Source: Nitzschia sp. pyKryTriq1
Lineage: Eukaryota > Bacillariophyta > Bacillariophyceae > Bacillariales > Bacillariaceae
Assembly: GCA_956465555.1 (NCBI GenBank)
Contig: OY101128.1
Location: 1,178,001 to 1,242,000, forward strand
Direction: 5' to 3'
Length of the DNA stretch: 64,000 bases
Shown: in pieces, positions 1-64,000 of the stretch
Layout of the letters: each line of letters begins with the position of its first letter
Position numbering within the stretch: position 1 is the stretch's first letter
Made by a program: the position numbers and the translations under genes
Notes under the pieces: generated by a model
Databases searched by the model: none
What the model was told of the DNA's origin: nothing
Seen by the model: only the letters and a program-made list of their open reading frames with translations

Positions 1-258
1 TTAACAAAAAATAAAAACACAACTTCAACACGACCCGAAGCGCCAAGAATGGCCGGGAAAAAAATACACTTCGAGGCGAAGCCCGACAATTCAAGAGCGC
101 GCGCGGCTCGTACTGCAGTGTGTAATGGTTACTATGACGTGAAGCGTCGGCCCTCTGACCACGCACGCCTGCAAAAGACCACGCCCGCCTGGCAATAAAA
201 ACAACTAACAACTGAAACAAGGCATCTAAGTGAGAAATGTCTTGGGGGAGAGTGCAAT
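1..258. other. Left-edge intergenic DNA
   Basis: No convincing open frame, RNA gene or repeat is visible in this stretch. It lies outside both the tRNA-like repeat that starts at about 259 and the large duplication that starts at about 453. Confidence 0.5.
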
Positions 259-453
259 ACACAGGACACGGCACAAGACAGTCTTTAAGACATTCCCCAC
301 TCCTCTGAATAAGAGTGCTCCAAATGCCACAATGGCTAAAGGCTAACGCACAGAGTGTGAGGCCGTGGGTTCGAGACCGAACCTCAATCCCCTTTTTCAG
401 AGCACATCCCGGCTGAAGGCCAGACGTGACTCCTGACTGCATGCATAGTGCAC
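259..453 (+). repeat. tRNA-like (SINE-like) repeat, left copy
   Basis: This ~195-bp segment recurs in inverted orientation at 23264-23460 with about nine in ten bases matching. It contains a box A-like TGGCTAAAGG at 333-342, a perfect box B GGTTCGAGACC at 368-378, and a T5 run at 393-397 that would serve as an RNA polymerase III terminator. The A-to-B spacing (35 nt) is too short for a normal tRNA, and the acceptor and D stems do not pair well. A tRNA-derived SINE or degenerate tRNA-like unit is therefore more likely than a working tRNA gene. Its right end (TGCAC, 449-453) directly abuts an old LTR. The repeat identity is seen directly; the SINE interpretation is inference. Confidence 0.5.
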
Positions 454-675
454 TATTTTATCTGTCTACTTTCTGCTTTTATGAATGTTCGAGGTGGCCC
501 CATGGGCCTTTAACTCGTGCTTCGTTGGGCCTTTAACTCTTGCTTCGTTGGGCCCAGAGCTCTTGATTTATTGGACGTATAGTCCTCGGTCTCGTAATAG
601 TATTGAGTAACGAGTCGAGTCCTATATCGTCCGTACGTCGTTCGTTGTACGTCATCATGAGAACGTTTCTCAACA
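454..675 (-). mobile_element. Old LTR fragment, probably Ty1/copia, copy in unit 1
   Basis: Read on the minus strand, this 222-bp block starts with TGTTGAGAAA. It shares a stretch of its sequence (around the ACTCGACTCGTTACTCAA motif) with the LTR-like sequence at 23649. Two 24-bp tandem repeats lie near 509-556 and a TATA-like ATAAAAG near 476-483, the usual place for a U3 enhancer and promoter. TGCAC stands on both sides (449-453 and 676-680), consistent with a 5-bp target duplication. No internal coding region is attached, so it is a solo or truncated LTR. The same block is repeated at 24020-24241, so it was present before the giant gene was duplicated. Confidence 0.5.
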
Positions 676-937
676 TGCACATGGCATCGAATACGAGTGG
701 GAGAATCCGATGCAAAGAATACCTGTGGACGCCAACGGAATCGTCGACTCCTGCGTAGTAGTAGTAGTAGTCATAACAGCACGAAAGTAGACTGATTTAG
801 GACAAATGAAGAGTAGTGTAAAAGTGTTAATTAGTAACATCTGAAATGATTATCGTTCAATACTCCGTATCTGCCATGTTTTCCGTCGAGAGAGGTAGAT
901 GCATCTTGACGGATCAACAGACTCTCCTCCTTTCTCT

Positions 938-3900
938 CTAGTTAGTCATCTTGCCCCACGTCACGCCCTGGCCACCTTCACATGGTCCACAGTAATCGTG
1001 AGAATAGAAACGAAGAATGTCAGAATCGGCTTCGGGCACACAGAAAGTCTGGTAACCCTTGCGTGAAGAGTAGTGGCAAACATAAACCATGCTGGCCTCG
1101 TCGCCCTCGCACGGGAAATCTTCAGAAACGCAGTATGGCATGTCATCGGGGTCGGTGCTTGGCTCTTCTGCCACAGAGTCACTTTCGTCAGTCTCTAGGC
1201 TGCGAACACACTCGCAGTTGAATTTCACATCGTACGAAGCAACGTTCGAGTTCTTGCCGTTGTTAGGCCAGCCGTCGCAAAGTCCGGGATTCTTATTGTC
1301 GGCAGTCTTGAATTGTCCATCGTGAAGGTTAACCCGGACTGTAATCGAGCCAATGTCAGCGTCACACTTGGTGAGGTATATCTGACTGACGCCGGGATCG
1401 AAACCATTCGTTTTTTGGCAGTCATCCAGCTTCCCGTCGCCATCAGTATCAACAATTGCAGATACCCAACTGATCTGTCCAGCCTTCCAACTTTGCTTCA
1501 CGCTGAATGTGATCTCGCTGTTTTGTCCGTTGTATCCAATGTATGTGATAGCGCCCGCAGGGTAACCAACGTCACCATTTTGCAATGGTGTTACACTAGC
1601 CAACGACGCTGTACAGGAACCTTGAGGGGGGGCAACGGGGGGGGGTGTCGGTGCCGGTGGCGTCGTTTGGCACAGACGGCTCGCTTGGCAGGGCAACACA
1701 TATAGGTGCGAGCACCCGGTCTTAGCAGCATTGCATGGCGAAGCTGCACTTTGTCCGCTGCACGGGGCAAAGATTTCGACTTCCGCCACACCGTTCGTGC
1801 ACTCCGCCCCAAACACTTGTCCGGCCGCATTCTCGAAGCACTCAAGTCCGGAGTCGCCAAGGGCATCGTAGCGCACCGTGAGCTCTTTGTTTTGGCAGCC
1901 CGAGGCGGTGAATGTGTTAGACACCTCGAATTTTACTTCTGAATCGCTCATTTCCATGATCTTGAAGGGGTTGCCGCTCATGCTGCACCTATTCGCATCT
2001 GGAGTGACATCAACGGCGCCATTGTAGCAGGACAAGAGAGGATGTTGTGGCGCAGGCGTCGGTTGGGCGGTTGGCGCAACAGGCACGGAATTTTCAGGTT
2101 CGCAAACTGGCTTACAGCCAAGGTTGAAGTAAAAAGCTGCAACATTCGTTGAAGTCGAGGCCGGCGCCTTGCAGTATTCACATTCGTTCGCTAAGTCGTT
2201 TCCGGTCAATTGGACGTACACGCTGACATCAGTAATATCGTCAACGCAATATGCCGAGAAAGGGAGACTGACGTTTGTGCCAACGCTCTTTGTGACATTA
2301 CAGTCGATGGAGCCAGCTGTGTCGTGGTAATACACAGAAATGGCTGCCACGGAGCCACCAGGGCTGAAGATTTGGTTGATTTTGAAGTCAACGCGATCAC
2401 CATCCTGGTAAGTGATGGTAACGATATCAGATGGGTCGACCACCAAACCATTCTTTCCGATGACTTCCAAGAAGTCGGGCTTGACCGTTTCGATACATTT
2501 GGTGGGGGCTGCCGTCGGCTGTGCCGTGGGTGCTCGGGTGGGGGCTGCCGTCGGTTTTGCCGTGGGTGCTCGGGTGGGCGCTGCCGTCGGTTTTGCCGTG
2601 GGTGCTCGGGTGGGCGCTGCCGTCGGTTTTGCCGTGGGCGCTTGGGTGGGCGCTGCCGTCGGTTTTGCCGTGGGCGCTTGGGTGGGCGCTGCCGTCGGTT
2701 GTGCGGTCGGTTGTGCCGTGGGTGCTTGGGTGGGCGCTGCCGTCGGTTGTGCCGTGGGTGCTTGGGTGGGCGCTGCCGTCGGTTGTGCGGTCGGTTGTGC
2801 CGTGGGTGCTTGGGTGGGCGCCGCCGTCGGTTTTGCCGTGGGCGCTTGGGTGGGCGCCGCCGTCGGTTTTGCCGTGGGTGCTTGGGTGGGCGCTGCCGTC
2901 GGTTGTGCGGTCGGTTGTGCCGTGGGTGCTTGGGTGGGCGCTGCCGTCGGTTTTGCCGTGGGCGCTTGGGTGGGCGCTGCCGTCGGTTTTGCCGTGGGTG
3001 CTTGGGTGGGCGCTGCCGTCGGTTTTGCCGTGGGTGCTTGGGTGGGCGCTGCCGTCGGTTTTGCCGTCGGCGCTTGGGTGGGCGCTGCCGTCGGTTGTGC
3101 CGTGGGTGCTTGGGTGGGCGCTGCCGTCGGTTTTGCCGTGGGCGCTTGGGTGGGCGCTGCCGTCGGTTGTGCCGTGGGTGCTTGGGTGGGCTGAGCTGTA
3201 GTTGGAATCGCCGTGGGACTAGCAGACGGCGGTTCGGTCTCGCATACAGGAATACAAGGCACCTCGAAGCTAAAGTAGACCGTATCAGTAGAGCCAGCCG
3301 AAGGGGGGTTGCACTTTTCGCACTCTTCTACAGTGACATTACCAAAGTAGGCAATGATACTGACATCCGTGAATTTGTTGTCGTGTCCGTAACAGAAAGC
3401 AGTATAGTTCAGCAAAGCATCAAGAGTCAACTCCGGTTTGCATTCATCCGTGCTGACGTCCTTATGGTAGTGCACAGAAATAGCTTTAAGCCCCGTACCA
3501 AGGAGGGTAGGGTTGATTGAGAACTCCACAGAATTTCCAGCTTGGGCCAGAATTTGAATGAGTTCCTCAAGATCCATACTCTCAAATACATGCGGTGCAT
3601 TTCCACCAATCTGTTCAATGAGAGATGGGACGGCCAAATCAATACAAGGTGTGGGGCCATCCGTTGGGGAAGTGGTTGGTCCAGAAGTAGGTCCCGACGT
3701 GGGTCCGGAAGTTGGTACCGAGGTAGGTCCGGAGGTTGGTCCAGACGTTGGTCCTGAGGTAGGTCCGGTTGTGGGTCCGGAAGTGGGTCCCGAGGTGGGT
3801 CCCGAGGTAGGTCCAGAGGTCGGTCCCGAAGTTGGTCCCGAGGTGGGTCCCGAGGTAGGTCCGGAGGTGGGTCCACTCGTTGGTCCCGAGGTAGGTACCA

Positions 3901-6900
3901 AAGTTGGTCCTGAGGTAGGTCCCGAAGTTGGTCCAGACGTGGGTCCCGAAGTAGGTCCTGACGTGGGTCCTGAAGTGGGTGCCGAAGTAGGTCCGGAGGT
4001 AGGTCCTGACGTAGGTCCCGAGGTAGGTCCCGAGGTAGGTCCCGAGGTAGGTCCCGAGGTAGGTCCCGAGGTGGGGCCAGAGGTGGGGCCCGAGGTGGGG
4101 CCCGAGGTAGGTCCACTCGTTGGTCCTGAGGTAGGTCCTGAGGTGGGTCCACTCGTTGGTCCCGAGGTAGGTCCCGAGGTTGGTCCAGACGTCGGTCCCG
4201 AAGTGGGTCCATAGGTCGGTCCAGAGGTAGGTCCCGAAGTTGGTCCCGAAGTAGGCCCCGAAGTGGGTCCAGATGTAGGTCCAGAAGTGGGTCCAGATGT
4301 AGGTCCAGAAGTGGGCCCTGAGGTCGGTCCGGAGGTCGGTCCGGAGGTGGGTCCAGAAGTAGGTCCAGATGTAGGTCCAGATGTAGGTCCAGATGTAGGT
4401 CCAGAAGTGGGCCCTGAGGTGGGTCCCGAGGTCGGTCCGGAGGTGGGTCCAGACGTAGGTCCAGATGTAGGCCCCGAAGTGGGTCCAGATGTGGGTCCCG
4501 AAGTGGGAGAACTTGTTGGACCGGCCGTAGGATCCTCACTAGGGTACAAACTGGCTGAAGGGGCATCCGATGGGGCGTTACTAGGAGCGGGTGAGACAGT
4601 TGGTGAAGGCGTGGGTGCACCAGTTGGTCCCGAAGTAGGACCAGACGTGGGTCCAGAAGTAGGGCCAGAAGTAGGTCCAGACGTCGGTCCCGAGGTAGGT
4701 CCCGATGTGGGTCCCGAAGTTGGTCCAGACGTGGGTCCAGAGGTAGGTCCCGAAGTTGGTCCAGAGGTAGGTCCCGAAGTTGGTCCAGAGGTGGGTCCCG
4801 AAGTAGGTCCTGAGGTCGGTCCCGAGGTGGGTCCCGAGGTAGGTCCTGAAGTAGGGCCCGAGGTAGGGCCCGAGGTAGGGCCCGAAGTGGGTCCCGAAGT
4901 GGGTCCGGAGGTAGGCCCCGAGGTAGGTCCGGAGGTAGGACCTGAGGTAGGACCCAAGGTCGGTCCCGAGGTAGGTCCCGAGGTAGGTCCAGGCGTGGGT
5001 CCGGAGGTGGGTCCTGAAGTGGGTCCTGAAGTGGGTCCTGAAGTGGGTCCCGAAGTAGGTCCGGAGGTAGGTCCTGACGTAGGTCCCGAGGTAGGTACCG
5101 AAGTGGGGCCCGAGGTAGGTCCCGAAGTGGGGCCCGAGGTAGGTCCACTAGTTGGTCCTGAGGTAGGTCCACTCGTTGGTCCTGAGGTAGGTCCTGAGGT
5201 GGGTCCACTCGTTGGTCCCGAGGTAGGTCCCGAGGTTGGTCCAGACGTCGGTCCCGAAGTGGGTCCATAGGTCGGTCCAGAGGTAGGTCCCGAAGTTGGT
5301 CCCGAAGTAGGCCCCGAAGTGGGTCCAGATGTAGGTCCAGAAGTGGGTCCAGATGTAGGTCCAGAAGTGGGCCCTGAGGTCGGTCCGGAGGTCGGTCCGG
5401 AGGTGGGTCCAGAAGTAGGTCCAGATGTAGGTCCAGATGTAGGTCCAGATGTAGGTCCAGAAGTGGGCCCTGAGGTGGGTCCCGAGGTCGGTCCGGAGGT
5501 GGGTCCAGACGTAGGTCCAGATGTAGGCCCCGAAGTGGGTCCAGATGTGGGTCCCGAAGTGGGAGAACTTGTTGGACCGGCCGTAGGATCCTCACTAGGG
5601 TACAAACTGGCTGAAGGGGCATCCGATGGGGCGTTACTAGGAGCGGGTGAGACAGTTGGTGAAGGCGTGGGTGCACCAGTTGGTCCCGAAGTAGGACCAG
5701 ACGTGGGTCCAGAAGTAGGGCCAGAAGTAGGTCCAGACGTCGGTCCCGAGGTAGGTCCCGATGTGGGTCCCGAAGTTGGTCCAGACGTGGGTCCAGAGGT
5801 AGGTCCCGAAGTTGGTCCAGAGGTAGGTCCCGAAGTTGGTCCAGAGGTGGGTCCCGAAGTAGGTCCTGAGGTCGGTCCCGAGGTGGGTCCCGAGGTAGGT
5901 CCTGAAGTAGGGCCCGAGGTAGGGCCCGAGGTAGGGCCCGAAGTGGGTCCCGAAGTGGGTCCGGAGGTAGGCCCCGAGGTAGGTCCGGAGGTAGGACCTG
6001 AGGTAGGACCCAAGGTCGGTCCCGAGGTAGGTCCCGAGGTAGGTCCAGGCGTGGGTCCGGAGGTGGGTCCTGAAGTGGGTCCTGAAGTGGGTCCTGAAGT
6101 GGGTCCCGAAGTAGGTCCGGAGGTAGGTCCTGACGTAGGTCCCGAGGTAGGTACCGAAGTGGGGCCCGAGGTAGGTCCCGAAGTGGGGCCCGAGGTAGGT
6201 CCACTCGTTGGTCCTGAGGTAGGTCCACTCGTTGGTCCTGAGGTAGGTCCTGAGGTGGGTCCACTCGTTGGTCTCGAAGTTGGTCCCGAAGTTGGTCCTG
6301 ACGTCGGTCCCGAAGTGGGTCCGGAGGTCGGTCCGGAAGTAGGTCCCGACGTGGGTCTCGATGTTGGTCCAGAAGTGGGTCCAGATGTAGGTCCAGAAGT
6401 GGGTCCAGATGTAGGTCCAGAAGTGGGCCCTGAGGTCGGTCCGGAGGTGGGTCCAGAAGTAGGTCCAGATGTAGGTCCAGAAGTTGGCCCTGAGGTGGGT
6501 CCCGAGGTCGGTCCGGAGGTGGGTCCAGACGTAGGTCCAGATGTAGGCCCCGAAGTGGGTCCAGATGTGGGTCCCGAAGTGGGAGAACTTGTTGGACCGG
6601 CCGTAGGATCCTCACTAGGGTACAAACTGGCTGAAGGGGCATCCGATGGGGCGTCACTAGGAGCGGGTGAGACAGTTGGTGAAGGCGTGGGTGCACCAGT
6701 GGGTCCCGAAGTAGGACCGGAGGTGGGTCCAGATGTAGGACCGGAGGTGGGTCCCGAAGTAGGGCCAGAAGTAGGTCCAGACGTCGGTCCCGAGGTAGGT
6801 CCTGATGTGGGTCCGGAAGTTGGTCCAGACGTGGGTCCAGAGGTAGGTCCCGAAGTTGGTCCAGAGGTAGGTCCCGAAGTAGGTCCGGAGGTGGGTCCCG

Positions 6901-9900
6901 AGGTAGGACCGGAGGTAGGAGCGGAGGTAGGACCGGAGGTCGGTCCCGAAGTAGGTCCCGAGGTAGGTCCAGAAGTGGGTCCAGACGTGGGTCCGGAGGT
7001 GGGTCCTGAAGTGGGTCCTGAAGTGGGTCCCGGAGTAGGTCCGGAGGTAGGTCCTGACGTAGGTCCCGAGGTAGGTACCGAAGTGGGGCCCGAGGTAGGT
7101 ACCGAAGTGGGGCCCGAGGTAGGTCCCGAGGTAGGTCCACTCGTTGGTCCTGAGGTAGGTCCACTCGTTGGTCCTGAGGTAGGTCCTGAGGTGGGTCCAC
7201 TCGTTGGTCCCGAAGTTGGTCCCGAAGTTGGTCCTGACGTCGGTCCCGAAGTGGGTCCGGAGGTCGGTCCGGAAGTAGGTCGCGACGTGGGTCCCGATGT
7301 TGGTCCAGAAGTGGGTCCAGATGTAGGTCCAGCAGTGGGTCCAGATGTAGGTCCAGAAGTGGGCCCTGAGGTCGGTCCGAAGGTCGGTCCGGAGGTGGGT
7401 CCAGAAGTAGGTCCAGATGTAGGTCCAGAAGTTGGCCCTGAGGTGGGTCCCGAGGTCGGTCCGGAGGTGGGTCCAGACGTAGGTCCAGATGTAGGCCCCG
7501 AAGTGGGTCCAGATGTGGGTCCCGAAGTGGGAGAACTTGTTGGACCGGCCGTAGGATCCTCACTAGGGTACAAACTGGCTGAAGGGGCATCCGATGGGGC
7601 GTCACTAGGAGCGGGTGAGACAGTTGGTGAAGGCGTGGGTGCACCAGTGGGTCCCGAAGTAGGACCGGAGGTGGGTCCAGATGTAGGACCCGAGGTGGGT
7701 TCCGAAGTAGGGCCAGAAGTAGGTCCAGACGTCGGTCCCGAGGTAGGTCCCGATGTGGGTCCCGAAGTTGGTCCAGACGTGGGTCCAGAGGTAGGTCCCG
7801 AAGTTGGTCCAAGGGTAGGTCCCGAAGTAGGTCCTGAGGTCGGTCCCGAGGTCGGTCCCGAGGTAGGTCCTGAAGTAGGGCCCGGGGTAGGGCCCGAGGT
7901 AGGGCCCGAAGTGGGTCCCGAAGTGGGTCCGGAGGTAGGCCCCGAGGTAGGTCCGGAGGTAGGACCTGAGGTAGGACCCAAGGTCGGTCCCGAGGTAGGT
8001 CCCGAGGTAGGTCCAGGCGTGGGTCCGGAGGTGGGTCCTGAAGTGGGTCCTGAAGTGGGTCCTGAAGTGGGTCCCGAAGTAGGTCCGGAGGTAGGTCCTG
8101 ACGTAGGTCCCGAGGTAGGTACCGAAGTGGGGCCCGAGGTAGGTCCCGAAGTGGGGCCCGAGGTAGGTCCACTCGTTGGTCCTGAGGTAGGTCCACTCGT
8201 TGGTCCTGAGGTAGGTCCTGAGGTGGGTCCACTCGTTGGTCTCGAAGTTGGTCCCGAAGTTGGTCCTGACGTCGGTCCCGAAGTGGGTCCGGAGGTCGGT
8301 CCGGAAGTAGGTCCCGACGTGGGTCCCGATGTTGGTCCAGAAGTGGGTCCAGATGTAGGTCCAGAAGTGGGTCCAGATGTAGGTCCAGAAGTGGGCCCTG
8401 AGGTCGGTCCGAAGGTCGGTCCGGAGGTGGGTCCAGAAGTAGGTCCAGATGTAGGTCCAGAAGTTGGCCCTGAGGTGGGTCCCGAGGTCGGTCCGGAGGT
8501 GGGTCCAGACGTAGGTCCAGATGTAGGCCCCGAAGTGGGTCCAGATGTGGGTCCCGAAGTGGGAGAACTTGTTGGACCGGCCGTAGGATCCTCACTAGGG
8601 TACAAACTGGCTGAAGGGGCATCCGATGGGGCGTCACTAGGAGCGGGTGAGACAGTTGGTGAAGGCGTGGGTGCACCAGTGGGTCCCGAAGTAGGACCGG
8701 AGGTGGGTCCAGATGTAGGACCCGAGGTGGGTTCCGAAGTAGGACCAGAAGTAGGTCCAGACGTCGGTCCCGAGGTAGGTCCTGATGTGGGTCCGGAAGT
8801 TGGTCCAGACGTGGGTCCAGAGGTAGGTCCCGAAGTTGGTCCAGAGGTAGGTCCCGAAGTAGGTCCGGAGGTGGGTCCCGAGGTAGGGCCCGAAGTGGGA
8901 CCCGAGGTAGGGCCCGAAGTGGGTCCCGAGGTCGGTCCCGAGGTAGGTCCGGAGGTAGGTCCGGAGGTAGGACCGGAGGTAGGACCGGAGGTAGGACCGG
9001 AGGTAGGACCCGAGGTCGGTCCCGAGGTAGGTCCCGAGGTAGGTCCAGACGTGGGTCCAGACGTGGGTCCGGAGGTGGGTCCTGAAGTGGGTCCTGAAGT
9101 GGGTCCCGAAGTAGGTCCGGAGGTAGGTCCTGACGTAGGTCCCGAGGTAGGTACCGAAGTGGGGCCCGAGGTAGGTCCAGAAGTGGGTCCAGACGTGGGT
9201 CCGGAGGTGGGTCCTGAAGTGGGTCCTGAAGTGGGTCCCGGAGTAGGTCCGGAGGTAGGTCCTGACGTAGGTCCCGAGGTAGGTACCGAAGTGGGGCCCG
9301 AGGTAGGTACCGAAGTGGGGCCCGAGGTAGGTCCCGAGGTAGGTCCACTCGTTGGTCCTGAGGTAGGTCCACTCGTTGGTCCTGAGGTAGGTCCTGAGGT
9401 GGGTCCACTCGTTGGTCCCGAAGTTGGTCCCGAAGTTGGTCCTGACGTCGGTCCCGAAGTGGGTCCGGAGGTCGGTCCGGAAGTAGGTCCCGACGTGGGT
9501 CCCGATGTTGGTCCAGAAGTGGGTCCAGATGTAGGTCCAGAAGTGGGTCCAGATGTAGGTCCAGAAGTGGGCCCTGAGGTCGGTCCGAAGGTCGGTCCGG
9601 AGGTGGGTCCAGAAGTAGGTCCAGATGTAGGTCCAGAAGTTGGCCCTGAGGTGGGTCCCGAGGTCGGTCCGGAGGTGGGTCCAGACGTAGGTCCAGATGT
9701 AGGCCCCGAAGTGGGTCCAGATGTGGGTCCCGAAGTGGGAGAACTTGTTGGACCGGCCGTAGGATCCTCACTAGGGTACAAACTGGCTGAAGGGGCATCC
9801 GATGGGGCGTCACTAGGAGCGGGTGAGACAGTTGGTGAAGGCGTGGGTGCACCAGTGGGTCCCGAAGTAGGACCGGAGGTGGGTCCAGATGTAGGACCCG

Positions 9901-12900
9901 AGGTGGGTTCCGAAGTAGGGCCAGAAGTAGGTCCAGACGTCGGTCCCGAGGTAGGTCCTGATGTGGGTCCGGAAGTTGGTCCAGACGTGGGTCCAGAGGT
10001 AGGTCCCGAAGTTGGTCCAGAGGTAGGTCCCGAAGTAGGTCCGGAGGTGGGTCCCGAGGTAGGGCCCGAAGTGGGACCCGAGGTAGGGCCCGAAGTGGGT
10101 CCCGAGGTCGGTCCCGAGGTAGGTCCGGAGGTAGGTCCGGAGGTAGGACCGGAGGTAGGACCGGAGGTAGGACCGGAGGTAGGACCCGAGGTCGGTCCCG
10201 AGGTAGGTCCAGGCGTGGGTCCGGAGGTGGGTCCTGAAGTGGGTCCTGAAGTGGGTCCTGAAGTGGGTCCCGAAGTAGGTCCGGAGGTAGGTCCTGACGT
10301 AGGTCCCGAGGTAGGTACCGAAGTGGGGCCCGAGGTAGGTCCCGAAGTGGGGCCCGAGGTAGGTCCACTCGTTGGTCCTGAGGTAGGTCCACTCGTTGGT
10401 CCTGAGGTAGGTCCTGAGGTGGGTCCACTCGTTGGTCTCGAAGTTGGTCCCGAAGTTGGTCCTGACGTCGGTCCCGAAGTGGGTCCGGAGGTCGGTCCGG
10501 AAGTAGGTCCCGACGTGGGTCCCGATGTTGGTCCAGAAGTGGGTCCAGATGTAGGTCCAGAAGTGGGTCCAGATGTAGGTCCAGAAGTGGGCCCTGAGGT
10601 CGGTCCGGAGGTGGGTCCAGAAGTAGGTCCAGATGTAGGTCCAGAAGTTGGCCCTGAGGTGGGTCCCGAGGTCGGTCCGGAGGTGGGTCCAGACGTAGGT
10701 CCAGATGTAGGCCCCGAAGTGGGTCCAGATGTGGGTCCCGAAGTGGGAGAACTTGTTGGACCGGCCGTAGGATCCTCACTAGGGTACAAACTGGCTGAAG
10801 GGGCATCCGATGGGGCGTCACTAGGAGCGGGTGAGACAGTTGGTGAAGGCGTGGGTGCACCAGTGGGTCCCGAAGTAGGACCGGAGGTGGGTCCAGATGT
10901 AGGACCCGAGGTGGGTTCCGAAGTAGGGCCAGAAGTAGGTCCAGACGTCGGTCCCGAGGTAGGTCCCGATGTGGGTCCCGAAGTTGGTCCAGACGTGGGT
11001 CCAGAGGTAGGTCCCGAAGTTGGTCCAGAGGTGGGTCCCGAAGTAGGTCCTGAGGTCGGTCCCGAGGTAGGTCCCGAAGTAGGTCCCGAGGTAGGGCCCG
11101 AGGTCGGTCCCGAGGTCGGTCCGGAGGTAGGACCGGAGGTAGGACCGGAGGTAGGACCCAGGGTCGGTCCCGAGGTAGGTCCCGAGGTAGGTCCAGACGT
11201 GGGTCCTGAAGTGGGTCCGGAGGTGGGTCCTGAAGTGGGTCCAGACGTGGGTCCTGAAGTGGGTCCGGAGGTGGGTCCTGAAGTGGGTCCTGAAGTGGGT
11301 CCCGAAGTAGGTCCGGAGGTAGGTCCTGACGTAGGTCCCGAGGTAGGTCCCGAAGTGGGGCCCGAGGTAGGACCCGAGGTAGGTCCACTAGTTGGTCCTG
11401 AGGTAGGTCCACTCGTTGGTCCTGAGGTAGGTCCGGAGGTGGGTCCAGAAGTAGGTCCCGAGGTGGGCCCAGAGGTGGGTCCTGAGGTTGGTCCGGAAGT
11501 TGGTCCCGAAGTGGGTCCTGAGGTGGGTCCGGAAGTTGGTCCCGAGGTAGGTCCGGAGGTAGGTCCCGAGGTAGGTCCCGAGGTAGGTCCCGAGGTAGGG
11601 CCCGAGGTAGGTCCCGAGGTAGGTCCCGAGGTAGGTCCCGAAGTTGGTCCCGAGGTGGGTCCGGAAGTGGGTCCCGAAGTGGGTCCCGAAGTGGGTCCGG
11701 AGGTGGGTCCAGAAGTTGGTCCAGAGGTGGGTCCAGAAGTCGGCCCAGATGTGGGGGTCGACGTCGGCACAGAGGTTGGAGGAGCACAGATGTCACGGCA
11801 AGATGGTTCAAAATGGAAAATTGTTACGGGCACGTCCTCACCCGATGGCATCGAACAATATTTGCATTCTGTTACATTGACTTCTCCTGTCCACACAAAG
11901 ATGCTTATATCCGTGTACTCGTCAAAGCACAATGCCGTGAAGTCAAATGACTCTCCATATGCCAAATTTGTGGTATAATCGCATTCCGATACGCCGACGG
12001 CTTGGTGATAATTGACACTGACCATTACAACAGTCTTGTTTGTGAAGAGATTTGTTATTTCGATGGTGATGGAATCGCCATCGGCAGAAAGAATATTTAC
12101 AGTCTCATTTGGGAGAGATAATGGAAATCCTTCTTGATGAACGAGATCCTCTTCGGTGATACCGTATTTTTCCCAGCAATCAGTGGGCTGAAAGCTGACC
12201 GACGGGGTGGATGTTGGTGCCGAGGTGGGTCCCGAAGTGGGCCCCGAAGTCGGTCCGGATGTGGGTCCCGACGTGGGTCCGGATGTAGGTCCGGAGGTAG
12301 GTCCGGAGGTAGGTCCTGAGGTAGGTCCGGAGGTAGGTCCTGAGGTAGGTCCTGAGGTAGGTCCGGAGGTGGGTCCGGAGGTGGGTCCGGAGGTGGGTCC
12401 GGAGGTGGGTCCGGAGGTGGGTCCGGAGGTGGGTCCGAATGTGGGCCCAGAAGTGGGTCCAGAAGTGGGTCCAGAAGTGGGTCCAGAAGTGGGTCCAGAA
12501 GTGGGTCCAGAAGTGGGTCCTGAGGTTGGTCCAGACGTGGGTCCAGACGTGGGTCCAGACGTCGGTCCTGAGGTGGGTCCCGAAGTGGGTCCCGAGGTCG
12601 GTCCAGAAGTCGGTCCCGAGGTGGGTCCCGAGGTAGGTCCCGAGGTAGGTCCGGAGGTAGGACCGGAGGTAGGACCGGAGGTAGGACCGGAGGTAGGACC
12701 CGAGGTCGGTCCCGAGGTAGGTCCCGAGGTAGGTCCAGACGTGGGTCCAGACGTGGGTCCGGAGGTGGGTCCTGAAGTGGGTCCTGAAGTGGGTCCCGAA
12801 GTAGGTCCGGAGGTAGGTCCTGACGTAGGTCCCGAGGTAGGTACCGAAGTGGGGCCCGACGTAGGTACCGAAGTGGGGCCCGACGTAGGTCCCGAGGTAG

Positions 12901-15900
12901 GTCCACTCGTTGGTCCTGAGGTAGGTCCACTCGTTGGTCCTGAGGTAGGTCGAGAGGTGGGTCCACTCGTTGGTCCCGAAGTTGGTCCCGAAGTTGGTCC
13001 TGACGTCGGTCCCGAAGTGGGTCCGGAGGTCGGTCCGGAAGTAGGTCCCGACGTGGGTCTCGATGTTGGTCCAGAAGTGGGTCCAGATGTAGGTCCAGAA
13101 GTGGGTCCAGATGTAGGTCCAGAAGTGGGCCCTGAGGTCGGTCCGGAGGTGGGTCCAGAAGTAGGTCCAGATGTAGGTCCAGAAGTTGGCCCTGAGGTGG
13201 GTCCCGAGGTCGGTCCGGAGGTGGGTCCAGACGTAGGTCCAGATGTAGGCCCCGAAGTGGGTCCAGATGTGGGTCCCGAAGTGGGAGAACTTGTTGGACC
13301 GGCCGTAGGATCCTCACTAGGGTACAAACTGGCTGAAGGGGCATCCGATGGGGCGTCACTAGGAGCGGGTGAGACAGTTGGTGAAGGCGTGGGTGCACCA
13401 GTGGGTCCCGAAGTAGGACCGGAGGTGGGTCCAGATGTAGGACCCGAGGTGGGTTCCGAAGTAGGGCCAGAAGTAGGTCCAGACGTCGGTCCCGAGGTAG
13501 GTCCCGATGTGGGTCCCGAAGTTGGTCTAGACGTGGGTCCAGAGGTAGGTCCCGAAGTTGGTCCAGAGGTGGGTCCCGAAGTAGGTCCTGAGGTCGGTCC
13601 CGAGGTCGGTCCCGAGGTCGGTCCCGAGGTAGGTCCCGAAGTAGGTCCCGAGGTAGGGCCCGAGGTCGGTCCCGAGGTCGGTCCGGAGGTAGGACCGGAG
13701 GTAGGACCGGAGGTAGGACCCAGGGTCGGTCCCGAGGTAGGTCCCGAGGTAGGTCCAGACGTGGGTCCTGAAGTGGGTCCGGAGGTGGGTCCTGAAGTGG
13801 GTCCTGAAGTGGGTCCCGAAGTAGGTCCGGAGGTAGGTCCTGACGTAGGTCCCGAGGTAGGTCCCGAAGTGGGGCCCGAGGTAGGACCCGAGGTAGGTCC
13901 ACTAGTTGGTCCTGAGGTAGGTCCACTCGTTGGTCCTGAGGTAGGTCCGGAGGTGGGTCCAGAAGTAGGTCCCGAGGTGGGCCCAGAGGTGGGTCCTGAG
14001 GTTGGTCCGGAAGTTGGTCCCGAAGTGGGTCCTGAGGTGGGTCCGGAAGTTGGTCCCGAGGTAGGTCCCGAGGTGGGTCCCGAGGTAGGTCCTGAGGTGG
14101 GTCCGGAAGTTGGTCCCGAAGTAGGTCCCGAGGTAGGTCCCGAGGTAGGTCCCGAGGTAGGTCCCGAGGTAGGTCCCGAGGTAGGTGCCGAGGTAGGTCC
14201 CGAGGTAGGTGCCGAGGTAGGTCCCGAAGTTGGTCCCGAGGTGGGTCCGGATGTGGGTCCCGAAGTTGGTCCCGAGGTGGGTCCCGAAGTGGGTCCGGAG
14301 GTGGGTCCAGAAGTTGGTCCAGAGGTGGGTCCAGAAGTAGGCCCAGATGTGGGGGTCGACGTTGGCACAGAGGTTGGAGGAGCACAGATGTCACGGCAAG
14401 ATGGTTCAAAATGGAAAATTGTTACGGGCACGTCCTCACCCGATGGCATCGAACAATATTTGCATTCTGTTACATTGACTTCTCCTGTCCACACAAAGAT
14501 GCTTATATCCGTGTACTCGTCAAAGCACAATGCCGTGAAGTCAAATGACTCTCCATATGCCAAATTTGTGGTATAATCGCATTCCGATACGCCGACGGCT
14601 TGGTGATAATTGACACTGACCATTACAACAGTCTTGTTTGTGAAGAGATTTGTTATTTCGATGGTGATGGAATCGCCATCGGCAGAAAGAATATTTACAG
14701 TCTCATTTGGGAGAGATAATGGAAATCCTTCTTGATGAACGAGATCCTCTTCGGTGATACCGTATTTTTCCCAGCAATCAGTGGGCTGAAAGCTGACCGA
14801 CGGGGTGGATGTTGGTGCCGAGGTGGGTCCCGAAGTGGGTCCCGAAGTCGGTCCGGATGTGGGTCCCGACGTGGGTCCGGATGTAGGTCCGGAGGTAGGT
14901 CCGGAGGTAGGTCCTGAGGTAGGTCCGGAGGTAGGTCCTGAGGTAGGTCCTGAGGTAGGTCCGGAGGTGGGTCCGGAGGTGGGTCCGGAGGTGGGTCCGG
15001 AGGTGGGTCCGGAGGTGGGTCCGGAGGTGGGTCCGAATGTGGGCCCAGAAGTGGGTCCGAATGTGGGCCCAGAAGTGGGTCCAGAAGTGGGTCCAGAAGT
15101 GGGTCCAGAAGTGGGTCCAGAAGTGGGTCCAGAAGTGGGTCCTGAGGTTGGTCCAGACGTGGGTCCAGACGTGGGTCCCGAAGTCGGTCCCGAGGTCGGT
15201 CCAGAAGTCGGTCCCGAGGTGGGTCCCGAGGTAGGTCCCGAGGTGGGTCCCGAGGTGGGTCCCGAAGTTGGTCCAGAGGTAGGCGCACTCGTTGGTCCTG
15301 ACGTAGGTCCGGAGGTGGGTCCACTCGTTGGTCCCGAGGTAGGTCCCGAGGTTGGTCCAGACGTGGGTCCCGAAGTGGGTCCTGAGGTGGGTCCGGAAGT
15401 TGGTCCCGAAGTAGGTCCCGAGGTAGGTCCCGAGGTAGGTCCCGAGGTAGGTCCCGAGGTAGGTCCCGAGGTAGGTGCCGAGGTAGGTCCCGAGGTAGGT
15501 CCCGAAGTTGGTCCCGAGGTGGGTCCGGAAGTGGGTCCCGAAGTGGGTCCGGAGGTGGGTCCACTCGTTGGTCCAGAGGTGGGTCCCGAAGTGGGTCCAG
15601 AGGTGGGTCCAGAGGTGGGTCCAGAAGTGGGTCCAGAAGTAGGTCCAGAAGTAGGTCCTGATGTGGGGGATCCAGTTGGGCCAGCTGTAGGATCCTCGCT
15701 TGGGTATAAACTAGCAGACGGAGCATCCGATGGTGCGTCGCTAGGGGCAGGTGAAACAGTGGGCAAAGGCGTTGGTGCACCTGTGGGTCCCGAGGTAGGT
15801 CCCGAGGTAGGTCCGGAGGTAGGTCCCGAGGTAGGTCCTGAAGTGGGTCCCGAGGTAGGTCCCGAAGTAGGTCCTGAAGTAGGTCCTGAAGTGGGTTCTG

Positions 15901-18900
15901 AAGTAGGCCCCGATGTGGGTCCTGAGGTAGGTCCCGACGTAGGTCCCGAGGTGGGACCTGATGTGGGTCGTGACGTGGGTCCCGATGTTGGTCCCGATGT
16001 TGGTCCCGATGTTGGTCCCGAGGTCGGCCCCGAGGTCGGTCCGGAGGTCGGTCCCATGGTCGGTCCGGAGGTCGGTCCCGAGGTCGGTCCCGAGGTAGGT
16101 CCCGAGGTAGGTCCCGAGGTAGGTCCCGAGGTAGGTCTCGAGGTAGGTCCCGAGGTTGGTCCCGAGGTAGGTCCCGAGGTTGGTCCCGAGGTAGGTCCCG
16201 AGGTAGGTCCCGAGGTAGGTCCTGAAGTGGGTCCTGAAGTGGGTCCCGAGGTGGGTCCCGAGGTGGGTCCCGAGGTAGGTCCGAAAGTGGGTCCTGACGT
16301 GGGTCCAGAGGTCGGTCCCGACGTTGGTCCAGAAGTTGGTCCTGACGTGGGTCCAGATGTCGGTCCCGACGTTGGTCCACGAGTTGGTCCAGAGGTGGGT
16401 CCCGAAGTCGGTCCAGACGTTGGTCCAGAAGTTGGTCCCGAGGTGGGTCCAGAGGTGGGTCCAGAAGTTGGTCCGGAGGTGGGTCCAGAAGTAGGTCCTG
16501 ATGTCGGGGATCCAGTTGGGCCAGCTGTAGGATCCTCGCTTGGGTATAAACTTGCTGAAGGAGCATCCGATGGTGCGTCGCTAGGGGCAGGTGAAACAGA
16601 GGGCGAAGGCGTTGGTGCACCTGTGGGTCCCGAGGTAGGTCCCGAGGTAGGTCCGGAGGTAGGTCCCGAGGTAGGTCCTGAAGTGGGTCCCGAGGTAGGT
16701 CCCGAAGTAGGTCCTGAAGTGGGTCCTGAAGTAGGTCCCGAGGTAGGTCCTGAGGTAGGTCCCGACGTAGGTCCAGATGTCGGTCCCGAGGTGGGACCTG
16801 ATGTGGGTCCTGACGTGGGTCCCGATGTTGGTCCCGATGTTGGTCCTGATGTTGGTCCAGATGTTGGTCCCGAGGTCGGTCCCGAGGTCGGTCCGGAGGT
16901 CGGTCCCGAGGTCGGTCCCGAGGTAGGTCCCGAGGTAGGTCCCGAGGTAGGTCCCGAGGTGGGTCCAGAGGTAGGTCCCGAGGTAGGTCCCGAGGTGGGA
17001 CCCGAGGTAGGTCCCGAGGTAGGTCCTGAAGTGGGTCCCGATGTGGGTCCAGAGGTAGGTCCTGAAGTGGGTCCCGATGTGGGTCCAGAGGTTGGTCCTG
17101 AAGTAGGTCCCGAGGTGGGTCCAGAGGTCGGTCCGAAAGTGGGTCCTGACGTGGGTCCAGAGGTCGGTCCCGACGTTGGTCCAGAAGTTGGTCCTGACGT
17201 GGGTCCAGAGGTCGGTCCCGACGTTGGTCCAGAAGTTGGTCCAGAGGTGGGTCCCGAAGTCGGTCCAGACGTTGGTCCAGAAGTTGGTCCTGACGTGGGT
17301 CCAGAGGTCGGTCCCGACGTTGGTCCAGACGTTGGTCCAGAAGTTGGTCCCGAAGTGGGACCAGAAGTTGGTCCCGAGGTGGGTCCAGAGGTGGGTCCAG
17401 AAGTTGGTCCGGAGGTGGGTCCAGAAGTAGGTCCTGATGTCGGGGATCCAGTTGGGCCAGCTGTAGGATCCTCGCTTGGGTATAAACTTGCCGAAGGAGC
17501 ATCCGATGGTGCGTCGCTAGGGGCAGGTGAAACAGTGGGCGAAGGCGTTGGTGCACCAGTGGGTCCCGAGGTAGGTCCTGAAGTGGGTCCAGAGGTGGGT
17601 CCCGAGGTAGGGCCCGAGGTAGGTCCCGAGGTAGGTCCCGAGGAGGGTCCCGAGGTAGGTCCCGAGGTAGGTCCCGAGGTCGGTCCTGATGTGGGTCCCG
17701 ACGTAGGTCCGGAAGTGGGTCCCGAGGTGGGTCCCGAGGTCGGTCCAGCAGTGGGTGCAGACGCGGGTCCCGAGGTCGGTCCCGAGGTCGGTCCTGAAGT
17801 GGGTCCAGAGGTGGGTCCCGAGGTAGGTCCCGAGGTAGGTCCCGAGGTAGGTCCCGAGGTAGGTCCCGAGGTGGGTCCAGAGGTAGGTCCCGAGGTGGGT
17901 CCAGAGGTAGGTCCTGAAGTGGGTCCCGATGTGGGTCCAGAGGTCGGTCCTGAAGTGGGTCCCGTGGTAGGTCCTGAAGTAGGTCCTGACGTGGGTCCAG
18001 AGGTCGGTCCTGAAGTGGGTCCCGAGGTAGGTCCTGAAGTAGGTCCTGACGTGGGTCCAGAGGTCGGTCCCGACGTTGGTCCTGAAGTTGGTCCTGAAGT
18101 TGGTCCTGACGTTGGTCCAGAAGTTGGTCCAGAGGTGGGTCCCGAAGTCGGTCCAGACGTTGGTCCCGAGGTGGGCCCAGAAGTTGGTCCAGAGGTGGGT
18201 CCAGAGGTGGGTCCAGAAGTTGGTCCAGAGGTGGGTCCGGAGGTGGGTCCAGAAGTAGGTCCTGATGTCGGGGATCCAGTTGGGCCAGCTGTAGGATCCT
18301 CGCTTGGGTATAAACTTGCCGAAGGAGCATCCGATGGTGCGTCGCTAGGGGCAGGTGAAACAGTGGGCGAAGGCGTTGGTGCACCAGTGGGTCCCGAGGT
18401 AGGTCCTGAAGTGGGTCCAGAGGTGGGTCCCGAGGTAGGGCCCGAGGTAGGTCCCGAGGTAGGTCCCGAGGTGGGTCCCGAGGTAGGTCCCGAGGTAGGT
18501 CCCGAGGTCGGTCCTGATGTGGGTCCAGAGGTGGGTCCCGAGGTAGGTCCTGATGTGGGACCTGACGTGGGACCTGACGTGGGTCCAGAGGTCGGTCCCG
18601 ACGTTGGTCCAGAAGTTGGTCCAGAGGTGGGTCCAGAAGTCGGTCCCGACGTTGGTCCAGAAGTTGGTCCTGAGGTTGGCCCAGAAGTTGGTCCCGAGGT
18701 GGGTCCAGAAGTTGGTCCTGACGTTGGTCCCGAGGTTGGTCCAGAAGTTGGTCCCGACGTTGGTCCCGAGGTGGGTCCAGAAGTTGGTCCTGACGTTGGT
18801 CCCGACGTTGGTCCCGAGGTAGGTCCCGAGGTAGGTCCCGAGGTAGGTCTAGAAGTTGGTCCCGAAGTGGGTCCGGAGGTTGGTCCAGAGGTGGGTCCAG

Positions 18901-21900
18901 ACGTTGGTCCTGAAGTGGGTCCCGACGTTGGGGACGACGTGGGTGGGCGAGTGTCTCCATCTTTTGTAGGCGCAGCAGATACGGTAGGGAGTGCGGTGGG
19001 GACAGCCGTCGGTCCCGAAGTAGGTCCAGAAGTCGGTCCCGAGGTGGGTCCCGAAGTCGGTCCCGAGGTGGGTCCCGAAGTCGGTCCCGAGGTGGGTCCC
19101 GAGGTGGGTCCCGAGGTGGGTCCCGAAGTAGGTCCCGAAGTAGGTCCCGAAGTAGGTCCCGAAGTAGGTCCCGAAGTAGGTCCCGAAGTCGGTCCCGAAG
19201 TCGGTCCCGAAGTAGGCCCTGAAGTAGGCCCTGAAGTGGGTCCTGAAGTTGGTCCTGCCACTGGTTCCTGGGTTGGAGGGACTGGGGTGGACTCGCAAGG
19301 CCATCCAGGTTTTTTCTCGCAAGGGACTACGAATGAATATACTACCACCTTGTCTGCATTAGCATCATCGCACGGGTCAACATCTTCGCTGTCTTCAGAA
19401 AACGCGATCACATCAATAAATGCAACTGCGATGTCGGGGTAATCTTGGTTAGAAACGCAGGTCGCCGTGAAGGTTGCACCATCGGTGGCAGAGTATGTTT
19501 TGCATTCGTAACCGTCTGCGGTTGGGTACTTTGCCTTCAAAGTAGTACCCCAAGCTTCTGGGACAAATTCTACCATGACATTGACAATATTGTAGGAAAC
19601 AACACTGATAGGCGGGGAGAGCGAGAAAGGATTTTCTTCTGGCGAAACAAGGATAGGGTCCAAACAGTAGTCAGGAGTCGGTGCGGCGGTTGGCCCGGCC
19701 GTAGGTCCCGCAGTAGGTCCTGCAGTCGGTCCCGCAGTAGGTCCTGCAGTCGGTGCGACGGTGGGTCCAGCGGTTGGTGCACCAGTCGGTCGGGCCGTTG
19801 GACCAGCAGTCGGGGCCAAGACAGGTGAGGCAGTGGGTCCAACAGTAGGTCCGGCAGTGCGCGGCCCACAGGCATTGCTGCCGTCGCAAGGAATCTTCAA
19901 GGTGTACGACACAACTTCGTTTGGGTCTTGTTTCTCCCATCCCTTTGCAAAATTACAGATCGCAGGCTTGGGGGAAGACATATCTTTAAAAGAGCCGTCG
20001 TGGATGAAAAGCTCGACTGATGCAAAGTTGTCCACACACGGAGCAGTATACACAGTCTCGGTTTCTGGACTGATCGTTTCCTTCTTGTCAGTCTCATTAC
20101 AAGTTACATTATTGAACACAGGTACCATCCAACTAATTGTACCGCTTGTCTTGTAATTCAGTTTGATACCAAATGTCACATTAGTAGTCTCTGATTGCTT
20201 GACGTCGACGGTCGCATTGAACGGGATATACTTCGGATCTCGAGTCACATACACCCCCTCGCCTTCAATGCAGTAGGTGACCTCGCTGGGTCCAACGGTT
20301 GGTCCGGCAGTGGGTCCGGCAGTCGGGGCCGAGACAGGTGCGGCAGTGGGTCCGACAGCAGGTGCGGCAGTGGGTCCCGCGGTGGGACCGGCAGTCGGTG
20401 CGACGGTGGGACCAGCGGTTGGTGCACCAGTCGGTCGGGCCGTTGGACCAGCAGTCGGGGCCAAGACAGGTGAGGCAGTGGGTCCGACAGTAGGTCCGGC
20501 AGTGCGCGGCCCACAGGCATTGCTGCCGTCGCAAGGAATCTTCAAGGTGTACGACACAACTTCGTTTGGGTCTTGTTTCTCCCATCCCTTTGCAAAATTA
20601 CAGATCGCAGGCTTGGGGGAAGACATATCTTTAAAAGAGCCGTCGTGGATGAAAAGCTCGACTGATGCAAGGTTGTCCACACACGGAGCAGTATACACAG
20701 TCTCGGTTTCTGGACTGATCGTTTCCTTCTTGTCAGTCTCATTACAAGTTACATTATTGAACACAGGTACCATCCAACTAATTGTACCGCTTGTCTTGTA
20801 ATTCAGTTTGATACCAAATGTCACATTAGTAGTCTCTGATTGCTTGACGTCGACGGTCGCATTGAACGGGATATACTTCGGATCTCGAGTCACATACACC
20901 CCCTCGCCTTCAATGCAGTAGGTGATCTCGCTGGGTCCAACGGTTGGTCCGGCAGTGGGTCCGGCAGTCGGTTCCAAAGTATCTTCTGGGCCTGAGAATG
21001 GTTCAACGGGAGCACCAAAAGGAGCGGCCGTGGGGACAACACCATCAGTAAAAGAGAAGCCCGGCTTGCCTTTCTGCCCAACTTCGCCTGTGGGAGCCAT
21101 GCTGGGGGTATCACTCGGAGCGTCGCTAACGTCCTCTTCGTTGGAGGGCTTCGGTCCACGGCGCTTATTCCCACCAACTTCGCCTGTGGGAGCCATGCTG
21201 GGGGTATCACTCGGAGCGTCGCTGACGTCCTCTTCGTTGGAGGGCTTCGGTCCACGGCGCTTATTCCCACCACCGTCGCCTGTGGGAGCCATGCTGGGGG
21301 TATCACTCGGAGCGTCGCTGACGTCCTCTTCGTTGGAGGGCTTCGGTCCACGGCGGCGTCCACCTTCGCCTGTGGGAGCCATGCTGGGGGTATCACTCGG
21401 AGCGTCGCTGTCGTCCTCTTCCTTAGGTCCACGGCGGCGTCCACCTTCGCCCGTGGGAGCCATACTGGGGGTATCACTCGGAGCGTCGCTGAGGTCCGCC
21501 TCATTAGAGGGGTTACTACGGCGGCGCCCACCTTCGCCAGTGGGAGCCATGCTCGGGGTGTCACTCGGAGCGTCGCTGTCCGCGTCAGGAGGCGGGCCCG
21601 GCTCCACATCACCATCAGTGCCCTGGGCTTCGGAGTCCCCATCGCGATTGGCATCATCCACGCCCGAGGGGGACTGAGAAGGCTCCATAGACACGGAAGG
21701 CATCTGAGAGTTACACCAGACATGCTTTCGCGGACCGACCTTGCCCATGTTTCCGAAACACTCATCCTTGGTGGGGGCTTGAGAAGCAACGGAATCGATA
21801 GACCCCGATGGGAAGTCGCCAGCGAACGTCTGCGGAGCACTCACGGGGCCAGCAACGGGGCTGGCCGTAGGGACTCCTTCTGCCTGGCGGGGTTCCATTT

Positions 21901-22402
21901 CCATACCTGGGAGACCTGGGTTGCCTTGACCTGGGTTGCCTTGGGCCTCCGTCCCACGACCACCATTAATAAGATGACGAAACTCCGCGCAGGCAGGGTC
22001 CTCCTTGTCAATGAGGCAGTGGGTGGGCATGATCTTGATTTCGCCATCAAGCTTCTTGCGCTGAGCTTCCTCGAAGCCAGCAGGCAAGTTGGGGTTGGAT
22101 CCGGGGTCCTCGTGGGGACCTGGGATCAGGGGAGCGCAGGGGCCTACCTTGGTTGGGTCGTCCAAGTCACAGTCGACAGCGTCAACGATCTTGCTGGGTC
22201 GAACGTTCCTGCCGAAGTACCTGTAGAACCACGATGTCCTCCTCTCGATCACCTCCTCCGCGTAACGCAAAAATCCGAGGACGCCTCCTCCAAGATCAGC
22301 GTGAACGCCAGAGAAACTGGTCGCGAGGATCAACAGGACCAAGAGTCCGCCTTTCCCCATGCTCCAGGGTTTGCTTTTAGCCATCTTCGATGTCAATGTC
22401 AA
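938..22402 (-). CDS. Giant secreted Gly-Pro-Thr-Ser mucin-like modular protein, copy 1
   Basis: A single uninterrupted frame of 7154 codons. Met7 (22384) may be the true start: MAKSKPWSMGKGG is followed by a hydrophobic core and a VHA cleavage site, a clear signal peptide. From the N-terminus: six DAPSDTPSMAPTG repeats (21080-21600); Cys modules A1 (20505-20932) and A2 (19860-20290), nearly identical and rich in N-glycosylation sites; B (19285-19678); GPTS arrays holding two copies of module C (14345-14805 and 11745-12205); D (3225-3650); a PTA array; E (2098-2500); F (1660-2033); G (1194-1618) with a calcium-loop-like DTDGDGKLDDC; and a Cys-rich tail. There is no transmembrane segment, so it is probably released or wall-bound. 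Diatom adhesive and cell-surface proteins use similar PT-rich linkers; an adhesion or mucilage role is inference. Confidence 0.85.
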   Translation of the reverse strand: MTLTSKMAKSKPWSMGKGGLLVLLILATSFSGVHADLGGGVLGFLRYAEEVIERRTSWFYRYFGRNVRPSKIVDAVDCDLDDPTKVGPCAPLIPGPHEDPGSNPNLPAGFEEAQRKKLDGEIKIMPTHCLIDKEDPACAEFRHLINGGRGTEAQGNPGQGNPGLPGMEMEPRQAEGVPTASPVAGPVSAPQTFAGDFPSGSIDSVASQAPTKDECFGNMGKVGPRKHVWCNSQMPSVSMEPSQSPSGVDDANRDGDSEAQGTDGDVEPGPPPDADSDAPSDTPSMAPTGEGGRRRSNPSNEADLSDAPSDTPSMAPTGEGGRRRGPKEEDDSDAPSDTPSMAPTGEGGRRRGPKPSNEEDVSDAPSDTPSMAPTGDGGGNKRRGPKPSNEEDVSDAPSDTPSMAPTGEVGGNKRRGPKPSNEEDVSDAPSDTPSMAPTGEVGQKGKPGFSFTDGVVPTAAPFGAPVEPFSGPEDTLEPTAGPTAGPTVGPSEITYCIEGEGVYVTRDPKYIPFNATVDVKQSETTNVTFGIKLNYKTSGTISWMVPVFNNVTCNETDKKETISPETETVYTAPCVDNLASVELFIHDGSFKDMSSPKPAICNFAKGWEKQDPNEVVSYTLKIPCDGSNACGPRTAGPTVGPTASPVLAPTAGPTARPTGAPTAGPTVAPTAGPTAGPTAAPAVGPTAAPVSAPTAGPTAGPTVGPSEVTYCIEGEGVYVTRDPKYIPFNATVDVKQSETTNVTFGIKLNYKTSGTISWMVPVFNNVTCNETDKKETISPETETVYTAPCVDNFASVELFIHDGSFKDMSSPKPAICNFAKGWEKQDPNEVVSYTLKIPCDGSNACGPRTAGPTVGPTASPVLAPTAGPTARPTGAPTAGPTVAPTAGPTAGPTAGPTAGPTAGPTAAPTPDYCLDPILVSPEENPFSLSPPISVVSYNIVNVMVEFVPEAWGTTLKAKYPTADGYECKTYSATDGATFTATCVSNQDYPDIAVAFIDVIAFSEDSEDVDPCDDANADKVVVYSFVVPCEKKPGWPCESTPVPPTQEPVAGPTSGPTSGPTSGPTSGPTSGPTSGPTSGPTSGPTSGPTSGPTSGPTSGPTSGPTSGPTSGPTSGPTSGPTSGPTSGPTSGPTAVPTALPTVSAAPTKDGDTRPPTSSPTSGPTSGPTSGPTSGPTSGPTSGPTSRPTSGPTSGPTSGPTSGPTSGPTSGPTSGPTSGPTSGPTSGPTSGPTSGPTSGPTSGPTSGPTSGPTSGPTSGPTSGPTSGPTSGPTSGPTSGPTSGPTSGPTSGPTSGPTSGPTSGPTSGPTSGPTSGPTSGPTSGPTSGPTSGPTSGPTSGPTGAPTPSPTVSPAPSDAPSDAPSASLYPSEDPTAGPTGSPTSGPTSGPTSGPTSGPTSGPTSGPTSGPTSGPTSGPTSGPTSGPTSGPTSGPTSGPTSGPTSGPTSGPTSGPTSGPTSGPTSGPTSGPTSGPTSGPTSGPTTGPTSGPTSGPTSGPTSGPTSGPTSGPTSGPTSGPTSGPTSGPTSGPTSGPTSGPTSGPTSGPTSGPASAPTAGPTSGPTSGPTSGPTSGPTSGPTSGPTSGPTSGPSSGPTSGPTSGPTSGPTSGPTSGPTSGPTGAPTPSPTVSPAPSDAPSDAPSASLYPSEDPTAGPTGSPTSGPTSGPTSGPTSGPTSGPTSGPTSGPTSGPTSGPTSGPTSGPTSGPTSGPTSGPTSGPTSGPTSGPTSGPTSGPTSGPTSGPTSGPTSGPTSGPTSGPTFGPTSGPTSGPTSGPTSGPTSGPTSGPTSGPTSGPTSGPTSGPTSGPTSGPTSGPTSGPTSGPTSGPTSGPTSGPTSGPTSGPTSGPTSGPTSGPTSGPTSGPTSGPTSGPTSGPTSGPTSGPTSGPTSGPTSGPTSGPTSGPTSGPTSGPTSGPTSGPTSGPTSGPTSGPTGAPTPSPSVSPAPSDAPSDAPSASLYPSEDPTAGPTGSPTSGPTSGPTSGPTSGPTSGPTSGPTSGPTSGPTSGPTSGPTRGPTSGPTSGPTSGPTSGPTSGPTSGPTSGPTFGPTSGPTSGPTSGPTSGPTSGPTSGPTSGPTSGPTSGPTSGPTSGPTSRPTSGPTSGPTSGPTSGPTSGPTSGPTMGPTSGPTSGPTSGPTSGPTSGPTSGPTSRPTSGPTSGPTSGPTSGPTSGPTSEPTSGPTSGPTSGPTSGPTSGPTSGPTSGPTSGPTSGPTGAPTPLPTVSPAPSDAPSDAPSASLYPSEDPTAGPTGSPTSGPTSGPTSGPTSGPTSGPTSGPTSGPTSGPTSGPTSGPTSGPTSGPTSGPTSGPTSGPTSAPTSGPTSGPTSGPTSGPTSGPTSGPTSGPTSGPTSGPTSGPTSGPTSGPTSGPTSGPTSGPTSAPTSGPTSGPTSGPTSGPTSGPTSGPTSGPTSGPTSGPTSGPTSGPTSGPTSGPTSGPTSGPTSGPTSGPTSGPTFGPTSGPTFGPTSGPTSGPTSGPTSGPTSGPTSGPTSGPTSGPTSGPTSGPTSGPTSGPTSGPTSGPTSGPTSGPTSGPTSAPTSTPSVSFQPTDCWEKYGITEEDLVHQEGFPLSLPNETVNILSADGDSITIEITNLFTNKTVVMVSVNYHQAVGVSECDYTTNLAYGESFDFTALCFDEYTDISIFVWTGEVNVTECKYCSMPSGEDVPVTIFHFEPSCRDICAPPTSVPTSTPTSGPTSGPTSGPTSGPTSGPTSGPTSGPTSGPTSGPTSGPTSGPTSAPTSGPTSAPTSGPTSGPTSGPTSGPTSGPTSGPTSGPTSGPTSGPTSGPTSGPTSGPTSGPTSGPTSGPTSGPTSGPTSGPTSGPTSGPTSGPTSGPTSGPTSGPTSGPTSGPTSGPTSGPTSGPTSGPTSGPTSGPTSGPTSGPTSGPTSGPTSGPTSGPTLGPTSGPTSGPTSGPTSGPTSGPTSGPTSGPTSGPTSGPTSGPTSGPTSGPTSGPTSGPTSGPTSRPTSGPTSGPTSGPTSGPTSGPTSEPTSGPTSGPTSGPTSGPTGAPTPSPTVSPAPSDAPSDAPSASLYPSEDPTAGPTSSPTSGPTSGPTSGPTSGPTSGPTSGPTSGPTSGPTSGPTSGPTSGPTSGPTSGPTSGPTSGPTSGPTSGPTSGPTSRPTSGPTSGPTSGPTSGPTSGPTSGPTSGPTSGPTSRPTSGPTSGPTSGPTSGPTSGPTSGPTSVPTSGPTSVPTSGPTSGPTSGPTSGPTSGPTSGPTSGPTSGPTSGPTSGPTSGPTSGPTSGPTSGPTSGPTSGPTSGPTSGPTSGPTSGPTSGPTSGPTSGPTSGPTSGPTSGPTSGPTSGPTSGPTSGPTSGPTSGPTSGPTFGPTSGPTSGPTSGPTSGPTSGPTSGPTSGPTSGPTSGPTSGPTSGPTSGPTSGPTSGPTSGPTSGPTSGPTSAPTSTPSVSFQPTDCWEKYGITEEDLVHQEGFPLSLPNETVNILSADGDSITIEITNLFTNKTVVMVSVNYHQAVGVSECDYTTNLAYGESFDFTALCFDEYTDISIFVWTGEVNVTECKYCSMPSGEDVPVTIFHFEPSCRDICAPPTSVPTSTPTSGPTSGPTSGPTSGPTSGPTSGPTSGPTSGPTSGPTSGPTSGPTSGPTSGPTSGPTSGPTSGPTSGPTSGPTSGPTSGPTSGPTSGPTSGPTSGPTSGPTSGPTSGPTSGPTSGPTSGPTSGPTSGPTSGPTSGPTSGPTSGPTSGPTSGPTSGPTSGPTSGPTSGPTSGPTSGPTSGPTSGPTSGPTSGPTSGPTLGPTSGPTSGPTSGPTSGPTSGPTSGPTSGPTSGPTSGPTSGPTSGPTSGPTSGPTSGPTSGPTSGPTSGPTSGPTSGPTSEPTSGPTSGPTSGPTSGPTGAPTPSPTVSPAPSDAPSDAPSASLYPSEDPTAGPTSSPTSGPTSGPTSGPTSGPTSGPTSGPTSGPTSGPTSGPTSGPTSGPTSGPTSGPTSGPTSGPTSGPTSGPTSGPTSGPTSGPTSGPTSGPTSGPTSGPTSGPTSRPTSGPTSGPTSGPTSGPTSGPTSGPTSGPTSGPTSGPTSVPTSGPTSGPTSGPTSGPTSGPTSGPTSGPTSGPTPGPTSGPTSGPTSGPTSGPTSGPTSGPTSGPTSGPTSGPTSGPTSGPTSGPTSGPTSGPTSGPTSGPTSGPTSGPTSGPTSGPTSGPTSGPTSGPTSGPTSEPTSGPTSGPTSGPTSGPTGAPTPSPTVSPAPSDAPSDAPSASLYPSEDPTAGPTSSPTSGPTSGPTSGPTSGPTSGPTSGPTSGPTSGPTSGPTSGPTSGPTSGPTFGPTSGPTSGPTSGPTSGPTSGPTSGPTSGPTSGPTSGPTSGPTSGPTSGPTSGPTSGPTSGPTSGPTSGPTSGPTSGPTSGPTSGPTSGPTSVPTSGPTSVPTSGPTSGPTSGPTPGPTSGPTSGPTSGPTSGPTSGPTSGPTSVPTSGPTSGPTSGPTSGPTSGPTSGPTSGPTSGPTSGPTSGPTSGPTSGPTSGPTSGPTSGPTSGPTSGPTSGPTSGPTSGPTSGPTSGPTSGPTSGPTSGPTSGPTSGPTSGPTSGPTSGPTSGPTSGPTSGPTSGPTSEPTSGPTSGPTSGPTSGPTGAPTPSPTVSPAPSDAPSDAPSASLYPSEDPTAGPTSSPTSGPTSGPTSGPTSGPTSGPTSGPTSGPTSGPTSGPTSGPTSGPTSGPTFGPTSGPTSGPTSGPTSGPTSGPTSGPTSGPTSGPTSGPTSGPTSGPTSGPTSGPTSRPTSGPTSGPTSGPTSGPTSGPTSGPTSGPTSGPTSGPTSVPTSGPTSGPTSGPTSGPTSGPTSGPTSGPTSGPTPGPTSGPTSGPTLGPTSGPTSGPTSGPTSGPTSGPTSGPTSGPTPGPTSGPTSGPTSGPTSGPTSGPTLGPTSGPTSGPTSGPTSGPTSGPTSGPTSGPTSGPTSEPTSGPTSGPTSGPTSGPTGAPTPSPTVSPAPSDAPSDAPSASLYPSEDPTAGPTSSPTSGPTSGPTSGPTSGPTSGPTSGPTSGPTSGPTSGPTSGPTSGPTSGPTFGPTSGPTSGPTSGPTAGPTSGPTSGPTSGPTSRPTSGPTSGPTSGPTSGPTSGPTSGPTSGPTSGPTSGPTSGPTSGPTSGPTSGPTSGPTSVPTSGPTSVPTSGPTSGPTSGPTPGPTSGPTSGPTSGPTSGPTSGPTSGPTSGPTSGPTSAPTSGPTSGPTSGPTSGPTSGPTSGPTSGPTSGPTSGPTSGPTSGPTSGPTSGPTSGPTSGPTSGPTSGPTSGPTGAPTPSPTVSPAPSDAPSDAPSASLYPSEDPTAGPTSSPTSGPTSGPTSGPTSGPTSGPTSGPTSGPTSGPTSGPTSGPTSGPTSGPTSGPTSGPTSGPTSGPTSGPTSGPTSRPTSGPTSGPTSGPTSGPTSGPTSGPTSRPTSGPTSGPTSGPTSGPTSGPTSGPTSGPTSGPTSGPTSVPTSGPTSGPTSGPTSGPTSGPTSGPTSGPTSGPTPGPTSGPTSGPTLGPTSGPTSGPTSGPTSGPTSGPTSGPTSGPTSGPTSGPTSGPTSGPTSGPTSGPTSGPTSGPTSGPTSGPTSGPTSGPTSGPTSGPTSGPTSGPTSGPTSGPTSGPTSGPTGAPTPSPTVSPAPSNAPSDAPSASLYPSEDPTAGPTSSPTSGPTSGPTSGPTSGPTSGPTSGPTSGPTSGPTSGPTSGPTSGPTSGPTSGPTSGPTSGPTSGPTSGPTSGPTSGPTSGPTSGPTSGPTSGPTSGPTYGPTSGPTSGPTSGPTSGPTSGPTSGPTSGPTSGPTSGPTSGPTSGPTSGPTSGPTSVPTSGPTSGPTSGPTSGPTSGPTSGPTSGPTSGPTPGPTSGPTSGPTLGPTSGPTSGPTSGPTSGPTSGPTSGPTSGPTSGPTSGPTSGPTSGPTSGPTSGPTSGPTSGPTSGPTSGPTSGPTSGPTSGPTSGPTSGPTSGPTSGPTSGPTSGPTSGPTGAPTPSPTVSPAPSNAPSDAPSASLYPSEDPTAGPTSSPTSGPTSGPTSGPTSGPTSGPTSGPTSGPTSGPTSGPTSGPTSGPTSGPTSGPTSGPTSGPTSGPTSGPTSGPTSGPTSGPTSGPTSGPTSGPTSGPTYGPTSGPTSGPTSGPTSGPTSGPTSGPTSGPTSGPTSGPTSGPTSGPTSGPTSGPTSGPTSGPTSGPTSGPTSGPTSAPTSGPTSGPTSGPTSGPTSGPTSGPTLVPTSGPTSGPTSGPTSGPTSGPTSGPTSGPTSGPTSGPTSGPTTGPTSGPTSGPTSGPTSVPTSGPTSGPTSGPTTSPTDGPTPCIDLAVPSLIEQIGGNAPHVFESMDLEELIQILAQAGNSVEFSINPTLLGTGLKAISVHYHKDVSTDECKPELTLDALLNYTAFCYGHDNKFTDVSIIAYFGNVTVEECEKCNPPSAGSTDTVYFSFEVPCIPVCETEPPSASPTAIPTTAQPTQAPTAQPTAAPTQAPTAKPTAAPTQAPTAQPTAAPTQAPTAKPTAAPTQAPTAKPTAAPTQAPTAKPTAAPTQAPTAKPTAAPTQAPTAQPTAQPTAAPTQAPTAKPTAAPTQAPTAKPTAAPTQAPTAQPTAQPTAAPTQAPTAQPTAAPTQAPTAQPTAQPTAAPTQAPTAKPTAAPTQAPTAKPTAAPTRAPTAKPTAAPTRAPTAKPTAAPTRAPTAQPTAAPTKCIETVKPDFLEVIGKNGLVVDPSDIVTITYQDGDRVDFKINQIFSPGGSVAAISVYYHDTAGSIDCNVTKSVGTNVSLPFSAYCVDDITDVSVYVQLTGNDLANECEYCKAPASTSTNVAAFYFNLGCKPVCEPENSVPVAPTAQPTPAPQHPLLSCYNGAVDVTPDANRCSMSGNPFKIMEMSDSEVKFEVSNTFTASGCQNKELTVRYDALGDSGLECFENAAGQVFGAECTNGVAEVEIFAPCSGQSAASPCNAAKTGCSHLYVLPCQASRLCQTTPPAPTPPPVAPPQGSCTASLASVTPLQNGDVGYPAGAITYIGYNGQNSEITFSVKQSWKAGQISWVSAIVDTDGDGKLDDCQKTNGFDPGVSQIYLTKCDADIGSITVRVNLHDGQFKTADNKNPGLCDGWPNNGKNSNVASYDVKFNCECVRSLETDESDSVAEEPSTDPDDMPYCVSEDFPCEGDEASMVYVCHYSSRKGYQTFCVPEADSDILRFYSHDYCGPCEGGQGVTWGKMTN
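2505..3205 (-). repeat. PTAAPTQAPTA(K/Q) array, copy 1
   Basis: A coding minisatellite between modules D and E, built from PTA(Q/K)PTAAPTQAP-type units with a basic 12-nt step. It differs in sequence and amino acids from the GPTS arrays (Ala, Gln and Lys instead of Gly and Ser). The equivalent tract in copy 2 (26071-26872) is 36 residues longer, so it changes length independently of the flanking modules. Confidence 0.85.
3655..19260 (-). repeat. GPTS 12-nt coding array with higher-order spacers, copy 1
   Basis: Roughly a thousand tandem Gly-Pro-Thr-Ser units (12 nt, all four codons of each residue in use), estimated from span. The arrays are broken by modules C and by a Ser/Ala/Asp-rich spacer containing SLYPSEDPTAGPT. 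I count twelve spacers, near 4540, 5600, 6620, 7567, 8600, 9777, 10787, 13322, 15703, 16543, 17477 and 18305, giving a higher-order period of about 0.8-1.2 kb. Occasional units replace Ser by Arg, Val, Ala, Phe, Leu or Glu. Spacers on the D side and on the B side have arm-specific sequences. Confidence 0.9.
11745..14342 (-). repeat. Internal 2.6-kb duplication carrying module C
   Basis: Module C with its neighbouring array recurs at an offset of 2598 bp (for example 12134 and 14732). Copy 2 of the gene has module C only once (33100-33555). The single spacer between the two C modules (near 13322) has the D-side sequence type, so the duplicated block was D-side array plus module C. The array-module junctions at 11745 and 12205 match copy 2 better than those at 14345 and 14805, suggesting that the N-proximal module is the newer one. 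Confidence 0.8.
21080..21600 (-). repeat. DAPSDTPSMAPTG repeat region, copy 1
   Basis: Six units in which an acidic DAPSDTPSMAPTG core alternates with a basic GGRRRGPK or GGNKRRGPK and an acidic PSNEED linker. The alternation gives a charge-striped (zwitterionic) segment just before module A1. The same six units are present in copy 2 at 41960-42490 with no length change, in contrast to the unstable GPTS arrays. Confidence 0.85.
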
Positions 22403-23263
22403 TGTTTACTTGAAACACTTCCTGCTCACAACTGTCGATGAGGATTTCCTATCGGCTGGTGCGAGACTATGGGAACGGTCGTGGTGTATCGGAACTCGTT
22501 CTCGATACCGGTACAGTACTTGTACGTGATCCTCTGTCGAGAGATTGGAGTATCGAGTAGGACAGCGGCCATCGACCATAAGGTCGACCAAAACAAGACA
22601 CATTTTATTGCACCTGGCTGTAGCCATGCATGCCCCGGGAATTCGATCCATATGCCAAATATGCCGATATACAAGCCTCAAGCCTCTATATGAGATGTCA
22701 ACAGACTTGTATATGATATTGCATACATAGCAAGGTATCTATGCAATATGTACCTTAATATTTATTAAAACAAATAAAACCGATAGAACGCTCCTATCTC
22801 CTTGTGCTCCCCTTGTGGTCCAGCTTTGGACCATCCCGTAGGGCGTGCATAGGAAACCCACTGGTCGGTTGTGATCGATGGCCACTGTCACTGCAGTACA
22901 GTACCTGGTACTCCATAGATGCAGTACTGAAACTACATGAAAGAACCGGTACCGGTATGCCTGGTACCTGGTACCGGGAAGGTCATTGTCCCTTCTTGTT
23001 CTCTCCGAAACTACGACTACTTCGATACCAGTACCACATCATGTGCCGGTACGTACCCCCGTAGAAGAACGGGTAGAAAGGCTGGTTGTGGAACGGTTCA
23101 CAAACTCACAACAACGGAATCTGTCACGTCTGTCCGTCGCGCACGTTTCTTCATTATAGGCATATATATAGTCATATACGACATCATCAGGACACACGAC
23201 GGATTGCACGCAATGCGAGGTCTGGCATCCGTCACGAGGTCTGTGACGCGTCGCGAATACATC
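22403..23263. other. 5' flank of copy 1 and inserted AT-rich block
   Basis: Probable promoter region of the giant gene; no TATA box is obvious. Bases 22403-22550 and 22916-23085 have counterparts upstream of copy 2. Between them, 22551-22915 is an AT-rich block absent from copy 2, which has an unrelated 82 bp instead. The block holds a hairpin formed by GATATTGCATA and TATGCAATAT (about 22708-22750) and a TGTCAACAG motif. Its nature is unknown; an inserted small element or LTR remnant is possible. Nothing coding is seen. Confidence 0.45.
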
Positions 23264-23460
23264 GTGCACTATGCATGCAGTCAGGAGTCACGTCTGGCCT
23301 TCAGCCGGGATGTGCTCTGAAAAAGGGGGTTGAGGTCCGGTCTCGAACCCTCGGCCTCACACTCTGTGCGTTAGCCTTCAGCCATTGTGGCATATTGGAG
23401 CTCTCTCATTCAGAGGTGTGGGGAATCTCTTAAAGACTGCCTTGTGCCGTGTCCTGTGTG
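23264..23460 (-). repeat. tRNA-like (SINE-like) repeat, right copy
   Basis: Inverted counterpart of 259-453. On the minus strand it has box A-like TGGCTGAAGG (23375-23384), box B GGTTCGAGACC (23339-23349) and a T5 run (23320-23324). All three pol III signals are intact in both copies although other positions differ. It sits between the end of duplication unit 1 and a copia remnant. Confidence 0.5.
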
Positions 23461-24018
23461 AAGACGGCTTCTTCAAACTCATTTTTGTAAAGTCGGAAGA
23501 AAACATCTTTACGAAGAACGTAACCAGTGAAGTACACGAACGACACATCGATACCTAGGTAGCCAAGAAGGACTACCTAGAGAAGAACTCGATCGAACAA
23601 GCCGACGAGCAATACAAATGAGTCGTTCGACTGCACGTCAAGGGAGGGTGTTGAGAATCATTGATTGTGACGCACATCAAACGACATACATACATCATGA
23701 CTCGACTCGTTACTCAAACAGTACGAGATCGATATCTACTAGACTATATCGATGAACTAGACAGACCAAGAAGTACGAATTACACTCCGACCTAAACACG
23801 AACTATACTCCGACCTAAACACGATTTATACTCTGAAACACCACCTAAAGTGCAGGTCTGAAACCATAAAAGAAGCAGAGGTAGGTCCCGATGTGGGTCC
23901 CGAAGTTGGTCCAGACGTGGGTCCAGAGGTAGGTCCGGAAGTTGGTCCAGAGGTAGGTCCCGAAGTAAGTCTGATAAGTCGCACGAGTTACGAATGTTTC
24001 GTTTTCCAAATTATGATC
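23461..24018 (+). mobile_element. Broken Ty1/copia 3' end (pol tail, polypurine tract, LTR)
   Basis: A fossil fragment. A stretch at about 23465-23565 resembles the end of a copia RNase H region. It is followed by the purine run AAGGGAGGG (23640-23648) and then TGTTGAGAATC, the expected order of polypurine tract and 3' LTR start. The LTR part contains tandem copies of a ~23-bp motif (about 23775-23840) and a TATA-like ATAAAAG near 23866. It is broken, lacks most of the element, and carries an 89-bp insertion of giant-gene array. It is clearly diverged from the LTR at 454-675, so it is old. Confidence 0.45.
23879..23967 (-). repeat. Stray 89-bp fragment of the GPTS array
   Basis: This intergenic stretch is nearly identical to the interior of the giant genes, for example near 7740-7830. 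It still spells GPTS units on the minus strand but has no start, stop or flanking module. It lies inside the LTR-like sequence, so it was pasted there and is not the end of a third gene. Confidence 0.85.
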
Positions 24019-24019
24019 C

Positions 24020-24241
24020 TATTTTATCTGTCTACTTTCTGCTTTTATGAATGTTCGAGGTGGCCCCATGGGCCTTTAACTCGTGCTTCGTTGGGCCTTT
24101 AACTCTTGCTTCGTTGGGCCCAGAGCTCTTGATTTATTGGACGTATAGTCCTCGGTCTCGTAATAGTATTGAGTAACGAGTCGAGTCCTATATCGTCCGT
24201 ACGTCGTTCGTTGTACGTCATCATGAGAACGTTTCTCAACA
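24020..24241 (-). mobile_element. Old LTR fragment, probably Ty1/copia, copy in unit 2
   Basis: Duplicate of 454-675, carried along by the segmental duplication. TGCAC follows it on the right (24242-24246), as in unit 1, but the left neighbour is different, because the duplication breakpoint lies at this LTR end. Confidence 0.5.
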
Positions 24242-24503
24242 TGCACATGGCATCGAATACGAGTGGGAGAATCCGATGCAAAGAATACCTGTGGACGCCA
24301 ACGGAATCGTCGACTCCTGCGTAGTAGTAGTAGTAGTCATAACAGCACGAAAGTAGACTGATTTAGGACAAATGAAGAGTAGTGTAAAAGTGTTAATTAG
24401 TAACATCTGAAATGATTATGGTTCAATACTCCGTATCTGCCATGTTTTCCGTCGAGAGAGGTAGATGCATCTTGACGGATCAACAGACTCTCCTCCTTTC
24501 TCT

Positions 24504-27500
24504 CTAGTTAGTCATCTTGCCCCACGTCACGCCCTGGCCACCTTCACATGGTCCACAGTAATCGTGAGAATAGAAACGAAGAATGTCAGAATCGGCTTCG
24601 GGCACACAGAAAGTCTGGTAACCCTTGCGTGAAGAGTAGTGGCAAACATAAACCATGCTGGCCTCGTCGCCCTCGCACGGGAAATCTTCAGAAACGCAGT
24701 ATGGCATGTCATCGGGGTCGGTGCTTGGCTCTTCTGCCACAGAGTCACTTTCGTCAGTCTCTAGGCTGCGAACACACTCGCAGTTGAATTTCACATCGTA
24801 CGAAGCAACGTTCGAGTTCTTGCCGTTGTTAGGCCAGCCGTCGCAAAGTCCGGGATTCTTATTGTCGGCAGTCTTGAATTGTCCATCGTGAAGGTTAACC
24901 CGGACTGTAATCGAGCCAATGTCAGCGTCACACTTGGTGAGGTATATCTGACTGACGCCGGGATCGAAACCATTCGTTTTTTGGCAGTCATCCAGCTTCC
25001 CGTCGCCATCAGTATCAACAATTGCAGATACCCAACTGATCTGTCCAGCCTTCCAACTTTGCTTCACGCTGAATGTGATCTCGCTGTTTTGTCCGTTGTA
25101 TCCAATGTATGTGATAGCGCCCGCAGGGTAACCAACGTCACCATTTTGCAATGGTGTTACACTAGCCAACGACGCTGTACAGGAACCTTGAGGGGGGGCA
25201 ACGGGGGGGGGTGTCGGTGCCGGTGGCGTCGTTTGGCACAGACGGCTCGCTTGGCAGGGCAACACATATAGGTGCGAGCACCCGGTCTTAGCAGCATTGC
25301 ATGGCGAAGCTGCACTTTGTCCGCTGCACGGGGCAAAGATTTCGACTTCCGCCACACCGTTCGTGCACTCCGCCCCAAACACTTGTCCGGCCGCATTCTC
25401 GAAGCACTCAAGTCCGGAGTCGCCAAGGGCATCGTAGCGCACCGTGAGCTCTTTGTTTTGGCAGCCCGAGGCGGTGAATGTGTTAGACACCTCGAATTTT
25501 ACTTCTGAATCGCTCATTTCCATGATCTTGAAGGGGTTGCCGCTCATGCTGCACCTATTCGCATCTGGAGTGACATCAACGGCGCCATTGTAGCAGGACA
25601 AGAGAGGATGTTGTGGCGCAGGCGTCGGTTGGGCGGTTGGCGCAACAGGCACGGAATTTTCAGGTTCGCAAACTGGCTTACAGCCAAGGTTGAAGTAAAA
25701 AGCTGCAACATTCGTTGAAGTCGAGGCCGGCGCCTTGCAGTATTCACATTCGTTCGCTAAGTCGTTTCCGGTCAATTGGACGTACACGCTGACATCAGTA
25801 ATATCGTCAACGCAATATGCCGAGAAAGGGAGACTGACGTTTGTGCCAACGCTCTTTGTGACATTACAGTCGATGGAGCCAGCTGTGTCGTGGTAATACA
25901 CAGAAATGGCTGCCACGGAGCCACCAGGGCTGAAGATTTGGTTGATTTTGAAGTCAACGCGATCACCATCCTGGTAAGTGATGGTAACGATATCAGATGG
26001 GTCGACCACCAAACCATTCTTTCCGATGACTTCCAAGAAGTCGGGCTTGACCGTTTCGATACATTTGGTGGGGGCTGCCGTCGGCTGTGCCGTGGGTGCT
26101 CGGGTGGGGGCTGCCGTCGGTTTTGCCGTGGGTGCTCGGGTGGGCGCTGCCGTCGGTTTTGCCGTGGGTGCTCGGGTGGGCGCTGCCGTCGGTTTTGCCG
26201 TGGGCGCTTGGGTGGGCGCTGCCGTCGGTTTTGCCGTGGGCGCTTGGGTGGGCGCTGCCGTCGGTTGTGCGGTCGGTTGTGCCGTGGGTGCTTGGGTGGG
26301 CGCTGCCGTCGGTTGTGCCGTGGGTGCTTGGGTGGGCGCTGCCGTCGGTTGTGCGGTCGGTTGTGCCGTGGGTGCTTGGGTGGGCGCTGCCGTCGGTTTT
26401 GCCGTGGGCGCTTGGGTGGGCGCTGCCGTCGGTTTTGCCGTGGGTGCTTGGGTGGGCGCTGCCGTCGGTTGTGCCGTGGGCGCTTGGGTGGGCGCTGCCG
26501 TCGGTTGTGCCGTGGGTGCTTGGGTGGGCGCTGCCGTCGGTTGTGCGGTCGGTTGTGCCGTGGGTGCTTGGGTGGGCGCCGCCGTCGGTTTTGCCGTGGG
26601 CGCTTGGGTGGGCGCTGCCGTCGGTTTTGCCGTGGGCGCTTGGGTGGGCGCTGCCGTCGGTTTTGCCGTGGGTGCTTGGGTGGGCGCTGCCGTCGGTTTT
26701 GCCGTGGGTGCTTGGGTGGGCGCTGCCGTCGGTTTTGCCGTCGGCGCTTGGGTGGGCGCTGCCGTCGGTTGTGCCGTGGGTGCTTGGGTGGGCGCTGCCG
26801 TCGGTTTTGCCGTGGGCGCTTGGGTGGGCATTGCCGTCGGTTGTGCCGTGGGTGCTTGGGTGGGCTGAGCTGTAGTTGGAATCGCCGTGGGACTAGCAGA
26901 CGGCGGTTCGGTCTCGCATACAGGAATACAAGGCACCTCGAAGCTAAAGTAGACCGTATCAGTAGAGCCAGCCGAAGGGGGGTTGCACTTTTCGCACTCT
27001 TCTACAGTGACATTACCAAAGTAGGCAATGATACTGACATCCGTGAATTTGTTGTCGTGTCCGTAACAGAAAGCAGTATAGTTCAGCAAAGCATCAAGAG
27101 TCAACTCCGGTTTGCATTCATCCGTGCTGACGTCCTTATGGTAGTGCACAGAAATAGCTTTAAGCCCCGTACCAAGGAGGGTAGGGTTGATTGAGAACTC
27201 CACAGAATTTCCAGCTTGGGCCAGAATTTGAATGAGTTCCTCAAGATCCATACTCTCAAATACATGCGGTGCATTTCCACCAATCTGTTCAATGAGAGAT
27301 GGGACGGCCAAATCAATACAAGGTGTGGGGCCATCCGTTGGGGAAGTGGTTGGTCCAGAAGTAGGTCCCGACGTGGGTCCGGAGGTTGGTACCGAGGTAG
27401 GTCCGGAGGTTGGTCCAGACGTTGGTCCTGAGGTAGGTCCGGTTGTGGGTCCGGAAGTGGGTCCCGAGGTGGGTCCCGAGGTAGGTCCAGAGGTCGGTCC

Positions 27501-30500
27501 CGAAGTTGGTCCCGAGGTGGGTCCCGAGGTAGGTCCGGAGGTGGGTCCACTCGTTGGTCCCGAGGTAGGTACCAAAGTTGGTCCTGAGGTAGGTCCCGAA
27601 GTTGGTCCAGACGTGGGTCCCGAAGTAGGTCCAGATGTGGGTCCTGACGTGGGTCCTGACGTGGGTCCTGAAGTGGGTGCCGAAGTAGGTCCGGAGGTAG
27701 GTCCTGACGTAGGTCCCGAGGTAGGTCCCGAGGTAGGTCCCGAGGTAGGTCCCGAGGTGGGGCCCGAGGTGGGGCCCGAGGTAGGTCCACTAGTTGGTCC
27801 TGAGGTAGGTCCACTCGTTGGTCCTGAGGTAGGTCCTGAGGTGGGTCCACTCGTTGGTCCCGAGGTAGGTCCCGAGGTTGGTCCAGACGTCGGTCCCGAA
27901 GTGGGTCCGGAGGTCGGTCCAGAAGTAGGTCCCGATGTTGGTCCCGAAGTAGGCCCCGAAGTGGGTCCAGATGTAGGTCCAGAAGTGGGTCCAGATGTAG
28001 GTCCAGAAGTGGGCCCTGAGGTCGGTCCGGAGGTCGGTCCGGAGGTCGGTCCGGAGGTGGGTCCAGAAGTAGGTCCAGATGTAGGTCCAGATGTAGGTCC
28101 AGATGTAGGTCCAGAAGTGGGCCCTGAGGTGGGTCCCGAGGTCGGTCCGGAGGTGGGTCCAGACGTAGGTCCAGATGTAGGCCCCGAAGTGGGTCCAGAT
28201 GTGGGTCCCGAAGTGGGAGAACTTGTTGGACCGGCCGTAGGATCCTCACTAGGGTACAAACTGGCTGAAGGGGCATCCGATGGGGCGTTACTAGGAGCGG
28301 GTGAGACAGTTGGTGAAGGCGTGGGTGCACCAGTTGGTCCCGAAGTAGGACCGGAGGTGGGTCCAGAAGTAGGACCGGAGGTGGGTCCGGAAGTAGGGCC
28401 AGAAGTAGGTCCAGACGTCGGTCCCGAGGTAGGTCCCGATGTGGGTCCCGAAGTTGGTCCAGACGTGGGTCCAGAGGTAGGTCCCGAAGTTGGTCCAGAG
28501 GTGGGTCCCGAAGTAGGTCCTGAGGTCGGTCCCGAGGTAGGGCCCGAGGTAGGGCCCGAAGTGGGTCCCGAGGTAGGGCCCGAAGTGGGTCCCGAGGTCG
28601 GTCCCGAGGTCGGTCCGGAGGTAGGACCGGAGGTAGGACCGGAGGTAGGACCGGAGGTAGGACCGGAGGTAGGACCCGAGGTCGGTCCCGAGGTAGGTCC
28701 CGAGGTAGGTCCCGAGGTAGGTCCAGACGTGGGTCCAGACGTGGGTCCGGAGGTGGGTCCTGAAGTGGGTCCTGAAGTGGGTCCCGAAGTAGGTCCGGAG
28801 GTAGGTCCTGACGTAGGTCCTGACGTAGGTCCCGAAGTGGGGCCCGAGGTAGGTCCCGAAGTGGGGCCCGAGGTAGGTCCCGAGGTAGGTCCACTCGTTG
28901 GTCCTGAGGTAGGTCCACTCGTTGGTCCTGAGGTAGGTCCTGAGGTGGGTCCACTCGTTGGTCCCGAAGTTGGTCCCGAAGTTGGTCCTGACGTCGGTCC
29001 CGAAGTGGGTCCGGAGGTCGGTCCGGAAGTAGGTCGCGACGTGGGTCCCGATGTTGGTCCAGAAGTGGGCCCTGAGGTCGGTCCGGAGGTCGGTCCGGAG
29101 GTCGGTCCAGAAGTAGGTCCAGATGTAGGTCCAGAAGTTGGCCCTGAGGTGGGTCCCGAGGTCGGTCCGAAGGTGGGTCCAGACGTAGGTCCAGATGTAG
29201 GCCCCGAAGTGGGTCCAGATGTGGGTCCCGAAGTGGGAGAACTTGTTGGACCGGCCGTAGGATCCTCACTAGGGTACAAACTGGCTGAAGGGGCATCCGA
29301 TGGGGCGTTACTAGGAGCGGGTGAGACAGTTGGTGAAGGCGTGGGTGCACCAGTTGGTCCCGAAGTAGGACCGGAGGTGGGTCCAGAAGTAGGACCGGAG
29401 GTGGGTCCCGAAGTAGGGCCAGAAGTAGGTCCAGACGTCGGTCCCGAGGTAGGTCCCGATGTGGGTCCCGAAGTTGGTCCAGACGTGGGTCCAGAGGTAG
29501 GTCCCGAAGTTGGTCCAGAGGTGGGTCCCGAAGTAGGTCCTGAGGTCGGTCCCGAGGTAGGGCCCGAGGTAGGGCCCGAAGTGGGTCCCGAGGTAGGGCC
29601 CGAAGTGGGTCCCGAGGTCGGTCCCGAGGTAGGACCGGAGGTAGGACCGGAGGTAGGACCCGAGGTCGGTCCCGAGGTCGGTCCCGAGGTAGGTCCCGAG
29701 GTAGGTCCAGACGTGGGTCCAGACGTGGGTCCGGAGGTGGGTCCTGAAGTGGGTCCCGAAGTAGGTCCGGAGGTAGGTCCTGACGTAGGTCCCGAGGTAG
29801 GTCCCGAAGTGGGGCCCGAGGTAGGTCCCGAAGTGGGGCCCGAGGTAGGTCCCGAGGTAGGTCCACTCGTTGGTCCTGAGGTAGGTCCACTCGTTGGTCC
29901 TGAGGTAGGTCCTGAGGTGGGTCCACTCGTTGGTCCCGAAGTTGGTCCTGACGTTGGTCCCGAAGTGGGTCCGGATGTTGGTCCAGAAGTGGGTCCAGAT
30001 GTAGGCCCCGAAGTGGGTCCAGATGTGGGTCCCGAAGTGGGAGAACTCGTTGGACCGGCCGTAGGATCCTCACTAGGGTACAAACTGGCTGAAGGGGCAT
30101 CCGATGGGGCGTTACTAGGAGCGGGTGAGACAGTTGGTGAAGGCGTGGGTGCACCAGTTGGTCCCGAAGTAGGACCGGAGGTGGGTCCAGAAGTAGGACC
30201 GGAGGTGGGTCCCGAAGTAGGGCCAGAAGTAGGTCCAGACGTCGGTCCCGAGGTAGGTCCCGATGTGGGTCCCGAAGTTGGTCCAGACGTGGGTCCAGAG
30301 GTAGGTCCCGAAGTTGGTCCAGAGGTGGGTCCCGAAGTAGGTCCTGAGGTCGGTCCCGAGGTAGGGCCCGAGGTAGGGCCCGAAGTGGGTCCCGAGGTAG
30401 GGCCCGAAGTGGGTCCCGAGGTCGGTCCCGAGGTAGGACCGGAGGTAGGACCGGAGGTAGGACCCGAGGTCGGTCCCGAGGTCGGTCCCGAGGTAGGTCC

Positions 30501-33500
30501 CGAGGTAGGTCCAGACGTGGGTCCAGACGTGGGTCCGGAGGTGGGTCCTGAAGTGGGTCCTGAAGTGGGTCCCGAAGTAGGTCCGGAGGTAGGTCCTGAC
30601 GTAGGTCCCGAGGTAGGTCCCGAAGTGGGGCCCGAGGTAGGTCCCGAAGTGGGGCCCGAGGTAGGTCCACTCGTTGGTCCTGAGGTAGGTCCACTCGTTG
30701 GTCCTGAGGTAGGTCCACTCGTTGGTCCTGAGGTAGGTCCTGAGGTGGGTCCACTCGTTGGTCCCGAAGTGGGTCCTGACGTCGGTCCCGAAGTGGGTCC
30801 CGAAGTGGGTCCGGAGGTCGGTCCAGAAGTAGGTCCCGACGTGGGTCCCGATGTTGGTCCAGAAGTGGGTCCAGATGTAGGTCCAGAAGTGGGTCCAGAT
30901 GTAGGTCCAGAAGTGGGCCCTGAGGTCGGTCCGGAGGTGGGTCCAGAAGTAGGTCCAGATGTAGGTCCAGAAGTTGGCCCTGAGGTGGGTCCCGAGGTCG
31001 GTCCGGAGGTCGGTCCGGAGGTGGGTCCAGACGTAGGTCCAGATGTAGGCCCCGAAGTGGGTCCAGATGTGGGTCCCGAAGTGGGAGAACTTGTTGGACC
31101 GGCCGTAGGATCCTCACTAGGGTACAAACTGGCTGAAGGGGCATCCGATGGGGCGTCACTAGGAGCGGGAGAGACAGTTGGTGAAGGCGTGGGTGCACCA
31201 GTGGGTCCCGAAGTAGGACCGGAGGTGGGTCCAGATGTAGGACCCGAGGTGGGTCCCGAAGTAGGGCCAGAAGTAGGTCCAGACGTCGGTCCCGAGGTAG
31301 GTCCCGATGTGGGTCCCGAAGTTGGTCCAGACGTGGGTCCAGAGGTAGGTCCCGAAGTGGGTCCAGAGGTAGGTCCCGAAGTAGGTCCGGAGGTGGGTCC
31401 CGAGGTAGGGCCCGAAGTGGGTCCCGAGGTAGGGCCCGAGGTAGGGCCCGAAGTGGGTCCCGAGGTCGGTCCGGAGGTAGGTCCGGAGGTAGGACCGGAG
31501 GTAGGACCGGAGGTAGGACCGGAGGTAGGACCCGAGGTCGGTCCCGAGGTAGGTCCCGAGGTAGGTCCAGACGTGGGTCCAGACGTGGGTCCGGAGGTGG
31601 GTCCTGAAGTGGGTCCTGAAGTGGGTCCCGAAGTAGGTCCGGAGGTAGGTCCTGACGTAGGTCCCGAGGTAGGTCCCGAAGTGGGGCCCGAGGTAGGTCC
31701 CGAAGTGGGGCCCGAGGTAGGTCCACTCGTTGGTCCTGAGGTAGGTCCACTCGTTGGTCCTGAGGTAGGTCCTGAGGTGGGTCCACTCGTTGGTCCCGAA
31801 GTTGGTCCTGACGTCGGTCCCGAAGTGGGTCCGGAGGTCGGTCCAGAAGTAGGTCCCGACGTGGGTCTCGATGTTGGTCCAGAAGTGGGTCCAGATGTAG
31901 GTCCAGAAGTGGGTCCAGATGTAGGTCCAGAAGTGGGCCCTGAGGTCGGTCCGGAGGTGGGTCCAGAAGTAGGTCCAGATGTAGGTCCAGAAGTTGGCCC
32001 TGAGGTGGGTCCCGAGGTCGGTCCGGAGGTGGGTCCAGACGTAGGTCCAGATGTAGGCCCCGAAGTGGGTCCAGATGTGGGTCCCGAAGTGGGAGAACTT
32101 GTTGGACCGGCCGTAGGATCCTCACTAGGGTACAAACTGGCTGAAGGGGCATCCGATGGGGCGTCACTAGGAGCGGGTGAGACAGTTGGTGAAGGCGTGG
32201 GTGCACCAGTGGGTCCCGAAGTAGGACCGGAGGTGGGTCCAGATGTAGGACCCGAGGTGGGTCCCGAAGTAGGGCCAGAAGTAGGTCCAGACGTCGGTCC
32301 CGAGGTAGGTCCCGATGTGGGTCCCGAAGTTGGTCCAGACGTGGGTCCAGACGTAGGTCCCGAAGTTGGTCCAGAGGTGGGTCCCGAAGTAGGTCTTGAG
32401 GTAGGTCCCGAAGTAGGTCCCGAGGTAGGGCCCGAGGTCGGTCCCGAGGTAGGACCGGAGGTAGGACCGGAGGTAGGACCGGAGGTAGGTCCCGAGGTAG
32501 GTCCAGACGTGGGTCCTGAAGTGGGTCCGGAGGTGGGTCCTGAAGTGGGTCCTGAAGTGGGTCCAGAAGTAGGTCCCGAAGTAGGTCCCGAAGTAGGTCC
32601 GGAGGTAGGTCCTGACGTAGGTCCCGAGGTAGGTCCCGAAGTGGGGCCCGAGGTAGGACCCGAGGTAGGTCCACTAGTTGGTCCTGAGGTAGGTCCACTC
32701 GTTGGTCCTGAGGTAGGTCCGGAGGTGGGTCCAGAAGTAGGTCCAGAAGTGGGCCCAGAGGTGGGTCCTGAGGTTGGTCCGGAAGTTGGTCCCGAAGTGG
32801 GTCCTGAGGTGGGTCCGGAAGTTGGTCCCGAAGTAGGTCCCGAGGTAGGTCCCGAGGTAGGTCCCGAGGTAGGTCCCGAGGTAGGTCCCGAGGTAGGTCC
32901 CGAGGTAGGTCCCGAGGTAGGTCCCGAGGTAGGTCCCGAGGTAGGTGCCGAGGTAGGTCCCGAGGTAGGTCCCGAAGTTGGTCCCGAGGTGGGTCCGGAA
33001 GTGGGTCCCGAAGTGGGTCCCGAAGTGGGTCCCGAAGTGGGTCCGGAGGTGGGTCCAGAAGTTGGTCCAGAGGTGGGTCCAGAAGTCGGCCCAGATGTGG
33101 GGGTCGACGTCGGCACAGAGGTTGGAGGAGCACAGATGTCACGGCAAGATGGTTCAAAATGGAAAATTGTTACGGGCACGTCCTCACCCGATGGCATCGA
33201 ACAATATTTGCATTCTGTTACATTGACTTCTCCTGTCCACACAAAGATGCTTATATCCGTGTACTCGTCAAAGCACAATGCCGTGAAGTCAAATGACTCT
33301 CCATATGCCAAATTTGTGGTATAATCGCATTCCGATACGCCGATGGCTTGGTGATAATTGACACTGACCATTACAACAGTCTTGTTTGTGAAGAGATTTG
33401 TTATTTCGATGGTGATGGAATCGCCATCGGCAGAAAGAATATTTACAGTCTCATTTGGGAGAGATAATGGAAATCCTTCTTGATGAACGAGATCATCTTC

Positions 33501-36500
33501 GGTGATACCGTATTTTTCCCAGCAATCAGTGGGCTGAAAGCTGACCGACGGGGTGGATGTTGGTGCCGAGGTGGGTCCCGAAGTGGGCCCCGAAGTCGGT
33601 CCGGATGTGGGTCCCGACGTGGGTCCGGATGTAGGTCCGGAGGTAGGTCCGGAGGTAGGTCCTGAGGTAGGTCCGGAGGTGGGTCCGGAGGTGGGTCCGG
33701 AGGTGGGTCCGGAGGTGGGTCCGGAGGTGGGTCCGGAGGTGGGTCCGGAGGTGGGTCCGGAGGTGGGTCCGAATGTGGGCCCAGAAGTGGGTCCAGAAGT
33801 GGGTCCAGAAGTGGGTCCAGAAGTGGGTCCAGAAGTGGGTCCAGAAGTGGGTCCAGAAGTGGGTCCTGAGGTTGGTCCAGACGTGGGTCCAGACGTGGGT
33901 CCAGACGTCGGTCCTGAGGTGGGTCCCGAAGTCGGTCCCGAGGTCGGTCCAGAAGTCGGTCCCGAGGTGGGTCCCGAGGTAGGTCCCGAGGTAGGTCCCG
34001 AGGTGGGTCCCGAAGTTGGTCCCGAGGTGGGTCCCGAAGTTGGTCCAGAGGTAGGCGCACTCGTTGGTCCTGACGTAGGTCCGGAGGTGGGTCCACTCGT
34101 TGGTCCCGAGGTAGGTCCCGATGTGGGTCCAGACGTGGGTCCCGAAGTGGGTCCCGAAGTGGGTCCTGAGGTGGGTCCGGAAGTTGGTCCCGAAGTAGGT
34201 CCCGAGGTAGGTCCCGAGGTAGGTCCCGAGGTAGGTGCCGAGGTAGGTCCCGAGGTAGGTCCCGAAGTTGGTCCCGAGGTGGGTCCGGAAGTGGGTCCCG
34301 AAGTGGGTCCGGAGGTGGGTCCAGAAGTTGGTCCAGAGGTGGGTCCCGAAGTGGGTCCAGAGGTGGGTCCAGAGGTGGGTCCAGAAGTTGGTCCGGAGGT
34401 GGGTCCAGAAGTAGGTCCTGATGTGGGGGATCCAGTTGGGCCAGCTGTAGGATCCTCGCTTGGGTATAAACTTGCTGAAGGAGCATCCGATGGTGCGTCG
34501 CTAGGGGCAGGTGAAACAGTGGGCGAAGGCGTTGGTGCACCTGTGGGTCCCGAGGTAGGTCCCGAGGTAGGTCCGGAGGTAGGTCCCGAGGTAGGTCCTG
34601 AAGTGGGTCCCGAGGTAGGTCCCGAAGTAGGTCCTGAAGTGGGTTCTGAGGTAGGCCCCGAAGTGGGTCCTGAGGTAGGTCCCGACGTAGGTCCCGAGGT
34701 GGGACCTGATGTGGGTCCTGACGTGGGTCCTGACGTGGGTCCCGATGTTGGTCCCGATGTTGGTCCCGATGTTGGTCCCGAGGTCGGCCCCGAGGTCGGT
34801 CCGGCGGTCGGTCCCGTGGTCGGTCCGGAGGTCGGTCCCGAGGTCGGTCCCGAGGTCGGTCCCGAGGTAGGTCCCGAGGTAGGTCCCGAGGTAGGTCCCG
34901 AGGTAGGTCCCGAGGTTGGTCCCGAGGTTGGTCCCGAGGTTGGTCCCGAGGTTGGTCCCGAGGTAGGTCCTGAAGTGGGTCCCGAGGTAGGTCCCGAGGT
35001 AGGTCCCGAGGTAGGTCCTGAAGTGGGTCCCGATGTGGGTCCAGAGGTCGGTCCTGAAGTGGGTCCCGAGGTCGGTCTTGAAGTGGGTCCTGACGTGGGT
35101 CCAGAGGTCGGTCCCGACGTTGGTCCAGAAGTTGGTCCTGACGTGGGTCCAGAGGTCGGTCCCGACGTTGGTCCAGAAGTTGGTCCAGAGGTGGGACCCG
35201 AAGTCGGTCCCGACGTTGGTCCAGAAGTTGGTCCCGAGGTGGGACCAGAAGTTGGTCCCGAGGTGGGTCCAGAGGTGGGTCCAGAAGTTGGTCCGGAGGT
35301 GGGTCCAGAAGTAGGTCCTGATGTCGGAGATCCAGTTGGGCCAGCTGTAGGATCCTCGCTTGGGTATAAACTTGCTGAAGGAGCATCCGATGGTGCGTCG
35401 CTAGGGGCAGGTGAAACAGAGGGCGAAGGCGTTGGTGCACCTGTGGGTCCCGAGGTAGGTCCAGAAGTAGGTCCGGAGGTAGGTCCCGAGGTAGGTCCTG
35501 AAGTGGGTCCCGAGGTAGGTCCCGAAGTAGGTCCTGAAGTGGGTCCTGAAGTAGGTCCCGAGGTGGGTCCTGAGGTAGGTCCCGACGTAGGTCCAGATGT
35601 CGGTGCCGAGGTGGGACCTGATGTGGGTCCTGACGTGGGTCCCGATGTTGGTCCCGATGTTGGTCCCGATGTTGGTCCAGATGTTGGTCCCGAGGTCGGT
35701 CCGGAGGTCGGTCCCGAGGTCGGTCCGGAGGTCGGTCCGGAGGTAGGTCCCAGGGTAGGTCCCGAGGTAGGTCCCGAGGTAGGTCCCGAGGTAGGTCCAG
35801 TGGTGGGTCCAGAGGTAGGTCCCGAGGTGGGACCCGAGGTAGGTCCCGAGGTAGGTCCTGAAGTGGGTCCCGATGTGGGTCCAGAGGTCGGTCCTGCAGT
35901 GGGTCCCGAGGTGGGTCCCGAGGTAGGTCCTGAAGTGGGTCCCGATGTGGGTCCAGAGGTGGGTCCCGATGTTGGTCCAGAAGTTGGTCCTGACGTGGGT
36001 CCAGAGGTCGGTCCCGACGTTGGTCCAGAAGTTGGTCCAGAGGTGGGACCCGAAGTCGGTCTCGACGTTGGTCCAGAAGTTGGTCCCGAGGTGGGACCAG
36101 AAGTTGGTCCCGAGGTGGGTCCAGAGGTGGGTCCAGAAGTTGGTCCGGAGGTGGGTCCAGAAGTAGGTCCTGATGTCGGAGATCCAGTTGGGCCAGCTGT
36201 AGGATCCTCGCTTGGGTATAAACTTGCTGAAGGAGCATCCGATGGTGCGTCGCTAGGGGCAGGTGAAACAGTGGGCGAAGGCGTTGGTGCACCAGTGGGT
36301 CCCGAGGTAGGTCCCGAGGTAGGTCCCGAGGTAGGTCCCGAGGTAGGTCCCGAGGTTGGTCCTGAAGTGGGTCCTGAAGTAGGTCCCGAGGTGGGTCCTG
36401 AGGTAGGTCCCGACGTAGGTCCAGATGTCGGTCCCGAGGTGGGACCTGATGTGGGTCCTGACGTGGGTCCCGATGTTGGTCCAGATGTTGGTCCCGAGGT

Positions 36501-39500
36501 CGGTGCGGAGGTCGGTCCCGAGGTCGGTCCCGAGGTCGGTCCCGAGGTAGGTCCAGAGGTGGGTTCAGAGGTAGGTCCCGAGGTAGGTCCCGAGGTAGGT
36601 CCCGAGGTAGGTCCCGAGGTAGGTCCTGAAGTGGGTCCCGATGTGGGTCCAGAGGTCGGTCCTGAAGTGGGTCCCGAGGTAGGTCCTGAAGTGGGTCCCG
36701 ATGTGGGTCCAGAGGTCGGTCCCGACGTTGGTCCAGAAGTTGGTCCTGACGTGGGTCCAGAGGTCGGTCCCGACGTTGGTCCAGAAGTTGGTCCAGAGGT
36801 GGGACCCGAAGTCGGTCTCGACGTTGGTCCAGAAGTTGGTCCCGAGGTGGGACCAGAAGTTGGTCCCGAGGTGGGTCCAGAGGTGGGTCCAGAAGTTGGT
36901 CCGGAGGTGGGTCCAGAAGTAGGTCCTGATGTCGGAGATCCAGTTGGGCCAGCTGTAGGATCCTCGCTTGGGTATAAACTTGCCGAAGGAGCATCCGATG
37001 GTGCGTCGCTAGGGGCAGGTGAAACAGTGGGCGAAGGCGTTGGTGCACCAGTGGGTCCCGAGGTAGGTCCCGAGGTAGGTCCGGAGGTAGGTCCCGAGGT
37101 AGGTCCCGAGGTAGGTCCTGAAGTGGGTCCTGAAGTAGGTCCCGAGGTGGGTCCTGAGGTAGGTCCCGACGTAGGTCCAGATGTCGGTCCCGAGGTGGGA
37201 CCTGATGTGGGTCCTGACGTGGGTCCCGATGTTGGTCCAGATGTTGGTCCCGAGGTCGGTGCGGAGGTCGGTCCCGAGGTCGGTCCCGAGGTAGGTCCAG
37301 AGGTGGGTTCAGAGGTAGGTCCCGAGGTAGGTCCCGAGGTAGGTCCCGAGGTAGGTCCCGAGGTAGGTCCCGAGGTAGGTCCTGAAGTGGGTCCCGATGT
37401 GGGTCCAGAGGTCGGTCCTGAAGTGGGTCCCGAGGTAGGTCCTGAAGTGGGTCCTGACGTGGGTCCAGAGGTCGGTCCCGACGTTGGTCCAGAAGTTGGT
37501 CCTGACGTGGGTCCAGAGGTCGGTCCCGACGTTGGTCCAGAAGTTGGTCCAGAGGTGGGACCCGAAGTCGGTCCCGACGTTGGTCCAGAAGTTGGTCCCG
37601 AGGTGGGACCAGAAGTTGGTTCCGAGGTGGGTCCAGAGGTGGGTTCAGAAGTTGGTCCGGAGGTGGGTCCAGAAGTAGGTCCTGATGTCGGAGATCCAGT
37701 TGGGCCAGCTGTAGGATCCTCGCTTGGGTATAAACTTGCCGAAGGAGCATCCGATGGTGCGTCGCTAGGGGCAGGTGAAACAGTGGGCGAAGGCGTTGGT
37801 GCACCAGTGGGTCCCGAGGTAGGTCCCGAGGTAGGTCCTGAGGTAGGTCCCGAGGTAGGTCCCGAGGTAGGTCCCGAGGTAGGTCCCGAGGTAGGTCCTG
37901 AAGTGGGTCCCGACGTAGGTCCCGAGGTCGGTCCGGAAGTGGGTCCCGAGGTCGGTCCTGAAGTGGGTCCAGACGTGGGTCCCGAGGTCGGTCCCGAGGT
38001 CGGTCCTGAAGTGGGTCCAGAGGTGGGTCCCGAGGTAGGTCCCGAGGTAGGTCCCGAGGTAGGTCCCGAGGTAGGTCCCGAGGTAGGTCCCGAGGTAGGT
38101 CCCGAGGTGGGTCCAGAGGTAGGTCCCGAGGTGGGTCCAGAGGTAGGTCCTGAAGTGGGTCCCGATGTGGGTCCAGAGGTCGGTCCTGAAGTGGGTCCCG
38201 AGGTAGGTCCTGAAGTAGGTGCTGACGTGGGTCCAGAGGTCGGTCCCGACGTTGGTCCTGAAGTTGGTCCTGACGTTGGTCCAGAAGTTGGTCCAGAGGT
38301 GGGTCCCGAAGTCGGTCCAGACGTTGGTCCCGAGGTGGGCCCAGAAGTTGGTCCAGAGGTGGGTCCAGAGGTGGGTCCAGAAGTGGGTCCAGAAGTTGGT
38401 CCAGAGGTGGGTCCGGAGGTGGGTCCAGAAGTAGGTCCTGATGTCGGGGATCCAGTTGGGCCAGCTGTAGGATCCTCGCTTGGGTATAAACTTGCCGAAG
38501 GAGCATCCGATGGTGCGTCGCTAGGGGCAGGTGAAACAGTGGGCGAAGGCGTTGGTGCACCAGTGGGTCCCGAGGTAGGTCCTGAAGTGGGTCCAGAGGT
38601 GGGTCCCGAGGTAGGTCCCGAGGTAGGACCCGAGGTAGGTCCCGAGGTGGGTCCCGAGGTAGGTCCCGAGGTCGGTCCTGATGTGGGTCCAGAGGTGGGT
38701 CCCGAGGTAGGTCCTGATGTGGGACCTGACGTGGGACCTGACGTGGGTCCAGAGGTCGGTCCCGACGTTGGTCCAGAAGTTGGTCCAGAGGTGGGTCCAG
38801 AAGTCGGTCCCGACGTTGGTCCAGAAGTTGGTCCCGAGGTTGGCCCAGAAGTTGGTCCCGAGGTGGGTCCAGAAGTTGGTCCTGACGTTGGTCCAGAAGT
38901 TGGTCCCGAGGTGGGCCCAGAAGTTGGTCCCGAGGTGGGTCCAGAAGTTGGTCCTGACGTTGGTCCCGACGTTGGTCCCGAAGTTGGTCCAGAAGTTGGT
39001 CCAGAAGTTGGTCCAGAAGTGGGTCCGGAGGTGGGTCCGGAAGTGGGTCCCGAGGTCGGTCCGGAAGTGGGTCCAGAAGTGGGTCCAGAAGTGGGTCCCG
39101 AAGTAGGTCCAGAAGTGGGTCCCGAAGTAGGTCCCGAAGTAGGTCCTGATGTGGGGGATCCAGTTGGGCCAGCTGTAGGATCCTCGCTTGGGTATAAACT
39201 TGCCGAAGGGGCATCTGATGGTGCGTCGCTAGGGGCAGGTGAAATGGTGGGCGAAGGCGTTGGTGCACCAGTGGGTCCCGACGTAGGTCCTGAAGTGGGT
39301 CCTGAGGTAGGTCCCGAGGTAGGTCCCGAGGTAGGTCCCGAGGTAGGTCCTGAAGTGGGTCCCGACGTGGGTCCCGACGTGGGTCCCGAGGTGGGTCCCG
39401 AGGTGGGTCCCGAAGTCGGTCCAGAGGTGGGTCCCGAGGTAGGTCCTGAAGTGGGTCCTGACGTGGGTCCAGAGGTCGGTCCCGACGTTGGTCCAGAAGT

Positions 39501-42500
39501 TGGTCCAGAGGTGGGTCCAGAAGTCGGTCCCGACGTTGGTCCAGAAGTTGGTCCTGAGGTTGGCCCAGAAGTTGGTCCCGAGGTGGGTCCAGAAGTTGGT
39601 CCTGACGTTGGTCCCGAGGTTGGTCCAGAAGTTGGTCCCGACGTTGGTCCCGAGGTGGGTCCAGAAGTTGGTCCTGACGTTGGTCCCGACGTTGGTCCCG
39701 AGGTAGGTCCCGAGGTAGGTCCCGAGGTAGGTCTAGAAGTTGGTCCCGAAGTGGGTCCGGAGGTTGGTCCAGAGGTGGGTCCAGACGTTGGTCCTGAAGT
39801 GGGTCCCGACGTTGGGGACGACGTGGGTGGGCGAGTGTCTCCATCTTTTGTAGGCGCAGCAGATACGGTAGGGAGTGCGGTGGGGACAGCCGTCGGTCCC
39901 GAAGTAGGTCCAGAAGTCGGTCCCGAGGTGGGTCCCGAAGTCGGTCCCGAGGTGGGTCCCGAAGTCGGTCCCGAGGTGGGTCCCGAGGTGGGTCCCGAGG
40001 TGGGTCCCGAAGTAGGTCCCGAAGTAGGTCCCGAAGTAGGTCCCGAAGTAGGTCCCGAAGTAGGTCCCGAAGTCGGTCCCGAAGTCGGTCCCGAAGTAGG
40101 CCCTGAAGTAGGCCCTGAAGTGGGTCCTGAAGTTGGTCCTGCCACTGGTTCCTGGGTTGGAGGGACTGGGGTGGACTCGCAAGGCCATCCAGGTTTTTTC
40201 TCGCAAGGGACTACGAATGAATATACTACCACCTTGTCTGCATTAGCATCATCGCACGGGTCAACATCTTCGCTGTCTTCAGAAAACGCGATCACATCAA
40301 TAAATGCAACTGCGATGTCGGGGTAATCTTGGTTAGAAACGCAGGTCGCCGTGAAGGTTGCACCATCGGTGGCAGAGTATGTTTTGCATTCGTAACCGTC
40401 TGCGGTTGGGTACTTTGCCTTCAAAGTAGTACCCCAAGCTTCTGGGACAAATTCTACCATGACATTGACAATATTGTAGGAAACAACACTGATAGGCGGG
40501 GAGAGCGAGAAAGGATTTTCTTCTGGCGAAACAAGGATAGGGTCCAAACAGTAGTCAGGAGTCGGTGCGGCGGTTGGCCCGGCCGTAGGTCCCGCAGTAG
40601 GTCCTGCAGTCGGTCCCGCAGTAGGTCCTGCAGTCGGTGCGACGGTGGGTCCAGCGGTTGGTGCACCAGTCGGTCGGGCCGTTGGACCAGCAGTCGGGGC
40701 CAAGACAGGTGAGGCAGTGGGTCCGACAGTAGGTCCGGCAGTGCGCGGCCCACAGGCATTGCTGCCGTCGCAAGGAATCTTCAAGGTGTACGACACAACT
40801 TCGTTTGGGTCTTGTTTCTCCCATCCCTTTGCAAAATTACAGATCGCAGGCTTGGGGGAAGACATATCTTTAAAAGAGCCGTCGTGGATGAAAAGCTCGA
40901 CTGATGCAAAGTTGTCCACACACGGAGCAGTATACACAGTCTCGGTTTCTGGACTGATCGTTTCCTTCTTGTCAGTCTCATTACAAGTTACATTATTGAA
41001 CACAGGTACCATCCAACTAATTGTACCGCTTGTCTTGTAATTCAGTTTGATACCAAATGTCACATTAGTAGTCTCTGATTGCTTGACGTCGACGGTCGCA
41101 TTGAACGGGATATACTTCGGATCTCGAGTCACATACACCCCCTCGCCTTCAATGCAGTAGGTGACCTCGCTGGGTCCAACGGTTGGTCCGGCAGTGGGTC
41201 CGGCAGTCGGGGCCGAGACAGGTGCGGCAGTGGGTCCGACAGCAGGTGCGGCAGTGGGTCCCGCGGTGGGACCGGCAGTCGGTGCGACGGTGGGACCAGC
41301 GGTTGGTGCACCAGTCGGTCGGGCCGTTGGACCAGCAGTCGGGGCCAAGACAGGTGAGGCAGTGGGTCCGACAGTAGGTCCGGCAGTGCGCGGCCCACAG
41401 GCATTGCTGCCGTCGCAAGGAATCTTCAAGGTGTACGACACAACTTCGTTTGGGTCTTGTTTCTCCCATCCCTTTGCAAAATTACAGATCGCAGGCTTGG
41501 GGGAAGACATATCTTTAAAAGAGCCGTCGTGGATGAAAAGCTCGACTGATGCAAGGTTGTCCACACACGGAGCAGTATACACAGTCTCGGTTTCTGGACT
41601 GATCGTTTCCTTCTTGTCAGTCTCATTACAAGTTACATTATTGAACACAGGTACCATCCAACTAATTGTACCGCTTGTCTTGTAATTCAGTTTGATACCA
41701 AATGTCACATTAGTAGTCTCTGATTGCTTGACGTCGACGGTCGCATTGAACGGGATATACTTCGGATCTCGAGTCACATACACCCCCTCGCCTTCAATGC
41801 AGTAGGTGATCTCGCTGGGTCCAACGGTTGGTCCGGCAGTGGGTCCGGCAGTCGGTTCCAAAGTATCTTCTGGGCCTGAGAATGGTTCAACGGGAGCACC
41901 AAAAGGAGCGGCCGTGGGGACAACACCATCAGTAAAAGAGAAGCCCGGCTTGCCTTTCTGCCCAACTTCGCCTGTGGGAGCCATGCTGGGGGTATCACTC
42001 GGAGCGTCGCTAACGTCCTCTTCGTTGGAGGGCTTCGGTCCACGGCGCTTATTCCCACCAACTTCGCCTGTGGGAGCCATGCTGGGGGTATCACTCGGAG
42101 CGTCGCTGACGTCCTCTTCGTTGGAGGGCTTCGGTCCACGGCGCTTATTCCCACCACCGTCGCCTGTGGGAGCCATGCTGGGGGTATCACTCGGAGCGTC
42201 GCTGACGTCCTCTTCGTTGGAGGGCTTCGGTCCACGGCGGCGTCCACCTTCGCCTGTGGGAGCCATGCTGGGGGTATCACTCGGAGCGTCGCTGTCGTCC
42301 TCTTCCTTAGGTCCACGGCGGCGTCCACCTTCGCCCGTGGGAGCCATACTGGGGGTATCACTCGGAGCGTCGCTGAGGTCCGCCTCATTAGAGGGGTTAC
42401 TACGGCGGCGCCCACCTTCGCCAGTGGGAGCCATGCTCGGGGTGTCACTCGGAGCGTCGCTGTCCGCGTCAGGAGGCGGGCCCGGCTCCACATCACCATC

Positions 42501-43286
42501 AGTGCCCTGGGCTTCGGAGTCCCCATCGCGATTGGCATCATCCACGCCCGAGGGGGACTGAGAAGGCTCCATAGACACGGAAGGCATCTGAGAGTTACAC
42601 CAGACATGCTTTCGCGGACCGACCTTGCCCATGTTTCCGAAACACTCATCCTTGGTGGGGGCTTGAGAAGCAACGGAATCGATAGACCCCGATGGGAAGT
42701 CGCCAGCGAACGTCTGCGGAGCACTCACGGGGCCAGCAACGGGGCTGGCCGTAGGGACTCCTTCTGCCTGGCGGGGTTCCATTTCCATACCTGGGAGACC
42801 TGGGTTGCCTCGACCTGGGTTGCCTTGGGCCTCCGTCCCACGACCACCATTAATAAGATGACGAAACTCCGCGCAGGCAGGGTCCTCCTTGTCAATGAGG
42901 CAGTGGGTGGGCATGATCTTGATTTCGCCATCAAGCTTCTTGCGCTGAGCTTCCTCGAAGCCAGCAGGCAAGTTGGGGTTGGATCCGGGGTCCTCGTGGG
43001 GACCTGGGATCAGGGGAGCGCAGGGGCCTACCTTGGTTGGGTCGTCCAAGTCACAGTCGACAGCGTCAACGATCTTGCTGGCTCGAACGTTCCTGCCGAA
43101 GTACCTGTAGAACCACGATGTCCTCCTCTCGATCACCTCCTCCGCGTAACGCAAAAATCCGAGGACGCCTCCTCCAAGATCAGCGTGAACGCCAGAGAAA
43201 CTGGTCGCGAGGATCAACAGGACCAAGAGTCCGCCTTTCCCCATGCTCCAGGGTTTGCTTTTAGCCATCTTCGATGTCAATGTCAA
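24504..43286 (-). CDS. Giant secreted Gly-Pro-Thr-Ser mucin-like modular protein, copy 2
   Basis: A single frame of 6260 codons with the same architecture as copy 1: signal peptide, six DAPS repeats, A1 (41390-41816), A2 (40744-41174), B (40169-40562), GPTS arrays with one module C (33100-33555), D (26900-27330), PTA array, E, F, G and tail. Met7 is an alternative start at 43268. Unique regions differ from copy 1 by very few residues (an Arg-Pro/Arg-Ala and a Gln/Arg change near the N-terminus, Glu/Asp and Val/Ile in module C). The 894-residue length difference is mostly the missing second module C. Both frames are open, so both copies are probably functional. Confidence 0.85.
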   Translation of the reverse strand: MTLTSKMAKSKPWSMGKGGLLVLLILATSFSGVHADLGGGVLGFLRYAEEVIERRTSWFYRYFGRNVRASKIVDAVDCDLDDPTKVGPCAPLIPGPHEDPGSNPNLPAGFEEAQRKKLDGEIKIMPTHCLIDKEDPACAEFRHLINGGRGTEAQGNPGRGNPGLPGMEMEPRQAEGVPTASPVAGPVSAPQTFAGDFPSGSIDSVASQAPTKDECFGNMGKVGPRKHVWCNSQMPSVSMEPSQSPSGVDDANRDGDSEAQGTDGDVEPGPPPDADSDAPSDTPSMAPTGEGGRRRSNPSNEADLSDAPSDTPSMAPTGEGGRRRGPKEEDDSDAPSDTPSMAPTGEGGRRRGPKPSNEEDVSDAPSDTPSMAPTGDGGGNKRRGPKPSNEEDVSDAPSDTPSMAPTGEVGGNKRRGPKPSNEEDVSDAPSDTPSMAPTGEVGQKGKPGFSFTDGVVPTAAPFGAPVEPFSGPEDTLEPTAGPTAGPTVGPSEITYCIEGEGVYVTRDPKYIPFNATVDVKQSETTNVTFGIKLNYKTSGTISWMVPVFNNVTCNETDKKETISPETETVYTAPCVDNLASVELFIHDGSFKDMSSPKPAICNFAKGWEKQDPNEVVSYTLKIPCDGSNACGPRTAGPTVGPTASPVLAPTAGPTARPTGAPTAGPTVAPTAGPTAGPTAAPAVGPTAAPVSAPTAGPTAGPTVGPSEVTYCIEGEGVYVTRDPKYIPFNATVDVKQSETTNVTFGIKLNYKTSGTISWMVPVFNNVTCNETDKKETISPETETVYTAPCVDNFASVELFIHDGSFKDMSSPKPAICNFAKGWEKQDPNEVVSYTLKIPCDGSNACGPRTAGPTVGPTASPVLAPTAGPTARPTGAPTAGPTVAPTAGPTAGPTAGPTAGPTAGPTAAPTPDYCLDPILVSPEENPFSLSPPISVVSYNIVNVMVEFVPEAWGTTLKAKYPTADGYECKTYSATDGATFTATCVSNQDYPDIAVAFIDVIAFSEDSEDVDPCDDANADKVVVYSFVVPCEKKPGWPCESTPVPPTQEPVAGPTSGPTSGPTSGPTSGPTSGPTSGPTSGPTSGPTSGPTSGPTSGPTSGPTSGPTSGPTSGPTSGPTSGPTSGPTSGPTSGPTAVPTALPTVSAAPTKDGDTRPPTSSPTSGPTSGPTSGPTSGPTSGPTSGPTSRPTSGPTSGPTSGPTSGPTSGPTSGPTSGPTSGPTSGPTSGPTSGPTSGPTSGPTSGPTSGPTSGPTSGPTSGPTSGPTSGPTSGPTSGPTSGPTSGPTSGPTSGPTSGPTSGPTSGPTSGPTSGPTSGPTSGPTSGPTSGPTSGPTSGPTSGPTGAPTPSPTISPAPSDAPSDAPSASLYPSEDPTAGPTGSPTSGPTSGPTSGPTSGPTSGPTSGPTSGPTSGPTSGPTSGPTSGPTSGPTSGPTSGPTSGPTSGPTSGPTSGPTSGPTSGPTSGPTSGPTSGPTSGPTSGPTSGPTSGPTSGPTSGPTSGPTSGPTSGPTSGPTSGPTSGPTSGPTSGPTSGPTSGPTSGPTSGPTSGPTSGPTSGPTSGPTSGPTSGPTSGPTSGPTGAPTPSPTVSPAPSDAPSDAPSASLYPSEDPTAGPTGSPTSGPTSGPTSGPTSGPTSGPTSGPTSGPTSGPTSGPTSGPTSGPTSGPTSGPTSGPTSGPTSGPTSGPTSGPTSAPTSGPTSGPTSGPTSGPTSGPTSGPTSGPTSGPTSGPTSGPTSGPTSGPTSGPTSGPTSGPTSGPTSGPTSGPTSGPTSGPTSGPTSGPTSGPTSGPTSGPTSGPTSGPTSGPTSGPTSGPTSGPTSGPTSGPTSGPTGAPTPSPTVSPAPSDAPSDAPSASLYPSEDPTAGPTGSPTSGPTSGPTSGPTSEPTSGPTSEPTSGPTSGPTSGPTSGPTSGPTSGPTSGPTSGPTSGPTSGPTSGPTSGPTSGPTSGPTSGPTSGPTSGPTSGPTSGPTSGPTSGPTSGPTSGPTSGPTSGPTSEPTSGPTSGPTSGPTSAPTSGPTSGPTSGPTSGPTSGPTSGPTSGPTSGPTSGPTSGPTSGPTSGPTSGPTSGPTSGPTSGPTSGPTGAPTPSPTVSPAPSDAPSDAPSASLYPSEDPTAGPTGSPTSGPTSGPTSGPTSGPTSGPTSGPTSGPTSGPTSGPTSRPTSGPTSGPTSGPTSGPTSGPTSGPTSGPTSGPTSGPTSGPTSGPTSGPTSGPTSGPTSGPTSGPTSGPTSGPTSGPTSGPTSEPTSGPTSGPTSGPTSGPTSAPTSGPTSGPTSGPTSGPTSGPTSGPTSGPTSGPTSGPTSGPTSGPTSGPTSGPTSGPTSGPTSGPTSGPTGAPTPSPTVSPAPSDAPSDAPSASLYPSEDPTAGPTGSPTSGPTSGPTSGPTSGPTSGPTSGPTSGPTSGPTSGPTSRPTSGPTSGPTSGPTSGPTSGPTSGPTSGPTSGPTSGPTSGPTSGPTSGPTSGPTAGPTSGPTSGPTSGPTSGPTSGPTSGPTSGPTTGPTSGPTSGPTSGPTLGPTSGPTSGPTSGPTSGPTSGPTSGPTSGPTSGPTSGPTSGPTSGPTSAPTSGPTSGPTSGPTSGPTSGPTSGPTSGPTSGPTSGPTSGPTSGPTSGPTSGPTGAPTPSPSVSPAPSDAPSDAPSASLYPSEDPTAGPTGSPTSGPTSGPTSGPTSGPTSGPTSGPTSGPTSGPTSGPTSGPTSGPTSGPTSGPTSGPTSGPTSGPTSGPTSGPTSGPTSGPTSRPTSGPTSGPTSGPTSGPTSGPTSGPTSGPTSGPTSGPTSGPTSGPTSGPTSGPTSGPTSGPTSGPTSGPTSGPTSGPTSGPTSGPTTGPTAGPTSGPTSGPTSGPTSGPTSGPTSGPTSGPTSGPTSGPTSGPTSGPTSGPTSEPTSGPTSGPTSGPTSGPTSGPTSGPTSGPTSGPTGAPTPSPTVSPAPSDAPSDAPSASLYPSEDPTAGPTGSPTSGPTSGPTSGPTSGPTSGPTSGPTSGPTSGPTSGPTSGPTSGPTSGPTSGPTSGPTSGPTSAPTSGPTSGPTSGPTSGPTSGPTSGPTSGPTSGPTSGPTSGPTSGPTSGPTSGPTSGPTSAPTSGPTSGPTSGPTSGPTSGPTSGPTSGPTSGPTSGPTSGPTSGPTSGPTSGPTSGPTSGPTSGPTSGPTSGPTSGPTSGPTSGPTSGPTSGPTFGPTSGPTSGPTSGPTSGPTSGPTSGPTSGPTSGPTSGPTSGPTSGPTSGPTSGPTSGPTSGPTSGPTSAPTSTPSVSFQPTDCWEKYGITEDDLVHQEGFPLSLPNETVNILSADGDSITIEITNLFTNKTVVMVSVNYHQAIGVSECDYTTNLAYGESFDFTALCFDEYTDISIFVWTGEVNVTECKYCSMPSGEDVPVTIFHFEPSCRDICAPPTSVPTSTPTSGPTSGPTSGPTSGPTSGPTSGPTSGPTSGPTSGPTSGPTSGPTSGPTSAPTSGPTSGPTSGPTSGPTSGPTSGPTSGPTSGPTSGPTSGPTSGPTSGPTSGPTSGPTSGPTSGPTSGPTSGPTSGPTSGPTSGPTSGPTSGPTSGPTSGPTSGPTSGPTSGPTSGPTSGPTSGPTSGPTSGPTSGPTSGPTSGPTSGPTSGPTSGPTSGPTSGPTSGPTSGPTSGPTSGPTSRPTSGPTSGPTSGPTSGPTSGPTSGPTSGPTSGPTSGPTSGPTSGPTSGPTSGPTSGPTSGPTGAPTPSPTVSPAPSDAPSDAPSASLYPSEDPTAGPTSSPTSGPTSGPTSGPTSGPTSGPTSGPTSGPTSGPTSGPTSGPTSGPTSGPTSGPTSGPTSGPTSGPTSGPTSGPTSRPTSGPTSGPTSGPTSGPTSGPTSGPTSGPTSGPTSGPTSGPTSGPTSGPTSGPTSGPTSGPTSGPTSGPTSGPTSGPTSGPTSGPTSGPTSGPTSGPTSGPTSGPTSGPTSGPTSGPTSGPTSGPTSGPTSGPTSGPTSGPTSGPTSGPTSGPTSGPTSGPTSGPTSGPTSGPTSGPTSGPTSGPTSGPTSGPTSGPTSGPTSGPTSGPTSGPTSGPTSGPTGAPTPSPTVSPAPSDAPSDAPSASLYPSEDPTAGPTSSPTSGPTSGPTSGPTSGPTSGPTSGPTSGPTSGPTSGPTSGPTSGPTSGPTSGPTSGPTSGPTSGPTSGPTSGPTSGPTSGPTSGPTSGPTSGPTSGPTSGPTSGPTSGPTSGPTSGPTSGPTSGPTSGPTSGPTSGPTSGPTSGPTSGPTSGPTSGPTSGPTSGPTSGPTSGPTSGPTSGPTSGPTSGPTSGPTSGPTSGPTSGPTSGPTSGPTSGPTSGPTSGPTSGPTSGPTSGPTSGPTSGPTSGPTSGPTSGPTSGPTSGPTSGPTSGPTSGPTSGPTSGPTSGPTSGPTSGPTSGPTSGPTSGPTGAPTPSPTVSPAPSNAPSDAPSASLYPSEDPTAGPTSSPTSGPTSGPTSGPTSGPTSGPTSGPTSGPTSGPTSGPTSGPTSGPTSGPTSGPTSGPTSGPTSGPTSGPTSGPTSGPTSGPTSGPTSGPTSGPTSGPTSGPTSGPTSGPTSGPTSGPTSGPTSGPTSGPTSGPTSGPTSGPTSGPTSGPTSGPTSGPTSGPTSGPTSGPTSGPTSGPTSGPTSGPTSGPTSGPTSGPTSGPTSGPTSGPTSGPTSGPTSGPTSGPTSGPTGAPTPSPTVSPAPSNAPSDAPSASLYPSEDPTAGPTSSPTSGPTSGPTSGPTSGPTSGPTFGPTSGPTSGPTSGPTSGPTSGPTSGPTSGPTSGPTSGPTSGPTSRPTSGPTSGPTSGPTSGPTSGPTSGPTSGPTSGPTSGPTSGPTSGPTSGPTSGPTSGPTSGPTSGPTSGPTSGPTSGPTSGPTSGPTSGPTSGPTSGPTSGPTSGPTSGPTSGPTSGPTSGPTSGPTSGPTSGPTSGPTSGPTSGPTSGPTSGPTSGPTSGPTSGPTSGPTSGPTSGPTSGPTSGPTSGPTSGPTSGPTSGPTSGPTSGPTSGPTSGPTSGPTSGPTSGPTSGPTGAPTPSPTVSPAPSNAPSDAPSASLYPSEDPTAGPTSSPTSGPTSGPTSGPTSGPTSGPTSGPTSGPTSGPTSGPTSGPTSGPTSGPTSGPTSGPTSGPTSGPTSGPTSGPTSGPTSGPTSGPTSGPTSGPTSGPTSGPTSGPTSGPTSGPTSGPTSGPTSGPTSGPTSGPTSGPTSGPTSGPTSGPTSGPTSGPTSGPTSGPTSGPTSGPTSGPTSAPTSGPTSGPTSGPTSGPTSGPTSGPTSGPTSGPTLVPTSGPTSGPTSGPTSGPTSGPTSGPTSGPTSGPTSGPTSGPTTGPTSGPTSGPTSGPTSVPTSGPTSGPTSGPTTSPTDGPTPCIDLAVPSLIEQIGGNAPHVFESMDLEELIQILAQAGNSVEFSINPTLLGTGLKAISVHYHKDVSTDECKPELTLDALLNYTAFCYGHDNKFTDVSIIAYFGNVTVEECEKCNPPSAGSTDTVYFSFEVPCIPVCETEPPSASPTAIPTTAQPTQAPTAQPTAMPTQAPTAKPTAAPTQAPTAQPTAAPTQAPTAKPTAAPTQAPTAKPTAAPTQAPTAKPTAAPTQAPTAKPTAAPTQAPTAKPTAAPTQAPTAQPTAQPTAAPTQAPTAQPTAAPTQAPTAQPTAAPTQAPTAKPTAAPTQAPTAKPTAAPTQAPTAQPTAQPTAAPTQAPTAQPTAAPTQAPTAQPTAQPTAAPTQAPTAKPTAAPTQAPTAKPTAAPTRAPTAKPTAAPTRAPTAKPTAAPTRAPTAQPTAAPTKCIETVKPDFLEVIGKNGLVVDPSDIVTITYQDGDRVDFKINQIFSPGGSVAAISVYYHDTAGSIDCNVTKSVGTNVSLPFSAYCVDDITDVSVYVQLTGNDLANECEYCKAPASTSTNVAAFYFNLGCKPVCEPENSVPVAPTAQPTPAPQHPLLSCYNGAVDVTPDANRCSMSGNPFKIMEMSDSEVKFEVSNTFTASGCQNKELTVRYDALGDSGLECFENAAGQVFGAECTNGVAEVEIFAPCSGQSAASPCNAAKTGCSHLYVLPCQASRLCQTTPPAPTPPPVAPPQGSCTASLASVTPLQNGDVGYPAGAITYIGYNGQNSEITFSVKQSWKAGQISWVSAIVDTDGDGKLDDCQKTNGFDPGVSQIYLTKCDADIGSITVRVNLHDGQFKTADNKNPGLCDGWPNNGKNSNVASYDVKFNCECVRSLETDESDSVAEEPSTDPDDMPYCVSEDFPCEGDEASMVYVCHYSSRKGYQTFCVPEADSDILRFYSHDYCGPCEGGQGVTWGKMTN
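26071..26872 (-). repeat. PTAAPTQAPTA(K/Q) array, copy 2
   Basis: Same type of Pro-Thr-Ala minisatellite as 2505-3205, expanded by 108 nt (36 residues) with Lys- and Gln-containing units in a different order. Confidence 0.85.
27330..40145 (-). repeat. GPTS 12-nt coding array with higher-order spacers, copy 2
   Basis: About nine hundred GPTS units (estimate from span) with twelve SLYPSEDPTAGPT spacers, near 28252, 29272, 30078, 31121, 32131, 34461, 35361, 36211, 36970, 37728, 38484 and 39190. Five lie between modules D and C and seven between C and B, against seven, one and four in copy 1. The total spacer number is thus the same but the distribution differs. Confidence 0.9.
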
Positions 43287-44071
43287 TGTTTACTTGAAAC
43301 ACTTCCTGCTCACAACTGTCGATGAGGATTTCCTATCGGCTGGTGCGAGACTATGGGAACGGTGGTGTATCTGAACTCGTTCTCGATACCGGTACAGTAC
43401 TTGTACGTGATCCTCTGTCGAGAGATTGGAGGGGAGCAATTTGCGAACGCATGCACAACGAAAATCTTGGTATTTGTACCGCCATGCAACGCGCCAATTC
43501 TGCATCCTTCAGTAGAGATGCAGTACTGAAGCTACAAGAAAGAACCGGTACCGGTAGGGTCATTGTCCCTTGTTCTCTCCGAAACTACGATTACCAGTAC
43601 CACGTGTACGTAGAAGGACGTAGGAAGGCTGATTCTGACTCAACAGTAGTCGGTCACAATTATGGGTCATAGTCCGAACAAGATCAAGATCCACGAGGAT
43701 AATAGTCATTTTGGTTCAAAATAGTGTTCTTGCATTTAAGGAAAGAGTGTGTGAGTTACCGGTTGGGCCCTTCAGTAGAAAGTCTTAGAGTGTGGACATT
43801 CCGAAGAAATCTTGAGAAACGACTTGAAATACCGGTGCTGTCCCACTTATTGCTACAGTATTCATTTTCTCCGGCGACCGGCGAGCGAAGGTCGAGTGTG
43901 TAGAGTGAAGGCCAGACGCCAAGATCATCAATGCAATCGCGACGCGACGCGACTGTTGGGACCCGACGCGAGACGACTGACGATTGATTGACGATGGAGT
44001 GCGACGAGACAATTGGTACCTGGTACTGTACCGTATTGCTGTACCGGTATTGATTATTGGTAACGTACAAC

Positions 44072-44122
44072 AAGAAAGAAGAAAGAAGAAAGAAGAAAGA
44101 AGAAAGAAGAAAGAAGAAAGAA
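44072..44122. repeat. AAGAAAG 7-nt minisatellite
   Basis: About seven perfect tandem copies of a purine-only heptamer, giving strand asymmetry (all purine on the plus strand). Intergenic. Confidence 0.85.
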
Positions 44123-44263
44123 AACACATCACACAACGAGAGACGAGAGACGCGACTCCTTCCGCATACCCGTATGTACCAGGTTCCCGTATTTCGAATT
44201 CAATGCTTCTTACACCGGTATGGTACAAGTACTGAAGTTGTCTTATCGTGAGCACTCATCGGT

Positions 44264-44328
44264 TGACCGTTGACAGTTGACAGTTGACGCTTGACAGTTG
44301 ACAGTTGACAGTTGACACTTGACGCGGT
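44264..44328. repeat. TTGACAG 7-nt minisatellite
   Basis: About nine copies of TTGACAG with small variants (TTGACGC, TTGACCG). Intergenic. It is a repeat with no evident regulatory partner. Confidence 0.8.
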
Positions 44329-45307
44329 GATGTCGGTACGGTATTATTTTCAAGTTGCTGAGAAATCTCGGCACAAGTGCATGTATGTCGACCGCGATAC
44401 CAGATATCAGGTATGTACTTGTGTGACAGACACGATACACGATGCGGCGAATCAATCTCGCCACCCGCCCATTCATTCGTCTTGCGGACGCATCAATCTA
44501 CCGTTCTCTGGATGACTTTTTGGAGAAATAATGTTTGGAGAATATAATTGGATTTATTGGAGAATAGGCTACACGTAGTAGCACTCGCAGTTGGGAGCAG
44601 TTGGTGCATCTTGCATCTGCCTTGTTCTGCTGGAGTCCCGAGGGAGCTCAATCATGGAGGCGACGCCGGCGACCAGATTAATTTGCCTTGCACGAAGGCG
44701 GTGCCAACACCGAAACTTAGAAACTTGGAAAATCATCTGATTTTTCGCATTCGGGCGACAAAATGTTTCATGAGAGGTTGAATTTTTGGTGGCATCATGG
44801 AGGGATGTTTATAATCGGCTGTCGTCAGCAAAATTCAGAAGGGGCGGGTTGGTTGTTCGGTGAACCAGTCGAATTCAATACTGGTACTGGCAGGGTTAAT
44901 TGGCGATGCAATTGCGCTGCCCAACGCCACTTCGCCGCTTTAATGGAGTGCTTTTCGTGACCAGAACCGAACATGTTTACTGGTCTAAACAATTTTTAAA
45001 AATATAGGTTTGTGCATTATGTGTATACGAGGCTGTAGCTGAGATCCTTTTTTGTTCGGACCACGCTTTGGCGCAGATTCTCATTTGCCTTGTTGTTACT
45101 AGTACTCTACTAGTGCTTTTCAATCCCAGTTTCCTGCTGGATTTCACGACCTGCTCATTCCACAAGTCGATCTATGTGGTTTGGTGCTCTTTTCGACATG
45201 CACTTTGCAATTGACCCACGCCGATTTGCTGGTTCATATTTTACAATGTGATACTCCTCTACTAGTAGAGACAGTGTCGGTCGGTAGACCCGTCGGTACA
45301 CCCGCAT

Positions 45308-46978
45308 CTATCGCATTTCTCCCATAGGTGCCTCCTGCTCCCAGCGTTCATGAAGAAATCGAAAGAGGTGCTGGGACACCATAACGGGATATGGCTTTGG
45401 GTGCTCATACCGGGTGACTTCCGGGGGGAAGCCTTCCAACTGCTCTTTGACAAATTGACGAGTCGTGGAGATATGGGGCTCGTATAAGGTTCGAGAAGTC
45501 TCGAAAACGGTTTGTTGGAGCTCTTGAACTCGGGACGGAATCGCCGAAAGCCGGGTGGGCGCATGAAAAGGATCCCGACATGTGATCCGAGCCCCAACTG
45601 TGGGAGGGTCTTCTTCGGCCATGAGTAAAATGTCGAGCATGGGTTGGTTGCAGTTGCCATAAAGTCTGAAGGCCCGCTTCCTGCCGGGGATGGTGACTTT
45701 GGGCATATCTTGCGAAATTTTAATCCTTGGTTGTCCGTTCCACTCGACAAGTTTGTATACGCAGCCCAGAGCTGGTTGCGCTTGACATGTAACAAGATTG
45801 GTCCCGATACCAAAGGTTGTAATTCCATGGGGTTGCTGGCTCAGACTATGCAGGATTTGTTCGTTGATGTCATTGGAGGCTACGATGGTGAGACCCTGAA
45901 ATGCTGGTCGTTGCGTCGCGTCCCATATTTGCTTAAAGTATCTGGCGCATTCCAAGCTGAGCTTGCTGAGGTCGCCCGAGTCCAAACGTATTCCCTTCGG
46001 CCGGTAGCCAAAGTCATCCAACGCCATAGCCACTGCCGAGAAATTCGGCAATCCACTCCGCAGAGTGTCATAGGTGTCGACTAGGCACAAACAGGCGTGT
46101 GGGAATGCGCAGGCATAGGCAACAAAGGCCGCCAGCTCTCCGTCGTTCGCCGTTCCAGAATAACCTGAATTGTCGGGTCTACTCGTCGACAGTGCCTCTC
46201 GGTGTTTGAGAACACAAGGCAGAAACAGCTTTGAGTCCTCGGTATGTCTGCTGAAGAGCACGAGGTCCTGAACTTCATCCAAAGAGGTGAATGCTTGGAC
46301 ATACGAGTGTGCGTGGGTCCCCGCCACCGGGATCCCGAAGAGCTTGCCGGCCTGCACGTTGGAAGTGGCTACGAAGCCACCCAAGTAAGCATACTTGCTG
46401 GCAGAGCAGGCCCCGTCCGGTCCCTGTGCCCTTCTCAAGCCGAACTCGATACAAGGTGCCGGTCGCGCCCTGAGTACCATGCGGGCGGCATTGGTGGCGA
46501 GGAGCGACGGGTAATTGACTAGATTTAGCAAGGTGGTCTCCAGCAGTTGGCCGAGGCCCAGTGGCGCTTCGACCACCAGCAGAGGGACCCGCGGGAAGGC
46601 GATGGATCCCTCGCTCATGGCCCGCACGGTCAAGCTGGAAGTGTCTAGGTGCCGCAAGTACTCGAAGAAGCCGTCCTCGCAGTGGGCCAGCGCAGGGGTG
46701 GACCGCAGATAGGTGATGTCCTCCTCGGAAAATGAGAACGACTCTATGTGCTTTAGGCATTCGTCCAAGCCGCAGAACACGGTGAATTCCCCACCAAACG
46801 GATTTTTGCGGAAAAACAACTCAAACACGCCTTTCTCTTCATGTTTGCCGGTCTTCCAGTGAGCGTATGTCATGGTCAACTGGTACAAATCCACCAGAAG
46901 GGCTCCAACCAGATTGCTCGTTGGCCTGCGTTTGTGAGCTCCCCCGTCGGCATCAACATGCATGCTGTCAGTCGACAT
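45308..46978 (-). CDS. NAPRT: Nicotinate phosphoribosyltransferase
   Basis: Joins nicotinate to phosphoribosyl pyrophosphate with ATP hydrolysis, giving nicotinate mononucleotide, the first step of the Preiss-Handler NAD salvage route in the cytosol. The 556-residue single-exon frame is close to the usual eukaryotic length. Family landmarks: DLYQLTM at 30-36, EFGLRRAQG at 178-186, THAHS at 221-225, LVDTYDTL at 299-306, RLDSGDL at 331-337 and FGIGTNL at 389-395. No signal peptide or plastid motif is seen, so the protein should be cytosolic. The start was chosen as the first Met before the conserved block; about 25 poorly conserved residues precede it. Identification is firm. Confidence 0.95.
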   Translation of the reverse strand: MSTDSMHVDADGGAHKRRPTSNLVGALLVDLYQLTMTYAHWKTGKHEEKGVFELFFRKNPFGGEFTVFCGLDECLKHIESFSFSEEDITYLRSTPALAHCEDGFFEYLRHLDTSSLTVRAMSEGSIAFPRVPLLVVEAPLGLGQLLETTLLNLVNYPSLLATNAARMVLRARPAPCIEFGLRRAQGPDGACSASKYAYLGGFVATSNVQAGKLFGIPVAGTHAHSYVQAFTSLDEVQDLVLFSRHTEDSKLFLPCVLKHREALSTSRPDNSGYSGTANDGELAAFVAYACAFPHACLCLVDTYDTLRSGLPNFSAVAMALDDFGYRPKGIRLDSGDLSKLSLECARYFKQIWDATQRPAFQGLTIVASNDINEQILHSLSQQPHGITTFGIGTNLVTCQAQPALGCVYKLVEWNGQPRIKISQDMPKVTIPGRKRAFRLYGNCNQPMLDILLMAEEDPPTVGARITCRDPFHAPTRLSAIPSRVQELQQTVFETSRTLYEPHISTTRQFVKEQLEGFPPEVTRYEHPKPYPVMVSQHLFRFLHERWEQEAPMGEMR

Positions 46979-47856
46979 GATCGTGGACCAGGCGCCTTGA
47001 GCAGCTTGCGACGCTGCGAAAGGATGTGAATGCGGAATGTGGCAGTCTCCTGGGGGTATTAGACGTACTCGAAATTGTTTGATGTCGGATGTCGGACGAG
47101 GAGGACGAGGATGAGGATGAGAGGATGAGGATTATGGATTATGGCATGCATGTGCTTTTTATAGAATGCGTGGATGAAGTATGCGTCGGCCACAGTACCG
47201 CAGGTATCGTACTTGCAGGTAGGCTACCGTACATACCGCGGTAGTGCAAATTGTACCGGTACACGTGTACGGCGACATGTTTTGCCGATAATTCGACGAC
47301 GAACAGACGTCGCCTCTTTTCTCTCCGGGCTCCACGCAGTCAACAACTATGCGGCGTAAGACGACTCTACAGTACTACTAACTAGCTACTACCGGAGTAG
47401 CTCTCCTCTCCTCTACTCTCTCTCTCCTCTCTACTACTCTAGAGTAGAGCAGAGTGGTAGAGTAGAGAGTAGAGCTATAATACATGTGAGTAGGAGGACG
47501 GGTACCTGACCAGTACCAGCAGTACTCTACCAGTACTGTTTTACTGGTACTACTGGTGCTGCAGGTACAGTTTCTAGTACAGTACGACGAGGTACGTCTG
47601 AAACATAAATGACTCTACAGCGTACTCTACTCTAGAGTAAGAGACGAGCTTGCACCACAAACCACGCGAACTCAAATTGCCTTTATGCACTTTTCCCGTG
47701 GCGCCCTGCAACTACGAAGAATATTGTATCATTTGAGAAGCTTGTAGTAAGAAGATTGTCGCGTCTCAAAAAGCTTCTCAACCAAAAAGCTTCGCAAAAA
47801 CCAATTTCAAAAAGCTTCTCAGTCTCCCCCCACACCAACACCTCGAAAAATGGGAA
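46979..47856. other. Intergenic DNA with low-complexity and inverted repeats
   Basis: Contains a GAGGAT-type minisatellite (47097-47140), a CT-rich/AG-rich imperfect inverted repeat (about 47400-47475, centred on ACTCTAGAGT) and several AAAAAGCTTCTCA-like units (47765-47822) just upstream of the JmjC gene. No gene is seen. Confidence 0.5.
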
Positions 47857-49706
47857 ATGAAGAGCTCATTAAAAACCACCGGAGTGATCTTCGCAACGGG
47901 ATACAGGGAGGTAGAAGCTGGAATCATGGTCTTACCAAGACTTCGGAGCACGGGGAGCAACAGTCTGTACCTTCCCCACGCTCATGGATACGACGACCCA
48001 GATTGCAAGGGTGCCCCTAAGAAGCTTGATAAGCGCCTACGCCTCATGATCTACCACTCCTTCGGCCCGAAGCATGGAAAAATGACCACACTCTTCGTGA
48101 TTCTTCTTGTTGCCTGCTTCATCCTAAAGTTAATCTTCTCTGGAATCTCCGCTTTTATTTGGTCTTCAAGATCCCAGTTTCCATGGCGATACATGTCACG
48201 TCCAAACAACGACCGCAAGCTTCAATTTCCCTCAAAGATCTACGCAATTCCCGACACTATGAGTACATTGGGCGACAAGTCTGACTTTTACGCTGAACTG
48301 CGAAAGGCATATGATACTCGGTTCCCTGCCGACGAGAAGAGGTCCAAGAAAGCTGTAGAGAGCCTTCAAAACTTCGACATTGACGCGTTCCACCCAATGG
48401 ATCTCAAGGACAAAACGCTGTATTAGTAAGTAAGCCGCGAAATTGTTGCTCCAAACTTGTACTATGTCGCACTGGTATCAAATTGTTGCTCAGTCTTTTT
48501 GTCATGCGAATACAGTGACATTTACAACTGCCCAGAAACACCTCCTTCTGGGTATCCTTTTGCTTGGAATCTTCTCCATATCCTCGAGCACTGGCCTGCC
48601 AACGACCCAGAACCTCGGGCCCAAATCTTCCAGAGTCTCTGTGTTTTTGACTACGTCAAAGACTTTCACAAGGCACGTCGCTATCGCGATGCTGAACTGC
48701 CCTTCGTCGTTCGGGGAGATCCGGAAGTTGCAAAGACGGTTGAACGCTGGAATACTCCTTTCTACCTGGAAGCTCTGCTTGGAGACGTCGAGCACGACAC
48801 CGAGTATAGTGTGACCAACCATTTCCTCTATTGGACAAAGGAGTGGAGTCCGCCCAGTGACTGGAAACAGCCCACACAACGAATGCACATGACCTATCAT
48901 GACTGGGTAGCCAGGGCAAACGTTTCAGACACCAAATTGGGCCCAGCAATGCCGCATTGGTATTTCCACATAGGTGGTTGTCGTGAAGGGAGACGTTGTA
49001 CCCCAGTACCCTCAGATTATATCTTTGACGAGTTGCCATTTTACCAACCGAAGCAGAATAGTTTATACGTGAAGGATCAAAACTGGCAGCGCGGGATCTT
49101 TTGTCGCTTTGGAATGAAAGGGGTCATCGCTGAAAATCATTTTGATGGTAAGGGTACTCGTACACTCGTATCTGGCAGTGCCAACCTTCGGTCGATGCGC
49201 TACTACATGTTCATTGTTCATGCAGTCCGCCTCCGTCGCACCTTTTCGTTTTCGCCTTCGCCTCACAGCAGCAATATCTACCTCTAATTGTTTCGTTAGG
49301 TGAACGCAACTTTGTGACGGTGCTAGGTGGCGAGAGGCGCTTCATTCTTTCCCACCCCAACCAATGCTCAAAAATGTCCTTGTTTCCGATGGGACATCCC
49401 TCGGCTCGGCACTCTGCTATCGATTGGTCGGATCCTGACTTGGAAACCCATCCCGAGTTCGCGGCTGCCACAGGGAATGAGGTGATCCTCCAGCCTGGCG
49501 AGTCTGTTTTTATCCCGTCGCTCTGGTTCCACCACATTGTCAGCTTGTCCATGAACGTGCAGTGTAACACCAGAAGTGGTTTGTCCATGATTCATGCGGA
49601 GCCCATTGAGAAATGTGGTAAGGTACAATATTCGCATGTGTTCGTTTGTTCTTGCGAGGTTGTTTCTTTCGCTGCACTCACAATAGGAGCATCTGCCGTT
49701 CCCTGA
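47857..49706 (+). CDS. Membrane-anchored JmjC/cupin-type oxygenase-like protein (spliced)
   Basis: Exons 47857-48425, 48516-49147 and 49300-49706, with GT-AG introns of 90 and 152 nt; joined frames give 535 residues, or 460 if translation starts at Met 48082. From that Met the protein opens with a hydrophobic segment (TTLFVILLVACFILKLIFSG), a likely signal anchor. The C-terminal part is a JmjC/cupin fold: HFDG (the H-x-D half of the 2-His-1-Asp iron site) falls across intron 2, and LWFHH about 90 residues later supplies the distal His. Relatives of the FIH/JMJD type hydroxylate protein side chains using Fe(II) and 2-oxoglutarate. The anchor suggests a secretory-pathway substrate; that substrate is unknown. 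A third, in-frame 69-nt intron (49618-49686) is possible. Confidence 0.8.
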
Positions 49707-50516
49707 TTCGTGCAATACATGTACTTCTATGAATACGAATACGAAAACTGTCTGCAGGTTACACGGCGGCGTAAAGATCTGTATATTGTATATGGTTCCA
49801 AAATGAATTCCGTCAATAGGGCGCGGATCGAGAAAAGATAAGTGGGGAGCACACGCATAATGAATAATTTTAATTAAAAAACATTCGCACAAAGGCGACA
49901 AAGAATACGCTCTACTACTGTAGCTACCGGTACCGGTAGAGGGAGAGATGCATTAGACTACCAATGTTGAGAGATAAAATATGAAGTGGGTAGCTACTAG
50001 TAACCACTCGGCCAGAAGTGAACGGCCGGTACCGGTAGCGCTACACTTGATGGCCGGCCGAGTGCGGTTACCCGCACCGCCGAATATTTTCTTTGGCACG
50101 GTACACACGTACCAGGTACAGTACAGTACCGTACTAATTTTTTGTGTACGAACCAGATTCTAATAAAGGCCGTACAATCTGCGCAGACTTGTACCAGAAA
50201 CTCCAACTCGCACGACTCGGAATCAGGGACTCAATCGCTCGTGTCATCGCCTTGTCGCTACCGGTACCGTAGCGTGCATTGTGACGGTTACTGTACCGGT
50301 AGTAGGTCTACGAGTACTCGACAATAGGCACGAAAATCTTACTCCGGTGCAGGCAGTACAAAAAGTGACAAGTTTGCCTGGTACAGTATTACTTGTACAG
50401 TCGCGTTCCTCGTTCCTCCCTGCGCTTACCTCGAGATCTCCCTGCCGTGCTTTTGTTCGTACGAGTTCACGAAGTAATAGTTCAAAGTGCAAGTACAAGT
50501 GCATCGGTCTTCCACA
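49707..50516. other. Intergenic DNA
   Basis: 3' flank of the JmjC gene and 5' flank of the next gene. Several ACCGGTACCGGT-type palindromes (about 49927 and 50027). No gene, RNA or element recognised. Confidence 0.45.
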
Positions 50517-51869
50517 ATGGACCCTTCGCCGCCGCTGCCCGTCTTGTCGTCTTCCACTGCCGACGACCCCTCATCGCTGAAAAGAGCGTCGGCACGGGGA
50601 TCCCTTTGCGCTGAAGTACTCAGCGCCTATGATCTGCCGCATTCCGAGCCACCTCAATGCGTGACTTTGACGACGGCACCCGCGTTGTCCCCGGCGGTCA
50701 CGCTCAAAACAGGGCCTCCCCTAGCGCGGCATAAAAACCGCAACTCATTCCGGTTCTCCGCACCGGGCGGCAGTACCGGTACTAGTACAAGTACCTCCAT
50801 CAGCCCCACCAGCTCGTTGGCGGCGGCAGGGGAATCGAAGACCTCCTCTGCCATGGAACTTGTCGCGCCGCTACGAGATCTGTACAAGTCCAAGGCCACC
50901 ATTCGGGTCGTCTACGCCAATAGAGGACCGCTGGAAGCAACTTACGATTTGAACCAACTCCGAATCCACGAAAGCAAGTGGCTCATACTGACTCTTGCGA
51001 GCGGAGATGCGCCGGCGCCTGTGGTCGACGGAACGGAAGAAGAAATCCCTCCGACGATCCGCGTCAAGTTGACCTTGAGAGGGCCATACAGGCCCGAAAT
51101 TGCAGCAGTTGTGGCGATGGCACAGGCGTGGTTCGGAATCGTTGATGGGCTGGAGCACAAAGTTCAACAGGTGTGGCAGGAAGCACCGAAGCCGCCGTTT
51201 GACGTCTCGAAAGTCATGGTGCTGCCAGTACCGCTGCTCGCGCTTGCTGTGGTGGCATCCCCGGTCATTGCAGCTGTTGTCATGGTTAGCCTGCCGTTCT
51301 TGCTTCCGGTGGTGTTAATCCTCATCACAATTGCAATGGCCACGTTCTTGGTTGCTGCTTCCCTCTTTTTCAGTACGAGCTTTGGGAGGGATCATCTGGG
51401 AGCCGCAGTGGCTCCAATCGTGGATTCGCTGTTGCTATCAAAGGCCGGACAAAAGTTGGTTTACGATGTCGGACCCCGACCTACTCCTGTCAGCGTGGCG
51501 AAGCAGATTATGCCCACCAGCTTAGCTGGCAAACTTGTCGTTTCGCTGCTCATAGATTTGGTGGGAAGTTCTTCTTACCTGTTGCCAGTCGTCGGCGAAG
51601 GACTCGACATAGCGTGGGCGCCAATCCAGACAATTCTCGTGATGGCCATGTACAACGATGTCACGCCTAACTTGAAATACGTCAGTTTTGTCGAGGAAAT
51701 TTTACCCTTTACCGACATCGTACCAGCAGCGACCATTGGTTTTCTTTACGAATTCGTTCCTCAGCTCTTGGGCAAAAATCAAGAACTGGCACAAGCAGTA
51801 AGTAGCCTGATTTCAGCGGGTGTTACCCATGGGCATCACCCAGTTCCGAAGCAGGATTATAATACGTAA
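50517..51869 (+). CDS. Conserved multi-spanning membrane protein with C2-like N-terminus
   Basis: 450 residues from the ATG at 50517; an in-frame ATG ten codons upstream is less likely because the upstream stretch is low-complexity. Residues 27-80 (AEVLSAYDLP... to GPPLARHKNRNSFRF) resemble a C2 domain, a membrane/Ca-binding fold. A long hydrophobic region at about 234-286 can form two transmembrane helices. A C-terminal part (about 340-415) has LVGSSSYLLPVVGEGLD and a PFTDIVPA motif that look conserved but that I cannot assign to a named family. No plastid presequence is seen. The function is unknown; binding of a membrane surface through the C2-like part is inference. The single frame has no sign of introns. 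Confidence 0.7.
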   Translation: MDPSPPLPVLSSSTADDPSSLKRASARGSLCAEVLSAYDLPHSEPPQCVTLTTAPALSPAVTLKTGPPLARHKNRNSFRFSAPGGSTGTSTSTSISPTSSLAAAGESKTSSAMELVAPLRDLYKSKATIRVVYANRGPLEATYDLNQLRIHESKWLILTLASGDAPAPVVDGTEEEIPPTIRVKLTLRGPYRPEIAAVVAMAQAWFGIVDGLEHKVQQVWQEAPKPPFDVSKVMVLPVPLLALAVVASPVIAAVVMVSLPFLLPVVLILITIAMATFLVAASLFFSTSFGRDHLGAAVAPIVDSLLLSKAGQKLVYDVGPRPTPVSVAKQIMPTSLAGKLVVSLLIDLVGSSSYLLPVVGEGLDIAWAPIQTILVMAMYNDVTPNLKYVSFVEEILPFTDIVPAATIGFLYEFVPQLLGKNQELAQAVSSLISAGVTHGHHPVPKQDYNT

Positions 51870-52017
51870 AAGCAGTTTTGGAAACACACTTCCGCGGAAA
51901 GTGATGGCCACACAACTCGTGCATCGTCCGCTACGAGCATTCATACAGCACTACTCAGTAGTATTTACGTCTCAACTTTCTCAGCGATAACCTGAAGGTC
52001 GGGGTACTAATTTAAAT

Positions 52018-55002
52018 TTAACTCGACATTTCTTCAACAACGTGGGAGGTCAATTCGAGGGGGAGTTTTACACTCTTGAACATTCTTGCTGTTGGATCAG
52101 AGCCGTGGCGAAACAGTTTGACCTGCCACGGATCCCTACTCAGTAGATTCTCCACATTGGGCTTAACGGCAGACGATACTTCCGAATTGGACCGAGCATT
52201 CAGCAACGGCAAATACTCGTCTTGTTTCGCCTTGGTTTCCTCTGCAAGCGAATACTGTGCTAAACATTCGTTTTCCAATTTTTCGTTCTTCGTATCCCTC
52301 GCAATATCTGCCCACAACGCCCATAATTTACCGTTCCCTCCGGGAAAAGAATTTTCTTTCAGTGCCAAGGCAAGACAGTGCTGCGCGAAATATAATTTAC
52401 CCCGCTGCTGCTTCAAGCTAGCAACGGAGTAAAGGATATAGGAACGAAGACGGGATCTTCCATCTCCCGTTTCCACGAGTCTTAAGGCGTTGTCAAACAG
52501 CAATTCGGCCCGATCCAAGTTACCCAGGTGCCATTCACACACTGCCCATGAATGCAGGAGTTCTGGAAGACCTTTTCTGTCTTCTCGTTCCTCGATGCTC
52601 GATTTCATCACTGCTTGAGCACCAAGAAACAGAATTTTCCGAGCGTCCTGAAAATTGGAAAGAGACATTTCGAACTCTGCGGACATTCGATATGGGTCCG
52701 CGTGCCTTTAGTGGAACACTGAGTCAGAATACGGCCGAGCGAAAGCGTCGCCATCTTTTCGTTGTCGTACTCACCTATTTCCGACTTTGCTGCATGCTTC
52801 CTGGTAAATAGTTCTGGCTCTTTCGTAGCTAAACCTATTGCTGTGGTATTGGGCCCAACTGAGTAAGAGTTTGTATTCCTCAGGGAATGCAACGCGCGCT
52901 CGTTCATACACTCGATCGACGCTTTCGAATGTGCCGTGACGTTCTTCGAGACGAGCCCAGTTCCGGTAGACATGTACAAACTTGTCGCCCGATCGATACC
53001 TGGGGACAGACCGAAGTAATTGATTGGTTATTTCGACTGAGTTTGTGGAGTTGAAACCGGTCGGTGACTGTAGAGACGACATTTGTCCATTGTTTCGAAG
53101 ATACCTCTGTCGCGCCTCCACGAGGCCTCGCTCGTACTGTGCAATGGCAGAAGTACAAATAAGCTGTGCCTTTTGTATTCTATCCTCTGACTCTTCCAGT
53201 TGCGCAAGGGCAACCCATCCTTGGGCATGTCTACCATTGTTAATCCGAAGTGCTTTTAGCAACCAACTTCGAGCACTGTCGATTTGCCCTTGTTCATACG
53301 CCACCGCGGCCAAGGCAGAGTATGCAAAGCAATGACTCATGGGCGGTCCATGCTTGAGAGCCCTTCTGTAGGAGCGCTCCGCATCCTGGAGCATTTGCGC
53401 GGCTCGGTAGACGTCTCCACAAGCATGCCACAGGCGATGGTTGGTTGGGCAGTATTCCAGACCCTGCTTAATAATCCTAGTAGCCTTCGCGATATTTCCT
53501 TGTGAATGTTCCATTGATCCCAATGCATGATAGGATTGAGCAAAGGTGGGGTCGCACTCGATTGCTTTTTCGAAATACTCTCTGGCTAACTGATTCGTTC
53601 CATGCTTTCTTTCTAGCTGTCCCAAGCCATGCCAGAGCCAAGGATTTTGGTCCTGTATCTGGAGGCCAGCATGTAAAGTCTCCCTCGCCTTACAAAAGTC
53701 TCCTTGTTCCGTGTACATCCTTGCCAGGCGGCGATATACTCGCGCGTCAGATGGAGTTACCCTGAGTAGCGTCTGCAGCAAATCAATAGCTACTATTCTT
53801 TCTCCCAGCTGGTCGGCTTGCTTTGACGCTGTGTATAGCTCCTTGACTTTGATGTTCGATGCAAAGGGGGAAGATGGTGCTCTTAGTGCCCTTGCTAAAC
53901 TCTTTAAGTATTCTGCCGTTGCAGGCCGTTGATGTTGGCCAGATGGTTCAAAAGTCTGCCTTTTCGGAACAGGGCGCCCTTCTCGCTTTTGTCTGTGGAT
54001 CTCTTTCCGTTTCTGCAAGAGGGGCTCGATATCGACGTTCCTGGCCCAGTCCGCAAGTGAATTTGGCGTTGACGTGCTGTAGCGGCCAACTGCATCTTCG
54101 GCGGACGGTTGTTGTATCGAAGTGGCGGACGCAGAGTCTTCAAAGTAGCGGGTCAAAAAGTCTCCCGTGATTTTCACTTGGTTCTGGTACTGCTGATCGA
54201 CTACCCAATTCCAGAGGCGTTCCTGGAGAGCGGCCTTATTGCCAGACTGTGGCGGCAGGAGCAGAAGAATGCGTACCGGTACCATACGAGTACAGGACAG
54301 TGTTAGCAAATCCGAGGCGCTCCGCGGGTGCGACAGTAGACACGAAATTTCGCCTTGGCTTACCTTTTCCAGTCCCCTTTCCACACAAGCTTGCTTCAAT
54401 TCCACAACCTTGAGTGAGTCAATCCGCGCCCTGGTTGGTGTCCAGGGAAGCCCGACCGATTGAGAGGGTGCAAAGGATGCGGAGGGGTCTGATACTGGCG
54501 AGATCCAGTCGATGTCCATGGTAGCCGCTGGCGACGAGAAGAACGATCTGGCGTCCGAAACACCAGAGTCTGCGCTCTTCCATGTTTTCATGTTGACATT
54601 CGAAGGCGTGGCATATAATGAAAGGACGTCGAAGCCAAGCACCCGGCGATCCAAGCTTTCCGATGCCCCACTGGTCTTTCCTTTTCCGCTTCCAGCTCGC
54701 CCCTTCCGAAGCGCCACCGGCAGCAACGCAATCGACTGTGTGTGTGGGAATTTTCCACCTAGGAACATGCTTGGGGGCTCTCGTGCATTCCACTGCCGCT
54801 GCCGGATCGCGGGCTCCAGCCGAGACATGCAGAGCCCGCTGGCATCATTGGCACTCGCACTAGCCGTGATGGGAGCAACGATTACGCCTCGCAAGCGTCC
54901 ATTTCCAGTGGCTGCAGCTGCTGCTGCACCGGCACCTGCCCAAGCAAAGGCACAAGATCGAGACGTCACCTGCGCTACGAGGACAAAGTAGCAATACCAC
55001 AT
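52018..55002 (-). CDS. Plastid SAP and HAT/TPR-repeat RNA-processing-like protein (HCF107/Mbb1 type), spliced
   Basis: Three exons on the minus strand: 55002-54364, 54246-52775 and 52705-52018, with introns of 117 and 69 nt; 932 residues from Met 55002, or 974 if the upstream Met at 55128 is used. Removing intron 1, which has no stop, restores a compact SAP motif (LKVVELKQACVERGLEK joined to SGNKAALQERLWNW), a nucleic-acid-binding helix pair. The body is a long run of half-a-TPR/TPR repeats, with NWARLEERHGTFESV-type units, as in HCF107 and Mbb1, which stabilise or process chloroplast mRNAs. The N-terminus MWYCYFVLVAQVTSRSCAFAW fits a signal peptide with an A-F-A plastid junction. A plastid RNA role is by family; the target transcript is unknown. 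Confidence 0.8.
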
Positions 55003-55827
55003 GAACGTGGGAGATCTGTCTCTGCTCACGCAGCTGGGGCTTCGCGAGAGAGTCTTTCTCGCTCGCTTCATGTGCGTGTGTTTGCGCCCCTTGTCGTCGT
55101 TGTCTCGTGATGGATCGTTCATGTTCATGGGTGCTGCCGGTACTTCTACTTGTGCAAGTTAAAAGAGCTGACCTCCAGTCTGCTTTCGACGACAGTGCCA
55201 CTGCGAGTAAATAAAACTTCTCCCGACTAACTTTGAAGTACTCCTTGTCTTGTGTAATGTGCCTACCGGTACCGGTACCAGAGCAATTCCATTGGAACTT
55301 GGAACAAGGCAAGACCACAAACAACATGCCACCCCATCATCATCATCATCCCTGCCATCTGGCATCTGGCTCCGCAGAACTCGAACTCTCGCCTCATCAA
55401 CGACGACGAACAACAGGTGGTCAAAGGTTCTGCATGCGCTCTACTAATAAGTACCTATTACGTAGCGGTAGGTACCGGACATACAGGCAGTTCGTACCTG
55501 TACGCACGGTACGTGGTTGTCCTACACGTGTCCCAAGACTCAATGCCGTGATCCAAGAGGAGCGACAGAAGTGGCTATGACAAGGCAGCGAATCCCTCCG
55601 ATGATGAAATGACTGTCGGAGTTGCAAGAACAGGAGCAATCGAATTGTGAAGGATGCGTACGAATGATACTAGCTTTACTTGACAAGACTTGTGTAGAAG
55701 GAGTAATGCAAATGACCCAACACACTACAACGACCTAACTACCTGTGATACCTTAGCAGCGCTACTACCGGTAGTACTTTACCGGCGGTCGTACTACTCG
55801 TACCTTGACGGTCATCGTCGTGCGGAA

Positions 55828-55918
55828 GTTCAACTGCGGTTAACTGCGCGGTCGAACTTCCACCGCGGTTAACCGCGCGGTTAACCGCGGTTAACCGCGG
55901 TTAACCGCGGTTAAACTT
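55828..55918. repeat. GGTTAACCGC palindrome array
   Basis: About five tandem copies of the self-complementary 10-mer CCGCGGTTAA, preceded by diverged GCGGTTAACTGCGCGG units. Every unit is a perfect palindrome, so the stretch can form alternative hairpins or a cruciform. Confidence 0.85.
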
Positions 55919-56330
55919 TGTTGAACTTTTAGCGATGCGCTGGTACGTTGAAAAATTGATACAATACCAAAACGCTTCTTTTACCGCGCATTTTATCAAT
56001 AAGTTGAACTCGTTCGACCGCGGATGACCCTTTCTCCGTGAAGACCCGAAACACGTCAGGAAAAGCTCCAATGAGTCGTCGGTTCGGTGAGAAAGGACAC
56101 GGTCGGAGGTCGAACGAGTTCGCCATTTTTAGCGAATTCCCGAAGGTCCCTGTATCATCGTACTAGTAAAGCATACTACAAAAGCAGCCTATACTAGTAC
56201 TAGATAGATGACAAATCCATCACTCTAGAGAGGCAGTAGTAGTAGTAGCAGTAGAGAAAGATACTGTTGTAGAAAGAATCAGCAATCAACGAACATCAGT
56301 TTGTTCCTCACCACCGATTGTTCTGCAAAC

Positions 56331-56396
56331 AATGTTGCAAAATTTGCAACAATGTTGCAAATCTGATTTGCAACAATGTTGCAAAATTTGCAACAT
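56331..56396. repeat. Three tandem TGTTGCAAA...TTTGCAACA hairpins
   Basis: Three successive inverted repeats of TGTTGCAAA with TTTGCAACA, with central loops of 0-5 nt. The outer two are the same and the middle one has a longer loop. No gene covers them with confidence. Confidence 0.85.
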
Positions 56397-57010
56397 TTGG
56401 CGATCGTACGAACAATACCAAGGAATTGGCTTTACCGCGCGGATACACTTTTTAATCGTGGAATTACTGGTTTTGCGCTTGCCTCACAAGACAATTTCCG
56501 TGGTCTGTCCTGCGTTCTAATCCGCAGACATTGATTTCCCCCGGCCGCTCCTGGAACTTCGATCGATCATCACACCCGGCCGGCCGCCACCACGTCAGCC
56601 TCGAGGAGTGACGTCTGATTGGTGTTTATGACCGCACCGAGGACTGTCTGCGATACGGACCGGACCTCGTATCCGTACAAATAGTACGGGGAGATACGCG
56701 TGTAACCTTGGTGTAACGAGTCCCTGGTACCTCGTGCAAAAACCCCGTGCGTGCGTGGTGGTCATTAATCTCGATCGTGTTCGTTCTGTACGCCAGCCAG
56801 GTACCGGTTCGTACCGGTACAGTACGTCGCGTGGTAATTGCTAACTAACTGTACCACCTCTGTACTGGTGGTCTACAGTAGCGACCTAGTACAGTACCTT
56901 ACGTACTCTACGAGTGGTACGTACCGGTCCAAGGCCCGGGGTGGGTTGCCCGGTGTCGTCTACTGCGTACCAGGTATGTACCAGGTACCGTATGCCTTAC
57001 ACGCCACAGA

Positions 57011-57085
57011 CGCAACACGCAACACGCAACACGCAACACGCAACACGCAACACGCAACACGCAACACGCAACACGCAACACGCAC
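57011..57085. repeat. CGCAACA 7-nt minisatellite
   Basis: About ten perfect copies of the heptamer CGCAACA, about 210 bp upstream of the start codon of the small plastid protein gene. The purity suggests recent expansion. Confidence 0.9.
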
Positions 57086-57295
57086 GTACTGACCTTCCGT
57101 CCGTCGATCTACCGTTCGAGGAGAAGTACGTGTAATTGAACTGAATTTCAGTACGAGAAACATATTTCTGCGTGCGTACGTGGGCCCAGAATGACACCAT
57201 TCGAAAGCAAAGATTTTAGGATACAAGTACGACCATTCTGCCTTCAGTTGAAGACACAATTTTCACCTTTTGAATTGATCAGTCGTATTAGTAAG

Positions 57296-57707
57296 ATGGT
57301 AAGCCTTCGTCGAGGACAAGAAAGATCGGCTACTGTATGGTATCAAGGGTCGACAGGACTTGCTGGGCACTGTTGCTACTGGTATAATTGATCTTGTTTT
57401 GAAAGTTCCTCACCTTGGTGTGATTTCTTTTGTCGTTCTTTTACAGTACAAGCTTGTTGCCGCCCTTGCCCTTGTTGCTTCCGCTTCGGCGTTCGCCCCT
57501 ACCCCGGCCTTCACCCGCCAATCCACTGCCGTTTTTAACGGAAAGGCTGACTGGAGCAACGCTGCTGAGCTCGGATGGTCCATGGGAGGAGAAGACTACA
57601 CCCGTGACGTCAAACCCCACGTTGACGAGGATCCGCGCAAGACTATCCACCAAGGAGAATCCTTCGAGGAGTACATGAAGAACCGCGCCGCCAACGGTGG
57701 ATTCTAA
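57296..57707 (+). CDS. Small plastid-targeted protein of unknown function (spliced, start codon split off)
   Basis: Exon 1 contributes only the ATG (57296-57298), directly followed by GTAAGC. A 148-nt intron ends in TTTTACAG, and exon 2 runs 57447-57707. The 87-residue product begins MYKLVAALALVASASAFAP, a signal peptide with the classic diatom ASAFAP plastid motif, cleaved before Phe. The mature part is about 70 residues, hydrophilic, with no cysteine and no membrane segment; it has NAAELGWSMGGEDYTRD and a HQGESFEEYMKNR motif near the C-terminus. I cannot assign a family; a small subunit or accessory factor in the plastid is a guess. Without splicing the frame from this ATG closes after about 31 codons, which supports the intron. 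Confidence 0.8.
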
Positions 57708-58026
57708 ATTAGTGAATTACTCTAGGTCCACGTGTCTCTACTTAGTACTTTTTCATCCCGATTGTGTGACAATATGAACATTTCCCCTTATGGAACGAAT
57801 CTTTCATTTAGTCGTATAGGGCCCCTGCAGGGAACTGACCCAATGTGTGCCACGAAAAGACATCCTTCGTTTCCGAGCATGCGGTTTCCTAGTACAACCA
57901 GAATGCTTGTTCTGTAAACTACCATTACTCTTGTTGAATTGTAATTGGTATTTTCTACAGTGCGCTTTTTGCAGCTTTAGGAATGCTCATACTGTACTAT
58001 TATCCAAACGACTACTCGACCTACTC
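57708..58026. other. Convergent 3' intergenic DNA
   Basis: Lies between two convergent genes and probably contains both 3' UTRs. Nothing else is seen. Confidence 0.5.
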
Positions 58027-59661
58027 CTATAAATCTACTGTGTCAGTGGCAATGCCCTTTCTTTTGGCCTTGGAGGGCTCGGAAGCTTCACAAGAAGTTA
58101 CACGATCCTTAATTGCCATATCCAACTCATCCTGCGAGTACAAGGGAGCCCGTCTGGATCTTCTGGGTGGGGATGCAGACGTATAGGGATCGTACACTTC
58201 GTCTAGGAGTAGAAAGGAATCAGCACCTGGGATAGTGTCAGGCATTGAGTCGTGCTCGGCGTTTTCTTCCATTGCTGTGCCTGCTGCATTTACGAAATCC
58301 GCATTTTCCTTTTCGTATATCCTTTGACCCATACCGCGGCGTCTCTTGACTACCAGCAAGGCGATGATGGCCGACAATGCCCCCAAGATTGACAGGATGG
58401 TTATCCCGGCAGCCGAGAGTCCATTGTCGGCAGCACCTTCAGCATCTTTATTTGTTAGCTGTGGAAACTCTTGTTGCGGGATCTCTCCGTCGCCCCCATC
58501 AGATGGAGTTGAGGTTGGATTGCCTGTGGGCATCGGCAGTGGGTTCGGCTCCATATTGGACGCTACAGCAGAAAACCCTGCATACATCAAACTAGTTATC
58601 TCACCATTTCCTGTTATGCTCCCCTTCGCCATTGAATCACTGATGAAAGAGTTTATTTCAGCAACAAATTCAGATGCTACAGAATCCTGTAGCTGGCGGC
58701 CTCTTCGTTCTGGTGCGTCGTAAACCCAAATGGTTTCAACTGCAGACGCAACGAAACACCGCTTTGACACAGGCGTCGATCCTGTGCAATTGAGAGCGGT
58801 ATCAATAGCGTGGGGAAGAGAAACATACATCCATAAGTTGTCTTCCTGAAAAGTACATTGAAAAAACTCCTCAACAACGACATCGTGAATTTTCTCATGC
58901 AAATGATTGGAGATCAGTGCCTGCCACGGGTCTACCGCCTCATTCACGTATAGCTGGTACTGGAAGGTATAGTTGGCGCGCACGATGGCCTGAGTATTTT
59001 CAGGCGGCACCACACAGGAAGTGGACCGAACCCAATTTCCGAATTCGTCCTCAGTACTGTCAGTTACATATTGCGCAGGCGTCAACTGAATCTCTGGAAA
59101 GGCTGTAGGCGTGTCCGACGCGGTTTCCGCCGAAGATTCGAGAGTCGGAGACGGGGTGGGTTGTTCTGAAGTGACTATCGATGGAAACATGGTAGGGTCA
59201 AAGGTCGGGGCCGGCGACGGCGCTGGTGATGGACTTGAGGTAGGCGACTCTGACGGGTCGGAGGTTGAAGGAGAGCTGGAAGGCTCAAAGGATGGAGTCC
59301 ATGTGTCGGAGGGAGCCGAGCTGGGAGAGACGCTTCCGCTTGGAGCAATCGTCGGGGACGCTGTCCGAGTGAAGCTGTTGCAGACGCACTGGAGATGTGT
59401 CAGGACATTGTCTCGATCGCAGACCAGCCATTCAAAAACGCGGCAGCAAACAGGACAGTCGTCGCTGTGACTCTGGCAAACCTCGTCCGAGTTGGCGTGG
59501 TTCACTGTGGAGCTTCGGACGCTTTCAAACGGGAGGCAATCCTTGGTCTCGTCTGGTACTTGTACTTGTACTTGAACTTCGCGATCCTGCGCCTGTGGCG
59601 GTGCGCCGTCGAAAAAGGCTTCTGTGGACCTGCCTTTGCGGAATCGAGGAAGGGATGTCAT
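58027..59661 (-). CDS. One-pass membrane protein with Pro/Ser/Thr-rich linker
   Basis: 544 residues. A Cys-rich patch (61-94) is followed by a PT/PS-rich linker (98-190) of the kind common in diatom surface proteins. Next come a folded region (195-360) with Cys and Asn-X-Thr sites, a second short PT linker (370-395), one transmembrane helix (about 415-438, ILSILGALSAIIALLVV) with a positive KRRR stop-transfer, and a ~100-residue acidic/basic cytoplasmic tail. A dibasic RRGRQL (319-324) may be a processing site. The expected signal peptide is not seen, so the annotated start may miss an upstream exon, or the helix may act as its own signal. Likely a plasma-membrane or secretory protein; ligand unknown. 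Not homologous to the giant proteins beyond the PT linker style. Confidence 0.65.
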   Translation of the reverse strand: MTSLPRFRKGRSTEAFFDGAPPQAQDREVQVQVQVPDETKDCLPFESVRSSTVNHANSDEVCQSHSDDCPVCCRVFEWLVCDRDNVLTHLQCVCNSFTRTASPTIAPSGSVSPSSAPSDTWTPSFEPSSSPSTSDPSESPTSSPSPAPSPAPTFDPTMFPSIVTSEQPTPSPTLESSAETASDTPTAFPEIQLTPAQYVTDSTEDEFGNWVRSTSCVVPPENTQAIVRANYTFQYQLYVNEAVDPWQALISNHLHEKIHDVVVEEFFQCTFQEDNLWMYVSLPHAIDTALNCTGSTPVSKRCFVASAVETIWVYDAPERRGRQLQDSVASEFVAEINSFISDSMAKGSITGNGEITSLMYAGFSAVASNMEPNPLPMPTGNPTSTPSDGGDGEIPQQEFPQLTNKDAEGAADNGLSAAGITILSILGALSAIIALLVVKRRRGMGQRIYEKENADFVNAAGTAMEENAEHDSMPDTIPGADSFLLLDEVYDPYTSASPPRRSRRAPLYSQDELDMAIKDRVTSCEASEPSKAKRKGIATDTVDL

Positions 59662-60661
59662 ACTGATGGCAATGTACAGGTACGAACACCTGTACTCGCA
59701 ACTCTATTCGTACTATACCGTGAATTTGTTCAGATGCAAAGTAACTGGAACGGAAATCAGACTTTATCTGCTAACTGTCGGGGATGCAAAAGTCATCTGA
59801 GTACGTTGGCGTGTGCCGGTACCGGTACCGGTAGGAGATGGATGATGATGGAAAGAATAATAATGTGAGATGTGGACGATGATGCGCGGAAGATTGGAAG
59901 TTGGAAAATGGAAACAGATTATGAACGATCGATCGGTACCGGTACCTGATACGAGTACTGTACCGGTACAGTACAGTACTTCTACAGAGGATCAAACGGA
60001 AGCTGGCTCTGCGCGCACGCATGCGAGGGGGAGTTTCGTGAGTTTGATCGGTTATATTCTCTAACGTCTACGAATACTCCTGAAATATCTACTCTAGCTA
60101 GTCTACTCTACTACCACGTCGTAGAGATACTCCAGACTATCAGCCCTACCTGTTCTTTATTAGATTCTTTATTAGAAATACGAATAGTTGCTGCAGTAAG
60201 TAGAACAGCGTGGGAAAGAATCCAGAATTCAGAGAATCGTCAACAAAAGTTCCAATCCTTTCAAAATGAAGCATTCGAATGGATTGCCCGCTGACAGGTA
60301 CAGGTACAAACAGACAGTAGTTTCTATCACATGACCATACGGGCAACTAGGTTGCATTGCATGACCAACAGTGGGATATGGGGAGAGTTAGTGGTTAATA
60401 TCCCCCAACACGGTGTAGGATGGTGAGCAGATGTTGTGAATGCATGAGGGAAATTTTTGATTGTGGGAGTCAGGGGCATGAGGAGAAACCAATGAGGGAG
60501 AAGGGCGTGTATGAAATATAATTCTCGAGACATCGTCGGGACAATTTGAATCTTGGGGTTTCACAAATTGATATTAACAATAAAGGCATGGCAAAGGTAA
60601 TCCTGCGGGGATACTAAAAGCAAAGAGGACGGTGATGTACAGTGCATCAATGGCGATCAGC
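59662..60661. other. Intergenic DNA
   Basis: 5' flank of the PT-rich membrane protein and 3' flank of the next minus-strand gene. ACCGGTACCGGT motifs lie near 59816 and 59935. A missing first exon of 58027-59661 could lie here, but I cannot point to one. Confidence 0.4.
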
Positions 60662-62824
60662 TCAAAGATTAGTCTCGACAGTCTTTGTTTCTCCCTCGCT
60701 CACACGTCTCCAGACTGCAAAATGCTCTTTGTCGGCGTCCTTTCCTTTTCGCGAACCTGCTGGTGATTTCGTAATAAGCAGCGCTGAATCCACGCTGATT
60801 ATTTGTTGCTGGCGCGACACCGCAGCTAAGAATCCAGAATTCTTGTTGCTACCAAAAAGCCCAAGTATACTTCCTGCGCCTCCCTCAGTTCTGATTTCAC
60901 TTCTAACAAGAACTCTTTTGGAGTTGTCCATTTCCAACTTTCCAGAACACTTGATGCTTGTCAGACCAGATGGACCAGCTGCAATGAAGACCATCTTCTC
61001 GGTTGAGAACTGTTGAATCGCGGTCGTCGTATTGAAGAAGGAAACCCCGTCACCTTGCTTGTCAGCAAGTAGTTGGAGCCTCCATGGTCCTTCGAGGTTC
61101 TTCATCATCTGCTGCGGACTTGCAAGCACAAATTCGTCTAGTTTCGAGACAGCGCTGTCTATCGCGGTCGCTTGTACCGTTGTTACAATAGGCTTTCCAT
61201 TCAGAAACGCCGTTGGCTCTCGCCTTTTTTCTGACTCCCTTTCCATCTCCAACGCGTCGTCAAAGTGTCGTGCTAAGCTCCTCAAAGCCTGTACTACTTT
61301 CATCCGCCCGATTTCGCCCTTCCCAGTTGCTTTGAGCAAAATTTGGCGCGCCTCTCTGTTTGACCTCACGACTGACTCTGTGAGCCTCTTATAAAAACCG
61401 CTGTCGAGGTCGACGTATGCAGTCTGATACACATCGTCAAAGTTTCGCGCAATATCTCTCAGCCCTGTCGCATCGATAAAGGTGTTTTTAATCTTCTGCC
61501 GAGAAAAATCTGAGCTTACGTCACGCATAATCTCCATTGCTTCTAAGCCATAGAGCAATCTTTTGGCATTGTGCTTGACATCCTCCATCCGACAGGTCGT
61601 GAGGGTCTTGTATACTTGATACGCTTCCTGAGTTCTACCCGTAGCTTCATAGGCCATGGCCAGCTCTAAAAAAACTTTGCTGCCCACTTTTGAATTTGTC
61701 GAGCACCATTTGGTTACCTTTTCCAAGGAGGAGACCGCGGTGGCGTAAACACCCCTCTGCATTGCAAGTTGAGCAATCTGAATCGCTTCTTCGATTTCTG
61801 ACGCATGTTCTTGTTCAGCAGGCACGTCGATCCCTGCTTTTCTCCGATATTCTTTAAGACGTTCCTGCGTGTTCATGTTGGCAACTGCATCGCCTTCCTT
61901 CGAAAATCCAGCACCCACTCGACGGCCACCCCCGTAAGCTTTGCTTATGTCCTTGGGACGGGGGAAAGCTCCCCAGCTCCCAGATTTAGGTTTGTACAAT
62001 TCAGTCGAATTGCTAGTTTCCTTCTGCCAGTTTCCGCCAATTCCACTAGTGGTCTTTTCCTGTGTCCTTTGCAACGATGGTTCGTCCTTCGCTTCGCTTG
62101 CAACTTGTACCAGTTCTGCCTCCTGGCGTTGCTTTTCCTCGAGCTTTGCGGCCACAAGTTCCACCAGCTCGTCTTCCGACAACTCAGGCTCGTCTGATTC
62201 GGACTCTGCAAAGAGCGATGGATCGATTGACAGACGAGAGACGGGACTGAGTGGAGTCTTCCGATCAAAAGTGCCTGTGTCGACTTGTTCTTGCACCTTA
62301 GCCCCTATGCTCCCTCTGATTTGCTTTTCTGTCTGGGTACCCGTGGCCTCCATGAACGTGTCACCCCCGCGCTCCTCGTCTAAACTGTCGAGTTCCGCCT
62401 GGACATTCGAAAGGTCATCTCTTGGATCCTGCGAATCATCTCCCAAACCAAGAAGGTTGCTCTTTTTGGATCCAAGTTTCTTCCTGACCTTTTCTTCGTA
62501 GGAAAAAAGGGAGGCGTCTTCAGGTTTCGATGTTTTTAGTTTGCCTTGTCTCTTGAGCTTCATGATTTTTCTTTTGATCTCATCCTCCCTAGAAGACCCG
62601 GCCATGTTCAACGCGTGGAAGGGAACACAGCTAGACCTACAAAAGATAAAAGTGGGATGAAAATCTCCACCGAGCGAGAGTGGAGTATTCTCTCTGCCCA
62701 GCACCAGCAGCCGGTGGTGGAGGCGGCAGCCACATTGCTGGAACGCCGATATCGAGTTTCTTCCAAATGCAAGAGAGATCCAAGTCCAAAAGAACACCCC
62801 AGCGGCCCCCATCCTTTTACGCAA
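60662..62824 (-). CDS. Plastid TPR-containing protein with lipocalin/fibrillin-like C-terminus
   Basis: 720 residues. MGAAGVFFWTWISLAFG followed by SISAFQ (24-29) is a signal peptide plus ASAF-type plastid junction; Met5 may be the real start. Residues 100-125 (SLFSYEEKVRKKLG) and an acidic coiled stretch at 213-245 are followed by a helical TPR-like part at about 340-430 (LELAMAYEATGRTQEAYQVY). The C-terminal ~144 residues begin LEGPWRLQLLADK and continue as a predicted beta barrel, resembling the plastid lipid-associated protein (fibrillin) or lipocalin fold. A role at plastid membranes, carrying or sensing a hydrophobic ligand or scaffolding, is inference. It is transcribed divergently from the WW-domain gene, with a shared ~860-bp upstream region. 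Confidence 0.65.
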   Translation of the reverse strand: MRKRMGAAGVFFWTWISLAFGRNSISAFQQCGCRLHHRLLVLGRENTPLSLGGDFHPTFIFCRSSCVPFHALNMAGSSREDEIKRKIMKLKRQGKLKTSKPEDASLFSYEEKVRKKLGSKKSNLLGLGDDSQDPRDDLSNVQAELDSLDEERGGDTFMEATGTQTEKQIRGSIGAKVQEQVDTGTFDRKTPLSPVSRLSIDPSLFAESESDEPELSEDELVELVAAKLEEKQRQEAELVQVASEAKDEPSLQRTQEKTTSGIGGNWQKETSNSTELYKPKSGSWGAFPRPKDISKAYGGGRRVGAGFSKEGDAVANMNTQERLKEYRRKAGIDVPAEQEHASEIEEAIQIAQLAMQRGVYATAVSSLEKVTKWCSTNSKVGSKVFLELAMAYEATGRTQEAYQVYKTLTTCRMEDVKHNAKRLLYGLEAMEIMRDVSSDFSRQKIKNTFIDATGLRDIARNFDDVYQTAYVDLDSGFYKRLTESVVRSNREARQILLKATGKGEIGRMKVVQALRSLARHFDDALEMERESEKRREPTAFLNGKPIVTTVQATAIDSAVSKLDEFVLASPQQMMKNLEGPWRLQLLADKQGDGVSFFNTTTAIQQFSTEKMVFIAAGPSGLTSIKCSGKLEMDNSKRVLVRSEIRTEGGAGSILGLFGSNKNSGFLAAVSRQQQIISVDSALLITKSPAGSRKGKDADKEHFAVWRRVSEGETKTVETNL

Positions 62825-63683
62825 GGAACGAGTACGTGAAAGCGCACTTACGGTCTACCGGTGACGGACGTGTAGGGTACGCGACGATAAGAAACAGTCG
62901 CGGTTCTAGCTAGATCAGGGAAGCCCCCCAGATTGCGGACACTTGTACTCCGAGAGTATCTCGTCGCTTTGCTACCGGTACTTGTACAATATATTCAAAG
63001 CACCTGGTACTTCCCCCCCCGGTCGTACAAGAATCTGGTACTTTGAAGTAGAGCAGGGACTTGCTTGACAGAAGTTGAGTGGTTTCCTGTCACCCAAGAA
63101 CATACAAATCTACGACGGTATGACTACGGTTAGTTATAAAAGTACTGGTACGTTGGAGACTGGGGGTATCTACTAGTAGTAGACAAGAACTTGTGCTTGC
63201 GCTTGCGCAGTACTCGCACAGTGGTCGTTCATCCCATGCATCTCTTTTGTGTCTTCTGTTGTGCTCACGTGTTCGGGTCTTGCTTGATGACTCCTCTGAT
63301 GACAAAGATGACATTGAACATGGTCGGTCGCGGTGCTGTCGTCGTCGAATGAGGATGAACGAACGCACTGACTGTCTCGTGTGTTGAAGATGGACTTCGA
63401 TCGGAGGAATCAAACACCGAACGAAGGACGGACGTTGCATATTCGATCAAGGGCGGAGCTACGAATAAAAATAATAGTCTACAGTAAAGCTGGAATACTG
63501 GAAATATAAGGGTGCTTGGTACAAGCATGGTATCGCACGAGATCGATCTACCTCAATACAAAGAAACTACATCAAAGGATACTTACTACCGGTATTACAC
63601 TTGGGCGAAGACGAAGATCTGGTACCATTTGGTTGTTTCCTTGAACCGGGTACTCCTACCGAAGGACGACAGAATAAAGCAAG
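62825..63683. other. Divergent promoter region
   Basis: Lies between two divergent genes and probably holds both promoters. A C-rich run and ACCGGTAC motifs are present. No further gene is supported. Confidence 0.4.
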
Positions 63684-64000
63684 ATGGCAGGAGGGCTTGA
63701 CACTGGCATCAACCTTACAGCCGTTGCCGATGCCGTTGCAGATGCCGTTGCCGTTGCCGATGCTGTGGCGGAAGCCACAAGTTCCGGACCGGCGCCGCTG
63801 CCGCGGCCGTTGCCGAACGGATGGATCTTGAAAGAGTCGCGATCCAGCCCGGGGTGCTACTACTATTTCTACATCCCTACCGGGCTGTCCTCGTGGCAGG
63901 CGCCCGTGCAGGATGATGCAGGGGACTCACAGGAGGACGCTTCCGCGAGGGAGCCGACTTCACAGAGTGCGGCTGCGGCTGCGACTGAGTTGCCACCCAT
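63684..64000 (+). CDS. WW-domain protein, 5' part (continues beyond the window)
   Basis: Open from ATG 63684 to the window edge (about 105 codons). After a short Ala/Val/Asp repeat (residues 14-31) comes PLPNGWILKES, GCYYYFYIPTG and SSWQAPV at about 42-76. This is a WW domain with both signature tryptophans, the central tyrosines and the closing Pro, and such domains bind proline-rich peptides. An Ala-rich, acidic stretch follows. No signal peptide is seen, so it is probably cytosolic or nuclear. WW domains occur in splicing factors, ubiquitin ligases and prolyl isomerases; the missing part decides which. Confidence 0.75.
   Translation, partial: MAGGLDTGINLTAVADAVADAVAVADAVAEATSSGPAPLPRPLPNGWILKESRSSPGCYYYFYIPTGLSSWQAPVQDDAGDSQEDASAREPTSQSAAAAATELPP

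Follow-up and report, generated by a model that had tools for sequence, protein, structure and literature searches.

The locus described here raises the question as to what is encoded by two very long open frames lying in tandem in the genome of a Nitzschia diatom, how the pair arose, and whether both of its members are in use. The window, i.e., the whole 64,000-nucleotide stretch analysed (C14:1178001-1242000, in a genome assembly of 40.65 Mb and 20 contigs), carries both frames on its minus strand; counted from a TTG, the open reading frames at 938..22402 (-) and 24504..43286 (-) have exactly the 7154 and 6260 residues given in an earlier, sequence-only reading of this DNA, and genes A and B as defined in Table 1 begin at the first ATG. 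Neither frame contains an internal stop and neither requires an intron, so that the description of both genes as intronless apparently holds. Their predicted masses without glycans are 662 kDa (A) and 580 kDa (B). Rfam gave no match at the gathering score and no tRNA was found; an intact nicotinate phosphoribosyltransferase (NAPRT) gene, which has one match in the genome, adjoins gene B at 45308-46978, and a TPR protein with a SAP-domain match lies at 52771-55128.

Table 1. Features of the tandem pair and its surroundings; positions refer to the window unless another locus is named.
Feature	Position	Strand	Remarks
Gene A	938..22384	(-)	7148-aa open frame, first ATG to stop; no introns needed
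Signal peptide of A	22298..22384	(-)	29 residues to ...SGVHA, cleavage read by eye
A module M1	20510-20920	(-)	
A module M2	19865-20275	(-)	99% identical to M1
A module M3	19292-19669	(-)	M1-M3 span 19292..20920
A array	3677..19252	(-)	1117 SGPT-like 12-nt units, 12 linker cassettes (APSASLYPSEDPTAG)
A module M4, DCWEK type, within array	14375..14779	(-)	
A module M5, second DCWEK copy	11777..12181	(-)	absent from B
A module M6	3236-3649	(-)	
A module M7	2096-2500	(-)	
A module M8	1658-2032	(-)	
A module M9	1199-1618	(-)	M6-M9 span 1199..3649
Cys6 C-terminal tail of A	965..1147	(-)	conserved
Gene B	24504..43268	(-)	6254-aa open frame, first ATG to stop
Signal peptide of B	43182..43268	(-)	identical to that of A
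B array	27351..40136	(-)	918 SGPT-like units, 12 linker cassettes, one DCWEK module (about 33123-33527)
Cys6 C-terminal tail of B	24531..24713	(-)	conserved
Duplicated block, copy 1	453..22550	.	left edge resumes in L039 ~8889-8943, across inserted element
Duplicated block, copy 2	23968..43431	.	
Spacer between copies	22551..23967	.	1417 bp
LTR-like repeat in spacer	23255-23459		
Stray SGPT array piece	23878-23966		89 bp, at duplication breakpoint
Right end of LTR element, 3' flank of A	1..452	(+)	whole element L039:8944 to window:452
Smaller paralogs C11 and C12	L036:1049-4846; L037:3172-8718		same tail, PT arrays

Runs of the form xxPT make up 69.5% of A and 67.5% of B. The long array of each gene consists of 12-nt units, 1117 in A and 918 in B when only units at most one residue away from SGPT are counted and those with two or more residue changes are passed over; this agrees with the repeats, about a thousand, of the sequence-only reading, and TRF at period 12 gives 1279 copies for A and 1061 for B. 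As a 12-nt unit by itself keeps a stop-free frame open, the openness of the frames is weak evidence on its own, and mononucleotide shuffles of the A array carry a mean of 177 stops per frame. Strong evidence of coding comes from the codon positions. Letters other than the major one occur at 188 of 8936 first and second positions of the A units versus 2120 of 4468 third positions, and at 110 of 7344 versus 1710 of 3672 in B; unit diversity (pi) is 0.041 (A) and 0.029 (B) at positions 1 and 2 versus 0.58 and 0.57 at position 3. Across 2035 units, the P codon has no change at its first two positions and the T codon has two; in the 24 linker cassettes, 29 of 45 third positions are variable versus 5 of 90 others. 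The unit figures are conservative, since some first- and second-position letters are silent, Ser being encoded by AGY as well. The long antisense frames were dropped, as it is the third codon positions of the minus-strand frame that carry the array variation. The bias shows that the coding sequence of the arrays has been constrained at the level of the protein for as long as the arrays have existed; it is no proof of such constraint on both copies since they split. Units found only once (A and B pooled) carry 10 third-position and 25 other changes, which looks neutral; this test was set aside because novel third-position variants often match an existing unit type and are hence not singletons, and its result stands against recent constraint while being biased against third-position variants.

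The signal peptide and the conserved tail noted in the sequence-only reading are present in both copies, and the signal peptide contains the only 19-residue windows with a mean hydropathy above 1.6, the maximum past residue 60 being 1.25. The same reading had counted eight and seven cysteine modules; the numbers are nine in A and eight in B, in addition to a Cys6 tail in each, and the difference of one had been seen correctly. It corresponds to the DCWEK module, of which B has one copy versus two in A, M5 differing from M4 by one synonymous change in 438 nt compared. In A, a PTA(A/Q/K) array sits between M6 and M7. When the C-terminal 526 residues were modelled, M7-M9 came out as β-sandwiches with pLDDT mostly between 70 and 92, and the best Foldseek rows for the modelled modules are mostly FN3 tandems. 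In hhalign comparisons with four stretches of relatives matching DUF7633 (PF24636), M4, M6 and M7 reached a probability of 98, M1 and M9 of 97, and M8 of 92; the modules are thus predicted to be β-sandwiches distantly similar to DUF7633, a family of which no mention was found in the literature searched. Pfam at E 1, run on the N-terminal, DCWEK and C-terminal parts, returned no DUF7633 match in the modules of the window, and profile-profile comparison of the module groups with the end module of C11 and C12 gave a probability of 2-3% only. A DUF7633 scan over the whole genome came back empty, for its controls as well. Matches to Reelin subrepeat (0.098), FG-GAP (0.25) and CATSPERE (0.62), all weak and under the Pfam cut-off, were taken as chance, as were the only matches of the A1 profile among solved structures, which are to FTO at E 0.33 or worse.

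The tail connects the pair to a family. Of the 3781 candidates for a query made of M8, M9 and the tail, 40 proteins reached E 1e-3, and querying with the C11 paralog added three out of 3366; they include proteins of Bacillariaceae sp. and Seminavis robusta. Each of the 47 proteins assembled in this way (43 public ones, A, B, C11 and C12) has one strong tail match, which ends 1-13 residues from its C-terminus. Since the tail formed part of the queries by which these relatives were retrieved, and the tail profile was built from 29 of the 47, they are no independent sample, and the figure of 47/47 speaks of the position of the tail, not of its frequency. The statement that such a pair could not be matched to any described gene does not stand in the light of these relatives, of the two paralogs in the same genome, and of the giant diatom surface proteins discussed below. 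Four tail sites were found in this genome, in A, B, C11 and C12. The C11 frame (1265 aa) has SGPT units and an APSASLYPS linker nearly identical to that of A and B, which suggests exchange between loci; in the C12 frame (1848 aa) the PT arrays are similar, and one module shares 36% identity with M1. P0042 (Seminavis robusta, 1319 aa) and P0037 (Bacillariaceae sp., 655 aa) carry the same Cys6 tail at most 13 residues from their end. Unlike A, these two proteins and the two paralogs are some four- to eleven-fold shorter, with other N-terminal regions, and some may be partial frames. A further relative, P0041, combines the tail with a DUF7633 module and a partial match to vWD, which covers 32 of 156 positions and contains the letters GDPH.

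Other searches returned no relative. In a search for giant relatives, whole protein A as query, scored over residues 6780-7148, gave 0 of 1381 candidates at E 1e-3; as the window's own proteins were likewise unlisted, this result is no sign that such relatives are absent. Scans of genome and viral contigs for two short patterns of the tail, which distant relatives could escape, yielded 16 and 2 stretches, respectively, none of them confirmed, and a bacterial or viral origin of the tail was set aside on these scans. Solved structures gave no match to the tail at E 1, and the three weak NCBIfam families seen on 11 tail members (one member each, best E 0.02) were taken as chance.

Architecture and relatives most likely describe a stalk with a docking tail, located in an extracellular coat. 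The stalk would be an extended chain rich in P, T, S and G, probably hydroxylated and/or O-glycosylated, and could reach an estimated 2 µm if fully stretched (at 0.3 nm per residue); β-sandwich modules, presumably disulfide-bonded, would sit toward either end and in the central part, and the diatom-type Cys6 tail would dock the protein in mucilage, an adhesive strand or the cell wall. Long P/T/S-rich tracts on a protein presumed to be secreted, as its signal peptide indicates, are a trait that A and B would share with mucins and HRGPs.

Outside their arrays the two copies are nearly identical. Five of 5669 compared sites differ (0.09%), a count taken without the long arrays and their DCWEK modules, without the PTA array that separates M6 from M7, and with only 99 nt of the 5' flank included: three differences fall in 3162 nt of the N-terminal part, none in the 1923 nt that cover M6, M7 and the C-terminal part, one in 485 nt of 3' flank and one in 99 nt of 5' flank, the last probably being the edge of a 3-bp indel (over 151 aligned columns the 5' flank has one mismatch plus a 3-bp indel). 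The arrays themselves differ between A and B, which supports the sequence-only reading on this point. Copy-specific blocks, the extent of which depends on the alignment, measure 29, 31, 55 and 60 units in B and 75, 82, 88 and 125.5 units in A, with many small ones besides. One type of linker cassette has six identical copies in A (A5-A10) and occurs in B as the unchanged B8 and as B9 with one change; another is represented by A1 and A2 in A and by B2-B5, with 0-2 changes, in B. As the class counts differ between A and B, each array appears to have amplified different segments.

The block that was duplicated matches between 453-22550 and 24019-43431, plus about 50 bp further leftward across the LTR element beside A. 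This element is 1409 bp long, with 199-bp LTRs and a target duplication CTATT, and its empty site is retained in B near 24018. The outer flanks of the two copies are unlike each other; copy B keeps its outer 5' flank, and copy A begins from the spacer after about 165 bp. The stray 89-bp SGPT piece is 98.9% identical to array A units, and its place at the edge of the block points to breakage or repair in which the arrays took part. With unlike flanks, a spacer unlike either of them apart from LTR-like repeats and short matches, and an empty LTR site in B, the arrangement reads as a duplication rather than a join of alleles. As for the element itself, it is TRIM-like, its LTRs carrying a tRNA-like GGTTCGA box (read by eye); the LTR has 35 matches in the genome, partial ones included, many of them paired about 1.2 kb apart, and two copies of the element in opposite orientation (L039:7254-8690 and L039:8944 onward) form a large inverted repeat to the left of the window.

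The account that we favour, and regard as probable with moderate confidence, is a recent tandem duplication of a gene encoding a giant modular stalk protein of the extracellular space, with array turnover outpacing change in the flanks; most of what now distinguishes A from B lies in the repeats. Array length would change by unequal exchange of whole 12-nt units and of larger cassettes, a mode of exchange that keeps the frame, and selection would hold the P-T backbone while the arrays change. Intragenic repeat expansion in a surface protein gene is reportedly known from the yeast cell-wall gene HPF1; the likeness to A and B lies in the intragenic repeats and is one of description, HPF1 being a yeast protein. 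The pair may serve as a natural clock for the turnover of coding repeats: with 0.09% divergence in the flanks beside changes of blocks of up to ~125 units, array gains and losses can be measured against point mutation at one locus. The alternatives to this account overlap, since they bear on different questions (use of the copies, age, location, assembly), and the confidence placed in each need not add up to a whole.

The sequence-only reading held that frames kept open in both copies argue for the use of both. This does not follow, since about 4% of random substitutions create a stop and, for copies 0.09% apart, the number of stops to be expected in the two taken together, were there no selection, is only some 0.7; both frames would thus be open about half the time by default. 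That only one copy works is accordingly a serious possibility, if somewhat short of an even one, and could hold together with a recent duplication: A, which starts from the spacer, may be unexpressed or mis-expressed and open simply because it is young. Upstream contexts do differ, since the common 5' sequence, which stops at 22550/43431, is so short, and that of A is spacer with an LTR-like repeat; on the other hand, 165 bp can hold a promoter and neither frame shows a defect. Peptides, which had been proposed as support for two working genes, would be a weak test, since nearly all distinct tryptic peptides of 7-50 aa are common to both copies (53 of 55 in A, 53 of 56 in B).

As to where the protein resides, several described systems offer a comparison. 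The trail proteins CaTrailin4 (~900 kDa) and Ca5609 (>1 MDa) of Craspedostauros australis, described as giant, modular and ~2 µm long (PMC11420354), resemble A and B by description only, in being giant, modular, extracellular diatom proteins. An ice-binding-like β-helix is reported for CaTrailin4 (PMC10713564); none was recognised in A or B, where Pfam found no match to it in the parts scanned and the model covers the C-terminal 526 residues only. Diatom vWD/GDPH proteins of Seminavis and Amphora, discussed as adhesive (PMC7335047), are likewise extracellular; neither A nor B contains a GDPH motif, Pfam gave no vWD match in the parts on which it was run, and the tail-bearing P0041 provides the partial vWD match noted above. 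A protein of the silica cell wall (pleuralin- or silaffin-like), rather than of mucilage or adhesive, is possible and would be compatible with a recent duplication, yet we hold it to be rather unlikely. The cell wall stays an alternative location because PT-repeats are described for Phaeodactylum KRS-rich proteins and T. pseudonana silaffins (PMC2758714). However, K and R account for only 150 of 7148 residues in A, unlike the lysine-rich silaffins, and the partial vWD match of a tail-bearing relative also speaks against a silica protein.

The favoured duplication need not be recent. An older one, with both copies in use, gene conversion keeping the ends identical and the arrays diverging, would suit the excess of differences inside the arrays: in one colinear alignment, on which these figures depend, 199 of 3438 array codons differ (5.8%), 157 of them synonymously, versus 3 of 1695 codons outside; the DCWEK modules within the arrays differ between A and B by 2-3 of 438 nt, and at an E/D site in this module A reads ITEED and B reads ITEDD; and cassette B1 is at least 6 of 135 nt away from every other cassette. 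Unit exchange alone would suffice for the array differences, though, and conversion would need to act on the blocks in their entirety, given that the flanks match almost as closely as the coding ends do. With the LTR pair beside A differing at 1 of 199 positions, and likewise young, greater age appears doubtful.

Less probable still, and in our view improbable, is that the tandem pair is an artefact of assembly in which two alleles of a length-variable gene were joined end to end. The divergence of the copies lies in the allelic range (paired alleles of Nitzschia inconspicua have a mean identity of 97.3%, with 32% identical; PMC8329260), long tandem repeats are hard to assemble (PMC6868369), and the NAPRT flank is single-copy in the assembly, its second haplotype thus being absent elsewhere in it. 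But an end-to-end join would be expected to place further copies of the outer flanks in the spacer, where only short matches are seen (~100 bp at 73% to the right flank and an inverted 90 bp at 77% to 586-675), and the block ends are abrupt at 22550/43431 and at 23968, the last beside the stray array piece. The layout argues against two alleles end to end, which only reads can exclude. Finally, the notion of a 12-nt satellite open by chance can be dismissed: it may appeal to 12 being a multiple of 3 and to one other frame per strand with only 12-14 stops (in the 15.6-kb A array, 0 in the coding frame and 12, 14, 56, 211 and 482 in the other five), but is contradicted by the codon-position test, with its third-position bias in both units and linkers, and by modules and a tail conserved in 43 relatives.

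Giant modular secreted proteins were already known from diatoms, and it is the uncharacterised tail family that constitutes the most promising lead. In bacteria, C-terminal sorting domains attach secreted proteins. By analogy, the ~60-residue Cys6 tail might be a diatom-specific docking or sorting domain that tethers many secreted proteins of differing make-up to the cell coat; A and B would be the most extreme of these clients, with a stalk length tuned by rapid in-frame turnover of the arrays and the twin copies acting as a length reservoir; we offer this as a tentative conjecture, more likely wrong than right. In practice, the tail offers a means of locating diatom coat proteins that are secreted and for which Pfam has no name. 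Giant surface proteins may well be under-counted in diatoms, as short-read assemblies would probably break such genes. That the genome is a diatom's is shown by the silicic acid transporter, for which all eight genome matches listed lie over the cut-off, together with the relatives from Bacillariaceae sp. and Seminavis robusta; four such transporter loci are found inside 42 kb (G000:C1:275839-317295).
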